From: Gymnopus androsaceus JB14
Taxonomy: Eukaryota; Basidiomycota; Agaricomycetes; Agaricales; Omphalotaceae
Length of the DNA stretch: 64,000 nt
Assembly (NCBI GenBank): GCA_009733575.1
Contig: ML769535.1
Span: forward strand, 1 to 64,000
Direction of reading: 5' to 3'
Shown: positions 1-64,000 of the stretch, piece after piece
Position numbering within the stretch: position 1 is the first letter of the stretch
Layout: each line of letters opens with the position of its first letter
Position numbers and translations under genes: made by a program
Notes under the pieces: generated by a model
The model's database searches: none
The model's input: the letters and a program-made list of their open reading frames with translations, nothing else
What the model was told of the DNA's origin: nothing

Positions 1-116
1 ACTATATTCCAACGGATCAGAATGTCGCGGATCTTTTAACTAAGAATCTCGCTTGGGTCAAATTCAAACGTTGCCGAGATCAACTTGGCATTGAATTCGT
101 TGCTGACTTTGAATAA
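1..116 (+). pseudogene. C-terminal end of a Ty1/copia polyprotein (RNase H tail), cut by the window edge
   Basis: The only open frame from base 3 ends at a TAA at 114-116. It encodes the tail of a copia RNase H domain, with the family-typical end motif around NVADLLTKNL (compare ADILTKAL in other copia elements). About 90 bases of spacer follow, then a purine-rich tract (gaggggga, about 198-205) that fits a polypurine tract, then an LTR-like sequence at 206. The rest of the element lies outside the window, so whether it is intact cannot be judged. The copia assignment rests on the motif and the context. Confidence 0.8.
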
Positions 117-205
117 AGTTCGCAAGAGACTGGATCTCAGGTGAGATTCACGTGCTTTCTTAAGCACATGAGGAATTCTACCTTCACGACCTCAGCGAGG
201 GGGAG

Positions 206-300
206 TGTTGAACGTATGATGATATCACTCATCATCTCGGTCATATGACGCTATCAGTCATATGACCGAGATGATGAGTGATATCATCATACGTTCAACA
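206..300 (+). repeat. Palindromic LTR or LTR fragment of the upstream copia element
   Basis: The segment starts TGTTGAACGT and ends ACGTTCAACA, the expected TG...CA ends. A left arm at 206-249 and a right arm at 257-300 are exact reverse complements over 44 bases, with a 7-base spacer (gctatca). An LTR of only 95 bp that is almost entirely palindromic is odd. It may be a very short LTR, or two head-to-head LTR ends left by a rearrangement. It follows the copia reading frame and polypurine tract and abuts the ankyrin gene. Confidence 0.75.
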
Positions 301-3300
301 AGTTTCAGTTGATATGAGCTCAAATGTTCAACTAGCACATGCATCTGTGAAGGAGTTCATGATTAATCAACAGAATTCAGCTCAAACTGTTGGATTATTC
401 AAAATTAATGAGTTGTTGGCACATGAAAAGATTGGCCAAGCATGCATAATATATCTCATGCAATTTACATCTGAGCTGGATGGGAGCATGTGGAAAGAAT
501 ATCCTTTATTTATTTATGCTGCAGAATTTTGGTCAGTACATGCAAAGTACGTGGAAGATAAACATGATCAGAGTCCCCTGCAAAATATCATGATGGAATT
601 TTTAAGGGCTGAGATGCCATCCTTTCAGAACTGGATACAAGCACATCAACAAAGGTGGTGGTGGTCACAGAGGTGGGATGAATGGAAAATTGAAAGTCCA
701 ATTTTCTACACTGCATGGGCAGGTTTAGTGAAATGTAACAGGAATTTGATTGATTCCTGTAATAGTAGCATCATAGATGCAGCACTCTATGCAGCATCAA
801 GGAATGGACATACAAGGATTGTTCAAGATTTACTCAGCCATGGTGCTGATGTAAATGCCCAGGGTGGCAACTGTGGCAATGCACTTCAAGCTGCAGCAGC
901 TCATAGAAGAGAGCCCATAGTAAAGCTTTTGCTTGAGAGGGGAGCTAATGCTAATGCACAGTGTGGCTCTTATCACAATGCCCTTCATGCTGCTGTCGCT
1001 AAGGAAAGTGAGTCCATAGTAAAGCTTTTGCTTGAGAAAGGGGCTGATCCCAATGTACAGGGTAGTGTTTATGGAAATACTCTTCAAGCTGCTGCAGCTT
1101 GTGGAAGTGAGCCCATAGTGAGGCTTTTGCTTGAGAAAGAAGCTGATGTCAATATACAGGGAGGCTATTATGGCAATCCTCTTCAAGCTGCTGCAGCTAG
1201 TGGAAGTGAACCCATAGTGAAACTTTTGCTTGAGAAGGAAGCTGATGTGAATGCCAAGGGTGGTCATTATGGAAATGCACTTCAAGCTGCTGCAACTCAT
1301 GGAAGAGAGCCCATAATGAAGCTTTTGCTTCAGAAAGGAGCTGATGCCAATGTCAAGAGTAGTAATGATGCCAATGCCAAAAGTGGTGACTATGGCAGTG
1401 CTCTTCAAGCTGCTGCAGCTCATGGAAGTGAGGCCATAGTAAAGCTTTTGCTTGGTAAAGGAGCTAATGTTAATGCCAAGGGTGGTGATAATGGCAATGC
1501 ACTTCAAATTGCTGTCACTAAGGAAAGGGAGCCCATAGTGAAGCTGTTGCTTGAGAATGGAGCCGATCCCAATGACAAGGATAGTCATTATGGCAATACT
1601 CTTCTAGCTGCTGTGCTTAAGGAAAGTGAGCCCATAGTGAAGCTTTTGCTTGAGAAAGGAGCAGATGCCAATGCCATGGACAAATATTATGGCAATGCTC
1701 TTCATGCTGCTGCAGCTTGTGGAAGTGAGCCCATAGTGAAGCTTTTGCTTGAGAAAGGGGCTGTTCCCAATGCACGGGGTGGCTATTATCACAATGCTCT
1801 TCAAGCTGCTGCAGCTAAGGAAAGCCAGCCCATAGTAAAGCTTTTGCTTGAGAAAGGAGCAGATCCCAATGCACAGGGTGGCTATTATGGCAATACTCTT
1901 CAAGCAGCTGTGGCTAAGGAAAGCAAGCCCATAGTGGAGCTTTTGCTTGAGAAAGGAGCTGATACCAATTCACAGGGTGGCTATTATCCCAATGCTCTTC
2001 AAGCTGCTGTGGATAAGGAAAGCAAGCTCATGGTGGAACTTGTGCTTGAGAAGGGAGGTGATGTCAATGCACAGGGTGGCTATTATGGCAATGCTCTCCA
2101 AGCTGCTGCAGCCAAGGAAAGTGAGCCCATAGTGAAGCTGTTTCTTGACAAAGGAGCTGATCCTAATGCTAAGGGTGGCTATTATGGCAGTGCCCTTCAA
2201 GCTGCAGCAGCTCATGGAAGTGAGCCCATAGTTAAGCTATTGCTTGAGAAAGGAGCTGATGACAATGTCCTTCAAGCTGCTGCAGCTCATAGAAGCGAGC
2301 CCATAGTGAAGCTCTTACTTGAAAAAGGAGCAGATGCCAATGCCAGTGGTGGCTATTATGGCAATTCCCTTCAAGCTGCTGCAGCTCATAGAAGTGAACA
2401 CATAGTGAAACTTTTGATCAAGCAAGAAGCTGATGCCAATGCACAGGGTGGCTATTATGGCAATGCCCTTCAAGCTGCTGCAGCTCATGGAAGTGAGCCC
2501 ATAGTGAAGCTTTTGCTTGAGAAAGGAGCTGATACCAATTCACAGGGTGGCTATTATGGCAATGCCCTTCAAGCTGCTGCAGCTCATGGAAGCAAGCCCA
2601 TAGTGGAGCTTTTGCTTGAGAAAGGAGCTGATCCCAATGCTGAGGGTGGCTATTATGCCAATGTCATTCAAGCTGCTGTGGCCAGGGAAAGTGAGTCCAT
2701 AGTGAAGCTTTTACTGGAGAAAGGAGCTGATCCCAATGCTGATGGTGGCTATTATGGCAATGCCATGCAAGCTGCTGTGGCTAAGGAAAGCAAGTCCATG
2801 GTGATGCTTTTACTTGAGAAAGGAGCTGAAGTCAATGCACAGGGTGGCCATTATGGCAATGCCCTTCAAGCTGCTGCTGCTCATGAACATGAGCCCATAG
2901 TGAAGTTTTTGCTTGAGAAAGGAGCTGATGTCAATGCTGAAGGTGGCCATTATGGCTATTCACTTCAAGCTGCTGTGATTAAGAAAAGCAAGCCCATAGT
3001 GACATTTTTGCTTGAGAAAGGAGCAGATCCCAATGCACAGGGTGGCTATTATGGCAATGCTCTTCAAGCTGCTGCAGCTTGTACAAGTGAACCAATGGTA
3101 AGGCTGTTTCTTCAGAAAGGAGCTGATCCCAATGCCAAGGGTGGCTACTATGGCAATGCCCTTCAAGCTGCTGCAGCTCATGGAAGTGAGCCCATAGTGA
3201 AGCTTTTGCTTGAGAAAGGAGCTGATGCTAATTCACAGGGTGGCTATTATGCCAATGCCCTTCAAGCTGCTGCAGCTCATGGACATGAGCCCATGGTGAA

Positions 3301-3946
3301 GCTTTTGCTTGAGAAAAGAGCTGATCCCAATGCTGAGGGTGGGTTTTATGGCAATGTCCTTCAAGCTGCTGTGGCTAAAGAAAGCCAGTTCATAGTGGAG
3401 CTTTTGCTTGAGAAAGGAGCTGATCCCAATGCTGAGGGTGGTCATTATGGCAATTCTCTTCAAGCTGCTCTGTATAATGCAAGTGTGACCATGGTGAAGC
3501 TTTTACTTGAGAAAGGAGTTGATGTGAATGCCAAGGGTGGTTATTATGGCTATCCACTTCAAGAAGCTGTGGTTAAGAAAAGCAAGCCCATAGTGAAGCT
3601 TTTGCTTCAGAACAGAGCTGATCCCAATGCACAGGGTGGATATTATGGCAATGCTCTTCAAGCTGCTGCAGCTCGTGAAAGTGAGCCCTTGGTAGAGCTT
3701 TTGCTTGAGAAAGGAGCTGATGTAAATTCACAGGGTGGCTATTTTGGAAATGCCCTCCAAGCTGCTACAGTTCATGGAAGTGAGCCTATAGTGAAGCTTT
3801 TACTTGAGAAAGGAGCTGATCCCAATGCCAAGAGTGGCTATTATGGGAATGCTCTTCAAGCTGCTGCAGCTCATGGAAGTAAGCCTATAATGAAGCTTTT
3901 GCTTGAGAAAGGAGCTGATCCCCATGCATGGGGTGGCTATTTATAA
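278..3946 (+). CDS. NACHT-ankyrin (STAND/NLR-like) protein, N-terminal half missing, 32 ankyrin repeats
   Basis: A 1222-residue open frame. Residues 1-8 are encoded by the 3' arm of the copia LTR. From about residue 18 the sequence is the region that follows the NACHT ATPase in fungal NACHT-ankyrin proteins (the LAHASVKEFMI motif, then an AHEKIGQACIIYL-type helix and a YAAEFW motif). From about residue 165 to the end there are 32 ankyrin repeats of 33 residues, with an ALQAAAAHGSEPIVKLLLEK core. Repeat 15 lacks about 8 residues and repeat 6 carries an 8-residue insertion. No Walker A or B motif is present, so the nucleotide-binding half was probably cut off by the copia insertion. Fungal members of this family act as intracellular sensors in heterokaryon incompatibility and defence. 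This remnant has the sensor part only; expression from the LTR is possible but unproven. Confidence 0.85.
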   Translation: MISSYVQQVSVDMSSNVQLAHASVKEFMINQQNSAQTVGLFKINELLAHEKIGQACIIYLMQFTSELDGSMWKEYPLFIYAAEFWSVHAKYVEDKHDQSPLQNIMMEFLRAEMPSFQNWIQAHQQRWWWSQRWDEWKIESPIFYTAWAGLVKCNRNLIDSCNSSIIDAALYAASRNGHTRIVQDLLSHGADVNAQGGNCGNALQAAAAHRREPIVKLLLERGANANAQCGSYHNALHAAVAKESESIVKLLLEKGADPNVQGSVYGNTLQAAAACGSEPIVRLLLEKEADVNIQGGYYGNPLQAAAASGSEPIVKLLLEKEADVNAKGGHYGNALQAAATHGREPIMKLLLQKGADANVKSSNDANAKSGDYGSALQAAAAHGSEAIVKLLLGKGANVNAKGGDNGNALQIAVTKEREPIVKLLLENGADPNDKDSHYGNTLLAAVLKESEPIVKLLLEKGADANAMDKYYGNALHAAAACGSEPIVKLLLEKGAVPNARGGYYHNALQAAAAKESQPIVKLLLEKGADPNAQGGYYGNTLQAAVAKESKPIVELLLEKGADTNSQGGYYPNALQAAVDKESKLMVELVLEKGGDVNAQGGYYGNALQAAAAKESEPIVKLFLDKGADPNAKGGYYGSALQAAAAHGSEPIVKLLLEKGADDNVLQAAAAHRSEPIVKLLLEKGADANASGGYYGNSLQAAAAHRSEHIVKLLIKQEADANAQGGYYGNALQAAAAHGSEPIVKLLLEKGADTNSQGGYYGNALQAAAAHGSKPIVELLLEKGADPNAEGGYYANVIQAAVARESESIVKLLLEKGADPNADGGYYGNAMQAAVAKESKSMVMLLLEKGAEVNAQGGHYGNALQAAAAHEHEPIVKFLLEKGADVNAEGGHYGYSLQAAVIKKSKPIVTFLLEKGADPNAQGGYYGNALQAAAACTSEPMVRLFLQKGADPNAKGGYYGNALQAAAAHGSEPIVKLLLEKGADANSQGGYYANALQAAAAHGHEPMVKLLLEKRADPNAEGGFYGNVLQAAVAKESQFIVELLLEKGADPNAEGGHYGNSLQAALYNASVTMVKLLLEKGVDVNAKGGYYGYPLQEAVVKKSKPIVKLLLQNRADPNAQGGYYGNALQAAAARESEPLVELLLEKGADVNSQGGYFGNALQAATVHGSEPIVKLLLEKGADPNAKSGYYGNALQAAAAHGSKPIMKLLLEKGADPHAWGGYL
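770..3943 (+). repeat. Tandem array of 32 ankyrin-coding units, about 99 bp each
   Basis: The 99-bp unit is repeated with very high DNA identity. The words cttcaagctgctgcagct, agcccatagtgaagctttt and gcttgagaaaggagctgat recur in nearly every unit. Two units depart from 99 bp by whole codons, so the frame is kept. Variation clusters at a few codons: the pair before the SEPIV motif, and the D/N position after GAD. This pattern is expected when repeats are homogenised by unequal exchange while a few exposed residues diversify. Confidence 0.9.
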
Positions 3947-4351
3947 GGCAGTTATCTCAGTATGATGTGAGCTTCTTATCCATGCAAAGGAACATGACCA
4001 GGCCCACTACTGGTAATGTACTACATGTAGAAAGAAGACTGAGATAAGTACTTGAAAGTAATGAAATTCCTTATATATGTGGCCAGAGGCCTTTAGGTAA
4101 TTAATAAAAGTTGATATTGACATATGCAATATTGTGTGCTGAGCATAGGCACTACACCCTCCTCCACCAAATTGAATTCATAGAGTGAAATTGTTAAGAT
4201 GCAAAGTAAGCACAACAAAGTATAATCATTTTCTGTACTATGTGTAATGCATACATGATGGTGTACCATGTACTAGAAGCACATTGGTGTATTGCACTTA
4301 GTGTCTTGTTGCAATGTTAGTTTGAAAAGTCAAAACTTCCGAGACTGTGAA
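3947..4351. other. 3' flank of the ankyrin gene, no gene seen
   Basis: AT-rich sequence with several AATAAA-like words (for example aattaataaaag near 4100) that could serve 3'-end formation of the ankyrin transcript. No open frame with recognisable content was found. Confidence 0.4.
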
Positions 4352-4637
4352 CATCAGCAAAACCTGGGTGAACTGGATAGCACTGAATAGTGCTATCCAG
4401 CACTCATAGCACTCATAGCACCCATAGCAAGGTCCATCTATCCAGAGCTATGGGCTGCTATGGGCTGCTATAGAGCATGACATCTGTCAACAGGCAATAT
4501 AATTTGGGAAGTCCATAGTAACTCATAGCTACCCATAGCTACCCATAGCAATTCATAGCAGTTCATAGTTCTATGGCTGCTATGGCTTGCTATGGCTTGC
4601 TATAATAGCTATGGCAATTATCCAGGTTTTGCTGATG
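4352..4637. mobile_element. Short TIR element of the CATCAGCAAAACCTG family, CATAGC subgroup
   Basis: The left end CATCAGCAAAACCTGG and the right end CCAGGTTTTGCTGATG are exact inverted repeats. They are flanked by the 2-bp duplication AA (4350-4351 and 4638-4639). The 286-bp interior is almost entirely clusters of the word CATAGC(A/T) and its complement GCTATG, with orientation switching between clusters and GCTATG words facing the right end. It has no coding capacity, so it must be moved in trans. Confidence 0.85.
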
Positions 4638-5053
4638 AATCCTGGTCTGAATCTGCATTGGTTGGTGCTTTGCAGGAATCCTGCTTCTTCAATTCTCTCA
4701 TTCCTCATCTATCATGTTTGTAGTGTAAGTTATATGAATATATGCAGCTTCTTTCCTGAATCCAAAAAATATTATTACATGGCAGATATCAAGCCTACAT
4801 CTCTGCAAGATCCATAGCTAAGCCAGGTAGATGTGATATTTGTGAAATGTTGCTTGAGTCTTTGAAGCAAGAACTGTGCATTTTTAGCTTTAGCAAAAAA
4901 AAAAAAAAAAGTAGTCCATTTCAGTCCTCCTGTCCGACATCATCTGGCTACCATCAAGAATGGATCATGGCTGTCAGTGCTGAAGGCAAGCCATCCTTCC
5001 TACAGGAGGACAGATCCAACTTGAACTTGGTGAGTTTTTGAAGAAGGAAGTTG
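4638..5053. other. Unassigned spacer
   Basis: No convincing gene. It holds a 16-base A run near 4895-4910 and short open frames without recognisable motifs. Confidence 0.3.
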
Positions 5054-5765
5054 TCACTTCCATGAGCCAATGTAGCTTAAATCAAATCCAAGGTCAAGGA
5101 TTAGGAGCAACTTGGTTGTGGGGAAGAGGGATAGCATTTTGGTCAAGCCAATGTAGCTTGCCTCCTGAAGCCCTGTCATGCACATGCTCTGCAGTACCAG
5201 AGACAACAACTCAAACATGGAACAATGCTGTAAGCCAGCCATGTCTGTATAAATATCTTGGGCCATCTGACAAAGAGTTAGATGTTCAAGGAAGGGTGTA
5301 ATAATACAGGATATGATGTTCACATCACTAGTATTAGAAGTTGCATCATGGCAAGAGACACAAAGTGGCTTGAGTGCAGGTAGAAATATGGAAATCTAGG
5401 TGGTGAAATCAATGGCACCAGTTTCAAGGTGGACAAGGTTTTTGAGGATCCAACTGCATCCTTGTTGAAGTTGTTCCACCAAGGTGGTTGTAAATAGTTC
5501 ATGAGGTCAACTGCTCCACAGGAAGCGCCAGCTGTTTGAATGTGGAGTCATGGAAAAGGCATTCCGTAACTCTAAACTTTTGCAACTTGGGTGTTCCTAA
5601 GAACACCTCTAGTTTATGGGAAGTTGGATTCATATACATCTGGAGAAATACCTCTTCCAGTAAAGGCAAAGAAGGTGGCAGACAGAAAATGGGAAGAAAT
5701 AACAATGAGTGCCTGGACAGCTTGAGCAAGTGAATCTGGTGGCCGTAATCCATTATTTCCTCCAA
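5054..5765 (-). pseudogene. Degraded F-box/LRR-type gene relic
   Basis: On the minus strand three consecutive open stretches in different frames read like the leucine-rich region of basidiomycete F-box proteins (motifs such as TPKLQKFRVTECLF and ITPFLEHLTLCQ, with regular L-x-x-L spacing). They need at least two frame changes and one stop (near 5398) to be joined. No F-box is visible. The assignment is by pattern only; it could be another LRR-like family. Confidence 0.35.
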
Positions 5766-5781
5766 GATTCAGGCTATTGCA

Positions 5782-5989
5782 GTGCATACAGAAGGACTTG
5801 GGTCCCAGGACCCCTGCCTAGCCAATAACCAAGAGACAGCCTGTATTGCCAAAAAGCCACTCTTTGACCAATACATTGACTTCTGCTCTAAACAGATGGT
5901 ATTCAATATCAAGCACCCTGCTATCATTGCAACCTTACGCTCAATGTTTTCTGGGCTGGCATCTCCAGGTTAAGTCTTGCAGAGTGCGT
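5782..5989 (+). pseudogene. 5' part of a DUF6532-like gene, interrupted by a copia insertion
   Basis: The plus-strand frame carries the motif FNIKHPAIIATLRSMF, which resembles the conserved H-P-x-I-I motif of Agaricomycete DUF6532 proteins (function unknown). A possible intron (gttaagtcttgcag, about 5969-5982) would join it to a frame that continues across the copia insertion point into the sequence at 12045. The gene was therefore split by the retrotransposon. Confidence 0.5.
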
Positions 5990-5994
5990 TTTCC

Positions 5995-6356
5995 TATTAG
6001 AGTTATATTCCTAAATAGGAAGTAGCAGCAGTAAGTCCACACAGGACTTAGTAGTACGATCACACAGATCAATAGGGGACGATGGTGGTATTACAGGGTA
6101 TGGTACTAGGCTTTATATACAGTCCTATGTATAAACAATATATCGGGCAAGTGGCTACTGCGTGAATACTTGTGGCTACTATGCATATGGTAAAGTGGGT
6201 ACTGCAAGAGAGCGAGTGGATACGGCGAGAGACTGAGTGGAGTCTGCAAGACAATAACAGTGGAGTGCATGGGATGGTGATACAAACAAGTGGAGAGTAC
6301 GAGAAAGCGTTCCATGTATAGTTCGATAAGATATATTTACCTTTGATATTCCAACA
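5995..6356 (-). repeat. 3' LTR of the copia element
   Basis: It matches 11678-12039 with only scattered substitutions. Read on the minus strand it starts TGTTGGAATATC and ends AACTCTAATA, so the terminal dinucleotides are TG...TA rather than TG...CA. Confidence 0.92.
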
Positions 6357-6363
6357 CTCCCCT

Positions 6364-8996
6364 TCAAACCTTTGCTAATCCCATGGATGCTGTGAAGTGT
6401 TTGGCTTTCATTGAAGGTAAGGCTTTGGTGAAGATGTCTGCTGTCATGTTTTCGGTAGGGCAGTAAGTAAGTAAGACGAACTTTACCTTCCTCAATGACA
6501 TAGCGGATGAAGTGGTATCGGATATTGATGTGTTTGGTCCTGGCATGAAAATGATCATCCTTTGCCAATGCGATGGCAGACTGATTGTCTGACATGATAG
6601 GGATTGCATGAGTAATTGGGCCAAAGATTTCCGATAAAAGATTCCTAAGCCAGATCGCTTCCTTTGCTGCATGGGTCAAAGCAATATACTCGGCTTCCGT
6701 GGTGGATAAAGAAATGGTATCCTGTCATTTCGACAACCAAGATACTGCTCCGCCATTCAACATAAAAATGTACCCGGAAATAGCATGTCAATCCTCTTGG
6801 GACATACCATCCGCATCTGTATAGCCTTGGACTGTCTCCTGGTTGCTTGTACTGAGCCAAAAGTCTCGGGTGTATTTGAGATAAGCGTAGACATGGCGTA
6901 CACCATTCCAATGAGTGATGCCGGGGTTTTGTGAAAAGCGAGCAAGGATAGAGACTGCATACGTGATGTCAGGTCTCGTAGTGACGGATAAGTACTGGAG
7001 AGCACCAAGGGCCTCTCTGTAGGTTTTGTTGTGCATAAAAGCAATATCCTTGACCGTTTTGGGTAATTGGTCTTTGGTGAGGTGAATGTGGGGATCGAAG
7101 GGAATAGAGAGTGGCTTTATATCTGAGAATCCATAGCAAGAGAGTATGGCGTCAATGTATGACCACTGGGATAAGTGAATCGTCCTGTTATGGAGAGATC
7201 TTCAGATCTCGATCCCAAGTAGCCAATGGATTTCTCTGGAATCAACAACTTTGATTATAGCCCCAATATCTTTCTTCAGTTTCTCCATGATGGCCAGGGT
7301 TTTGGTAACCAATGTCATGTTGTCAACATGTATGAAAATGATGGTGAAGGAATTAGTGCAATAGAAAACAGCATGATCAAAATCAGACTGTTTGAACCCC
7401 AGTTGGGTCATGATTTCCCTGAATCACATGTACCATTGTCAACTGGCTTGTTTAAGTCCATAAAGTGCGAGTTTAAGCCGTAAGGTTTGACCTGGTTTTA
7501 CCCCTATATCAATGCCTGGAGGTGCCTTCATAAAAATACACTCGTTATCATCCAATTTCCCGTAAAGGTAAGCAGATTTCACATCCATTTGGTGAATAAT
7601 CATGCTCTTCTCTGCTCCAATGCTGAGTATAGCACAGGCTGATGCAAGTTTCATGACAGATGCAAAGGTTTCATCTGGGTAGTCAACGTCTGGGATCTGA
7701 TTAAATCCACGTACAACAAGACGAGCTTGGTGTCCTGTAATGTGACCTCGTTCATCCTTCTTGGTCCGATAGACCCATTTGGATGTGAGAATATTTGCAT
7801 CTGGAGGTGGAGTGACAATTGTATAGGTTCCACGCTCCTGGAGTCTGGAGATTTTGTCCTTCATGGCATTGTACCATTTGGAGCTGTCAGGTTGTTGCAT
7901 AGCTTCTGCAACAGATAAAGGATCAGATTCGATCTCTGATGTTACCTGACCTAGAGATGCAGTAAGATGTTGCAACTCATCACTTCCTTCTCCAAGTCCT
8001 TCAATGACGTCCCTGATCTTCTTGGTGGGTCATCTGACTCGTTTCCCAGATACTTCATCTGGTGCAATTGGTTCGGCAATTTCTTCTGGAACTGGTATGA
8101 CAGGCTGTTCTGAGTCCTGACTCGGTGACCGATGTTTCTAAATTTCCCAAATTTCCATCCTCCCCTTCAACGGGTTGGATCTGCCTGTCAGAGAAAACTA
8201 CGTTCCTCTCCGTTGTGACAGTGTGACATGTTGGCCAGTACATGTAGTGACCATTCGATTCGGGTTCGAGTCCTATCCAGCATCCTTCCTGGGCCTGTGG
8301 TTCCAATTTGCTGGGTTCCTTTTCTCGTTTAACATAAACAATACTGCCAAAGATGCGAAGATTAGTAATGTCCGGTTTAATACCAAACCGTTTCTCGTAT
8401 GGAGTGGCCATTCAAATGGCTTTCTTCGGCATTCTATTCCAAACATATACCGCATATTTCATCATGAATCCCCAAAGCCATTTCGGGAGTCCGGATGAGA
8501 TCAAAAGACTTTGAACTGCATTAAGCAATGTTCAATGTGCACATTCCGCTATACCATTGTGTTCCGGGGTGTCATGTACCATGAGACATCGTTGTGTCCC
8601 AATACGTTCTAGATATGCTGTGAATTCATTACTGAGAAATTCTCCCCCTCGATCAGAGTGGAGAACTTTGACAGTTGTGCCGTATTGTGTTTGGAGACCT
8701 GTTTGGAGAACCACGTACTGTGCAATGACTCGTCCTTTGACTTCATTTGGGGTTCTTCCAACCAATCAGTTGCTTCGTCAACTAGAGTCAGCGTGTAAGT
8801 GCAGTGGTTTACCGTCCTGACTTGTGCTGGACCCCACATGTCCATGTGGAAAATGTCTCCAAACTTCTCTGCACGGGGAGATGATCACACCTGAGCGATA
8901 GGATACCTGGATGCTTTCCCAAGCATGCAAGCGCGGCATTCTGGTTTGTCCATTTGTTTCGGATCCAATCCGATTCCATGAACCTGGTTGTCTCAA
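6364..8996 (-). pseudogene. Copia pol region: integrase, reverse transcriptase and RNase H, broken
   Basis: Reading down the minus strand, the integrase zinc-binding region (H...C-x-x-C, CRACMLGKASR) lies near 8910-8990 and the integrase core (MDMWGPAQV, then LVDEATDW) near 8760-8845. Reverse transcriptase (KWVYRTKKDERG, MDVKSAYLYGKL, LKLALYGLKQAS) spans 7975-7439 and continues to 7202. RNase H spans about 7044-6364 and ends in a DIFTKALP motif. The catalytic YVDD box reads HVDN, and the frames are split by several stops and shifts. The products cannot be active. Confidence 0.9.
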
Positions 8997-11305
8997 AACA
9001 TATGCTTCATGTAAGCATAGTTGAGGTGACCTAAGATGCAGTGTGCCTTGTAAAGAGATACCAATCTGCCAATCTTAGTCGAATAGGCGTGTTCCCGTGA
9101 TGGGATCTGGTATAGTCCGTTAGTCTTTGGGATAACTCCCACAAGTTTCCCCTGGTGATCTCTGATCATCATCTTTCCATTTGCAGTATGGATGGCATAA
9201 CCATCATCATCAAGTTTTCCCAGTGATACGAGTGTGTTGGGAGTGTCTGGACATAACAGGGTGTGATGGAGCTTTAGCGTTTGGACTTCTTGTCCATATG
9301 TGGGGAGATCGAGATGGAGTGTGCTGGAGATGTTTGCTGTGAAGGTTTCCGTGTTAGCAGCCTGAATGACTCGTGTTGGAATCTCCCTTTGATTCCTGAG
9401 TTCATCGGTGAGTGGCACCATGTGAGTAGAGCATCTGGAGTCAAAAAGAATTGCTCTGTAACTGTGGGCTGTGGCATAAGTGTCGACGTATACTTCTTCC
9501 TCCTCTTCATTGCTCTGGTAGTTGAGCTTTGATGAGGTGATGAGAGTAAGAGGTGCAGAAGTTTCAACTTTAATGTCTTGCACCGCATCACAGCTGTATT
9601 TCTGACATCTGCGATTGCTCGGCGATGAAAGAGCTAATTCAAATTTATCAGCTATTTCGGAAAAATTGAAAACAAGATTCCCATGCTTAGCAGGAATTTT
9701 GATTGCTGCCCATGATGACTCTGGTACTTCCTCAATCATAGATGAGGATGCCACTTTGTTGTTCTTTGGCCTATCTCTCCAGTTTCCATCCAACTTCTTC
9801 TTCTGCTTCTCCTTAGGAGCTTTCGTTTCCTTGGCCTCGTTGGCCTGACTGCATTTCTCCGATGGACATTGATTTCCAAAGTAACCTTTACCTCCACAGT
9901 TATAACAAACGGAGTCCTGATGACTCGTTGATCCTCCACGGCCTTTGCCTCTGCCTCGGGAATTTCCTCTGAAGGAATTTCCATGGCCTCGGAAACCTCC
10001 TCTTCCCCTGTTACCAGCGTAGTTTGCCGATTCCTTTTTGTGATCATGTGGCATTTGATAGACCATTCCTTCTGCACGGATAGTCGAAATAAGCTCAGCG
10101 GGATTGAGCTTGCTTTTGTTTTTAACGGCAAAAATAGCAAGGGCATTGATTGTAGCTTTGAAGGTGTCGGGGACAGAGGACATAATGGTATTGACAAATA
10201 TATTGTTGTTGATATTGATTCCCCTAGTCGTGAGGTCGTCGTGTATGTTGATCATGTCGTCCAAATGTTTATTGACCTTGGATGGGTCCGTGCATCGCAT
10301 GGTATGAAGTCGCCTTTGTAAAAATGATTCAGTAAGAGCGTTTTTGGAATCATAATCAGCGAGTAAATTTTCCCACAACTGCTTTGTGTTGTTGTAGTGG
10401 CTATACCTGTGGAATATCCCATCCAATAACCTGCCAATGATTGCATTAAGCAAATCACTGTCCTTTCCCCTGTCCTCATCATCAGCTCCTTCCGCATCCG
10501 AAGGTTGCGGATTCCATTCCAGAAATTGTTGGTAGCCAGTAGACCTGGTTGCAAATTCCACTTGAGTTTTCCACATGTCCCAGTTTGATCTGTCTGACTT
10601 TAAGGTTGTAACCTTATCAAAGGCTTTCATTGCTTTAGACATTTCGTTGTTGTTGTCAGAATCAGCAATTAAAGCGCCTGGTGATCCGGGATCTGATGGC
10701 GATGGGGATCTGTGTGGAGAAGGTAGATTTGTATTTGGAAATGGAAGTTGGGATGCTGTTCCCTGTGGAGATGGTTCTATAGGAGTAGGTGGGGTTGGTT
10801 CGCGTTTTGGTGCAGGTGATTGAGATGGAGCAGGAGTATGCTGTTGTGAGGATGATGCAATAGGATGAGCAGCTGGTGCTTCAGTATCTTCTTCTTCATC
10901 GTTGTCTTTGTCATTGGCAATGTGTCGTAGGTGAATTCTGATAATTTCCTCCTGTTCTTTCGCAATGGGTTTCGCAAAATTTGCTAATTTACCTGTCCAA
11001 GGTACGTTGTATCAGTTTAAGCAATGTTGTTTATCACACTGGCTCCACTTTCCAGTGGTTTGGTTTTTGTATCTGTCAACTAATTCATCAATGTCAAAGA
11101 TGTGTGGGTGTCCTTTACAAGGTACAGTGCCGTCTGTGGGAGGTAATGGTCCTTGTCTCTGCTGTGGTGTTACAGCTTTGCTACTCAATGAGCTGGCTTG
11201 TTCCAATGCAATGGAACGTTGTCGAGTTACTGGTGGTGGTGCTTGTTCCGATGCCTTAATCTCCTGTCGAGTTCGTAGGGGTGGTGGAGCTGGCCTGGGT
11301 GGCAT
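8993..11305 (-). pseudogene. Copia gag-protease with N-terminal disordered extension
   Basis: The main open frame (10642-8993, 549 codons) holds a UBN2-type gag, an RG-rich stretch, a CCHC knuckle (CYNCGGKGYFGNQC), an aspartic protease and a pre-integrase start. The protease active site reads DSR instead of DSG, so it is predicted dead. Upstream, the same reading continues to an ATG at 11305 through a proline-rich, low-complexity extension interrupted by one stop near 11011. The extension encodes a GHPHIFDIDELVDRY motif I do not recognise. Confidence 0.85.
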
Positions 11306-11331
11306 GAACAAGGGTTACGGCAATATGATGC

Positions 11332-11643
11332 TGTTGGAATTTACAGAAAATCTATTTTAACCCACATTACAACATACTTATGAATATATGATATCACAGG
11401 AGATATTTGTGCATACACTCATAGTATCCATGCATATCCTCACAGTAGCCACTTTACTGTATGCATAGTAGCCACCAATATTCACAGAGTACCCACTTTC
11501 CCGATATGTTTACTATGACATAGTCATTCTTACAAGTATAAATACAGTATGTAGATACTCATGTACCTTACCCATTTGCCTCAGGGCCCAGTCAAGGTCA
11601 AATGGCTACACAATCATTATAACTCCATTTATTATTTCTAACA
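11332..11643. mobile_element. Solo LTR nested in the copia leader
   Basis: A 312-bp segment begins TGTTGGAATTT and ends TTTCTAACA. It is flanked by the 5-bp duplication GATGC (11327-11331 and 11644-11648). It has no coding capacity. It lies between the copia 5' LTR and the gag start, so it inserted after the copia and then lost its interior by LTR-LTR recombination. Its start resembles the host element's own LTR start, so it may be a related family. Confidence 0.8.
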
Positions 11644-11677
11644 GATGCATCAATGGTTAAGGCCAGGGCCCATAACC

Positions 11678-12039
11678 TATTAGAGTTATATTCCTAAATA
11701 GGAAGTAGCAGCAGTAAGTCCACACAGGACTTAGTAGTACGATCACACAGATCGATAGGGGATGACAGTGGTATTACAGGGTATGGTACTAGGCTTTATA
11801 TACAGTCCTATGTACAAACAATATATCGGGCAAGTGGCTACTGCATGAATACTTGTGGCTACTATGCATATGGTAAAGTGGGTACTGCGAGAGAGCAAGT
11901 GGATACAGCGAGAGACTGAGTGGAGTCTGCAAGACGATAACAGTGGAGTGCATGGGATGGTGATACAAACAAGTGGAGAGTACGAGAAAGTGTTCCATGT
12001 ATAGTTCGATAAGATATATTTACCTTTGATATTCCAACA
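11678..12039 (-). repeat. 5' LTR of the copia element
   Basis: Near-identical partner of 5995-6356. On the minus strand it would carry the promoter and the RNA start. It is followed downstream by GGTTATGGGCCC, probably the primer binding site; the tRNA was not identified. Confidence 0.9.
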
Positions 12040-12044
12040 TTTCC

Positions 12045-12371
12045 TCCTCAATTGATGAAAAAGAATACCCTGATTCAGAGCCTGAAGTTCCAATGTCAAT
12101 GGTGGCTCTTGCCACTGCTGCTGTATGACTTTCATTGTCTGCTATTATTGTGTCACTCATTGCTATCATTGCAGGTTCATTTTTGTCTGTCAAAATGGGC
12201 TACCAGCTCTCTTCATTCAGTGATATTCAAGGGGAACAAGGCTTTGCTCCCAGAATACTGCAAGAATATGGAGCTCCTGCAGACAATTCAGAAGGACAAC
12301 CTGCTGCAATACCATACTCTCATGTCAGATTTGTTAACTCAGGCAATGTGAGTAATTCTTGTCCCCAGTGA
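12045..12371 (+). pseudogene. 3' part of the interrupted DUF6532-like gene
   Basis: Directly after the copia target duplication the frame reads DEKEYPDSEPEVPMSMVALA, matching the acidic stretch plus P-M-V-A-L-A-x-x-A-V motif of DUF6532 proteins. A probable intron (about 12128-12173) follows, then a KNMELLQTIQKDN segment typical of the family's C-terminal part. Joined to 5782-5989 it gives one partial gene. No start or complete domain is preserved. Confidence 0.5.
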
Positions 12372-12687
12372 TGTATATTCCTGGTGGATTCTTTCTGTTT
12401 TTTTAGAGAGTTGGATGGGGTACCTGATATATACTAGTCATTTTCTTGAATGCTATGATACTCCTCTTGTCTGTTGCTCCTCATGGCCCATCTGTCAAAT
12501 GTATATACTGTACTGTTACTGAACCATGACCTTCTCAAGTCAATATATATATCTTCTTGCTTCTTTGATGGTGTGTTATCACAAATCCCTAACTCACCTG
12601 CTATGGATTTAGAGGTCGGCAACAAAGGTTAAGCTGCCATGTGTAGAAAGAGAAGTGCTTGTATGAAGACAATGAAAATGTTATTGA
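12372..12687. other. Unassigned spacer
   Basis: AT-rich sequence between the DUF6532-like remnant and the hAT-type element. No supported gene, and no terminal repeats recognised. Confidence 0.3.
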
Positions 12688-12695
12688 GTCTGAGG

Positions 12696-13572
12696 TAGGG
12701 ATCCCCACTGTAACCATATACAGTTACAGCTGTAAAAATTATGGTATTATACAGTATACTGTAGCACACGACCCGTAACCATATAAGGAACCAAAAGAGC
12801 TGATATGGTATGGTAGCAGGTATTTATATGGGTACAATATGGGTAATATGGCTGTATAGTGAGGAATAAATTTAAAAAATTGCTTTTACGCATCTACAGT
12901 GGCTCGTAATGCATCTTCAAGTGCTTTGCACTTTAATCTGCTTGTATAACATCAGCACCCAAATTTTTTCTGGCTTCAAGCGTGACCAATGAAGTGAGAT
13001 TGTATCCTGGCTCCCAGAGAAGATGCACTCAACAGCAACTGCAGAGCCTAGCACAAAAAACTAGCATCAGATAGACACTAATACAAATGTTTTTAGAGTT
13101 TTATTTATTGGCAGACATACTACGACACATAGGAGTAACTTGCAGTAGGTCAGTCAACCTTTGCATCATAATACATGAGCTCATTTAAAAGGAAGATAGA
13201 AGGTTTTTGCATTAGTAAGAATCTGAAGGATATGGCAGTAATGAAAGAAACTATAGATGTTGTTGGAAAAATCTTTGGGCAATTGCACCAATGGACCCTG
13301 TCACTTGTTCAACATGGCCTGAATCATGCCAATGCACCCTGCACCATGGCTTAACTACATATGAAGAAGTTACGGAAAGTGGTCTGATTTTGGGTCTTTA
13401 CGGGCCATACATGACCCATATATGGCTGTATTTGTACAGTAAGTATATGGTATACTGTAGTGCCCTACCTGTAACCATAAACAATTCTCAAGATCCCTAT
13501 ACAGGACAGTTACAGCTACCTGTATACCTGTACCCATCAGACCATACTACATGGTTATGGTGGGGATCCCTA
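12696..13572. mobile_element. Non-autonomous hAT-type element (877 bp)
   Basis: The left end TAGGGATCCCCAC and the right end GTGGGGATCCCTA are exact inverted repeats, extended imperfectly by TAACCAT. The 8-bp target duplication GTCTGAGG occurs at 12688-12695 and 13573-13580. An 8-bp duplication with a TAGGG terminus is characteristic of the hAT superfamily. Subterminal parts are rich in TACAG/CTGTA and GTATAC words. No transposase frame is present. Confidence 0.88.
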
Positions 13573-13990
13573 GTCTGAGGTCTTTGAGCTCAGACCAGTC
13601 TACTTATATACAAAGGTGCTGGAGCCCCAGTCACTATCTAAGACCTATGATGCTGCTAGTATCCCTGAAAGGGTGGATCAACCCTGTTAGAATGGAGATA
13701 ATGTCTCTACAAGGGTTGAGTAACCCTGCAAGGTGGAGATAACATCCTTGCAAGGATTTGATGGAGTAGCTCAGAAGCATATGTACATCTGTACTAGATA
13801 ATAAAAGTGTCAAGATAATACACTATGTTAAGATAATAATATATGTCATAGAATGAAATAGAAAAATCTGTGACATGTGTATGACTAGTATAAGAACTTT
13901 TAGTGTCATGAAGCATTGTTCATATTGGCAAATAATAGAGCATAAAATTGCATATAATTGTATAACTTGTAGAAATATCACAGTTTTTAT
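13573..13990. other. Spacer between two hAT-type elements
   Basis: Continues the sequence interrupted by the element at 12696. No gene recognised. It ends with the duplicated target GTTTTTAT at 13983-13990. Confidence 0.35.
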
Positions 13991-15019
13991 TAGTCATGGG
14001 CAAGAATCATGACTCTATCTGACTCTTGACTCTTTGCTAGGATACTCTCACTCCAAAACCCATGATTTTAACTCTAGCTCTGAGTAGAATCACTTAAGCA
14101 CAAGTGACTCTAGGTGATCCTATCTTAGAGTCAAGAGTTAAATCATTCCAAGGATACTCTAGAGTGAACATTGAATAACCCAATAAGTGTTTTATTAGAT
14201 GTATTAAATATTAGTATATAACCCTCAGCAGTAGCAATATTGATGTTTTAGACACATTTCACTCACAATATTATTGAACAGCAAGTGAGACCAAATGGTG
14301 AAATCACATTACTAACCAAGTGTAGTGCTTGTGGGATGAGACAGATGTAGAGGAGCTCAGTATTGTCAGTTGAGACAGTGAAGCAGTAGTATGCAGAGCA
14401 ATCAGGACTACAGGAGAACTACTACAGCTTATATACTAAATGTCTGTGAAACTATACAGTGCCCTAAATCTAATAATAGGTACAGTATTGGTAAGTGTCC
14501 ATGCATACAATGGTCCCTACAATGTGATGTATGTATATATATCAGCAGTTGATATCCTGGCTATAATCACATGTACATAACTAGTGAATGACATTAATCA
14601 AATGATATCAATCCATACGCATGTGATTTCAGTGTCTGGCTAAGCCAATGTTGAATATCATGGTACAAAGTACTTGATCATGTGTCCATGATTGCAAGCA
14701 TATCTTTCAACAAATATATTATACACAATGCATAGCAAGTATTTTAAGAGTATCCTTGCTAGAGTATCCTAGGTCCCAAACCAGGTGATTCTAACTCTAC
14801 TCCAGGCTAGAGTCATGATCCATTTTTTTGTAGTATGACTCTATCCTAGAATCATTTTCCAGCTGTTTTGAAAAACAGAGGCCAGCCCAGAAAAAACTTG
14901 AGTTGATTGCTGAGACTGGCACATTGGTGCTTCAGTATTGGCACTCTGCCATGTCATTTTCTCCGCTTCATGCTATTCAATCATGTAAAGCTCCTCCTTT
15001 CTCTGCCATGAGGAACAAC

Positions 15020-16479
15020 TACCACTACATATCACCCGAGAAGAAGTGTCTTCTTGCAACTCTTTCCATTAACGCATAAAAAATTCTGAACTCACCCAAC
15101 ATACCAATGTCAGTGAGAGGTTGATCCAATGTGCACTCGCAAACTGGTGCAATACTGGAGATGTGGCTATAATTTCAAGCCAGCATGGGAGACTGAAGGC
15201 TTTGTCATCTCTCAATATGGATGTAAGACTATATAATACTTCTCCATTCAACATTTGTTCACTTTGTTATTGCTAGTATATTAAAGGTCTACTTGAACAA
15301 ACTCCAGACTTGTATCTTGAAGAAATCCAACGGTCACTAGAAGATTCCTGTCAAGTCTTGGTTGCACTGTCTACAATTGCTGCCTTGCTTTGTCATTGGG
15401 GATGGGAGAGGAAAAAGGTACACATTGTAGTATCAGATATGCATTGACCACAACTGACTATTTCTAAGGTTACATGACTGAGTCATGAGCGCGATGAAGA
15501 AGCCCGTATCGCGTATCAGGCTCTTATTGGGGAACATTATCCACCTGAGACATTGGTTTTTGTTGACGAGTCTTCCTGTGATCAGCAGACTGTCCAATGC
15601 AAAATGGCTTGGGCACTGAAGGGTGACAGGGTTTACAGACATAATTTCTTTGTGCATGGTGTATGGTACATTTCTTTTTTGTTTTTGCTCACCATAATAT
15701 ACTGAAATCATCAATTTTTAGGTACTCATCAGCAAAACCTGTATTTTGCATTTTGATTCCCACAGGATTACTTAAATTTCCCAGTGCTCCCAGAGCTCCC
15801 AGCGCTGGCCAGTGCTTGCCAGTGCTGTCAGAAATATAAAATCATATGTTATTTCCAAATAAGGTAATTTTGCGGCCTCTGGGAGCTTCTGGGAGCTCCC
15901 TCCTGCATCGGCTGGACCATCTGAGTGCTGGGACGCTGGAGCGCTGGGAACTCTGGACAGTTCGCTCCAGCACTTCCCACGTCATACAGGTTTTGCTGAT
16001 GCTCTATCCTCCCTGCAATATCACTCAATGGTGTTCTTCATATGGATGTCCTAACTCATTCTTGGAATGGTGAGGAGTTCAGAAACTTCACTGGCAATGT
16101 TATGGACAACATGAACCCATATCCACAGTAAAACTCGGTGTTGGTCATGGATAATGCAAGTACTCACCACGGTGAAGGCTTGAGGGAAATGGTGGATGCA
16201 TGGTATGTCTTCTCACCCTCTGTGTCTATACTTTCTAATATAACTTGTAGGGGAATGCAGCTTGTCTACCTTCCAGCATACTCTCTGGATCTCAACCCAA
16301 TTGAAGAAGGTTTTTTGGCAATGAAGGCTTGGATTTGATGGAACAGGGATTATCTTCTGGGGGAACTTATGGGCGAGGATATGTGCCACCCAATTGCACT
16401 GTTGTGGGAGGCAGTATACAGTACCATGGTCCCTTCATCTATTGAAGGCTGGTTCCATGACTCAGAGTACATTGCTTAG
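15020..16479 (+). pseudogene. Tc1/mariner-type transposase, broken and interrupted by a MITE
   Basis: The N-terminal helix-turn-helix part (about 15290-15415) reads EEIQRSLEDS...LVALSTI. The DDE domain follows: first D in LVFVDESSCD with MAWALKGDRV (about 15560-15640), second D in LVMDNASTHH (about 16142-16170), and E in YSLDLNPIEEGFLAMKAW (about 16280-16335). The frame needs introns near 15225-15285 and 16203-16250. A 275-bp MITE splits it at 15727-16001. Stops are present: a TAA after NPYPQ near 16131 and a TGA after KAWI. Tc1/mariner elements move by a cut-and-paste reaction at TA sites. Its own terminal repeats were not identified. Confidence 0.8.
15727..16001. mobile_element. Short TIR element of the CATCAGCAAAACCTG family, CTCCCAG subgroup
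   Basis: Exact ends CATCAGCAAAACCTGT and ACAGGTTTTGCTGATG, flanked by the duplication CT (15725-15726 and 16002-16003). The 275-bp interior carries CTCCCAGAGCTCCCAGCGCTGGCC-type words on the left and their complements (CTGGGAGCTTCTGGGAGC) on the right. It is nearly identical to the copy at 51832. It lies inside the mariner transposase. Confidence 0.9.
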
Positions 16480-16624
16480 TTGTTGCTTGCTTGGGACGTT
16501 CTTTGATCTATGTACATTATTGCCTTGTACTGGTCATTATATATACATTACTTTACATTATATGTATTTCAGAGAATATTGTAGAAGTACCAATGTCAAT
16601 TACTGCAAGAAATGTTTGAGCAAT

Positions 16625-17981
16625 TCAGGATGGGCATTGATTTTCCTTGTCCAAGTCATAATTCTCCGCACGCGACCTCTTCTTTCCCTTTCCCTTCATG
16701 CACCTCTTCCCAGCAAGGATGAAGTCATCAATGCTCCCTGGTGCCATACTGACTTTCTTATTGAAAAACTTCTTATCAAAGTACTGGATTGCATGCACAT
16801 ATGTGATCCCCTGCTGGCATAATTTCTGTTCATACTGGATGTATTCCAGATCTGGGAAGCAATGATTGAGCTCCTCAAGAACTGTGCAAATCAAAATGGC
16901 TGCAGTCTTGTCATCTTCATCTTCATCCAACACCTCGGAAATGGCACGTTTATGACCACGAGAGCTTCCATCCATATTTTCTCTGAAAATATCTGCAAGC
17001 TCACCAACCAAACTGCCAAGGTTGACTTGAATATTAGATCCAGCTGCAGTTCGAGCTCTTCACATTGCTTGGTGGCTTCAGCAAGATTGTCAAGTTTCAA
17101 GCACTCTGGAAGATTGTTGTTATCAACCCCAGATACCTTATTGTGCTGAGTCTATATAGTGAAGGTGAGCTTGTATCAAAATTCTTTTTCAAATACTCAC
17201 TTTCATTCTTGCCCACAGTGAAACAGCTTCGTAAGGCATGTGGACATGTTCTCCAACATGAACATCATCTCAACAGACAAAACAGCAAGTCTCTCTTCTA
17301 CAGTGATGCTTCAGGTTTGCACAGCGCAAGGCCTCCTTCAACTCGCGAACCTCTTCAGAGCAGGTAGTTTCCAATCTTTTAGGTGTCTCGATTTTAGCTG
17401 GCTCAATGGTCTAGTAAAGATTGTTAGCACTGTAACTACTATTTGCAAAGAAAATCAAGCACATACTTGGTTTACAATTATCATATGCACTTGTTTGGTT
17501 CGCCTCTTATTGTCCAGGATGGCTTGGAACTCCTGGAATGCTTTCTGAACATCATCAACTGTCTCAAGCCAGTTTGGGGCATCCCTCAATTGAGCATTGA
17601 AGGCTTTCCAACCAAGCTTCACTTTATCAACCTCAACCTCCATGCAGGCACATACTTGGGTGAGGAAGTCCTGTGGGTCAATGGTATCAATGTTAATGTC
17701 CATCAAAATCAAGGCCGGAGCTCCATCATGAGTTGGACCAGGTACACGGACATTGACGACATGAGCTACAGGTTGTACATTAGTGAGCGAAAGGAGAAGA
17801 GCTGATGATGACTTACAGCCAGGCACTTGGGTACAGCAGGAGCTGGATGGGCTTGGTATTGCAGTGCAATTGGAGGCTGGGGATGAGGCTGCATGTGATG
17901 GAAGCCAGGATTTGCAAAGTTATGATCAAGAGCATACTGCATGCCCGCAACAGCACATTGTTGATTGGTAGGTGGAGGCAT
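16625..17981 (-). CDS. Transposon-associated accessory protein with SAM-like C-terminus (unnamed Agaricomycete family)
   Basis: Minus-strand exons begin with a proline/glutamine/histidine-rich N-terminus (MPPPTNQQC, 17981). A conserved domain at 17760-17510 follows (motifs PALILMDINI, DFLTQVCACMEVEVDKVKLGW). Next comes a short R-E-L-K-E-A-L-R-C segment near 17300-17350. An acidic stretch (VLDEDEDDK) leads into a C-terminal SAM-like helix bundle (YEQKLCQQGITYVHAIQYFD, 17011-16625) and a basic tail. The same layout recurs in the gene at 44523. The first intron (17817 downward) does not keep the frame as read, so this copy may be damaged. I recognise the family only as a recurrent Agaricomycete, repeat-associated protein. 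A DNA-binding helper role in transposition is my inference. Confidence 0.5.
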
Positions 17982-18528
17982 TGGTCCGACACCTAATAGA
18001 TAGGCAGCAACACCATTGTCTCAAGGAAAAGACTGTTGAGACATGGTTATTGAATGGTTGCTGGTTGCCAGGTTGTCATCTCTCTCTTATATCTCTCTTT
18101 CAGTGGAGCCTCAAAGTTAAAACATTAAAAATGTAAATTATTATTGCTAGGACATGGTAGATTGCTATAATGACATGCATTCCACCTCTAATCATTTAGC
18201 CAGCTCCACAAAGCGTCATTATGCACCCACAGAGGTCCACAGAGTCCACACTGAGAAGAACTTCGAGACGCAGGTCAATTAGCGCATGCTTACTTGATGC
18301 TGAGGCCTTGGTGATCAACTCAAGTTTTTTCCGGGCTGGCCTCCATTTTTTGAAACAGCTGTCAAGGATCATGACTCAAGTATCCTTTATGATTCATGAT
18401 TCTTGCCCATGACTAGTTTTTATCAAAGGACATGTCTATGCTTGAATGAGACTTACTGAGAATGTCAAGCTAAGTGACTCAGAACTGACTTAGAAAAACA
18501 AATGGACTTTGTGAAGGAAGGAAGGAAG

Positions 18529-19187
18529 CACACTGCCAAAGATTATGCTTCAGTCTGACTGAAGCATAATTGGAAATGAAATATTTCAGTACCTAGATGA
18601 AATATAATTTTTCGGACAAGTGTATAAAATAAATGTTCCCCTGGACTTATGAAGGAATTACATTTCAGCCCTTGGAATTCTGAATTTTAGACAGACTCCC
18701 AAAAAAACACCTTTCAACTGAGCTCTGAAAACAATAGTTCAATGCAAATTGAATTCATTTATCTTATCACAAGAATGAAAGTATCTGTTTCAGAGAACCC
18801 TTTCAGCTGGTTCCTGATTCCTGAAAGACAATACTTCAGTTCTCGGCCCGGCCCAGGCCGCTGCCAAACCGGACAGCAAAAGGCAATCTTTTAGTACAAA
18901 ATTGAATTATTCTTTGAAACAATTACTTTCACTCTAATTGTGAAAGCAGGACTTTCAAGTCCAAATTGAAACTATTGTTTTCTGAGTCCAAATGAAATCT
19001 TTTCTTTTGCACATCTGTATAAAGTTCTAAATTCACAAGGTTGGAATCTAACTCCTTCATTAGTCCATTGAAATATGTATTTTCTATACTTGTCTGAAAA
19101 AATACATTTCGCATATATATCAGAATATTTTGTTTTGCACAATGCTTCAGGAATCAGCATGGCTGAAGCATAATTATTGGCGGTGTG
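18529..19187. mobile_element. TIR element with a hairpin at each end
   Basis: The left end CACACTGCCAAAGATTATGC and the right end, read in reverse (CACACCGCCAATAATTATGC), match with three differences. Just inside each end is a small hairpin: tgcttcagtctgactgaagca on the left, and tgcttcagg...ctgaagca on the right. The target is a GAAGGAAG-rich stretch, so the duplication (AAGGAAG, 7 bp) is ambiguous. The interior has no supported gene. Confidence 0.55.
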
Positions 19188-19254
19188 AAGGAAGGGAACT
19201 TGGGGAAGTTATGACGATGCATCAATTCCTATATAGTGTTGGCAGGAGTGACAC

Positions 19255-21074
19255 CTATCAAGACATTGACGGCTGGCTCAAGCGCTTAGTTATCTCATAG
19301 GAGCTCATAGCAAGCCATAGCATTTCATAGCACTATGGCTGCATCAGCAAAACTGCACATGCATGATCTGTATGAAGGCATGCCAAATACGTCCAATCAT
19401 ACGGATTTGGCTGTGTATGTATAGGGCCCCGAGTGCATATCCATCACGCTCGATTATGCACTGATTATACAGAATTACAGCCCCTTCGCTTGTTTGTTTA
19501 TACCCTCAAATATGCCCAATTATACTTTATACATTCAATACATATGCTAGCACTTTTGGTTGACTTTTAGCCTGAATATGCGTTAATGAAGCAAGAAAAA
19601 AATAATCATTGATAATTTATTCTATTAGTATATGGCAATGACATTGTACAAAAGATAGCTATGTAAAAAGACTACGGAATCAGTGCTGTCCCGTAATGCC
19701 CTCAATGCCTTGTAGCTCCAAACAGAAACATTTGAAACCAAATAAATAATGGATTGGAAAGTCTGGAGATGTATCTGAGTCAGGTCGAGCTTAGAACAGA
19801 CAGACAGTAATAAATACTCACACTGCATCACGCAATGGTCAAGAGACGTGCTTCGACAGTGGAAGGCTTCACTTCAAATCTTCAGCAAGTTGAAAACTTT
19901 GCCATATTAGGTGTCTACTGTTTGGAGAAACCAATATCGCTATTCTTTGTGGTCTTGCACTTCAGTGGCTGGCGGGTTTTCGAAACCTAAGGTATCATGT
20001 TTGAGCAGAGCACTTTGAGAAGAAAAAAGTACACACTGCCATGTCAATTAAGAGCGCCACAAGGGGACTAGGGTCAAAGCGGGAGGACTCAAGGAGAGAA
20101 TGGGGACCAGTGCCAGCACCAGAATGGTACGGGGACAAAAGACCCACTGGGGAGCCATACAGTTAGTTACAGTGAGCACAAATAATGGTAGCAAAAAGAT
20201 TTACTAAGATATGCCCACGCGACCCATTGGTATTGTTTGCTGCTAGCAAAGAGCTCATGCACAGTCGAGAGGCGAGTTCTGGTTTGACAACTCGCAAGGG
20301 TGTTAGAATAAATCCTCCAAGTAAAACTATGCAAAATAAAAAGGATATAAGCTGTGGATAAAAACAGCAAATGAATTCACATACCTGGCATGACATTGGA
20401 GCAAACAGGCTGCAGTAACATTTACATTGAACGTCAACCTCGGAGAAGACATAGAAAGGAAGAATGTACGCACATTAGACTATTCCTATCCATCCCGAGT
20501 CTTTCTCAAGCTTTTGGCCATACAGAAAATCCAAGTTGAACGAATGAAAGAAAAAAATAATAGGACTTGATAAAACGCAAGGAAGTAAGGAAGGGCCGCC
20601 ACTGCCTGGCTTCCAAAAAACACAATCCACGTGAGACTGTACAGTAGCTTGTCGGAGTTTCAAATGACTTGAGTATTCTTGCGAGTTTTCCCTCCAGGCG
20701 GCGGATGCAATGCATCAATGTAAGCTATTGTACAATATTCTAATTTACTCTCGACTCTCCGCATTGAGGCTGAACATGGAGCACACCGCAATGGAATAGC
20801 AACTAACTTGTACCTACATCAACTTATTTACTACTGTAATAAAATGCTCTAATGGTCATATCGTTGTATAACCTGCGTATAAACCGCGTATAAACTGCGT
20901 ATAACAATTATACGGCCAAAGAAATTCCGCTGGGCCGTGATCGCGTATGATTGTGCATATCAATTACATCAATCTACCGATCATACGCAATACGATCCGG
21001 CGGTTTTGCTGATGTGCTATGGTTTGCTATAGATTGCTATAACTTCTATGACCTTTGCCTAGGTTTTCCTGATG
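19255..21074. mobile_element. Outer, degenerate CATAGC-subgroup element carrying a nested relative
   Basis: On the left, CATAGC words run from about 19296 (ctcatagcaagccatagcatttcatagcac). On the right, gctatggtttgctatagattgctat and the end TAGGTTTTCCTGATG (up to 21074) complete the pattern. The larger element at 19342-21014 splits it. A second partial end (GGTTTTCCTGATG) follows at about 21081-21093. The left terminus is not clearly recognisable, so the start is approximate. Confidence 0.45.
19342..21014. mobile_element. 1.67-kb member of the CATCAGCAAAACCTG family, GCGTATAA subgroup
   Basis: The ends CATCAGCAAAACTGC and GCGGTTTTGCTGATG are flanked by the 2-bp duplication TG (19340-19341 and 21015-21016). 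Subterminal words of the type CATACG/TTATAC lie on the left and GCGTATAA (three in a row near 20875-20905) on the right. This is the longest family member in the window and the only one with room for a gene. Several short minus-strand open stretches (20163-20720) could be exons, but I recognise nothing in them. Confidence 0.75.
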
Positions 21075-21093
21075 TATAATGGTTTTCCTGATG

Positions 21094-21480
21094 TTGCAAG
21101 AGCAGCAAAAGACACAGTACTGACCAGAGTCAAGAGTAAGCCAGAACAATCTTCCTCCAAGCAACACAAACTTGACAAAGTAAAAGTGTTGAGAGAATGA
21201 TTTTCCAATCAAGCTGACATGCAACTTCAAAGATTTCGCAAAGGATCTCTGGGGGAATCCGGTGAATAGGTGAGAGAACATTGCGGAGCAAAGAGATCGC
21301 GACGAGTTTTGCATCTTTTCCACACATCAAATCGGAAATTTGAGCTTCGTAATACGTATAGATGGCCTTCGAGACCCTCTATTTGAGCTTCGTATGCCCT
21401 CGTCAGAAGCTTCAAGCCTCTCTACATGAGCCTGCACTTCAGATACTTGGGCGCGGAGGAATGACAGATCGCTTGATTCA
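21094..21480 (-). pseudogene. F-box gene fragment, truncated by the neighbouring element
   Basis: On the minus strand a coiled-coil stretch (FLRAQVSEVQAHVERLE) near 21410-21465 precedes a clear F-box (VLSPIHRIPPEILCEIFEVA, about 21210-21275) and the helix LLCQVCVAWRKIVLAYS. The conserved arginine of the following R-L-W motif is a TGA stop. The two parts are in different frames. The gene ends where the TIR element begins. F-box proteins recruit targets to SCF ubiquitin ligases; this copy cannot make a full product. Confidence 0.7.
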
Positions 21481-21672
21481 AGCCTCAATCATGCACCGGG
21501 ATAGATAGTGAGCCATGGAGATTCACACTTGCTCGGCGCTTCCGGAGAATTAGCGCCATGCGCGTGACACGTCGCCCGCAACCTCAAATTGAAACAGCTC
21601 AGCAGTTCATTCTATCGTATTCTATCACGTCCCAAACTGCCTCTAATCGCTAAATTCCAAACTTTCTTTCAA

Positions 21673-22975
21673 ATGTCCTTTATAACGCGTTTATTCCGCA
21701 AGGTGAGTCCATTCATCGTCGCATTTCGGCCGCTTAATAACTTGTGCATAGCAGAAAGAAGAAGACTATGATACCATCCTATCTACCCTCGCAAACGACA
21801 TCCGAAAGCGTCAGGTTCAGCTCTCCGAAATCCGCCTTCGTGAACGCCGAGCGACGCTATTGGTGACGTTGTATACTTTGGCTGCCTGGGTGGCGTATGT
21901 CAGTCTATGGTATACCAATCTTCTACCGAATATTCGCGGGAGAGGGTCACCAAACTCGATGGAAAAGGCCCTCGGTGCATTACCCGTTTTGTTGGGTCCT
22001 ATAGCGTACGTTTTGCCTGCATGAGCAGACCAAAGGTTAAAGCTAATTACCGAGAAATTATAGCATCCTCTTTATAAGACGAATAGTGCAGATATGGTAC
22101 AGCAGGAAGGGAGATGCTGAAGGTACGTGCGGTTTGCGCTTTCGATTCAAAAGAATCGATTTATTGTACTTATCACAGAACGGACCCTTCAAAAGCTACT
22201 CAAACAGCAGCGAGAAAAGGTCGAAGAAATCAAAAAGAAGACTAATTACTATTCGACTCGGGAGCTTTTGCAACGTTATGACGATTCTCCTTCGGGAACA
22301 CCTCCTCAGCAAAAGTCTCTACCTACCCAGCCTCCAGTGACGCCTCAACAGCAACTTAAAACACCACAGCGGACGAACGGTGCGGGTGCTGGTGCTCCTC
22401 GCACACCTGTCAGTCCAGCTCTAATGCAGCAGCTCTCTAGTGAGTTTCATGTCCCTATTTCTCTTTGTGTTTGTTAACCATGGCTATAGCAATGTCTTCG
22501 ACACCGCCTGAGCCTCCACGAAAGCAATGGCTCGACAAAATCGTTGACGTAGTTCTAGGCGACGACGATTCCGCTCGCTTTGCTCTTATTTGTGAAAAGT
22601 GTTTTGCGCATAATGGGTTGGTTAAGGAGAGTGTTTGGGAGGACACGCGTGAGTTTTGTCTCTTTACATTTTTAACTAACACTAACTAGCGGTCACGTTA
22701 TAGAATACCTTTGCCCGAAATGCAAACATTTTAACCCATCAAAACGGTCGAAGAAACTTGGTATTTCGCCATCGCCGATTGCTGCTTCTGCTTCTTCATC
22801 TCCTTCAAGTTCTCTTCTGTCCCCACAATCACAATCTCCATCATCGGCGGCTTCGCGGTCCCCAGTGTCAATGAAACGGCGCTCCCAATCTTCTCAACCA
22901 AAGTCGCCTCTGAGTAATGGCCCAGATGAAACGGAGGACCAGATTATGATGGATGTGGTCGAAGATGAAGAGTGA
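21673..22975 (+). CDS. lnp1: Lunapark, endoplasmic reticulum junction-formation protein
   Basis: Six exons join in frame: 21673-21702, 21752-22005, 22064-22122, 22179-22439, 22490-22648 and 22704-22975, giving 344 residues. After a short basic start (MSFITRLFRK) comes a charged helix, then two membrane segments (LLVTLYTLAAWVAYVSLWY and ALGALPVLLGPIAILF). A coiled coil (QREKVEEIKKKTNYYSTREL) and a proline/glutamine-rich linker follow. The signature zinc ribbon has C-x-x-C in LICEKCFAHNGLV and C-x-x-C in LCPKCKHFNP. The tail is serine-rich and acidic. Lunapark sits in ER tubules and stabilises three-way junctions in balance with atlastin/Sey1 and reticulons. Length and topology fit the family. 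The start was chosen because the N-terminus is short in relatives and the intron phases work. It looks intact. Confidence 0.93.
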
Positions 22976-23247
22976 TTTCGGTGCTACCTAGGTGCTGGCA
23001 AGCGCGCTGCTTACGTGGGACTGGCTACCGTTACAATAGACATTGGATAATCATTACGACGGAGACAGGAAACTGGAAAGCATTGGCGGATGTTAGTCGG
23101 TCGACTTGCGGGATATGATTAGGATTGTACGTCGATGAATGCACTACATAAATCATGTATCTTACCTACTCAGACTGTCGATGTTTTATACGGTTAATGT
23201 GTTTCTCGAATACTGTAGGTACACACGCGAATATCAGCCCGAAACAG

Positions 23248-23470
23248 TCAGCGTCGGAACGGCGAATTCGTTCTTTGCCTTGAAGGTGTGCTGCGAGACA
23301 CTGGCAGAGCACCGACAGCTGCTAATGATGCAAAGACTGAAGGGTAAATGGAGAGAACTGGAACGCGTTCCAAACGCGATAAAATCCGTTCAATTCTTTC
23401 TTGCACTTTATGTTCAGTGTCACCGTCCAAGATGACCTCGGTACCTACTTTGATACAGCCTCTCAGACAT
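23248..23470 (-). CDS. Small hypothetical protein (two exons)
   Basis: A start at 23470 (MSERLYQ), an intron at 23406-23448 (gtaggt...aaag, 43 nt) and an exon to the stop at 23248 give 59 residues. They comprise a predicted helix (MQERIERILSRLERVPVLS), a hydrophobic stretch and a basic serine/arginine tail. It lies tail-to-tail with lunapark. I do not recognise it; it could be the end of a longer gene or a chance frame. Confidence 0.35.
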
Positions 23471-23781
23471 CACAGAAAGGCAGATATATGGTGTGCGATA
23501 ACGATGATCAGTCCCTGAAGTCGTATGCTGCAAGTAACAACTCGATCCTTTTCATCGGGAGTCAAACTAATCCATTGGCCAAGTTGATATTCGAAAGTCT
23601 CAATTCAATGCGCTATAGCTTGGAGCTCTAAGTACTATACGGCAGTCAGCAGAAGAGCGCTGCGGACCCCAGCAAGCCTCGGGTCAAAAAGCAAGAAATA
23701 TGTAGCTGTACATTTACAGTATTTGATAACAGAGCATGCGACAAGTACAAAAAAGTAGGCAAAGACTGTTCAATCTGCATC

Positions 23782-25595
23782 TTAGGAAATGTAGCAAAAT
23801 ATAACTACATCATCTAATTGAGGTTGAGCGCGACATGCAATCTTCAACCTGTGTGGAGTCGGTGACTCCTCCCTCCACTGATCTACCAAAAGTTGGGCTC
23901 GCTCTCGGAATTTAAACTCTGCATCTAGTGGAATAACTCCATCTTTCAGGGCAGCCTACACGTATCAATACTTTACCTGATTTTTGAGAACTATCAGGAA
24001 GCATTAGCACAAAAATCAAATGAAGAAGCTGCAAGAACATTATTACTCGAACAAGGGCGTGCGTCATTGGGAATGCATTTATACTGTTAAATGTGTTGTG
24101 GATTGATAAAATGTCCTATGAAAGGCTTCTCAGAGATGTACTATGCCGCAGAGAATAGACAAAGACGTACCTCCTTAGAGTCGGATATGTTTCTGCCGAG
24201 TAATGCTTTTTGAATTATGAGCCTCAAGGTTCGAACCTTGACAGCATTGGTATCTTCTGGATTGATGGCATAGAATACGTAGAACCCCACATTCTTCAAT
24301 CTCGGCCATGCCAAAGCAATCGATCCCTTCTCCTGCCACGGCAAATCAAAAGGATAGCCTAGCTCAAACGATTCAAGATTGGAACATTCAACGATAGGCT
24401 TGATGTCCTCAAAATGAACGACGTTCTCCGACGAGACATATGAGGTGTGACTAGGGTGATAAAATTGAAGCCCGACAAGGCATAGCTTCTTTAGGCGGTT
24501 TCCAACTTGTGCAGTGATTTCACAAAGTTTCTGTACCTCGAATGGTGTCTTCTTGAGCTCGGAAACCATGGCCACGTTGATCAAACGTCGTGGATTGTGA
24601 CTAAAAAGATGTCTGAGAATTGAAGAGGCAAGTCCAAGCCCACAGCTTAGTGAAAGAGCTTCGAGTTTGTGAAATGCAAGGGGAGAAATGGAAGTAAGTT
24701 GTGTGACTACACTAGTCGGTTGGTACCTATAAGGCAGGTCGATCGAAAAGCTGACTTGCTCGAGATCGCAACAATCCTGGATTTTAGAAAATACAGCGAT
24801 AGGATCCGAGAACCCGGGAAGGATGACAATCCGTAAACGAGGTAAAGTCCCAATTAACTCAAGAAGAGGTTTCTTGAGATCGGGTTCGGCGCGCAAGAAA
24901 ACACCCAGGGTATCCAAGTTGGGCATTCGCTCGGATATATGCCCAAAGAACACGATTCGACGGGCACTATCCCAGGCTGGAGAATGCTGAACTAGGTCAG
25001 GAAAGGCCGTACTAACGCTATCATGCATGATTTTGAAGGCCCTGACACCATCATGCATGAATAGGGCTGCGTAAGCTTCATCAGAAGCCATATTCCCGGA
25101 GAGCTCGTTCCAGTTCAATGTAATGAGATTGGGTAAAAGTGGCAGCTTCGGCTGCAAGAGCAAAATGTCATCCAGGATGGATGTTATATGGATATTTCCT
25201 GGAGGCAGGCTGAAGGCGCGAGCTCGCGAGGCGTACATGGCTTCCAATCGCTGCAGTTGGATTTGGCTTGGTTTTTCCATCGAATTCCTGGAAATTGTAA
25301 GAAAATGAGAATGTTTTAGCAAAGAAATCCCATCACATACATATATAGTGAGTAGGGATAGATCGTCGATGATGCCAGGGTATTCCTTTTCTTCTAACGT
25401 TTTGGAAATGGGTGCCAGGAGTTTGAAGAGTTGGCACAAGTCATTAACTTCAACTTGATACCACAAAAAGTCTAGACATATTTCGGCCCATCTTCGGTTG
25501 ACTAAGAGCGCAGATCTTTGAAGATCAATGGGCTCTAGATGAGAAAGCATTTGGACCAACAACTCTGGGATTTCGAGTGGCCAAGGCTCAGTCAT
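23782..25595 (-). CDS. F-box domain protein
   Basis: A long uninterrupted frame (25595-24141) begins with an F-box-like helix set (IPELLVQMLSHLEPIDLQRSA, VNRRWAEICLDFLWY, residues 7-50). It continues as leucine-rich-repeat-like sequence (LPRLRIVILPGF, FHKLEALSLSCGL, CSNLESFELGYP). At 24170 a strong donor (GAG|GTACGT) lies 10 codons before the stop. An acceptor at 23956 would add an exon (23782-23955) with the motif IPLDAEFKFRERAQLLVDQW, giving 532 residues instead of 484. The 215-nt intron is long for this genome. The extra exon is supported by a decayed duplicate near 29.8 kb. The likely role is substrate recognition in an SCF ubiquitin ligase. The start ATG is the first in frame. Confidence 0.8.
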
Positions 25596-27452
25596 CCTAC
25601 AGTAGTTCGTTTAACAAATACATACTAAGCGCCACAGTTCAGTAAAAAGAATGTAAACATCGGTTATACGACGGCACTCACGTTCAGAAAAGTTGGTAGG
25701 CACACTCTCTAACGCGTGAAGGAGATATTGCACGATACAGTAGATGAGAGTAAGAAGAAAGAAGAAAGATCCCCGACGCTGACCGAAGGGAAGGCGCCCG
25801 GCGCCGCGGGTTCCGCGCCAATTAGATATTCATCACCTCTCGACGCGTCTCTCGATTCACGCGCATAGCGTAGTTTCGGCTCTCTCTTTGTCATGACACA
25901 AATCTTCCATTGGATTCTTGCAGACTCCAACCAACGTATCACACACGCTACCGACGATCTCAGCCTAGTACAGAACTCGCGAGGAACTTGGTCATTTGGA
26001 AGCGAATCGCCACTATCACAGCTAAAAGTCGGACCATATCATTAGGAAGGCATCTATACCAGGATCCCGGTGCATTTCTCATGACGATCGAAAGAGTCCT
26101 TTTGAATCGCTCAAGGACGATTCCGCCTGACACTCTGTTTGGATGGCATAGCTGAATAAGTAGGAGGCAGGGAGAAATAGAGGGAAGAGACAAGAGAAGA
26201 TAGAGAGGGATGGGAATGGAGATAAGGATGAAGAAGATGAGAATGAAGAAAGGAAGAAGCAAATGCGAAGAAAACCCTCTCGCTCCAGTTGACATGCGCC
26301 GTCCAAGCCAAATCGAGTCCTCAGTCGCTCTTTTGCACTAGTGAACGCCGACATCCACACTCCTCCCTTTACCAGAGTTCAAACTCAAACATTCGAATTG
26401 CTCGCATCACCCTCTCCGACTTTCTCCCCTATACTCTGCACTCATCCTTACTATTCATCAATGGTTCAGTGGGCTTTGGGTGCTTGGAGCATGTCTTTGG
26501 CCGCATTCCTGTATACATGAATCCCACCAATTATCACTTTCTGTCCTGTGATAGTCATAGGTAAAACCTGTTTTCGATGACTGTAGACCTGACCAAGATG
26601 CTTCACAGTTTCCTGCCGTGCATTCCGCGATCCAAAATTCCGGAGCTATATCTGATATTGACGCGGCGGTCCAACCAGTCGCAGGAGATGGTCATCACGA
26701 CGCGTATGCAGCACTCTCCTCGTGTTCAGAAACAAGGATTGAAATTTGAGATAAGGACCCGGAGGACGGAGAATGAAGAGAGGAAAAGAAGAGGAGACAA
26801 ATGGTGAAGCGGAAAGATCTCGCTTTAGTCGCACTAATCCACGCGTCGCCTCAGCCAAATCGAATGCTTTCCGAACGGGGAAACCCTCTCTCTTTGCTTT
26901 CGAACCAAAGTCTATGTCACATTCGACGAGCATCACAACGAGTTTACTTCGGCAGAAGTTATCTGGAAAGAAACAGATCTCCGTCTGTAATATCAACGAA
27001 GTGGAAAAGAAGTTCGATTTGGAGTCTGGACACAGAACATGATCTCGAATGGGTAGAGGAGAGAGATTCGAAGAATGCGGAGATTATAGAGTTCGTTTGG
27101 AGGCGGAGAAGAAAGAGCCGCGAAAGAGCACTCGATATGCCTGAAGGCACATTTCGAAGTTCAATTGGTGGCAGGAACGACCTCAAAACCACCAGCCCGT
27201 TTCCGTCCTGCAACAAACAGCCATCCTCGCCTACCGCCAATCATCCTGTTGACTGATACAGACGCCTTGGCCCTTGCTCGATGCTTCCGTCGTGACTGGT
27301 GTAAATCCTGGTGATTGAGATTAATTTGGTGCTTGTACTACGGATACTACAGCTTGGGTGTTAAGACGAAAGAGGAGATTGGTGTGACGCCGAATCAAGC
27401 GCTCAAATTTAATAAGCGTTAGTTTGAAGTACACGCACTACTTTGAACGTGC
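25596..27452. other. Long intergenic stretch between two F-box genes, no convincing gene
   Basis: It contains purine-rich low-complexity sequence (26150-26270 and 26755-26800) and several open frames of 60-150 codons on both strands, none with a motif I recognise. The longest plus-strand frame, 26801-27256, is arginine-rich and lacks conserved features. At 27348-27420 lies a sequence (gcttgggtgttaagacgaaagagg...) that recurs at 50760 and 51317. The downstream end probably holds the promoter of the F-box gene at 27453. Confidence 0.35.
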
Positions 27453-29229
27453 ATGTCAGAGCCAGCTAATCTTTTATCGCCTTGGAACACAGAGCACTCA
27501 CCATTCGCCTCTGTTATTGGAACAAATCATGCTCCCTCTACAGCTGAACTGAAGAGTCTCCAGGCTCACCTCGTTCATCCTCAGCTTGAACTCTCCCGCC
27601 TGGAAACGGAAATCGATCGCGTGCAGACAGTCCTTAGCAATCTACTATCGGAGAAGCGGCAAATCGGAAACTACATCGAGGCTCACAGAGCTTTGGCTTC
27701 GCCAGTTCGTCAGATTCCTCCGGAGACACTTGCCGAAATATTCGTCCAGTGTCTCCCCACTGAGCCTGCATATCCAGTCCGAAACCTGAATGAGGCACCT
27801 TTACTTTTCACGATGATTTGTCGGCATTGGAGAAATGTTGCGCTCGCCGCTCCTCTTTTGTGGAATTCATTGCATCTCTTCCTTCCTCCGCATTTGAGTG
27901 AGGATGCTTGCTCTCGACGGATCGCAGGAGTAACGATGTGGTTGAAGCGATCTGGGTCACTTCCACTGTCCATTTCCTTTCATGGCCATGCGGATCTCCA
28001 CCGTGCGTGGAATCCCATGGTGGAGATTTCTGATTTACAGACGGCCATGCCACAAACTAATATGGAGATGATGATCCGCTCATTAATGCAGTTCAGTGAT
28101 AGGTTTAGAGACGTTTTCTTGTCTCTGACCTCCACAAGTTTCACAAGCTTCAACAAACTATCCCCATCCCTTTTCCCTTCTCTTGTATCATTGCGGGTGC
28201 GAGATGAAGATTCACAATTTGGCATGAGTTGGTCATCGGATGACCCAGCTTTTTCGCCTCTTCTTTCTCGGATGCCGCTCTTGAAGATGCTGGAGATTAA
28301 TGAGGTTTTTGTCCCGGACAAGAATTTCCACTTGCTACCCTGCAATTGGAGAAATATAACCAAACTCGCTATCAACGACACCTTGACTCCTGTCAAAGTG
28401 ACAGCTATTTTGGCAGAAACTCCTGGGATACGGTCAATATCTTTCCTCATAGCATTGGGGGATGATATGTTTAGTACTGTGGTACATCTCAAGGATCTTA
28501 CTGAAATGCAATTGTTAGTCTTTCCAAGCCAATCAATGGAGGGTGAAGCCTTGGATAGTTTTTTTCAGACCCAAGTCACTTCTATCACCAATTGCATCCA
28601 GTGTTCCGCTTTGCAAGCGCTCTGACTTTTCATCTGATTGGCCAATGTTGACCATTTCGAAGTGGCCGTTTTCTCGACTGCCGTTACACACTTTGGAAAC
28701 ATTGAACCTGAATATGCCACTAACATCGAACGCCTTAACAGAATGTCTTTCACAAACTCCGAATCTAATCACCTTTCAGTTCAAAACTACTATGTGGCCG
28801 GAATATCCTCTCCGGGACTCCCACCTTTCCAGTCTTACATACTTGCCCAACAATCCCAATCCCATGTGGCCTCGGCTACAAAACATTCGAATCCTCCACC
28901 AAACCTTCATAGTGGACCGGGATCATTTGAACCCTTCAAGTACAACCACAAGTGCTACATCATTGACGACTTTCCTTGAGAGTCGATACCTTGAAAAGAT
29001 ACCATTAAAATCATGCGAAGTGTTGTACCACACAGAGCCTGATCCCTCCTTCTCCGCAGCAGAGCTGAATATTCTGCGAAACCTCAAACACAATGGGTTG
29101 AAGCTCCGCTTACACGTCCAGGCTAAACCTCCATATCCTGTTTCCCCTGATTCACCCGATATAGGGATTGAATATCATCCAAGCCATTCAGGCATGGAAG
29201 GTCATTTCGGTGCAGTGGTCATTATCTGA
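27453..29229 (+). pseudogene. F-box/LRR protein with coiled-coil start; one frame break
   Basis: The classic Agaricomycete layout is present: residues about 30-75 form a coiled coil (LSRLETEIDRVQTVLSNLL), then an F-box (LASPVRQIPPETLAEIFVQC, about residues 79-98), a CRHWRNVALAAPLLW motif, and leucine-rich repeats. The first frame runs to a stop at 28625. The LRR sequence continues in another frame (SSDWPMLTISKWPF, LHTLETLNLNMPL) to 29229, about 590 residues in all. The switch falls near 28578-28590. No good intron explains it (the only option is a 37-nt intron at 28482-28518 that would delete an LRR), so a one-base indel or sequencing error is likelier. If real, the product is truncated at 390 residues. 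The likely role is an SCF substrate adaptor. Confidence 0.8.
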
Positions 29230-30215
29230 ATATCGGATTCGCTCGTAAAGTCAGCGTCTTACTGCAATCTAATGTATCCTTAGTACTTAAATTCCTTGGA
29301 ATGTCGCGTCCCTCGCACGTAGCACGTTCATTAGGTAGAGCTTGACCAAAGCGCCGGAATCTTCTTTCCTACGTTCATCTTTCTTTTTTTTAAAAAATAA
29401 CAATGTCGTATAGCTAAGTCTCGAGTTAAATAAATGCATTAGCCATACTCTATTCACTACCAGTCTCTCAGCTTCTCATAGGGTATTCCCATAGGGCGCT
29501 ACTGGAAGTTGCAGTGCTGTGTGAGCGAGATCATGAGGTACGAGCGAGCTGGATAAAGTAAAGGAGAAGGCGGACTCACAAGGGAAGTAAGCGTAAAGCA
29601 GCGTAACGATAGAGAATTATTAACGAGTCCCAGGGCCCAACGCAGGAAACGAGTCTGCACAATTTGAAGACGGTGAAAGCAGCAGGTCTTGTCGACGTTT
29701 AGCATGTTGTGGAGCCTAAGGAATGGATAGAGTATGCGGAGTCGGTGCCATCTAATTTTGAACTCCCACCGATTTTTTTCAATCTTTAACCTTGTGAGGA
29801 GTATGTATTCCATCCACTGATTCACCAAAAGTTGTGCTCGCTCTCGGAATTAAACTCTGCGTCCAGTGGAATAACCTCATCTTTTAGCGCAGCTACATGT
29901 CTCAACACTTTATTTTTGAGTACTATCAGGAGGCATTAGCGCAAAGATCAAATGGAGGAGCCAAGGGGTATGTAAAAATAAAATTTCTCAAAGAGAATTT
30001 TTCAGTGTGACTTACTTGCTTTCCTCTGGCGGCCTGCCTGTGAATACTCAACTTCGCCCAAGAACTCGGCATGTTTGGCGCAATGTCCGCGTCCCTTGAC
30101 GTTCCTTTTCCTCTGGGGAAATATTCATTGAGGTCTACGGTTCTAGACTTTTAGATGTAACTCCACTTGACAATGATGAGCGTGACGAGTTTTGGGATCC
30201 GTAACGTCTTCTATC
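29230..30215. other. Intergenic, with a decayed copy of an F-box terminal exon
   Basis: Apart from the relic at 29760-29960 no gene is recognised. A short stretch at 30020-30200 has coding-like composition but no motif. Confidence 0.35.
29760..29960 (-). pseudogene. Decayed duplicate of the last exon of the F-box gene at 23.8 kb
   Basis: The sequence matches 23876-24030 over about 150 bases, with many substitutions. Read on the minus strand it encodes A-A-L-K-D-E-V-I-P-L-D-A-E-F, then loses frame through a one-base deletion in the TTTAAATTC run. It continues as LVNQWMEYILLTRLKIEK in another frame. Flanking intron-like sequence (the tactatcagga(a/g)gcattagc stretch) is also shared, so the copy arose at DNA level. 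Confidence 0.6.
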
Positions 30216-30335
30216 TTAATCATCTTCATCCAACTTGAAATTTTCTATGTAGGTGTAGTAATCGGCCTCACCACTGCGATATGCTAGACTTAATCTGGCT
30301 TCCCGCCTCCCCAGTTCACCGGATATACAAGCCAT
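30216..30335 (-). pseudogene. Truncated copy of the hypothetical gene at 35346-35700
   Basis: The first 39 codons match the start of the gene at 35700 (MACISGELGRREARLSLAYR...), then the frame hits a TAA exactly at the border of the duplicated block. The 3' part is missing. Confidence 0.75.
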
Positions 30336-30635
30336 TGGGACAACATACTTCTAGTTCCCGCCTACTTGGCTAGCGGATCAGATCACTCCCGACCTTAGAT
30401 CCCAAGGTTTTCGCCCATATTCAACACCATCCTTTTAATATCTTCTCACCCGCTTTGAAAAATCAGTCCAGGAGAACATATCCACTCTAGGTCGAATTCT
30501 TAGGCATCGGGTATTTACAGCTCCTGTTCGCTTCGCTTATGGCCGCCTGGCGAGATGGCATCGCGTCTGATTACGATGAAGCGCTGTAAGTGGCACTATA
30601 ATCAGGATTAGTCTCCCGTATGCAGACTCGAGTAT

Positions 30636-30690
30636 AAATGACGATCCGTATGGATGTATCTGTATAGACACATCCGCATGGATCGTCAGA
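30636..30690. other. Imperfect hairpin upstream of P450 copy A
   Basis: TGACGATCCGTATGGATG and its near-complement CATCCGCATGGATCGTCA are separated by a short loop. Arms of about 22 nt have three mismatches. The hairpin lies about 560 bases before the P450 start and is kept in copy B (36001-36055). It may be a regulatory palindrome or a foldback remnant. Confidence 0.4.
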
Positions 30691-31252
30691 GTATAACGAG
30701 ATGCTTAGAGGAGACTCATTAGCTTAACTCTCAAGCGATTAATATTGGACCCGAGTCTCTATTTTTCGTTAGGCGAGCATTTGCTTTGGTGTGCTAGTAC
30801 CTCGACAGGCTGTGGTGTCAGAACTGTATGTGCACTTACCAACCATTTCCACACAATTGTAGAGCTGCAAAGAGCTTGGTTCAAGGCCAATCCTGGGGCT
30901 TGGCAAGATGAGGAGATAATAATCACGTACTTCATTCGTTTTCGATCTAGGCTGGAGTTTATCTTCGTTCTCAGAGTGCAAGGAATCTGATTCATAGATC
31001 ATGTTGCATTCTCGGTTTCGCGAGACGGCATACCTAGTAAAATACCATTAACGATTCCGCGCAGTGCACTCAGCACTGGCGACCTAGCGACCTGGCTTCA
31101 CTTATTTCCAGTGACCACTGGCACTGGGCATTGCAAACGTTACGAAACACCCCCTAAAACCGTTTTCCATCAGAAATACATGCTAACAGCTGGTTCACCA
31201 TATCTCCGCGCCTTGCCAGCTCTATATTTGAAGCGACGCGAAGAAGGTCCCC

Positions 31253-33395
31253 ATGTTAATGCCTTTCATCCATCTTACTATCAATCTCATTGCTTTAGGC
31301 TTGTTCTTGTTCTTTGCATGCCGCGCTTGGATTCGCCCACGAGCACTTCCACCGGGACCCAAAGGATGGCCAATTATAGGTAATATCTTTGATATACCAA
31401 ACGAGAAGGTCCACATAGCTTATATGGAAATGGCTCACAAATATGGTGCGTAATCCTTTCCCATATGGCCGTTACTGGCTTATAATTATCTATAGGGAGC
31501 GATTTGTTATACCTGAACATGGCCGGGAGGTCAATGTTGATTCTCAACTCCACAGAGGCAACGAATGACCTTTTTGTCGGAAAATCCACGTTGTATTCTA
31601 ACAGGTTAGAAGAATTTAGTTCCACTATGAAGGTCTCTTTAACTTCGCAGACCACGTTTTCCGATGCTTTGTGAGCTGTGAGTAGTGCTTACTTCCTCCG
31701 CCTCTAGCTATTGTCACAAAATATGCTGTGTAGAATGGGGTGGGACTACAACTTTGCATTTATCCCTTATGGAACTAGATGGCGAAGTAAGTTTTGTGTG
31801 GCCGCCAGAGTAAAAGTGACGAAAATATGATTAGAATCACGAGCGCTGTTCATACAACTGTTCTCACCTTCAAATCTCAAGACATACGAAAAGCCTCGCA
31901 TGCAAGAAAGTGTGCATGTATTTTTGAACAGACTCCTCGAAACGCCGAAAGAGCTTGAAGATCATCTGGGTTTGTGCGTCCAAGCTTCGTGCTGCTGCTG
32001 CTGTATAGCCTGTATTTGGTACATGCTGATTTTCTTACTGCCAGTCTTTCCGGAGGAAACATTATCTCCTCAGCATACGGCATTGTCGCTAACGATTTTC
32101 ATGATCCTTATATTGAGCTTTCGACAAAAGCGAACCATGCATTCACGCAAGCTGCGATACCCGGGTCATATCTTGTGGATGCTTTTCCGTTGCTGAAGTA
32201 CGTTCCGGGATGGCTTCCTGGTGCGAGCTTCAAGAGAAAGGCGGCGGATGAGAAGAAAACGGTTGAAGAAATGATTAAACAACCTTTGGAATTTGTCAAG
32301 AGGAATATGGTAACTAGGTTTAATTCATTTGCATGGGGCACAATGCTCATAATATTGACTAGGCAAGAGGTACCGCAAAATCTTCCATGGCGTCCCGAGT
32401 GCTACAACAGATGCAGGACAACGGAAGCTGGTCCGAGGACAAGGAAAATTTATTGAGGGATGTTCTGGGGACTATCTATGCTGGTAAGTTCTCAGCGGAA
32501 GGTTCAAACGTCAAATTAACCCTGATTTCTTTACAGCTGGAGCAGATACGGTGAGCTCATTTGCACCGGTGGCTACTGACTAAGCCTTATCATCTTAGAC
32601 GTATACGGCCACCAGTACCATTTTCCTTGCCTTAGTCTGTAATCCGGATATTTTGAAGAAAGGTCAAGCTGCTGTCGATGCAGTCGTAGGCCACGATCGG
32701 CTTCCCGGTGTTGTCGATGAAGGAAAAATCCCTTACGTCGATGCAATAGTGATGGAGGGGCTGCGATGGAGGCCTGTCATACCACTTGGTACAATCTATT
32801 GATTCGAAACAAGGAAGTATTCTGACAAGATATTCATAGCTATCGCACACCACACCGCCAGCGCAGATACCTACAAAGGGTATTATATACCAGCCGATAC
32901 CATTGTTATGGGAAATAGCTGGTAATTTTGTCACTAGACTTGTCGATGCTCATTACACATTCTCATTACAGGGCAATCCTCCATGATCCCGCTACCTACG
33001 GTGAAGATGTAGATCAGTTCCGCCCAGAACGCTTCCTCAATCCAGATGGAACACTCAATAGCACCGTCCCGTACCCAGATGCAGCATTTGGATATGGAAG
33101 ACGTATATGCCCTGGTAGGGTTTTTGCGCGGAGTGCAGTTTGGCTTACAGTTGCTTCGCTGTTGGCTTGTTTTGATCTGTCCAAAGTCTTGGATAAGGAT
33201 GGCGTAGCAATTGAACCAAGCACAGATTCTATGGATGGATTTTTTTCGTATGTCTTTCTTCTCTTGTTGTGTGATTATATTTTGGATGTACTACTAATCA
33301 TTGCAAACCACTTTAGATATCCTCGTCCTTATGAATGTACTATCACGCCACGGTCTAAATCGATAGAAAAGATGATTAGACAGAATGTATCATGA
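31253..33395 (+). CDS. Cytochrome P450 monooxygenase (copy A)
   Basis: Twelve exons join in frame to 515 residues: 31253-31445, 31496-31604, 31651-31677, 31734-31786, 31835-31973, 32045-32309, 32363-32483, 32537-32550, 32599-32788, 32840-32921, 32972-33247 and 33317-33395. There is an N-terminal membrane anchor (residues 5-24) and a proline hinge PPGPKGWPIIGN. The I-helix motif is AGADTT (split over exons 7-9) and the K-helix ExxR is EGLR. A PERF box (RPERFLNP) and the heme-binding FGYGRRICPG with its cysteine ligand follow. All family hallmarks are present, so it should be an active ER-anchored oxidase. The substrate is unknown and no CYP family is assigned. It is the derived member of a tandem duplication. 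Confidence 0.92.
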
Positions 33396-33905
33396 AGTGT
33401 TGTTGGGCTGTTAACTTGAAGCTTGAATTATATTATTGGAATTTGCAGGATTTGCGGATACCTCTTATATAATCTGTCCTGCAAGGTACCTCTGCAAAGT
33501 AAGTTTACTTCAAGTATGAACTTGCCTTTCTACTCTTTAGGATTGAGCATTTTATTTGAATACACTTCAAATGTATGGTTTCACAGTACTAGTATGAATG
33601 TCTCTGAAATTAATTGGATTTAATCCTGAGGGATTACTGAAGTCTAATCAGTAAAGGAAAAACCAATGCAATGCAAACATACCTGTACAGGACCCACCTT
33701 AGTCTACCTAGCAAGGTCAAAAGTGGTTCCATTGCAAACAGGTGAGTCTCAGAGCGCTGAGCCATGCGGCAAGCTAACCCCTGTCTACAGGAGTTGCTTA
33801 TATATATTTGGCGCTGGTGAGATGGAGGCCCCAGAGTCTTCTCCATCTCACCAGGTATGTGCAGAAATTCTCTTATTTTCTTGTTTACTTATTGTCCTCT
33901 CTGTC
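33396..33905. other. Downstream flank of P450 copy A within the duplicated block
   Basis: No gene recognised. A hairpin with arms GGTGAGATGGAG and CTCCATCTCACC lies at about 33819-33854. In copy B one arm base is changed (GATGAGATGGAG), so the pairing is not conserved. Confidence 0.35.
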
Positions 33906-33906
33906 T

Positions 33907-34063
33907 TGCTAGTCACTGCGTTTCATGCAAATTATCACTCAGAAGATAATTTGGATGATGGCTTAAATATCCATAATTGCATCCCTTGTATGATAATTCA
34001 CTAAACAACATGTAGATAGCCGTTGGGTAGACAAACTTTTGACCCCATCACTGCTGTGATATT
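33907..34063 (+). repeat. Dispersed repeat R-P, copy 1
   Basis: The sequence around ctagtcactgcgtttcatgc through gatagccgttgggtagac to ctgctgtgatattc recurs in inverse orientation at about 40027-40194 and in direct orientation at about 44042. It starts exactly where duplication copy A ends. No terminal repeats recognised. Confidence 0.7.
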
Positions 34064-34251
34064 CTAGTAATATCTTTGATATACCAAAAGAGAAGGTCCA
34101 CATAGCTTATATGGAAATGGCTCACAAATATGGTGCGTAATCCTTTCCCATATGGCCGTTACTGGCTTATAATTATCTATAGGGAGCGATTTGTTATACC
34201 TGAACATGGCCGGGAGGTCAATGTTGATTCTCAACTCCACAGAGCAACGAA
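34064..34251 (+). pseudogene. P450 gene scrap (end of exon 1, intron 1, part of exon 2)
   Basis: It is nearly identical to 36743-36930 of P450 copy B, including the aaaagagaagg variant that copy A lacks. It begins mid-exon at the codons for NIFDIPKEKVH and keeps intron 1, so it is a DNA-level copy. It ends within exon 2 after LNSTE. It directly follows repeat R-P. Confidence 0.85.
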
Positions 34252-35345
34252 CTGCGGACAGGTGACAGGTTTGTCTGTACAGCTCTGGAGTGCTCCGGGA
34301 GCATTATGTACAGTTCACTATAGCATATAGACATCTACTTTACTACTCTGTACTGATATGTATGCCCTAAACAGCGAGAACAAAACCAGTTCCATTCACT
34401 TTGCATCATTATTCATTTCAAAGCACAAACGAGAGAAAGTGAAGGGCTTCTTTATATTGAATATACAGATCTATCTAGTACAAGCGTAACTACATAATTA
34501 TGTGACTGCAAATTGACTGCAAAGACAGGAAAATGAACGAAGAAAGACCATGACATGCCAAAACAACTGAAACTGTCAGCTGAGTTAAGATAATTCACTT
34601 ACTTGGGCGAAGCGTGCACCACTAGCAGCATGGAGGGCATTAATGAGGGTGAATTCAGCAATTACGTGGGCTATAGGGGAAGAGCATTGATACTCGTCAG
34701 TAAGTAAGAAAAAACTTGCGAAGGGAAAGTAGAACGTACACTTTTCCCAAAATCAACGAAACTAGCAACAGTAGTACCATTGGCAAACAGCGGAAACCTT
34801 CAGTTGGCGTTCATGGAAGGCTCTATACAATTGGTGAGCACCAGTTTGCATTGGATGTACGCTGTATAAGACAGAAAAAATGAGCGGCAGAACCAAGGGA
34901 AGAGGTTAAAAACATACCAGAAGCTCACAAAAACTTGCAGCCCCGTTCTAAATGTCCAATTAGAGCAAAGAAGAAAAAGAAAAAATGTCCGAGCCAGTGC
35001 AATTTGACTGGCTTGGTCTAGGCATTGCGGTGAAGTGAGAAGGTGGTGGGGAGAGGAAAGCGACAAAAAAAGGGAAGGAAAGAACGCCGTTTTTTATATG
35101 GATGATAAGAATCCACAGAAGTCCGACATCGGATCATTGTCTGTTCCTTTGGGAACTCCGGGACCCGGGTCCAATGGCAATTCAATGTGTCGATTGAGAA
35201 CTTAACGATTTTTCTTTGGTTTCCCCAAGTCGCTGCTTGGTTGTTGCCCATTTGTCACTTACTCATTAGTTATTATTGTGCATATTTATGTGTTAGATTC
35301 AATATTATCATTGGTGAATCAATTTGCACATGGAATTAATGTGTA
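34252..35345 (-). other. Possible decayed minus-strand gene
   Basis: On the minus strand, several coding-like pieces lie in order between 35066 and 34600: SQIALARTFFLFLLCSNW (about 34950-35020), a piece reading VHPMQTGAHQLYRAFHERQ after an intron (about 34800-34870), and AHVIAEFTLINALHAASGAR (about 34610-34675). Plausible GT-AG introns separate them, but they cannot all be joined in one frame. I do not recognise the protein. The remainder of the stretch shows nothing. Confidence 0.25.
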
Positions 35346-35700
35346 CTAAGTGAAAGTATGTTCTCGGTCTGTAGTTGGTTGTGCAATCAATATCAATGGC
35401 TGAACAAAACATACCTGTATGGAGTCTCCAAGCTGTACAGAGCATCATGGCACTTATACGGGGTGTCCATAGATGTACAAGATTGTCCGGACCGGTGCCA
35501 TAACAATACAGACACTCGAGATGCTCCATAGCAGTCCGTAGCGCTGGGTGGGCGATACGGATCATTTCAGTGTTTCCTGATGAATCATCTTCATCCAACT
35601 TGAAATTTTCTATGTAGGTGTAGTAATCGGCCTCACCACTGCGATAAGCTAGACTCAATCTGGCTTCCCGCCTCCCCAGTTCACCGGATATACAAGCCAT
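35346..35700 (-). CDS. Hypothetical protein next to the P450 gene
   Basis: Exon 1 (35700-35415) starts MACISGELGRREARLSLAYR. A 46-nt intron (35414-35369, donor gtatgt, acceptor ctacag) leads to a short exon ending at 35346, giving 102 residues. The composition is that of a soluble, acidic/aromatic protein with an AHPALRTAMEHLECLYCY segment. No family recognised. It is divergently oriented to P450 copy B, about 0.9 kb away, and its 5' end was co-duplicated with the P450 into copy A. An alternative unspliced reading gives 130 residues. Confidence 0.5.
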
Positions 35701-38700
35701 TGGGACAACATACTTCTAGTTCCCGCCTACTTGGCTAGCAGAGCAGGTCACTCCCGACCTTAGATCCCAAGGTTTTCGCCCATATTCAACACCATCCTTT
35801 TAATATCTTCTCACCCGCTTTAAAAAATCAGTCCAGGAGAACATATCCATTCTAGGTCGAATTCTTAGGCATCGGGTATTTACGGCTCCTGTTCGTTTCG
35901 CTTATGGCCGCCTGGCGAAATGGCATCGCGTCTGATTACGATGAAGCGCTGTAAGTGGCACTATAATCAGGATTAGTCTCCCGTATGCAGACTCGAGTAT
36001 AAATGACGATCCGTATGGATGTATCTGTATAGACACATCCGCATGGATCGTCAGAGTATAACGAGATGCTTAGAGGAGACTCATTAGCTTAACTCTCAAG
36101 CGATTAACATTGGACCCGAGTCTCTGTTTTTCGTTAGGCGAGCATTTGCTTTGGTGTGCTAGTACCTCGACAGGCTGTGGTGTCAGAACTGTATGTGCAC
36201 TTACCAACCATTTCCACACAATTGTAGGCTGCAAAGAGCTTGGTTCAAGGCCAATCCTGGGGCTTGGCAAGATGAGGAGATAATAATCACGTACTTCATT
36301 CGTTTTCGATCTAGGCTGGAGTTTATCTTCGTTCTCAGAGTGCAAGGAATCTGATTTCATAGATCATGTTGCATTCTCGGTTTCGCGAGACGGCATACTT
36401 AGTAAAATACCATTCACGATTCCGCGCAGTGCACTCAGCACTGGCGACCTAGCGACCTGGCTTTACTTATTTCCAGTGACCACTGGCACTGGGCATTGCA
36501 AACGTTACGAAACACCCCCTAAAACCGTTTTCCATCAGAAATACATGCTAACAGCTGGTTCACCATATCTCCGCGCCTTGCCAGCTCTATATTTGAAGCG
36601 ACGCGAAGAAGGTCCCCATGTTAATGCCTTCCATCCATCTTACTATCAATCTCATTGCTTTAGGCTTGTTCTTGTTCTTTGCATGCCGCGCTTGGATTCG
36701 CCCACGAGCACTTCCACCGGGACCCAAAGGATGGCCAATTATAGGTAATATCTTTGATATACCAAAAGAGAAGGTCCACATAGCTTATATGGAAATGGCT
36801 CACAAATATGGTGCGTAATCCTTTCCCATATGGCCGTTACTGGCTTATAATTATCTATAGGGAGCGATTTGTTATACCTGAACATGGCCGGGAGGTCAAT
36901 GTTGATTCTCAACTCCACAGAGGCAACGAATGACCTTTTCGTCGGAAAATCCACGTTGTATTCTAACAGGTTAGAAGAATTTAGTTCCGCTATGAAGGTC
37001 TCTTTAACTTCGCAGACCACGTTTTCCGATGCTTTGTGAGCTGTGAGTAGTGCTTACTTCCTCCGCCTCTAGCTATTGTCACAAAATATGCTGTGTAGAA
37101 TGGGGTGGGACTACAACTTTGCATTTATCCCTTATGGAACTAAATGGCGAAGTAAGTTCTTGTGTGGCCGCCAGAGTAAAAGTGACGAAAATATGATTAG
37201 AATCACGAGCACTGTTCATACAACTGTTCTCACCTTCAAATCTCAAGACATACGAAAAGCCTCGCATGCAAGAAAGTGTGCATGTATTTTTGAACAGACT
37301 CCTCGAAACGCCGAAAGAGCTTGAAGATCATCTGGGTTTGTGCGTCCAAGCTTCGTGCTGCTGCTGCTGTATAGCCTGTATTTGGTACATGCTGATTTTC
37401 TTACTGCCAGTCTTTCCGGAGGAAACATTATCTCCTCAGCATACGGCATTGTCGCTAACGATTTTCATGATCCTTATATTGAGCTTTCGACAAAAGCGAA
37501 CCATGCATTCACGCAAGCTGCGATACCCGGGTCATATCTTGTGGATGCTTTTCCGTTGCTAAAGTACGTTCCGGGATGGCTTCCTGGTGCGAGCTTCAAG
37601 AGGAAGGCGGCGGATGAGAAGAAAACGGTTGAAGAAATGATCAACCAACCTTTAGAATTTGTCAAGAGGAATATGGTAACTAGGTTTAATTCATTTGCAT
37701 GGGGCACAATGCTCATAATATTGACTAGGCAAGAGGTACCGCAAAATCTTCCATGGCGTCTCGAGCGCTACAACAGATGCAGGACAACGGAAGCTGGTCC
37801 GAGGACAAGGAACATTTATTGAGGGATGTTCTGGGGACTATCTATGCTGGTAAGTTCTCAGCGGAAGGTTCAAACATCAAATTAACCCTGATTTCTCTAC
37901 AGCTGGAGCAGATACGGTGAGCTCATTTGCACCGGTGGCTACTGACTAAGACTTATCATTTTAGACGTATACGGCCACCAGTACCATTTTCCTTGCCTTA
38001 GTCTGTAATCCGGATATTTTGAAGAAAGGTCAAGCTGCTGTCGATGCAGTCGTAGGCTACGATCGGCTTCCCGGTGTTGTCGATGAAGGAAAAATCCCTT
38101 ACGTCGATGCAATAGTGATGGAAGGGCTGCGATGGAGGCCTGTCATACCACTTGGTACAATCTATTGATTCGAAACAAGGAAGTATTCTGACAAGATATT
38201 CATAGCTATCGCACACCACACCGCCAGCGCAGATACCTACAAAGGGTATTATATACCAGCCGATACCATCGTTATGGGAAATAGCTGGTAAATTTTGTCA
38301 CTAGACTTGTCGATGCTTAGTACACATTCTCATTACAGGGCAATCCTTCATGATCCCGCTACCTACGGTGAAGATGTAGATCAGTTCCGCCCAGAACGCT
38401 TCCTCAATCCAGATGGAACACTCAATAGCACCGTCCCGTACCCAGATGCAGCATTTGGATATGGAAGACGCATATGCCCTGGTAGGGTTTTTGCGCGGAG
38501 TGCAGTTTGGCTTACAGTTGCTTCGCTGTTGGCTTGTTTTGATCTGTCCAAAGTCTCGGATAAGGATGGCGTAGCAATTGAACCAAGCACGGATTCTATG
38601 GATGGATTTTTTTCGTATGTCTTTCTTCTCTTGTTGTGTGATTATATTTTGGATGTACTACTAATCATTGCAAACCCCTTTAGATATCCTCGTCCTTATG

Positions 38701-39271
38701 AATGTACTATCACGCCACGGTCTAAATTGATAGAAAAGATGATTAGACAGAATGTATCATGAAGTGTTGTTGGGCTGTTAACTTGAAGCTTGAATTATAC
38801 TATTGGAATTTGCAGGATTTGCGGATACCTCTTATATAATCTGTCCTGCAAGGTACCTCTGCAAAGTAAGTTTACTTCAAGTATGAACTTGCCTTTCTAC
38901 TCTTCAGGATCGAGCATTTTATTTGAATGCACTTCAAATGTATGGTTTCACAGTACTAGTATGAATGTCTCTGAAATTAATAGGATTTAATCCTGAGGGA
39001 TCACTGAAGTCTAATCAGTAAAGGAAAAACCAATGCAATGCAAACATACCTGTACAGGACCCACCTTAGTCTACCTAGCAAGATCAAAAGTGGTTCCATT
39101 GCAAACAGGTGAGTCTCAGAGCGCTGAGCCATGCGGCAAGCGAACCCCTGTCTACAGGAGTTGCTTATATATATTCGGCGCTGATGAGATGGAGGCCCAG
39201 AGTCTTCTCCATCTCACCAGGTATGTGCAGAATTCTCTTATTTTCTTGTTTACTTATTGTCCTCTCTGTCT
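35583..39271. repeat. Segmental duplication, copy B (probable source)
   Basis: Partner of 30218-33906. Here the hypothetical gene crosses the left border uninterrupted, whereas it is truncated in copy A. Copy B is therefore probably the original locus and copy A the inserted duplicate. Confidence 0.9.
36618..38762 (+). CDS. Cytochrome P450 monooxygenase (copy B)
   Basis: Same 12-exon structure as the gene at 31253, shifted by 5365-5367 bases, with 515 residues. The insertions relative to copy A (for example in introns 4 and 10) fall in introns and leave the frame intact. The N-terminal anchor, PPGPKGWP hinge, AGADTT, EGLR, RPERF and FGYGRRICPG motifs are all preserved. A handful of amino-acid changes distinguish the copies (for example FIHL/SIHL near the N-terminus, and VLDKDG/VSDKDG after the heme loop). 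Both copies look functional. The substrate is unknown. Confidence 0.92.
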
Positions 39272-39956
39272 AAAAGGAGAGACACTCGGGAGAACTTACC
39301 CTGCCGGCGCATGGATACGGAGAGCGTAGTCTCTACGAATACTTATAGAGACTTTGCTTAACCTAAATTAAACGCACCCCCTAAACAAGCAATCAATAAG
39401 ATCAGAACTGATAGAGCAAGATCGACTCCATAATCAGGCCCTCATACAATACTACTGCTATCAGTCGAGGTTTGGTACAAATTGAGCATCATCGAGAGAA
39501 ATCATATACAGAGCTCATGGTACTGGAACTGCAGATAACACAAATCCACGAGACAGAAAAGAGACTCTTAGACAGAGCAGCCTATTATATGGGCGCGATG
39601 TGATGTAATAGGATGGGAAGCGTGAAAAGGTTTTGAAATACAAGTCATCATGCCTCGTCATTAATTCGTCTGATGTATATATATTTGATATATTAATTTT
39701 TCCAAGAAATCCGACTTCTTATAAAATTTGCCTATTAGCAATAAATAAAGTGAATAATAATCATATCAGCAAGAGCATACCTTCATACGCGTATGAAATT
39801 GGTGCACATCTGTCTCCAATTGGAATATTGTTTTTTTCTTTAAAAACAGAAGCCCTAAAATCGCGCATCATACAATTTTCCAAGAGGGCGGGGAAGAGAG
39901 GGGGAGGGGGGGGAGCGGGGGGAGAGAGAGGGGGGAACCAGCAGATCCCAACCACA
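38763..39956. other. P450 copy B downstream flank and unassigned sequence
   Basis: The duplicated part ends at 39271. Beyond it no gene is recognised. A very G-rich run lies at about 39889-39945. Confidence 0.35.
39889..39945 (+). other. G-rich low-complexity tract with quadruplex potential
   Basis: Several runs of four or more G (gggg, gggggggg, gggggg) are spaced by A or C within about 55 bases. Such tracts can form G-quadruplexes and are difficult to sequence. The tract lies about 250 bases before the assembly gap. Confidence 0.7.
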
Positions 39957-40194
39957 GGATTACAGCACTAGGTGAAATTCCCACTGTAAACTTGATCCCT
40001 AAAGAACCAAGTTTCCTGATGTAAAGTAAGGACTCGGAATATCACAGCAGTGATGGGGTCAAAAGTTTGTCTACCCAACGGCTATCTACATATTGTTTAG
40101 TGAATTATCATACAAGGGATGCAATTATGGATATTTAAGCCATCATCCAAATTATCTTCGGAGTGATAATTTGCATGAAACGCAGTGACTAGCG
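39957..40194 (-). repeat. Dispersed repeat R-P, copy 2 (extended)
   Basis: The reverse complement matches 33907-34063 and, in its left part, 44042-44185. It runs directly into the run of N. Confidence 0.7.
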
Positions 40195-40311
40195 NNNNNN
40201 NNNNNNNNNNNNNNNNNNNNNNNNNNNNNNNNNNNNNNNNNNNNNNNNNNNNNNNNNNNNNNNNNNNNNNNNNNNNNNNNNNNNNNNNNNNNNNNNNNNN
40301 NNNNNNNNNNN
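40195..40311. other. Assembly gap
   Basis: A run of N. It is flanked by repeats that occur elsewhere in the window, which probably caused the break. Confidence 1.
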
Positions 40312-41479
40312 ATACATTTGATTTTGGGTCAATCCACCTCTGAATTTTTGTGAATCCTCTTTATATTAAGATATGAATATAAATCTTGCAAGAGCACTCA
40401 CTTCATGCAGTAACAATTGGGTGGATTGCACTCCAATAGTTTGGATGATGTTTTTTTCTTTAAAAAAAGAGGATAAGAGCATCTTGTTATCCAAAGAAAG
40501 AAACGCAATTATACTACAAAATGTAACTCCAGCTGAATGGAAGACATCAATCGTAGAAAAAAAATATTCTGACCTCTGTATGGTCATCCGGTAATGCCTG
40601 ACTCAGTGCTGCAACTGGTGTGAGCAAAAGACAGAATACCCCGGTCACATTCACCAGAGATACCCTGTCACACACCTACGGCAATCGCAAGTGCGCCAAT
40701 TGTTACAAAAGATGTATATTCACATTCAAGACTCTCTCCTTCCTTTCGATGATCATTGCTAAAACCAAATGAATACCGCTCCCATAATTTCCTCTTAATA
40801 TAGCGAATTATGACTTGATACCTAATCAAGATGTGAAATGCTACTGCTCTGTGAAATTTGAACTCTGGCTAGGCATAGGTGTGATAAGGAAAAACAATCC
40901 TGACCCTGTAAGATTGCTACGCTGAAAGCCCACTGTTATACCATACAGATTTTACAGTTATAGTCTGTTGATATTTCTAGTCCACATTATATTCACTCTC
41001 TATGTTATAGTTGATCTATTTCTGTAATCTGTAAAGCCCCAGATTCCCAAATTGGCAGGAACCCACTTAACCTGCAGCACATTCCCACACCCCCAATATT
41101 CTATATACAATAACCCAACGGCTATACTACATGTATTTGAGTACATGTGTAGTGAATTTTTATGCAAATTCACTACTTGCCACAGATTGCTGAAATAAAC
41201 GCAGGATAATACCTTCTGTGGATTCTCTAAGGCTCCCCTTAACATCCATATGTGAGGAAGTCATTACACTTTTGAGTTCACTATTGTGTAGCATCGCCAT
41301 ATTCAAGATACCACACATGGATAGTATACTGCCAAAGCTTTATTACAACAACAGTACATGACATGTAAACATTGCTAATAATGATATGAATCTGCATATG
41401 GCTATTCGCAATAAACTTATAGCGCGCGTGATGTTTTATCCTTGTCAACCATTCAAATAGAAAAGATCCGCATTGTTGA
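40312..41479. repeat. Repeat mosaic homologous to 48.1-48.8 kb
   Basis: It begins with the reverse complement of the R-A border sequence (tcaatccacctctgaatttt). It continues with sequence whose order and content match 48182-48760 at moderate identity (landmarks ctgtaaagccc, ccaattggcaggaaccca and cagcacattcccacac). No gene. Confidence 0.6.
40850..40960 (-). repeat. tRNA-like, possibly SINE-derived segment (diverged copy)
   Basis: The minus strand shows an A-box-like TGGTATAACAGTGGG and a B-box-like AGTTCAAATTT about 60 nt apart. It matches the better-preserved copy at 48200-48290. The flanks are also shared, so the two copies probably duplicated together. Confidence 0.35.
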
Positions 41480-41701
41480 CTAGCAATATGAGCATCGAAA
41501 TGCTCTGTGTGCAGTAGTACTCTTGACTTTGCCTCAATATAGGTGTTCATTATTTAGCACTCATCAGTGCTAATTTACATGATATATTCCCATTGTAAGC
41601 ACTCTTCTTTTCTTTTGAACATCATCCAAACTATTGCAGTATAATCCACCCAATTGTCACCACAAGAAGTTGGTGTTGTTGTGACTTTCATACTCCCATC
41701 T
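41480..41701 (-). repeat. Dispersed repeat R-A, copy 1
   Basis: Also present at about 43845-44035 and 47335-47536 (landmarks gcagtagtactcttgactttgcc, gcactcatcagtgctaattt, gtcaccacaagaagttggtg). The sequence continues after the solo LTR at 42514, as it does without interruption at 47537. Confidence 0.8.
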
Positions 41702-42508
41702 TGTTAAGTCTGTGCGACCCGGAGTGGAGCGGCCGAGATATCGGACAGAAATGGTCCGGAAAGATTCCGGGTTGGACCTTGCAAGTGATGGGACTCGGTG
41801 AAGCTATTGGCAACACCCTTGACACGCCGTAAGGTGTCCCGAGAGGAAAATAGTAAGGCAAAGTCTAAGCTAAGTTAAGACAGTAGGACCAAAGGCGTAG
41901 CCGAGGTTCGACCGAGATCACGTGGCTGTGTCGGCTTAATAACCGGAATCTCAGTCAATTGGTCAAGGAAGGACTCGGAATGAGTACAAGGCCAGACTAA
42001 GTTGATTTTGGAGCTAAGGTTACTATACAAGTATGTACTACTTAAATACTGCCAATGGGGCCAATGTTCCAGGGCCGGACCGGTCCCTTGGTAAGTAAAA
42101 CAATAAAGTAATTCAGTACCAAAAGACAATAGTGAAGCGAAAGACAATAAAACAATAACAGGCATAAAACAATAGTGTGGGAATAGTTCCCAAGACTGGA
42201 CCGGAGTCATACCGAGGTTATGCTGAGATGATCGACCGAGATATGCCGAGATAATCGGTCATAATACACCGGAAAGCTCGGCCGAGTGGCCGGAGTACTG
42301 GAAATGGTGTAGATTGACCAATATTGGTGAAGTGGTCAAAAGTCCGGAGTAACCGAACCAATGCAATGTCTGGAGTTGCCAAGCCAATGTGATGGCCGGA
42401 CTAGCCGAGCCAATACGGTGGCCGGAGTTGCCAAGTCGGTAACCGGTTGGTTAGATATAGAATAGGGTCTGAGGCTCGGTCGGTAATTCGGTAGGCATGG
42501 CTGTAACA
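41702..42508. mobile_element. Solo LTR (807 bp)
   Basis: It begins TGTTAAGTCTG and ends GGCTGTAACA. It is flanked by the 5-bp duplication CATCT (41697-41701 and 42509-42513). The uninterrupted target with a single CATCT is present in the same window at 47532-47536, which proves the insertion. It is rich in CCGGA/CCGAG words. It belongs to a different family from the copia LTRs, probably Gypsy-type by length, although no coding part remains. Confidence 0.93.
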
Positions 42509-42624
42509 CATCTTAACATGAACAGGATTCAAAAACAATTGAGATGGATTAACCAACTAAGGAATGTGCAATGCTCTATGCAAAGTAGTACTCTTGACTT
42601 TACCTTGATATAAGAGTTTATTAA

Positions 42625-43026
42625 TAGTGTGTGGCTCAGGTTGGGTTGTGTGCCCAAAACATCAACCCAACCTGGACCCAAGGCTATACCCATACCTGGT
42701 TTGTTGGGTACCGATTTCTCCAGGTTGGGTTGGGTTATGGTTTCTCCCAGACACCTGGAATCTCATATGGAAATCCAAACCAATAATGACATCATAACTC
42801 GAATTTTTTGTGATATGACATCATAACTGAGGGTTCAGGTATTCTTGTATCAAAAAAAGAACAGCATAGTACTACAAATGTACTCCAGCTATGAGATCAA
42901 TGTGCAAAAATATTCTTGACCCTGGATGGATCCGGGTATATTGCTGGGTCTCAGGTCTGCAGAGCTGACCTGACCTGACCCGGAAATCAGAAACCCGGCT
43001 TACCCAGCATACCAAGCCACACACTA
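42625..43026. mobile_element. Short TIR element X, copy 1 (hAT-like ends)
   Basis: The left end TAGTGTGTGGCTCAGGTTGG and the right end CCAAGCCACACACTA form an inverted repeat. The interior carries words of the type CCAACCTGG/CCAGGTTGGG and GACCTGACC. It interrupts the R-A repeat sequence between ttatt and gcatcagtg, whereas other R-A copies (41545 and 47390) are empty there. The duplication is too eroded to define. Confidence 0.65.
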
Positions 43027-43057
43027 GCATCAGTGCCAATTTACATAATATATTATC

Positions 43058-43735
43058 TGAATGATCCCTCAACAACCTTCGAAGCAATAATGCCTTTATC
43101 TAATGCCAATGCTGCCAACATCAAAAGACGCCGCTTGCGAACAAAAGGTCCATGGATCTCTACTTTTGACCTCTCGGAGCAGTCCCCACAATCTGGTATA
43201 TTCCGATCATCTTTCGAGATTTCATCAACAGAAACGAGATAATCAGGGAGGTACTGTGCCATGTGATACCAAAAGGATGCGCTTTTCAGGCTACATTCTC
43301 GAGCCATCCTCTGGGCACGTTTACATTGAGTCCAGCTTGTTCAAAGCACGATGAATTGCTAAGCGCAAGAGGTTTCAGGTAGCGGTATTCCTCAAGAAGT
43401 TTCGCATATTCATCAAGGAAATGAGTTGTGTGTAATGTGCAAGACTGAGAAGATATGTACTATTGGCATTTCCAATGAATCGAGGTGTCCGCGGTCCAAT
43501 TGCCTGAGCTTTCGCAACACTGCCTGTGAGTCGATGTGTTTTCGAGCCCGATACAAAGTATTTTTTTGATAAGCCACAGATTGCAAGGATCTCTTCTTGC
43601 TCTAGAGGCTGATTAGAGTCCCGAGCATCGAGGTTTTAAAGCAATCTGCTTTGCAGCATTGGGTATCCTGCAGTTGACCATAGTGCACATGTTTTGGAGC
43701 AGCGCTTTCTTACATCCATGACTTGGCATCCCTTT
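43058..43735 (-). pseudogene. Damaged copy of the Tc1/mariner transposase
   Basis: It corresponds to the first exon of the intact gene at 46502-47221, with numerous one-base indels that break the frame (motifs YLVSVDEISKDDR and VEIHGPFVRKRRLLML remain). The C-terminal exons are absent. At 43058 it joins the end of element X. Confidence 0.85.
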
Positions 43736-43759
43736 GTTTTTATTTTATTTTTTATTTCC

Positions 43760-44185
43760 AAATGCCATTATTTTTTGCAAATCGCAATAATATTAAAGAG
43801 GATTCATAAAAATTCAGAGGTGGATTGACCCAAAATCAAATGTATAATGCTCTGTGTGCAGTAGTACTCTTGACTTTGCCTCAATATAGGTGTTCATTAT
43901 TTAGCACTCATCAGTGCTAATTTACATGATATATTCCCATGGTAAGCACTCTTCTTTTCTTTTGAACATCATCCAAACTATTGCAGTGTAATCCACCCAA
44001 TTGTCACCACAAGAAGTTGGTGTTGTTGGACTTTCATACTTCCCATCCATGTAGATAGCCGTTGGGTAGACAAACTTTTGACCCCATCACTGCTGTGATA
44101 TTCCGAGTCCTTACTTTACATCAGGAAACTTGGTTCTTTAGGGATCAAGTTTACAGTGGGAATTTCACCTAGTGCTGTAACTGTG
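43760..44185. repeat. R-A (copy 2) followed by R-P (copy 3)
   Basis: R-A from about 43785 to 44040 is joined directly at about 44042 to R-P (atgtagatagccgttgggta...). The junction lies within the CCCATC target region that also hosts the solo LTR in copy 1, so this site has been a repeated breakpoint. Confidence 0.7.
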
Positions 44186-44522
44186 TGTGGATCTCCATTT
44201 GGAAATTTTAGATGCTCTTATTTTTAGGTGCTCTTTTTTTAAAGAAAAAAACATCATCCAAACTATTGGAGTGCAATCCACCCAATTGTTACTGCATGAA
44301 GTGAGTGCTCTTGCAAGATTTATATTCCTATCTTATTGCAATTTGCAAAAATAATGGGATTTCGGAAAAATAAAACAAAATAAAACATACAATAATGACG
44401 TAGGCATGAGAGCTTTGACAAAACCTTTCACGCTTCCCACCAACAGTGCAAATCGCGTCCCAAACTGCTCTTGGTTTCTAAGACTGTTTCTTGCTCTTGA
44501 TTGTCTTATCTTGCACCATACC

Positions 44523-45927
44523 ATGAGCTCTGAAGGATTCTCCGATGATCTCAATTTCAACCAAACCTTCACTGGTAGTCAAGGTAGTTTCGAGCCTGAT
44601 TATGGTGAGTCATTGTGCTCTATCAAGTTTCTGGATCTTATTGTCTTTTAGCCTCTCAATATAACAAAGGCCAAGGTATTCGATATACACCCTCCATCCA
44701 GCCTATTCTCCCGTTACTCAAGCCCGGCGAAACACGTCGCACAAATGCTCGTAAACCAAAGCCTGTCTTATCAGCTGTTTTCTATTGCCATGAAGATCTT
44801 GACTTTGGCTCGTTCCTTGAAGCGGCTGTGCAGAGCGTTGATGGAAAAGGAAATCTGCCTTATTGTCTGGATGGTTTCAAAGTTGTAGGGCCTGAAGGAT
44901 CAGGAGAGCTGAGGTCAAACACATTTACAATTAGCTGGTCAGTAAGGGGTAAACAGGGAGTTTTGACAAACGAGGCTACATACAACAACATGCTATCTCA
45001 GAATAAGGGGGATATCAAGCTAACAATCGAAGAACTGGATGTAAGTTCCTGTGTCATGCCTAGATTTACCTCAGTCCTCATATTCAAATTAGCCACCCCA
45101 ATCTTACTTCGGCTCTATCGCACAAGCACAGGTACCGGATGAAGGTCCCGGAAATGATTCAGGTGGACATACTAAGAAGCATTGCAAGGTTTGTTCCCAT
45201 CTGAATTCTTTGTATTCCAAGTTTGACAGTCGCTACAGGTTGTTCATGAGGAATTGGAAGAGGAGACTCTCAAAAAGGAATTTATCAAGAAGATTGACCT
45301 GAAATACAGGTGTGAAGATACAAAATGCAGCTCTCCAACATGTTTTGTTATGCCCACTGGTTCTCACCTCCTTCTCACTCCTATGCATGTTTGTACCTGG
45401 GCTGCTGCTATGGTGTGCTGTATTAGCCTCTACCTGCTATGATTGCTTACTTGTAATGTACAGGTTGCTCATAAAGAGAATGTTGATATTGAGCATCCCC
45501 CTGCTACTCCACTATTTGACCACAATGGCCAGAGCCATGATGATATTGCACTTCTTGCTCGCCACCGCAGGAACCTTTCGAACCTTGAAAATACCCCAAA
45601 TACCAATGCAAATATCACTGTTAACCTCGCAGGAATCGGTGAACTAATTGATGGACGACCGGTGCTCCAAAACATTGACCATAATGCCCCTGCTCCTCCT
45701 TCCAAATCAGCCCTCCAGCCAAAACTTTCCCTTGATGTCTTTTGTGATTGTTACAATCTCAATGCAACCATTCTTGATAAACTACATGCCACAGACATTA
45801 CTGGCCCTCATAGTCTCCGTTTTTTTTTTCGGACAAAGAGTTAGTGACTGATGTGAAGCTGTCGAAGGGTGAACATGGCAATGTGCGGGATGCGCAGGAA
45901 TGCTGGAAGGAAGGTTTGGAAGAGTAG
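44523..45927 (+). CDS. Transposon-associated accessory protein with SAM-like C-terminus, second copy
   Basis: Phase-compatible introns at about 44606-44650, 45041-45131, 45189-45239 and 45421-45463 connect the exons. After an N-terminal segment (MSSEGFSDDLNF) comes a basic linker. A domain with FYCHEDLDFGSFLEAAVQSV and LKLTIEELD-like sequence looks beta-grasp-like. A cysteine cluster follows (C-E-D-T-K-C-S-S-P-T-C), then a long acidic/asparagine-rich linker. The C-terminal helix bundle (FCDCYNLNATILDKLHA, TGPHSLRF) is SAM-like. A run of 10 T at 45820-45829 breaks the frame: as written it stops at 45844, but with two fewer T it continues through SDKELVTDVKLSKGE to 45927. The architecture parallels the gene at 16625-17981. 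Function unknown; a DNA-binding helper of transposition is an inference. Confidence 0.6.
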
Positions 45928-46092
45928 AGTTGTGTTCCATCATAGCTATTGTTCATTGCATATTCCTTTGCTTTTCATTGTACATTTTGCTGTCATATGT
46001 TGTACAAATGCTCATGGTTCCATTATCCATACGGTTCTGTATTCTGTAAGGTTCAACTTGGAGCTACATACAAGGTATACTTGGCTTTATAA

Positions 46093-47221
46093 CTACAGAT
46101 AACCACAGTGTCGCCAAAAGCCCCAGGTCATCAGTGGCGTAATAACATTACAAGAATCATATAGCTCGTAAAATATCTGACCAATACCATAGAAGCCCAT
46201 ACCCATTTGATGCAGATGAGATTTGATGGCAGAGAAGGCAAGCTCGATGGGCTGATAGTCTGGCAAATATGGCAACAAATATTCAATATGGCAGCCTGTT
46301 GCAGCAGGTCAGAATCACTGTGTAGATGGTAGAGATGAGTACATACCATGTTCTGCTACAATATATCGGACCTCTGGTGAATGATGAATTTTGGCATTGC
46401 CGATGAGGATCACACTTTGAGGTGCTGGGTATGGATTCATGGTTGGAAGCTAATAAAAGAAGCAATGAGTAAAGAGCCTAAACATGTTAGAAGTGACGCA
46501 CCAGATCATCATGAAGGAATTCTACAAACAGCTCATTGTTGAATGATCCCTCAACAACCTTCGAAGCAATAATGCCTTTATCTAATGCCAATGCTGCCAA
46601 CATCAAAAGACGCCGCTTGCGAACAAAAGGTCCATGGATCTCTACTTGTTGACCTCTCGGAGCACGTCCCCACAATCTGGTATATGTCCGATCATCTTTC
46701 GAGACTTCATCAACAGAAACGAGATAATCAGGAGGGTACTGTGCCATGTGATACCAAAAGGATGCTCGCTTTTCAGGACTACATTCTCGAGCCATCCTCT
46801 GGGCACGTTTGACATTGAGTCCAGCTTGTTCAAAGGCACGATGAATTGTGCTAAGCGCAAGAGGTTTCAGGTAGCGGTATTCCTCAAGAAGTTTCGCATA
46901 TTCATCAAGGAAATGAGTTGGTGTGTAATGTGCAAGACTGAGAAGATATGTACTATTGGCATTTCCAATGAATCGAGGGTGTCCGCGTCCAATTGCCTGA
47001 GCTTTCGCAACACTGCCTGTGAGTCGATGTTGTTTTCGAGCCCGATACAAAGTATTTTTTGATAAGCCACAGATTGCAAGGATCTCTTCTTGCTCTAGAG
47101 GCTGATTAGAGTCCCGAGCATCGAGTTTTAAAGCAATCTGCTTTGCAGCATTGGGTATCCTGCAGTTGACCATAGTGCACATGTTTTGGAGCAGGCGCTT
47201 TCTTACATCATGACTTGGCAT
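46093..47221 (-). CDS. Tc1/mariner-type transposase, full-length but with altered catalytic residue
   Basis: Exons 47221-46502, 46449-46347 and 46295-46093 join in frame to 341 residues. The N-terminal helix-turn-helix reads ILAICGLSKNTLYRARKQ. The DDE_3-type catalytic domain has its first aspartate in YLVSVDEVSKDDRTYTRLWG and its glutamate in YLPDYQPIELAFSAIKSHL. The second acidic position, normally D-N-x-x-I-H-H, reads VILIGNAKIHH, a glycine for aspartate. The ORF is otherwise uninterrupted, so it was lost recently or the base is an error. Tc1/mariner enzymes cut and paste at TA dinucleotides. Flanking terminal repeats were not identified. Confidence 0.87.
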
Positions 47222-47536
47222 CCTTTGTTTTTATTTATTTTTATTTCCGAAATGCCATTATTTTTGCAAATCGCAATAATATAAAGAGGATTCATAAAAA
47301 TTCAGAGGTGGATTGACCCAAAATCAAATGTATAATGCTCTGTGTGCAGTAGTACTCTTGACTTTGCCTCAATATAGGTGTTCATTATTTAGCACTCATC
47401 AGTGCTAATTTACATGATATATTCCCATGGTAAGCACTCTTCTTTTCTTTTGAACATCATCCAAACTATTGCAGTGTAATCCACCCAATTGTCACCACAA
47501 GAAGTTGGTGTTGTTGTGACTTTCATACTCCCATCT
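47222..47536 (-). repeat. Dispersed repeat R-A, copy 3 (uninterrupted target of the solo LTR)
   Basis: Matches copies 1 and 2 closely. The CATCT at 47532-47536 followed by taacatgaacagg is the pre-insertion form of the solo-LTR site. Confidence 0.85.
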
Positions 47537-47647
47537 TAACATGAACAGGATTCAAAAACAATTGAGATGGATTAACCAAATAAGGAATGTGCAATGCTCT
47601 ATGCAAAGTAGTACTCTTGACTTTGCCTTGATATAAGACTTTATTAC

Positions 47648-48071
47648 TAGTGTGTGGCTCAGGTTGGGTTGTGTGCCCAAAACATCAACCCAACCTGGAC
47701 CCAAGGCTATACCCATACCTGGTTTGTTGGGTACCAATTTCTCCAGGTTGGGTTGGGTTATGGTTTCTCCCGGACACCCAGAATCTCATATGGAAATCCA
47801 AACCAATAATGACATCATAACCAAAAAAAAAAAAAAAAAACTCAACTTTTTTGTGATATGACATCATAATTGAGGGTTCAGGTATTCTTGTATCAAAAAA
47901 AAACAGCACAGTACTACAAATGTACTACAGCTATGAGATCAATGTGCAAAAATATTCTTGACCCTGGATGGATCTGGGTATATTGCCGGGTCTTGGGTCT
48001 GCAGAGCTGGACCTGACCCGATCCGGAAATTCAGAAACCCAGCTTACCCAGCATACCCAAGCCACACACTA
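47648..48071. mobile_element. Short TIR element X, copy 2
   Basis: The same ends as copy 1 (TAGTGTGTGGCTCAGG and AAGCCACACACTA). It has an 18-base A run at about 47824-47841 that copy 1 lacks. Internal words are the same. Confidence 0.65.
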
Positions 48072-48189
48072 GCATCAGTGCCAATTTACATAATATATTT
48101 CTACATCAAGACTCTTCTTTTCCTTTGAATGACATTCAAACCAATGAAGTACTGCTCTAATTTAGTTTCATTTATGCTTGATATTAATC

Positions 48190-48290
48190 AAATTTTTCGA
48201 AATGGCACTGTTGGGATTTGAACTCTGCTGGCTTAGGTATCACAAAAAGACCTGACCTTTTGGTAGCTGTAACCACTATGCCATACAGAT
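48190..48290 (-). repeat. tRNA-like, possibly SINE-derived segment
   Basis: On the minus strand, TGGCATAGTGGTTAC (A-box consensus TRGYNNARNNGG) is followed about 50 nt later by AGTTCAAATCC (B-box consensus GGTTCRANNCC). The ends TGGCA and TGCCA can pair as an acceptor stem. The T-arm does not fold, so it is not a working tRNA gene. It is probably a tRNA-derived SINE head or tRNA pseudogene. Confidence 0.45.
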
Positions 48291-48299
48291 TTTTATAGT

Positions 48300-50277
48300 T
48301 ATACATCTGATATACTCTAGTACCCATTGCTTCATGGTCTTTTAAGTACTTATTTTGTAATTCTGTAAAGCCCCCGATCCCCAATTGGCAGGAACCCAGT
48401 CTTTACCAGTGGCAGCACATTCCCACACCTCCCAATATTCTATATTACAATTATTATATAGTAACATACCTTAGCTTTTTACCATCACCTTGTGAGTTTG
48501 CTGAATAAACCAGTAATACCTGTTTTTGTGATTCTAAGGCTCCCAACTCCCTAGTAGGAGTCATTACACTTTTTTGAGTACCTATGTGCTCTATTCAGCA
48601 AACACATGAGATGCCAAGTCATTACAACAACTCAGGTTACAGTGATGCGGTAAATATCGCTAATAATGATTATTGGAATTGCTATGGCAATTCCAACAAC
48701 AGTGATGTTTTTATCCTTGTCAACCATTCAAAAAAGATTCATGGTAATGAATCTTACAACAGTGAGCATTTTGCATCACCAGTGCAGTGCATGTGTGGGC
48801 ACAAATGATTTTAAGCCCAACTCCCATTGGGCTGATGGCAATGCTTGCTACATTGCCAAACCAAGTCATTTTCACAACTCAGAATTTAACAAGGCTGCTC
48901 AGCTCAACTCCAGTTGGGCTGGAAATAATAAGGTTCTGTCTGAATGTTTTAGTGTGGCCTCAACCTCACTTGAATCACCATTTGGGTCATCCCCAAGTCA
49001 ATGACTTCTTGCAAGCCAAAAGGCTCTCTGTGAACTGTTGGAGTTCACGGAAAAGTTTCAGCTCGGACAGGTTGCAAGCCAGAAGGCTCTCCAATTACAG
49101 CATCCCTGATCCCTCCACCAACTCCAAGTAAGGACTCAGACCTGCCAGCATGGCAATCCCACTAGTGTAATAAATCCACACTTTCCTTACTTGAATAATC
49201 CTCCATGTGATACATTGAATGTAATAATTATCATTGCAATGATAGATAGATTCTCTATGAATGAAAAGTGATGCAAATCGGACCCTGTCGGGTTGATGTT
49301 GATGGATATCCAGGGGTCTCTTTGCCACCTGTAGGCTGTCCACTTTTTGAGATTTCTTCAAAACTAAGCATAAAAAGCAAATTTTATTCAATCGATGACA
49401 TTAAACTAAGATATATGCAGAACAGTTTTGTCTAGCATCACATGCCGCCTCTCAACTTATAGAGCCACAACGAGGTCGTTTCTCAAAAAAACAGCCTTGG
49501 GCATGGCTAGAGACTTCTTCTTGCTAGCCATGCCCAAGGCTCTTTTTTCTTTTAATGGCCTCCTTGTTATTCCATTAGTGATATACATTGCAAAAAGTCA
49601 TGTGACACCAGACAAAACTGTTTTGCCACTATCTTACTAAGAATACAGACACTGGGACAATACTTGCAGGAGGGTGAATGTAAGAAGTATGACTAAGTAG
49701 TTCAATGAGTCTTGAATCAAGTTGAATATGAGGAGTCAATCTTGAAGGAGGCTTGTCTCTTGGATGTGGTCCAGTTTCAATTTGATATCTTTGAGTAAAT
49801 TGAAGTCCATGATTGTATGCTTGCAGTCCAAAGGCAATGAAGCTTGATGGGACTTGGGGAATAAAGAAATGATTACTCGGAACTGTGGATGTGCTTTTAT
49901 ATAAAGTAGAAGGGGATTTCTAGATAATCCGATGCCAGATAGAAAGTAGGATTGGTTGGATAACTCAAACATCTATGATGGAGCAGAAGGGATGCCTTTC
50001 CGATGTCCTTCCGATGAAACACTTGATTTAGATATGTGAATGATAGTGTTGATTTTTATTATATCTACCTTATAATGTCCAGCAAGTGATACTTCATACA
50101 TCACAATGTAGATAGCTTTGATATTTATTATATCCTCCCTGTCCAAGGCATTGGATATTTTGCACAAAACACAGTGAGTCTACTTTATTAATTGCACTTC
50201 CCCACCCTGATTCCAGTTTTGTTTTGTGTTTTTGCATGATTTTATACTATACACAGTAGTTACTTAGATTCCTACAA
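48300..50277. other. Unassigned region with a strong hairpin
   Basis: Short open frames at 48584-49131 (asparagine/serine-rich) resemble the decayed sequence at 41350-41480 but carry no recognisable motif. Nothing else supported except the hairpin at 49493-49541. Confidence 0.35.
49493..49541 (+). other. Perfect 18-bp hairpin followed by a T tract
   Basis: AGCCTTGGGCATGGCTAG (49493-49510) and its exact complement (49524-49541) flank a 13-base loop. A CTTTTTTCTTTT tract follows. This could be a foldback transposon remnant, or a small structured RNA with a pol III-type stop. Confidence 0.6.
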
Positions 50278-50408
50278 TATCAGAAAACCTGGGTGTTCGC
50301 CATAGCAAGGTCCTTGATATAGATCAGTTGCTGTACAGCTCTGTACAGAACTGTGCAGAGCTGCACAGAGGGGGACCTTGCTATGGGATCACCCAGGTTT
50401 TGCTGATG
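50278..50408. mobile_element. Short TIR element of the CATCAGCAAAACCTG family, CTGTACAG subgroup
   Basis: Left end TATCAGAAAACCTGGG (eroded) and right end CCCAGGTTTTGCTGATG, with the duplication AA (50276-50277 and 50409-50410). 131 bp. The interior carries CATAGCAAGG near the left end, its complement near the right end, and palindromic CTGTACAG words between. Confidence 0.8.
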
Positions 50409-50849
50409 AACAACCCACTTTGGAGCATCTTGCCTAATACAAAAGTGTGCTGAGCTGATTAGAAGTTGATATTTGTTGCTTTGGTCTCCATTGTCTGTGC
50501 TTAATGTCTTCACAAGCATAATCCTCTAGCTGAGGGTGGTAGCAAAAGCCCACAGTTGCTCACTGGTAATGCACAGTGCATGCAAAACTCATATCAAAAT
50601 TACTTTAATCACTAAGATATACTGACCATAGCTGTACTACTAATTCCAAGTGGATTTTCCAATAGATTGGTTTACTGGACCATCTTGTTTCAAATTTTGA
50701 ATGTGCATTTTCAAGGAGGGTCAGGGACCTGCCACTGCCAGCAGCACTACTGCATACCACAGCTTGGGTGTTAAGAAAAAAGAGGAGATTGGTGTACTCT
50801 ACCAACCAAGTGTTCATGGGGTGTGACAGGTGATCTACCCTCACATGGT

Positions 50850-50888
50850 AAGGTTAAAAAAATCTGCTCAGCAGATTTTTTCAACCTT
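50850..50888. repeat. 39-bp near-perfect palindrome
   Basis: AAGGTT and AACCTT surround AAAAAAATCTGCT / AGCAGATTTTTT. It shares its core with the arms of the foldback at 51113. Confidence 0.8.
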
Positions 50889-51112
50889 ATTATGTGCCTG
50901 TTCAGAATTTTAAGTGTTCACTGGGAGCGGATTCTGGTGGAATCTATACTTATTTCACAATATGATCTTCATGTTACCTTATTTGAAACTATTTCTGGCT
51001 TGTTTATATGAAGACTGAGGAAAATTTGAGTTTTTCTTTTTTGAACTTTTTCAAGAATTTTTTTTTTGGTTGTCATGGTGTTCACAACCCCAAGTGACCA
51101 GTCACACTGGAA

Positions 51113-51214
51113 GTACAAAAAAGTCTGCTCAGAAGAAAAATAGACTGATTAAGAGTTTTTTGTCTAAAAAGTTCTTAATTGGTCCGTTTTTCATTTGAGC
51201 AGATTTTTTTGTAC
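51113..51214. repeat. Foldback (about 50-bp imperfect arms)
   Basis: It starts GTACAAAAAAGTCTGCTCAG and ends with the near-complement TGAGCAGATTTTTTTGTAC. The arms pair imperfectly almost to the centre. Probably a minimal foldback MITE. Confidence 0.75.
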
Positions 51215-51578
51215 CTCTGGCGTGAGTGACACCCTTCTGTGAACTGTTTATTTTTGGCTGATGTGATGTGACTGATGTGATGCATGACTGAACACTTGGC
51301 CAGATAAGTACAGTGCTTGGTGTGATGCCAAATCAAATGCTCAAATTCAATTCCCGGCTCTCAAACGAAGTGCAGAGAAAGGGCCTTGTCTGCTGTGATT
51401 GAACTTCACACAGTCAAAAAGGCCACATTTAGTTAATCAGTCTTCTTATCTTGGAAATTTATAAGCAAAATCTGCCATTTCCTCTGACTGTTCCCCTATA
51501 TATGGCTTATCTTGATGTCAGTGGACCAGACAGTCATACACTGTCATCCATGTTGCAGGTCAACGGCTGTTTCAAGCC

Positions 51579-52380
51579 ATGGCCTCTTGTCATTTACCAC
51601 TTCTAAGTTCTGACCCCCCACAGCTGCTGGTATTGACCATTATCAACTATCCAATGCAATCTCTCATTGACATTCTCATTCATTATCTGAAATCTGAACC
51701 CTGGTGGTCTTCCCAACAGACTGTACAGCATGACGCGCTCTTTGCATTGCCTTTAACCAAGCTCCAACTTGTGGTACCATCTACCCACCATGTGTCTAAA
51801 GAGTCTGCAATTGACTCTATCTTATATACTACATCAGCAAAACCTGTATTTTGTATTTTAATTCCCACAGCAATACTTAAAATTCCCAGCGCTCCCAGAG
51901 CTCCCAGCACTGGCCAGTGCTTGCCAGTGCTGTCAGAAATATAAAATCATACATTATTTCCAAATAAGGTAATTTTGCGGCCTCTGGGAGCTTCTGGGAG
52001 CCTCCTCCTGCATTGGCCGGACCATCTGAGTGCTGGGACGCTGAAGCGCTGGGAACTCTGGACAGTTTGCTCAAGCACTGCCCACGTCATACAGGTTTTG
52101 CTGATGTATCCTTTCCAATCACTTGCATTATATTGCAGCAGCTGATGCTATCAAAACACATTTTGGTGCAAACATTGCACTCAAATTTCACCTCTCACTT
52201 CCCCCCTGGTCAACCTGTCCATACCTCAGCACATGCATTGTGTTCTACACATTTTATTTCTACATTTTTGGCTGCACAACCCCACAGTGATATTAATTTT
52301 ATGATGGAAAAGCTTCTATATACACACATCAAACAGATTGTCAGTGTATATCCGAGTCTGCCTAGGAAAAGCTCCCCATG
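51579..52380 (+). pseudogene. Unidentified coding sequence interrupted by a MITE
   Basis: An open frame beginning at an ATG at 51579 runs into the MITE at 51832. If the MITE and one TA copy are removed, the frame continues past the site for about 60 more codons (SNHLHYIAAADAIKTHF... onward). This suggests a real gene before insertion. Motifs such as PSTHHVSKES are not recognised. Function unknown. Confidence 0.35.
51832..52106. mobile_element. Short TIR element of the CATCAGCAAAACCTG family, CTCCCAG subgroup, second copy
   Basis: Same 275-bp length as the copy at 15727 and nearly identical to it. Ends CATCAGCAAAACCTGT and ACAGGTTTTGCTGATG; duplication TA (51830-51831 and 52107-52108). Non-coding. 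Confidence 0.92.
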
Positions 52381-52945
52381 AAGACAATGAAGCTCGATTC
52401 TGACAAGCAGACATATTCATTGACTTCCCAATATGGTCTCAGTAAAGTTCAGCACAAAAATATTTGGCCTATTGTTACTCCCAAGAGGTCCATCCTACAA
52501 CAACCAATCATTTTATTGCTGGTATCCTTGAGCATTGTGATTATCCTGTTTCTATTATTGATGGCCTATTCATTCTAAAGAGTGCATTTCCCAATTCCAT
52601 TGTTGTCAATCTGTGCATACTGGTGTCTGGTTTGTCTGGGGCAGGAGAGACAACCCTCATACCAGTGTTGGCTGGGTCAGTCGACAGGCATCAAAGTCAC
52701 TGACAGGCACGTAAATGCAGTCAAGGGCATGTTTTGATGACATCAGCTTGGCATTGGCTAAGCGGTGCAAAGGACCGTTATGTTTCCGCCGCGCGCACAC
52801 AAGATAGTTTTTTGATAGTTTTACACAACTTGGCACAAAGAATATTCTTAAAAGTAGATAGAGCATTAATTATACAATTACACAATTGAACCAACTGTTT
52901 CATCCACTGCAACATCAATTCCAGCCCCTCCATCTCCATCTTCAT
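52381..52945. other. Unassigned spacer before the hAT gene
   Basis: No gene recognised. The segment near 52660-52720 may contain the terminal region of the hAT element (direct words gacaggcat/gacaggcac), but no matching end was found on the other side. Confidence 0.3.
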
Positions 52946-55845
52946 CTACAAGCTCATAAAAAACTCTAGTTCCTCTGCAAGACTACACACAGCATTAACA
53001 TTGTGAACATCAATCCAGCTTCTTGCAGTAAAATCAAAGAGATTTTCAAGGGAGATGGACAATTGTGAAGGAAATGTAAGAGAATAGATGTCTGCATCAT
53101 CATCATCATCAGCCATTGCCTCCATGTTGGAAGTAATCTCCTGGAATTCATCCTCAACTTCTGTGTCATTTATACCAATGTCTGAGCTGGTGGCAGTAGT
53201 ATGGCTGTCTGTGGGTGCTTCAGGTGATTCTGAGGACAGTGATATTATTGGTGCCATAGACTTGGAAGCCTCCTGCATCTTTGCTAGCCGCTCCTCTCTG
53301 GCAAGTCCAAACTCTTGCTTCACCCTCTTTGCTAGATGTTCATCCCAAACATGCATCTTTATCTCAGCAAGTAATGTGAGGGTTTTCGTGCCCAATCTGT
53401 TGCGAAGCTTGGTGAGAGTGTTGCCAAAAATGCTGAACAGATGTTCACATGAAGCTGAATTTGCACATATAGAAAAAATATGCAATGCTAGCCTGACAAG
53501 CGGTTCTGGAGTAGAACTGACTAGTCCATTCCAAAACTCAGTAGGGTCAGGACTAGTATTCTAGAAACATATGCAGTGAGTACAAGTTGAAGTTGTTATT
53601 TCATAGTGATATACACATTCTCTTGAGCCATCCTATTAATAACAGCCTGGAACTGAGGAGCACCACTGAATGGTCCCGTCTCAGTATAATAATCATTCAA
53701 GTTCCGAAAAATTAAAGTTGAACTATAGTCCTCATTGCCCCTGGTAAAGAATTGGGCATAAAGGCGGGTGAAGAGTGTGAGGACACCAGCTCTATTGAAA
53801 TAGTGAAGACTTTGGCTGAAAGGTGACTCCATGAATGGATTCAATAGGACAGCTGCAATAAGAACCTCCTGATCACATTTCTTCCACTGTGATTCAAGGC
53901 TATTCAGGACAGCAGTGCGGATGTAATTTTCAACTGGGTCATGCATGTTGTTGAAATGGTGATACAAGACTCCAAATGTAAGGAGCACTTCATCAAGCCT
54001 ACAAAATGCACTTTGTATGATGTTTGCAGCAATAGCAAGAGGTTCAAGATGATTTTTGATTCTATATAGATTGAAATCATCAGCTACCATGCATTGTGTA
54101 TGGTGTATACATACCTGACAAGTGCAAGCCAAAAATCATGCTTTTCAATCAATTTAATCATTGCTGCCGCCTTTTCCTTTGATTTTTTGTCACCAGTGAT
54201 AATTTGACTTTCAGAGAGCATCTGATCTCTTGTGATTGTAAATTCCAAAGTTGCCTGCATTTCCAAAAGGCGGCGAAAAGCCAAGTAATGACTTGTCCAC
54301 CTTGTCAAGACTGCACGGATGACTGTAACCACAGGCACATTGGCAGAAACCTGTGCATCCTGGATTAATGCAAGCACATATGTTTTGCTTTGGATCCAAG
54401 TTATCAGCTCAGTTGCTTGTTTACTGAACTTCATAAAACCTTTGTCAACTTTGAAGTAATCACCAACTATAATGTTTATCTAGTATGTATACGTTAATTG
54501 AGATTGCAACATATAAGTTTAACAAAGTTACATACCTGGTGGGCAAAGCAGTCAGGTGCTACTAGTGAAGGTTGTTGCTGAACTAAAAGTTTCCATGCCT
54601 TTCTTGATTCTCCAGATGCATCAGCCGTAAAAGCTACAACATTAACATTCCATACGGTTTCTAGCTCTCTTATTACCTCAAGCATCAACTTCAGGAGGTT
54701 GTGCTGTCTTCTGCTCCTTTGAGGCATCATGTACACATACCCTCCGGACCTAAAACTTATAAGTCCTTTCTATGGTGTTCTTAAAAAATCAAAAATACCT
54801 TTCTGTTTGCTGTTATCATGAAAGCAATCAAATGATGATGATTCAATCCAGACCACCCATCACATTGAGCTGTAACATTAGCACTATTTGCTTGAGCAGC
54901 AAGCTGAGCATGTTCTCGGAAAGACTGAGCCAATTTTGGCAGAAGGTGATTTGTCAAGACTTTCCGAGTGGGAATTTTTGCATAAGGCATAAACTCCTGG
55001 ATCAGAGCACGAAACTCTGGATTCTCAACCCAGGAGAGAGCAAACCCAGCAGAAGCAGTGAGCCAGGTAATCCGCTCCTCAAACTGAGCTTGCTGTGCTG
55101 CATTCCACTGTGGAGCGCTGTGATGGGAACTTGTTTGGGAACGCTTTCATGAAATACTAGCATGGGGATCCGCCAGTGGCACTGCAAGATCTGAGCTTGC
55201 ACCAAGTGATGATACTGAATCAGATAGTGCAAGACTTGCAAAGCTAAGTGCAGGTGATGGCAGTTCAAATGAACCAGGATTATGAGATTGCATCCCCATG
55301 AGCAGCATGGGAGGCTGTGATTGTGGAAAATATGGGGATGGACCTCCAGCTACAGGCATGGAGTGCTGAATAGTTGGCATTGGAGGTCCTGTCTGTCCTT
55401 GTTGTACTTTACTGTTAGCCTTTTCTGTATCTGCGCATTGCTTCACCAACAGTGGCACATTCCAACAGGTGTGTAAATGAGTATTCATTGTAGAACCCCA
55501 GGCTTGTATCACTACTGGTGTATTAAACACTGGAAGAACATGAGTGTCAGTGAGCAGAAAAATTGTAATGATACTGACACTGCCGGATGATCATCTCTTT
55601 ATCATGGACAGATTGAATCAGTCCAGATACAAGCTGTTGGAAGCATAAATACAAGTGCAGAAGATAATGCATTTCCATACTTTTTGAGCATGTTCTGCTT
55701 TCTGAGCTTCAACAAGATGCGGGAAGCAATATTGACAAATGATTTTTGGTTTTCCATTCAATGTTGATGACATAGCAGCAGGGTCCTTGGATGCAAGCCC
55801 AGGATGATCAACAAAATAATCTCGGTACCAGCTGCGTCCAGACAT
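52946..55845 (-). CDS. hAT-superfamily transposase, multi-exon, one premature stop
   Basis: Starting at MSGRSWYRDY (55845), a BED-type zinc-finger-like segment (ICQYCFPHLVEAQKAEH) is followed by a low-complexity linker. The RNase H-like core comes next, with motifs HHHLIAFMITANRKVF, NVVAFTADASGESRKAW and PDCFAHQ. A helical insertion follows (LTRWTSHYLAFRRLLEMQ, then 54132-53596). The C-terminal dimerisation domain reads ASCEHLFSIFGNTLTKLRNR (about 53450), with an acidic tail to 52946. Introns of about 50-70 nt separate the blocks. A TGA near 55148 interrupts the linker. The rest looks preserved, so the copy was lost recently or the stop is bypassed by splicing. hAT enzymes generate 8-bp target duplications, as seen at three elements in this window. 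Confidence 0.85.
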
Positions 55846-55998
55846 ATTAGAGAATAAAGTGGGTTGCTTGTTCGCAACAGACTTTTGCAAGCTTGTTTTT
55901 GAAAAGGAGAAAAATTGGAGCTGATGTATTTTTGATGTGGAAGTATTACCACAAGTGTATTGAGAACATATTCAAGATTTTGGACTGATGCGAACTTA

Positions 55999-56130
55999 CA
56001 TCAGCAAAACCTGTATGTACTCCAGAGTGCTCTAGAGCTCTCCAGAGCTCCTGGAGCTTCTGGAGCAGCCAGAGCAAGGGTAGTAGCTCCAGAGTCCTCT
56101 GGAGTCCTCTGGAGCTCTCTAGAGACCACC
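55999..56130. mobile_element. Short TIR element of the CATCAGCAAAACCTG family, CCAGAGC subgroup, right end eroded
   Basis: Left end CATCAGCAAAACCTGT, preceded by TA. The interior is built of CCAGAG/CTCTGGAG words (tctagagctctccagagctcc). The right terminus is not recognisable, so the end is approximate. Confidence 0.55.
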
Positions 56131-57839
56131 CATCATTCAACAATTGTTTGTGCTACAGAGCGCCATTTAGTAATCAAGAGTTCTCACATTGTAACCATGC
56201 AATAATAGTAGCAAATGATATATATATTCATTTTCTGATCATTTTGCACATACAACAGGGTGTAGCCATTACATAAATGTCACCTGCCGAGTCCCCCAAC
56301 ATTTCCCAATGCTTCCAGTTCCCAATTTCTCCCTCCCTGACATCCTCCACCTCTATAACCCTTCAACCTTTCTGATACGTTATTGTAGTTGTACTGTTCT
56401 GATAGTAGCCAGAAGCTAGAATCTGAATCAGCACTGTTTTGTGCGAGGTTCTTTAGTGAGTTGTCAAGGATTCCTCCTTTGAATTAAGCCAAACTTGTTA
56501 AGTTGAAGTAAGACTTTGATTTCACAAAGTAGAACTTGTTAAAAGAAAGGGGGCTTTGCTTTTCAGCAAACAACAAGTTCTAGGAAATGCTTTACAGCAG
56601 GACAACAGGGGTTTTATGGCCAAGTGCCAATATAGGAGAACAATAGGACCAAGTGTCCAAAACAATAGGCCAAGTGCCTTTCAAAACAATGGGACCAAGT
56701 GTCCAAAACAATAAGACCAAGTGTCTTTTCAACCAAACAATGTTCACACTATAATTAGTGGGCCAACTTTTTATTGGAGAATTAAAGACCTGAGAGCGAC
56801 AAACTATCAACTCAAAGTAACTTTCTTCACAAACAGCTACCAGTGGAATTACTGCTGTTGCTTCACTGAAAGAACCCTGCAATTGGTTTTCACAATTGGT
56901 ACAGAAACCTCTGAGATTGTAGCCTTTGTGGGGAATACTAATCTGGGGAAAACACAACACACTGTGATCCCTTATATACCTACTGGGGCCTTTTCTATAA
57001 ATAGTAACTATGTACAGTAATATGGATCAATAAGCGAGATATGAGATGAGTAAGATGCAAAAATAGTGTTTGTAATACAGGGTATATCAGTCATCCAAAG
57101 GATCACTAAGCCTTTCATGTTTACTCAGCTTAAGGGCATTACTAACGTGTATCTGTAAGCACCTTTTGCTGTATCAATAAGCCAACTTGTTTTGTATGAA
57201 TCAGCATGCATATATGCTTACTGATCCATATCTTTATAACCACCAATTTAGATCCAGACTATAATCTAGCTTTAAGCCTAGTATGTCTCATGGACTACAC
57301 CTCCACTTGTGAACATATAAGTTCCCTTGAATATGCAATAACAAAGTCTAGCCTCATCTTGAGTGATCTATAGCAAATTCTAGAATCACCCTCATAGGAC
57401 TTTTAATGAAGTGCAGTGTGCGATATATGCATGTATACCATACACAATGCTACTCCAGTGGGTACAATAGACTGCAACATGCTTTGGCTAACAGTTTGGG
57501 ACTCACTATAGCCCTTAGGGTCCAAAATACAAAGTAGATATGCTTGAAATAGCAAGATCTAGATTATACAGGCCTGGCCATAAAACTGGCGTAATAACGT
57601 AGCTGATAATCAACTTTATCAAATGAATATAAAACTTACAGTGGGAGGAAACTTGAAGAATATTGCACTAAGTTGCAGTGCTGGAAAGAAAAAAGATACA
57701 AGCCCATGTCAAACTTTGAGCTCAACAGAGCTGCCTTTTATACAGATTCCTGAATATATTGACAGTTATATAAAGGCGTTGCAACCGTTGGCAACCCCTT
57801 CCTTTTAGATCACTTAATCAACATTTTCTGACAGTTGTA
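56131..57839. other. Unassigned, repeat-like; no gene seen
   Basis: A short tandem repeat lies at 56610-56745. Otherwise it is AT-rich sequence with only short frames. A TGTTAAGTTGAAG at 56498 could be an LTR start, but no matching end or duplication was found. Confidence 0.3.
56610..56745. repeat. Degenerate tandem repeat, about 20-40 bp unit
   Basis: Repeated words caataggaccaagtgtccaa and caataggccaagtgcc, four to five imperfect copies. Confidence 0.7.
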
Positions 57840-57959
57840 CATCAATTCTGTTAGCTCCCATAGCTTTGGAGCAGCCAGAGCAGTCAGAGCACTCCAGAGC
57901 ACTCCAGAGCATCAATTCAATGCTCTGACTGCTCTGGAAACATACAGGTTTTGCTGATG
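57840..57959. mobile_element. Short TIR element of the CATCAGCAAAACCTG family, CCAGAGC subgroup
   Basis: Right end CAGGTTTTGCTGATG. The left end is eroded (CATCAATTCTGTTAG). The duplication TA occurs at 57838-57839 and 57960-57961. The 120-bp interior has CCAGAGCA words on the left and TGCTCTGG on the right. Confidence 0.7.
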
Positions 57960-58765
57960 TAATCCAATGTCTGAGCAATTCCATTGAGGGTGTATTCAAC
58001 TAACACAAAGTTCACAGAACACCACAAAATATATATTCAGATTGATGCAAGGTAAATGCGATGTGCAAGACTCCGAGCAGTTCCATTTGTCACATGTGTA
58101 GATATATTCAAAATTCAATGAACCAGGATGAATACTGTAGAAACTAAGGATGAAGTCAGAAGAAATGGAATTCCGAATCACACAATACTGCGGGGCACGC
58201 ATAGGCGCTCATGAGTGCCAATCAAGGCCAAAGTCAAGTCATTTTTTGTCCACATTGACCGGCAATGACTAGTCATCAAAAAATGTCTTTGACTTTGGCC
58301 CATTGCCTGCAGTCCATCCAACACTGCCTCATACATGCTATGTACAAATCATTCAAACGGCATCACTGCAAACATCTTCTGTTTTGCAGCTTCTCCTGTT
58401 GCAGGACCTCGGAAACTACTATCAGACCTTGTCTGGTCAAGTGCCCTGAAACACGCTATGATTTTGAGCTCAAGTGTGCTATTTCGGACAGGGACGGTCG
58501 TGTGAATCAAAAAATTTGAAAAATGTTTTTTAAAAAAGCTAAAAATTCCAAAAAAAAATTCCTGAGTGCTGGCTCCTATGGTTTCTACATATGGAAACGA
58601 CCTGAAGTCATCTGGATCATCTATTGTGAAGAGTATAATCTCATGATGATGGGATACCAAAACAAAGGTATCATTTTTGTATGTATTAGACTTCTACTGG
58701 TAAGCTTTTTCTGTCTGCACTTCAACATTGTGCGTCTTCAGCTTTTCTCTCAAAATTTTGGTTCC
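57960..58765. other. Unassigned, with a foldback
   Basis: Apart from the foldback at 58226 only short frames are seen. A plus-strand stretch at 58370-58750 (RYDFELKCAISDRDGRVNQK, then KNSKKKFLSAGSYGFYIWK) reads protein-like over two frames, but I do not recognise it. Confidence 0.3.
58226..58300. repeat. Foldback, about 23-bp arms
   Basis: GGCCAAAGTCAAGTCATTTT at the left and its near-complement ending CTTTGACTTTGGCC at the right, with a loop of about 30 bases. Confidence 0.7.
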
Positions 58766-58955
58766 TAGGATGAAAGTTCCATCCCAGGATGCCTCAGGAT
58801 CTCCCAGGACACCTAGGATGACTAGGATACCTGAGGTGTCCAAAGTTTTACCCTTTTTCCTGGGCCAACTAGGATGCCTCAGGTTGCCTAAGAGGACTAG
58901 GTGACCTTAGATCCTCCTGGGCCCAAAACAGTTTTTGCTGAAGTTCTGGAAACCC
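58766..58955. mobile_element. Probable diverged member of the CATCAGCAAAACCTG family, CTAGGATG subgroup
   Basis: The interior carries repeated (C)CTAGGATG, CAGGATGCC and related words. The right end reads AAAACAGTTTTTGCTGAAG, close to the family terminus. The left end is unclear. Confidence 0.4.
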
Positions 58956-58979
58956 CGTTGCATTGAAATGCTGCCAAGC

Positions 58980-60749
58980 ATGTAGTACATGCCACTAGCA
59001 TAGAGCAAGCAGGGCCAAAGGGTACTGTTGGCAAATGGCATTTATTTGTGCCATATCTTTGTCAGACATGGCACAATGTGGAGCAGGCTGAGATAGTTGT
59101 TGATCATTGCATCTGTCCCATCTGAACAGAACATAAATGCAGCAAGAAATCCCCTACCCCAAAGGTCTCAAAGCATGATAGTGAATAAAAGAAGACCCTC
59201 ATAACATGTTGTATTATGGGTAGCGTTGATACCAATGAAGTTTGGACCCCATTCTCGGAAGCATTGTTGTTGATATTCTGTCTGAAAGATGAGAATGAAT
59301 GCGTCTGGAGCTATTCCAGATCCAGGGGAAGGCACATCACACTTTTGCTTGAAAAAGACATTTGTGCCTTTTTTTTTTTTTTGCAAAGATGCTCAACATG
59401 AAGTTCAACAGATCATGCATCAGAATCAGCAAGGTGAATATTATCCTGGTCAAGCCATTGCCAGATCTGTCAAATGTAATTAGAATTGATGAATTCACAT
59501 CATAAAGCTGGTTTTTCTGATGGATTAAGAGCATTTGACTCTGTATTTGAGCTCCCATGCATTTGCTTCAACTATTCAAAAAGCAGTAATCAAATTCCTA
59601 AGTCTGTTGAAGTAGAACAGAATAGCTCAAGGGGGTTCAAAGAATTTAGCACCCAACCAGGCCTAGGTTAGTTAGTCCAGCCCCCCAGCCCAAAAAAAAA
59701 ATTTTGACACCCTAAAGATTGACCTATTTTGACCACTTTTGGCAGTCTGGAAACTTCAAAATGTATATATCTTACACTACCTGTAAGTAAATAGCATCCA
59801 TTGTATAAATTACAGCCTTCCTACACCTTCTGGCTCCCATGTACTTACTTGCTTGCTTTGGCCTGTCAAAGCAGGACATATGAGGAGTATCACTGTATTA
59901 GTGTTTCAGAAGGAAAAATGGGATTTTTTATGGCTTATGGATGCTAAAAAAAGCTCAAATTGAAGGTACAGTGTCTTCTGACTCTGTAGAGAGCAATTTA
60001 TGATGAAATCTTATCTTGATATACCATATATGGGCGTGGGAATGCTTACGTAGTTAGTTAGTCCGCCAGCGAGGCTCAAGAAGAAAAAATCAACGTCCGG
60101 TCATTTTTTAAAAATTTTACACCCCCTTGGAATAGCTTACTACTTGCCGCGGTTCAACCCCCATTCACACAAGACCTGAAATTTCCACCCAGTCATCCTC
60201 TGGTACACATGTGTAGCAAATGTTTGCATTTCCGAGCTCATGAGTATGCTCCACCTTGTACAATCCAAGAACCTTTGAAGTTTCTGGATAGGTTTTCATG
60301 GTGAGGCAACACTGGCAGCCACCCTTGATCCTCTTGGTTCCTACTTTGTAGTTCCTCTGCATCTTTTCCTCCTTTTTGATACCCCCAGTCCCATTCCAGG
60401 CACAAATATAGATAGACTTCTCAAGCCAAACAGGGCTTTCATTTCTGTTCCGAGTGAAGTCTTTTCTGCGCAACTCAATAGTCTTTTCAGCCATCTCCCT
60501 CTTTAGCCATCTGTGGGCTGAATCCAATGAGTCCCAGAGGATCTGATAGCCATGGTCACGCTCATAATTGAAGCCTCCGATACTATTTAGATTAGCTATG
60601 GCGGAACACGACGTGTTTGATGCATTTAACGTGATTGAATTAGGCACGCGGAACTCCAATGATGTTTCGGTAATTGAATCTGCATCAGAAATTGGCTCTG
60701 GGGCGGCGCAAGAGGCGGGAAGAGGTGCATTTGCAGGCGGGATCGACAT
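58980..60749 (-). pseudogene. Mutator-like (MULE) transposase, split and decayed
   Basis: The 5' part (60749-60165) starts MSIPPANAPLPASC and contains a FAR1/WRKY-GCM1-like zinc-binding region (GCQCCLTMKTYPETSKVLGL, then EHTHELG). Further down the minus strand, 59386-59000 carries the MULE catalytic region with the typical N-A-T-H-N-T-T motif (GINATHNTTCYEG) and a following LRDLWGRGF. The two parts are separated by about 700 bases without a continuous frame, including an A/T-rich insertion-like stretch (59665-60130). Not functional. Confidence 0.7.
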
Positions 60750-61016
60750 TTGGGTGGTAGTAAACAGTCAGCTGAACAAAGTCACGCCAAAGGCCACATA
60801 TTCGAGGACAATAGCTCAATTCCTTCAAGCCAAACCATCTGACATAAGCCGAACTGGCTGAAATCCGAAAAAAGAGATGTCACGTGCATGGGGCAATTGA
60901 GCAAAAGCTCAGCTGGGAGCCATTAAATGCATCATTGGCGTTCAAGTCGGGTGGCGGCGAGGTGCCGTTTGGACCTAGATGGGAAGTGGAAAGAAAGGGT
61001 CAGTCAGAGTTATGAG
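60750..61016. other. Short spacer upstream of the MULE relic
   Basis: Nothing recognised; it could contain the MULE 5' flank. Confidence 0.3.
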
Positions 61017-61024
61017 ATCATGAT

Positions 61025-61510
61025 TAGTGTTGCCGCGGCTTGGGCGTTAGCCGGCTCGTAGCCGGCTACAACAGCTTCAAGCTGCTTCAAATTCTCAATT
61101 TTTAGTTCGCTCATACCGCAACTTACGAGGGGTTCTTTCGACTGCTCTTAGGTGTAGGAGCATGTCCAAGGTGAAAGCAATGCTCAAATGAACCAAAATT
61201 GCCTTGGGAACGTGCGACACGATGCACAGGCACAACAAAGTTTAATATATTTAATTGATATTTAAATGACATAATTTCTGGTCAACCATATTTTTGCCTC
61301 AATCAGTGTCGTACTGCGTCGTATGACAGCGCAGCAGCATAAGGGAGACTCGAGGATACAGATATATTGGTATAATGCATCTTAGTGCTGTCCTCACGCC
61401 AGTTTGTGAAAACTACCTTGAGCCGGCTGCAAGCTGGCTCATGAGCTGTCCAAGCTGTGAGCCGCAGCTTCTCAAGCCGGCTACCGGCTAGCCGAGCCGC
61501 GGCAACACTA
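61025..61510. mobile_element. Non-autonomous hAT-type element (486 bp)
   Basis: Left end TAGTGTTGCCGCGGCT and right end AGCCGCGGCAACACTA, an exact inverted repeat. The duplication ATCATGAT occurs at 61017-61024 and 61511-61518 (8 bp, typical of hAT). Subterminal words AGCCGGCT occur at both ends. Non-coding. Confidence 0.92.
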
Positions 61511-61518
61511 ATCATGAT

Positions 61519-62802
61519 CGACGAAGGAACACTGAAAGCGAATGGCGGAAAAAAAGTAAGAATTAGAAACGAAACCAAAGGAAGCAAGAGAAAAAGTCCC
61601 GATTGAATCCAACGCAACACTGCCAATACATGGCTCTAGGGCTGTAAAAACACCTTTACCCTCTCGCTCCCGCCCTTAGAGAACCCCCAAATCCGGAACT
61701 GGAAAACAAAACCCGCTATGTAAAACCACAAACCAAAGACACCGTGTTGAAACTCAGCCGAAACTAACCCAACGAAAAAACAAAGAAAGTATTGACAGGT
61801 GAAAACTCAAACAAAGCTCTATAAAACAACAACCACCAAGGACTGGTTGAAATGCAAAAACGCCATGCTCTCAAACATGCGTGCACGGCAAAATTACCCG
61901 AGACACTCCAAACCCTCATGACCCAACCACCGAATGGAAAAGAGCACTGTGAAACTTAAACTTTGCTGAGAATTCAATGTTTGCTGTCAAAATTGAATTA
62001 GTTGGTAAATACATGTTTTGTTGATGACTGATGAATCCTTTCTAGTAATGGAGCCAAGTATGGGTCATTGGGTCAATGAAAAATGCCAGTTGGTACATTT
62101 GTATTGTTTTGCATGTATGTGTATCATACTATATGAATTTAGAACATTTTACTACCAGTTTTTGGAGCATTGGGGAAGCTGGGAATTAATTCGGATGTGA
62201 ATGGAATGGCGAGTTGCGAACCATGGGTTGAAGCACTGATTAGTACCAGGCACCAACTTTTTCAAACTGGGGCTCAATTGGCCCCAGAACTTATCATAAC
62301 GAGGCTCGGTTTAAAAAAAGCGGGCCTGGTTTAAAATTCCCGGAACTAAACTAAGTTTGATAGATTGGGTCACCTGTGTAAATGCTGATAAGGCATATGA
62401 TAGCGCATAAAGGCTGTGATATTACGGCCTCCTGTGGCATCGGCCTTTACACAGGTCCGTGCTTGTGTACTAGGAAGATCTTTTGTTTCCGAGTCGCCTT
62501 TAAGTTGAAACACTGTGGCATACCAGCAACTAGGATGGTTTCTATTTTTAATTTCGCCAATGCTCCATATCTTCCAATATCTCCTTTCTTTGTGACAAGA
62601 AGCAGTGCTGCAATGTGATCTTCAAACACAAACCCCAACACTCCAAGACTAATATGTACACATGAACGGCAAACTTTATTGTCTCCGAGACTTTGGAAAG
62701 CCTATATATCGTGACACGGCTCAATGTGGAGTTAAATTTTCGGACCTCCCCGCCACCTCAGTATAAAGAAGCATCTTCTAAAACGTTCTATGTGCCCTCG
62801 TA
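61519..62802. other. Unassigned intergenic region
   Basis: No gene supported. An eroded family-like terminus (tgttttgttgatg, about 62012-62024) may mark another old element. Confidence 0.3.
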
Positions 62803-62944
62803 CATCAGCAGAACCTGGGTGAATGCTACAGCACCTATAGCAGCTTATAGCAATCCATAGCAGCCACAGCACTGTACAGTGCTGTGGAATGCTATGAGGT
62901 CCTATGAGGTCCTGTAAGATGCTGTAGGTTGACCGTTGCTCGAG
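62803..62944. mobile_element. Short TIR element of the CATCAGCAAAACCTG family, CATAGC subgroup
   Basis: Left end CATCAGCAGAACCTGGG, preceded by TA. The interior carries CATAGCA words on the left and GCTATG on the right. The right end is eroded (aggttgaccgttgctcgag, then TA). Confidence 0.6.
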
Positions 62945-63365
62945 TATTCTGACACCTGTCATTCCCAGCTGATGGATACGGCAACGGGGACCTTGGACGC
63001 TATTTAATCAACGGTTTTGACAAGTTCGACGTCTTTTCCTTCCCCCACTAAGCTCAACTTAACTCAGACTGTAAGTTCTGCTCTCTGGAATTTTTGACTT
63101 GGAGGCTCTAATTGTATATCTGATGACATCTTTTAGTCTCATTGAAGAAGTTTTCGATGACTGGTAGGAGGTTGCAGTTAATTAGTATACAATTTTACGC
63201 CAGTTGTGGGCCTGTTGGATGAGTTGAGTATGTATGTTGTAGTATTAGTAGTGTTTGGAATCGCCAATAAAATGATTTTATAAATATTTCGCTAGTATTT
63301 CGCTCTTGCCAGCCAGGGAATCAATTCAAAATGATAATATATTTGGTATTGAATCAATATTGAAT

Positions 63366-63529
63366 AGAACCCTGATGGCGGCGTTCCCGCGAAGTCCACA
63401 GCGATCCACAGCAACCCATAGCATCCCACAGTTCTGTACAGAGGGGTACCTTGCTATGGGTCCTATGAGTGCTGTGGGTTCTGTACAGAGCTGTACAGCT
63501 CTGTACAGAACACCCAGGTTTTGCTGATG
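63366..63529. mobile_element. Short TIR element of the CATCAGCAAAACCTG family, CTGTACAG subgroup
   Basis: Right end CCCAGGTTTTGCTGATG followed by TA. The interior has CCACAGC/CCATAGC words on the left and tandem CTGTACAG words on the right. The left end is eroded, so the start is approximate. It ends 34 bases before the start codon of the next gene. Confidence 0.65.
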
Positions 63530-63563
63530 TATCATCTCTTCCTAGTAACACATACGCACCACA

Positions 63564-64000
63564 ATGAGTCCAGAAGAGACATCATTGCTCACAAGTGCCA
63601 GTGAGCTTTTCATTCGCAATTTCGCCTACATGGTTCCATTGACAATCATCTATGGTAAGTGAACATTTTAACTGTATTTCCTCTCTTGAAAGAACATTTC
63701 CTGCCCAGGAATTTATCTTGTTCTCACATTTATGGCTTTACGCACAACACTGTAAGCTTAATCTTCTCAAAAAGCTGTGTAGTACTCACTTGAAGCTCAA
63801 CAGATCGCACAACAGAACCTTATCCAATCGCACTATCCTGATTCTGCTAATAGCAACCCTGATCATTACCACAATCTACTTTTGCACCTTCGTTGCTGGG
63901 GCATTCCTCCTGATGCAGACAGCCCTCGTGAAGAACATAGAACTATCTCTGGCGGAAAGATTTTCACTTGCCAATGAAAGTGTCCTCCAAATTGATATCT
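63564..64000 (+). CDS. Multi-pass membrane protein, 5' part, cut by the window end
   Basis: The ATG at 63564 opens a frame with two short introns, 63655-63708 and 63752-63803, that keep the frame. Predicted membrane helices are residues about 18-44 (FAYMVPLTIIYGIYLVLTFM) and about 60-86 (ILILLIATLIITTIYFCTFV), then a loop with acidic and polar residues. The overall look is that of the Agaricomycete plasma-membrane hypothetical family with about seven helices. No function is assigned. A possible 5'-UTR intron lies at about 63070-63137. The immediate promoter is replaced by a MITE. Confidence 0.6.

Follow-up and report, generated by a model that had tools for sequence, protein, structure and literature searches.

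Short Plavaka elements of Gymnopus androsaceus with a constant terminus, varied subterminal words and DUF6532 as a candidate reader

The short elements in positions 1-64,000 of contig ML769535.1 of Gymnopus androsaceus JB14 (a stretch of 64,000 nt, the window; contig labelled C153 here) are non-autonomous Plavaka elements matching PlavakaB. That they form a transposon family with 2-bp target site duplications is supported by their flanks and copies. The full explanation, held with moderate confidence, is that they derive from larger Plavaka transposons whose transposase cuts a constant terminus, while the words lying inside that terminus are read by a lineage-specific protein, likely the product of a DUF6532 gene.

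The terminus CATCAGCAAAACCTG is strongly over-represented. At up to three mismatches it has 27 matches in the window, with 3.1 expected and a maximum of 7 across 100 shuffles, and genome-wide there are 1411 + 1364 = 2775 exact copies as against 0 for the reversed control. An earlier note on this DNA had counted about ten elements with a common terminus. The window does hold ten exact ends, but these lie in six elements with 2-bp duplications, with nested and partial relatives besides; the supposed elements at 57840 and 63366 are the right ends of 55999-57959 and 62803-63529, respectively, and that at 19342 has only 12 bp (CATCAGCAAAAC) in common with the main group. The features of the window, all unstranded, are as follows.

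4352..4637, unstranded: non-autonomous element of 286 bp, word CATAGC, duplication AA
15727..16001, unstranded: non-autonomous element of 275 bp, word CTCCCAG/CTGGGA, duplication CT
19255..21074, unstranded: decayed CATAGC-type element, read by eye, split by 19342-21014
19342..21014, unstranded: related element of 1673 bp, word GCGTATAA, having nothing but CATCAGCAAAAC in common with the main group, duplication TG
50278..50408, unstranded: element of 131 bp, words CTGTACAG and CATAGC, decayed left end TATCAGAAAACCTG, duplication AA (read by eye)
51832..52106, unstranded: another copy of the CTCCCAG element of 275 bp, 94% to 15727, duplication TA
55999..57959, unstranded: CCAGAG element of about 740 bp plus a nested repeat of about 1.22 kb, duplication TA
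56381..57598, unstranded: unrelated multi-copy repeat of about 1.22 kb, outside the family, inserted in the CCAGAG element
58763..58943, unstranded: right part of a CCCAGG/CTAGGATG element, 94-98% over about 150-160 bp to relatives
62803..63529, unstranded: element of 727 bp, words CTGTACAG and CATAGC/CACAGC, left end CATCAGCAGAACCTG, duplication TA

The decayed element at 19255..21074 retains a right end, CATCAGGAAAACCTA, at 21060-21074, and its left end is not recognisable. Complete relatives of the 58763 fragment are found in L031 (475-879) and L032 (2459-2862). About nine near-full copies of the 1.22-kb repeat occur elsewhere (93-100%, with nearly identical borders), and copies of its CCAGAG host exist without it, e.g., C84:56094-56811. 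The 19342 element has near full-length copies in C827, C252 and C41 (93-95%) and C84 (77%). Among 295 candidate copies of the 275-bp element 40 were scored, including the 15727 element itself and 51832, and all 40 are full length at 94-100% identity. Subgroups are thus multi-copy with consistent ends for the 275-bp, 55999 and 19342 elements, as the proposal of a transposon family implies.

The 2-bp duplications described previously were confirmed on a wider set of 11 distinct adjacent convergent end pairs (15-bp ends with up to two mismatches, from the window and fetched loci; five from the window and two of the CCCAGG group). Identical flanking dinucleotides were present at 9/11 pairs, the remaining two being L004 (TT/AC) and L005 (TG/CT), and shifting the test by -2, -1, +1 and +2 bp left 0, 1, 1 and 0 of 11. 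A 3-bp duplication was matched in none of the listed pairs with a 2-bp match, and an empty site of C201 is in accord with target site duplication.

Directly inside the termini the short elements are rich in repeated words. The observed count of the top 6-mer was reached in 0 of 200 shuffles for the elements at 4352, 51832, 62803 and 50278 and for 55999 without its insert, in 1 each for 15727 and 19342, and in 11 for the 58766 fragment. Several single ends of coding elements did not beat shuffles (of 200, 189 and 89 for C646, 28 and 61 for C183, 86 for C236, 15 for C85 and 112 for the Plavaka side of C201), nor did C646 taken whole (41/200). Words do occur in both orientations, but the arrangement first described, one orientation on the left and its complement on the right, is too simple for several ends, which carry forward copies, a short core and then inverted copies. 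Likewise, multiple words distinguish the subgroups as claimed, but CATAGC, CACAGC and CAGAGC are one position apart, and hence not all words are unrelated. Word spacing is regular: in 22 sequences, counting gaps up to 30 bp, 47/69 gaps measure 9-11 bp, compared with 6.5% in shuffles, which corresponds to one helical turn, with the related elements in this set (L031/L032, L037/L060) not being independent. This count replaces an earlier one of 58/83, in which words were hand-picked and palindromes counted twice. Four of the 22 sequences have either no gap of 30 bp or less (L023, C201, C646) or one off-period 8-bp gap (C85). One word, AGCAAGG, has 365 matches 12-42 bp inside termini where about 5 are expected, these matches being largely copies of a few short-element families.

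Coding relatives bearing the words of the window are C85 (CTCCCAG-type), C425 (CTCCAGAG), C576 (CATAGC) and C104 (CACAGC/CTGTACAG, with a decayed terminus). In all four, one end carries a DUF6532 gene, and the contig also contains a divergent match to Plavaka. The short elements align with them: at the DUF6532 end, C85 matches the last 107 bp of 15727 with 94% identity and C425 the first 94 bp of 55999 with 76% likeness, the array of 4352 is 84% alike over 76 bp to an end of C576, and 62803 is 89% alike over 111 bp to C104 and 77% over 136 bp to C576. A coding source of the GCGTATAA and CCCAGG/CTAGGATG groups was not found among the window and fetched loci. Long members with a second gene and matching subterminal words, anticipated in the earlier note, are therefore represented by these four. 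That they also encode the transposase holds for C85, where it lies inside both ends by coordinates; for C425, C576 and C104 linkage means the same contig, across 6-12.5-kb gaps that could hide nested insertions. The second end of C85 lies at the expected place beyond the Plavaka gene (C85:168799), giving by coordinates, with the opposite end at 188037, a 19.2-kb element, and the probability that this end belongs to a chance short element is estimated at about 0.2% by density. The 275-bp elements are apparently deletion derivatives of this element, and two short elements of the window are thereby linked to a probable 19.2-kb source.

Another locus, C622 (L064), was rejected as the autonomous CATAGC source, having its own end at L064:5383 (CATCTGAAAAGG). 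It had been considered because some 0.5 kb beyond its Plavaka gene there is a CATAGC end, and because its final 135 bp resemble many short elements. The CATAGC block appears to be one half of a short element that C622 inserted into; C622 serves here only as an example of Plavaka and DUF6532. Other Plavaka loci, L059 and L062, had no clear ends on inspection.

These data bear on the family to which the elements belong. Termini of the CATCA..TGATG type enclose a Plavaka transposase in the complete C646 and C183 elements (between exact window termini, in C85 only, by coordinates), and the 2-bp duplication falls within the 2 or 3 bp of PlavakaB. The catalytic core has a RAG1/Transib-like fold in the transposase model of C622, which has another terminus. 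The logic of CACTA/EnSpm elements, invoked previously, survives in the second gene and in the subterminal direct and inverted motif arrays, a likeness of working and not of membership; because the terminus (CATCAG in place of CACTA) and the duplication (2 bp, not 3 bp) differ, the family is Plavaka.

The DUF6532 family was detected by a genome search. A longer protein query matched two proteins of the G. androsaceus genome; a 226-aa piece gave no useful match, Pfam on single exons did not recover the family, PDB sequence searches returned no solved relative, and a structure model failed (pLDDT 37). In PMC8955403, the only paper found to contain DUF6532, the domains of two Ganoderma genomes are listed and DUF6532 stands beside Plavaka and KDZ, with no link or function given there. 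A listed Plavaka within 8 kb is absent at 30/52 DUF6532 places (a count that drops six second exons from 58 rows and uses 86 of the 150 rows for Plavaka, with further exons of a place removed and a few kept). KDZ transposons were rejected as owners: DUF6532 does not cluster with listed KDZ places (best 72 of 161 matches), and duplications of 7-8 bp, as given for Kyakuja and Zisupton in PMC12730594, do not fit. In the pairs compared the DUF6532 gene is less conserved than the transposase, a comparison of unspliced ORFs from few pairs, mostly not word-bearing elements, and in one case of all stop-to-stop ORFs, overlapping frames included, which inflates lengths. Such divergence may reflect relaxed constraint. 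The suggestion of a rapidly diversifying second DNA-binding protein thus gains from these few comparisons on the side of divergence, but the binding of words by the DUF6532 product is what we infer. Alternatively, the transposase itself might read the words through an N-terminal zinc finger or other module, leaving DUF6532 to counter silencing or regulate transcription, for example. The transposases of C622 and C646/C183 do start with a lineage-varying, C2HC-looking finger (motif by eye), and for some relatives the sources give the name C2H2-type or Zn-finger protein. A single zinc finger, however, reads about 3 bp, less than words of 6-8 bp, and of the two genes it is the transposase that has changed less in the pairs compared; this division of labor is considered unlikely.

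How words change is best seen in the homologous C576 and C104, whose aligned words are altered at the same base in 4/4 cases, by a transition in CA context (CACAGC/CATAGC). The other five word positions are fixed and spacers changed separately, with spacer position 8 differing in 4/4 units, in both directions. Differing words on one terminus had been taken as replacement; the words do differ, but the one alignable pair indicates concerted drift at one base. RIP-type C-to-T mutation pressure, in place of changed specificity, could have made CATAGC from CACAGC in such a context, but it is a most improbable source since the neighbouring CA of the word is intact in 4/4 units and the difference between CTGTGGAG and CTGTACAG includes a transversion. 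The arrays might also not be binding sites at all, their 9-11-bp units spreading by slippage or unequal exchange with words drifting passively. Homogenisation alone would likewise yield a concerted one-base change in 4/4 units, and neighbouring units have 58% identity in their spacers (67/115), above the 25% expected by chance. Against this, the period is kept across elements with different words, five word positions stayed fixed in C576/C104 while spacers changed, many arrays face both ways, and AGCAAGG is in excess inside termini, though much of that excess comes from a few short-element families; passive drift is thus distinctly unlikely. C576 and C104 form a natural pair in which candidate protein and aligned sites both differ, and therefore the parallel change of protein and site is directly testable.

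In the preferred explanation, the large transposons would encode a RAG1-like Plavaka transposase close to one of their ends and have the DUF6532 gene close to the other, and the short elements would be their non-autonomous derivatives. The transposase would recognise and cut CATCAGCAAAACCTG, inserting with a 2-bp duplication. Directly inside, words of 6-8 bp in both orientations, one helical turn apart, would line up along one face of the helix as a second platform for binding, and a lineage-specific protein, most likely the fast-changing DUF6532 product, would read them. Drift in what this protein prefers would alter all words of an array together but leave terminus and spacing as they are. 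One terminus would in this way come to bear many word groups, and the range of short elements that each autonomous lineage mobilises would be limited. Only tentatively is it proposed that DUF6532 is an element-encoded DNA reader of Plavaka, arrays and reader co-evolving as a drifting lock and key that sheds parasitic short elements; if true, such shedding by word turnover would account for the many word groups that share one terminus within a genome. The genome would hold several versions of one recognition system next to one another, and a testable role is offered for DUF6532, an unexplained orphan protein family of mushrooms.

Signals of RAG recombinases are fixed, and here the inner signal turns over; in fold alignments identity to RAG1/Transib recombinases is about 8-11%. 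PlavakaB of Agaricomycotina shares the CATCA..TGATG ends, 2-bp duplications and Plavaka transposase, but the main text of the paper describing it has 0 matches to 'subterminal' or 'DUF6532', unlike the arrays and companion found here (PMC12730594). The same text reports TET-bearing Plavaka for Gymnopus confluens, and a weak TET/JBP match lies inside one element here. Plant CACTA/EnSpm elements with TNPA/TNP1, as treated in PMC2613891, likewise combine a conserved terminus with subterminal direct and inverted motifs, and a transposase with a dissimilar second protein. A constant end with a variable subterminal motif is thus already described for plant CACTA elements, the motifs differing between two subfamilies within soybean (PMC2613891). 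In the literature covered, chiefly papers free of subscription, the new aspects are the fungal case, the phasing, the concerted drift and DUF6532 as candidate reader. CACTA/EnSpm elements have CACTA ends and a 3-bp duplication (PMC2613891), whereas the elements described here have CATCAG ends, a duplication of 2 bp, shorter words spaced by one helical turn, DUF6532 as candidate partner, and at least four word groups on one 15-bp terminus.

The 15-bp terminus CATCAGCAAAACCTG, which defines the main group of elements, occurs in ten exact copies within the 64-kb window, and allowing up to three mismatches raises the number of window matches to 27, against 3.1 expected from dinucleotide shuffling. 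Across the 83.27-Mb genome there are 2775 exact copies, and none of the reversed control. The following elements were recognized in the window:

4352-4637: main-group element, readable end to end
15727-16001: main-group element, readable end to end
19342-21014: related element, with only the first 12 bp in common with the main group, nested in a decayed CATAGC element
50278-50408: main-group element, readable end to end, left end decayed
51832-52106: main-group element, readable end to end
55999-57959: main-group element of ~740 bp, readable end to end, split by a ~1.22-kb repeat
58763-58943: right part of a CCCAGG-type element
62803-63529: main-group element, readable end to end

The repeat that splits the 55999 element is unrelated and has copies of its own. 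The earlier note had listed 57840 and 63366 as separate elements; these are the right ends of the 55999 and 62803 elements. Its report of 2-bp duplications is borne out on a set of 11 distinct adjacent end pairs from the window and fetched loci, rather than genome-wide: nine have identical flanking dinucleotides, and shifted offsets gave 0, 1, 1 and 0 matches of 11. The subgroups are likewise multi-copy with fixed ends. All 40 matches to the 275-bp element scored among 295 candidates were full length (the query itself included), and further genome copies of the 55999 and 19342 elements were found. On these data the family withstands both refuting checks named in the earlier note. On contig C163, pieces of the CCAGAG element lie in order over 859-12574, up to 11.7 kb apart, with a match to KDZ, another transposase group, in between (7435-8133); this is possibly a heavily interrupted copy.

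The window also contains direct repeat blocks at 30218-33223 and 35583-38590 (spacing 5365-5367 bp; the four 300-nt blocks listed are 98-100% identical) and, within 41447-47821, a 235-nt repeat present three times (41447, 43794, 47282) and a 290-nt repeat with a spacing of 5023 bp. A 1222-aa open frame at 278-3946 (+) consists, by eye, chiefly of ankyrin-like repeats. Minus-strand frames at 8993-11011, 46487-47230 and 52946-53560 are taken here to resemble a copia-type gag/protease, a Tc1/IS630-like transposase and a hAT C-terminus, respectively.

Subterminal arrays are composed of words, short motifs of 6-8 bp that vary by element, the top 6-mers being ATAGCA/CATAGC, CTGGGA (CTCCCAG), CCAGAG, CTGTAC, GTATAA, CCACAG and CCCAGG/CCTAGG. 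In the short elements the top 6-mer count was equalled in 0-6 of 200 shuffles, with the exception of the 58766 fragment (11 of 200); among long elements the figures were 41 of 200 for C646 and 3 of 200 for C183. Single ends of C646, C183, C236 and C85, as well as C201 on one side, gave a top word that was not clearly above shuffles. Several ends carry forward word copies, followed by a short core and then inverted copies. Between consecutive same-orientation copies of one top word per element (gaps of up to 30 bp), 47 of 69 gaps measured 9-11 bp and 13 measured 18-22 bp, compared with 6.5% and 13.4% in shuffled elements; the main-terminus set alone gave 27 and 5 of 37. The array period is one helical turn, largely independent of the word; one rival to reading the arrays as binding platforms takes them for passive tandem repeats. 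The motif AGCAAGG, which overlaps the word end, lies 12-42 bp after the terminus in 365 cases genome-wide, many contributed by copies of a few families, against ~5 expected for 31 positions per terminus and equal base frequencies.

PlavakaB transposons in the literature (PMC12730594) are bounded by CATCA..TGATG and flanked by 2-3-bp duplications. Counted exon-wise, the genome holds at least 150 matches to Plavaka, a RAG1-like transposase family, and in three complete elements the transposase is accompanied by an opposite-strand DUF6532 gene:

C646: 6550 bp, duplication TT
C183: 6618 bp, duplication AA
C201: 6366 bp, duplication GA

The C201 element interrupts, by eye, a copia-like gene; rejoining its flanks with a single GA leaves the frame open across the site, and the gene has stops elsewhere. 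A Plavaka match is located no more than 8 kb from 22 of the 52 DUF6532 places, in a divergent arrangement at 17, and one place lies near the 72 KDZ matches that served as a control; the chance probability of this proximity is ~1e-25, assuming independent places. Contig C622 (locus L064) was withdrawn as the source of the CATAGC group: the CATAGC block reads as a short element hit by the C622 insertion. At L064:5383-5384 a CATCTG-end Plavaka element is seemingly inserted in this CATAGC element, the other half of which would be off the contig.

Coding relatives with the words of the window, as the earlier note had anticipated, are found on four contigs, each with a DUF6532 gene and a divergent Plavaka match (distance to the listed match in brackets):

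C425, DUF6532 side: exact terminus, word CTCCAGAG (12.5 kb)
C85, DUF6532 side: exact terminus, CTCCCAG-type, sharing a 107-bp stretch with window 15727 at 94% identity (15.5 kb)
C576, DUF6532 side: terminus with one mismatch, CATAGC and GTGGAG (11.2 kb)
C104: decayed terminus, CACAGC and CTGTACAG, sharing a 111-bp stretch with window 62803 at 89% (6.0 kb)

An outward-facing main-group terminus lies 0.6-1.1 kb beyond the DUF6532 match at three (C425, C85 and C576) of the eight DUF6532 loci examined (L065-L072), where density predicts ~0.16 exact ends. C236, C129 and C201 have terminus types other than the main group, and no terminus was seen near the DUF6532 locus of C59. Additional terminus types exist, since CATCAGGAAAAGTGG and CATCTGGAAAATGC terminate the DUF6532 loci at L065:816 and L068:2461, where the word arrays are weak; GTAGCAAGGTCCC is also present at the C129 end. 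If C85 carried one element, the 22-mer opening the left end of the 275-bp element was predicted on the plus strand ~2 kb beyond the Plavaka domain. Of 171 genome copies, one is at C85:168799(+), 2.0 kb beyond that domain, and C85 is therefore probably a single 19.2-kb element (168799-188037 by coordinates). The window 15727 and 51832 elements look like its deletion derivatives. Genome-wide there is a single Tet_JBP match (E 1e-4, below the curated cut-off); it falls inside the C425 interval, in agreement with the TET-bearing Plavaka described for Gymnopus confluens (PMC12730594).

Wholesale replacement of the word, as proposed earlier, is not favored by the single pair C576 and C104, whose 1.5-kb alignment (66% identity) extends from the arrays across the DUF6532 gene. 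Four successive aligned units read CTATGG in C576 vs. CTGTGG in C104, differing at the third base in 4/4 units and at the remaining five positions in 0/20 comparisons. Spacer positions 7, 8, 9 and 10 differ in 2, 4, 1 and 0 of the four units, and the changes at position 8 run in both directions; mutation pressure is a rival explanation for the word change. The outer word is also unlike (CTGTGGAG in C576, CTGTACAG in C104), and window element 62803 mixes CTATGG and CTGTGG. The alignment of this one pair supports concerted one-base drift rather than wholesale exchange.

Recognition is most likely in two parts. The RAG1-like transposase would act on the constant terminus, as family knowledge and fold suggest, and the phased words would be bound on one helix face by a lineage-specific protein, with DUF6532 the likeliest candidate; alternatively, the words may be read by the transposase itself. 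A search of the openly licensed literature turned up neither a paper describing subterminal arrays in Plavaka nor one assigning a function to DUF6532. The logic of a constant terminus with variable motifs is already known, because plant CACTA elements show the same: the terminus is conserved, subterminal motifs vary even inside a single species, soybean, and similarity among the TNPA-like binding proteins is low (PMC2613891). The elements described here differ from plant CACTA in family, word system and partner gene.
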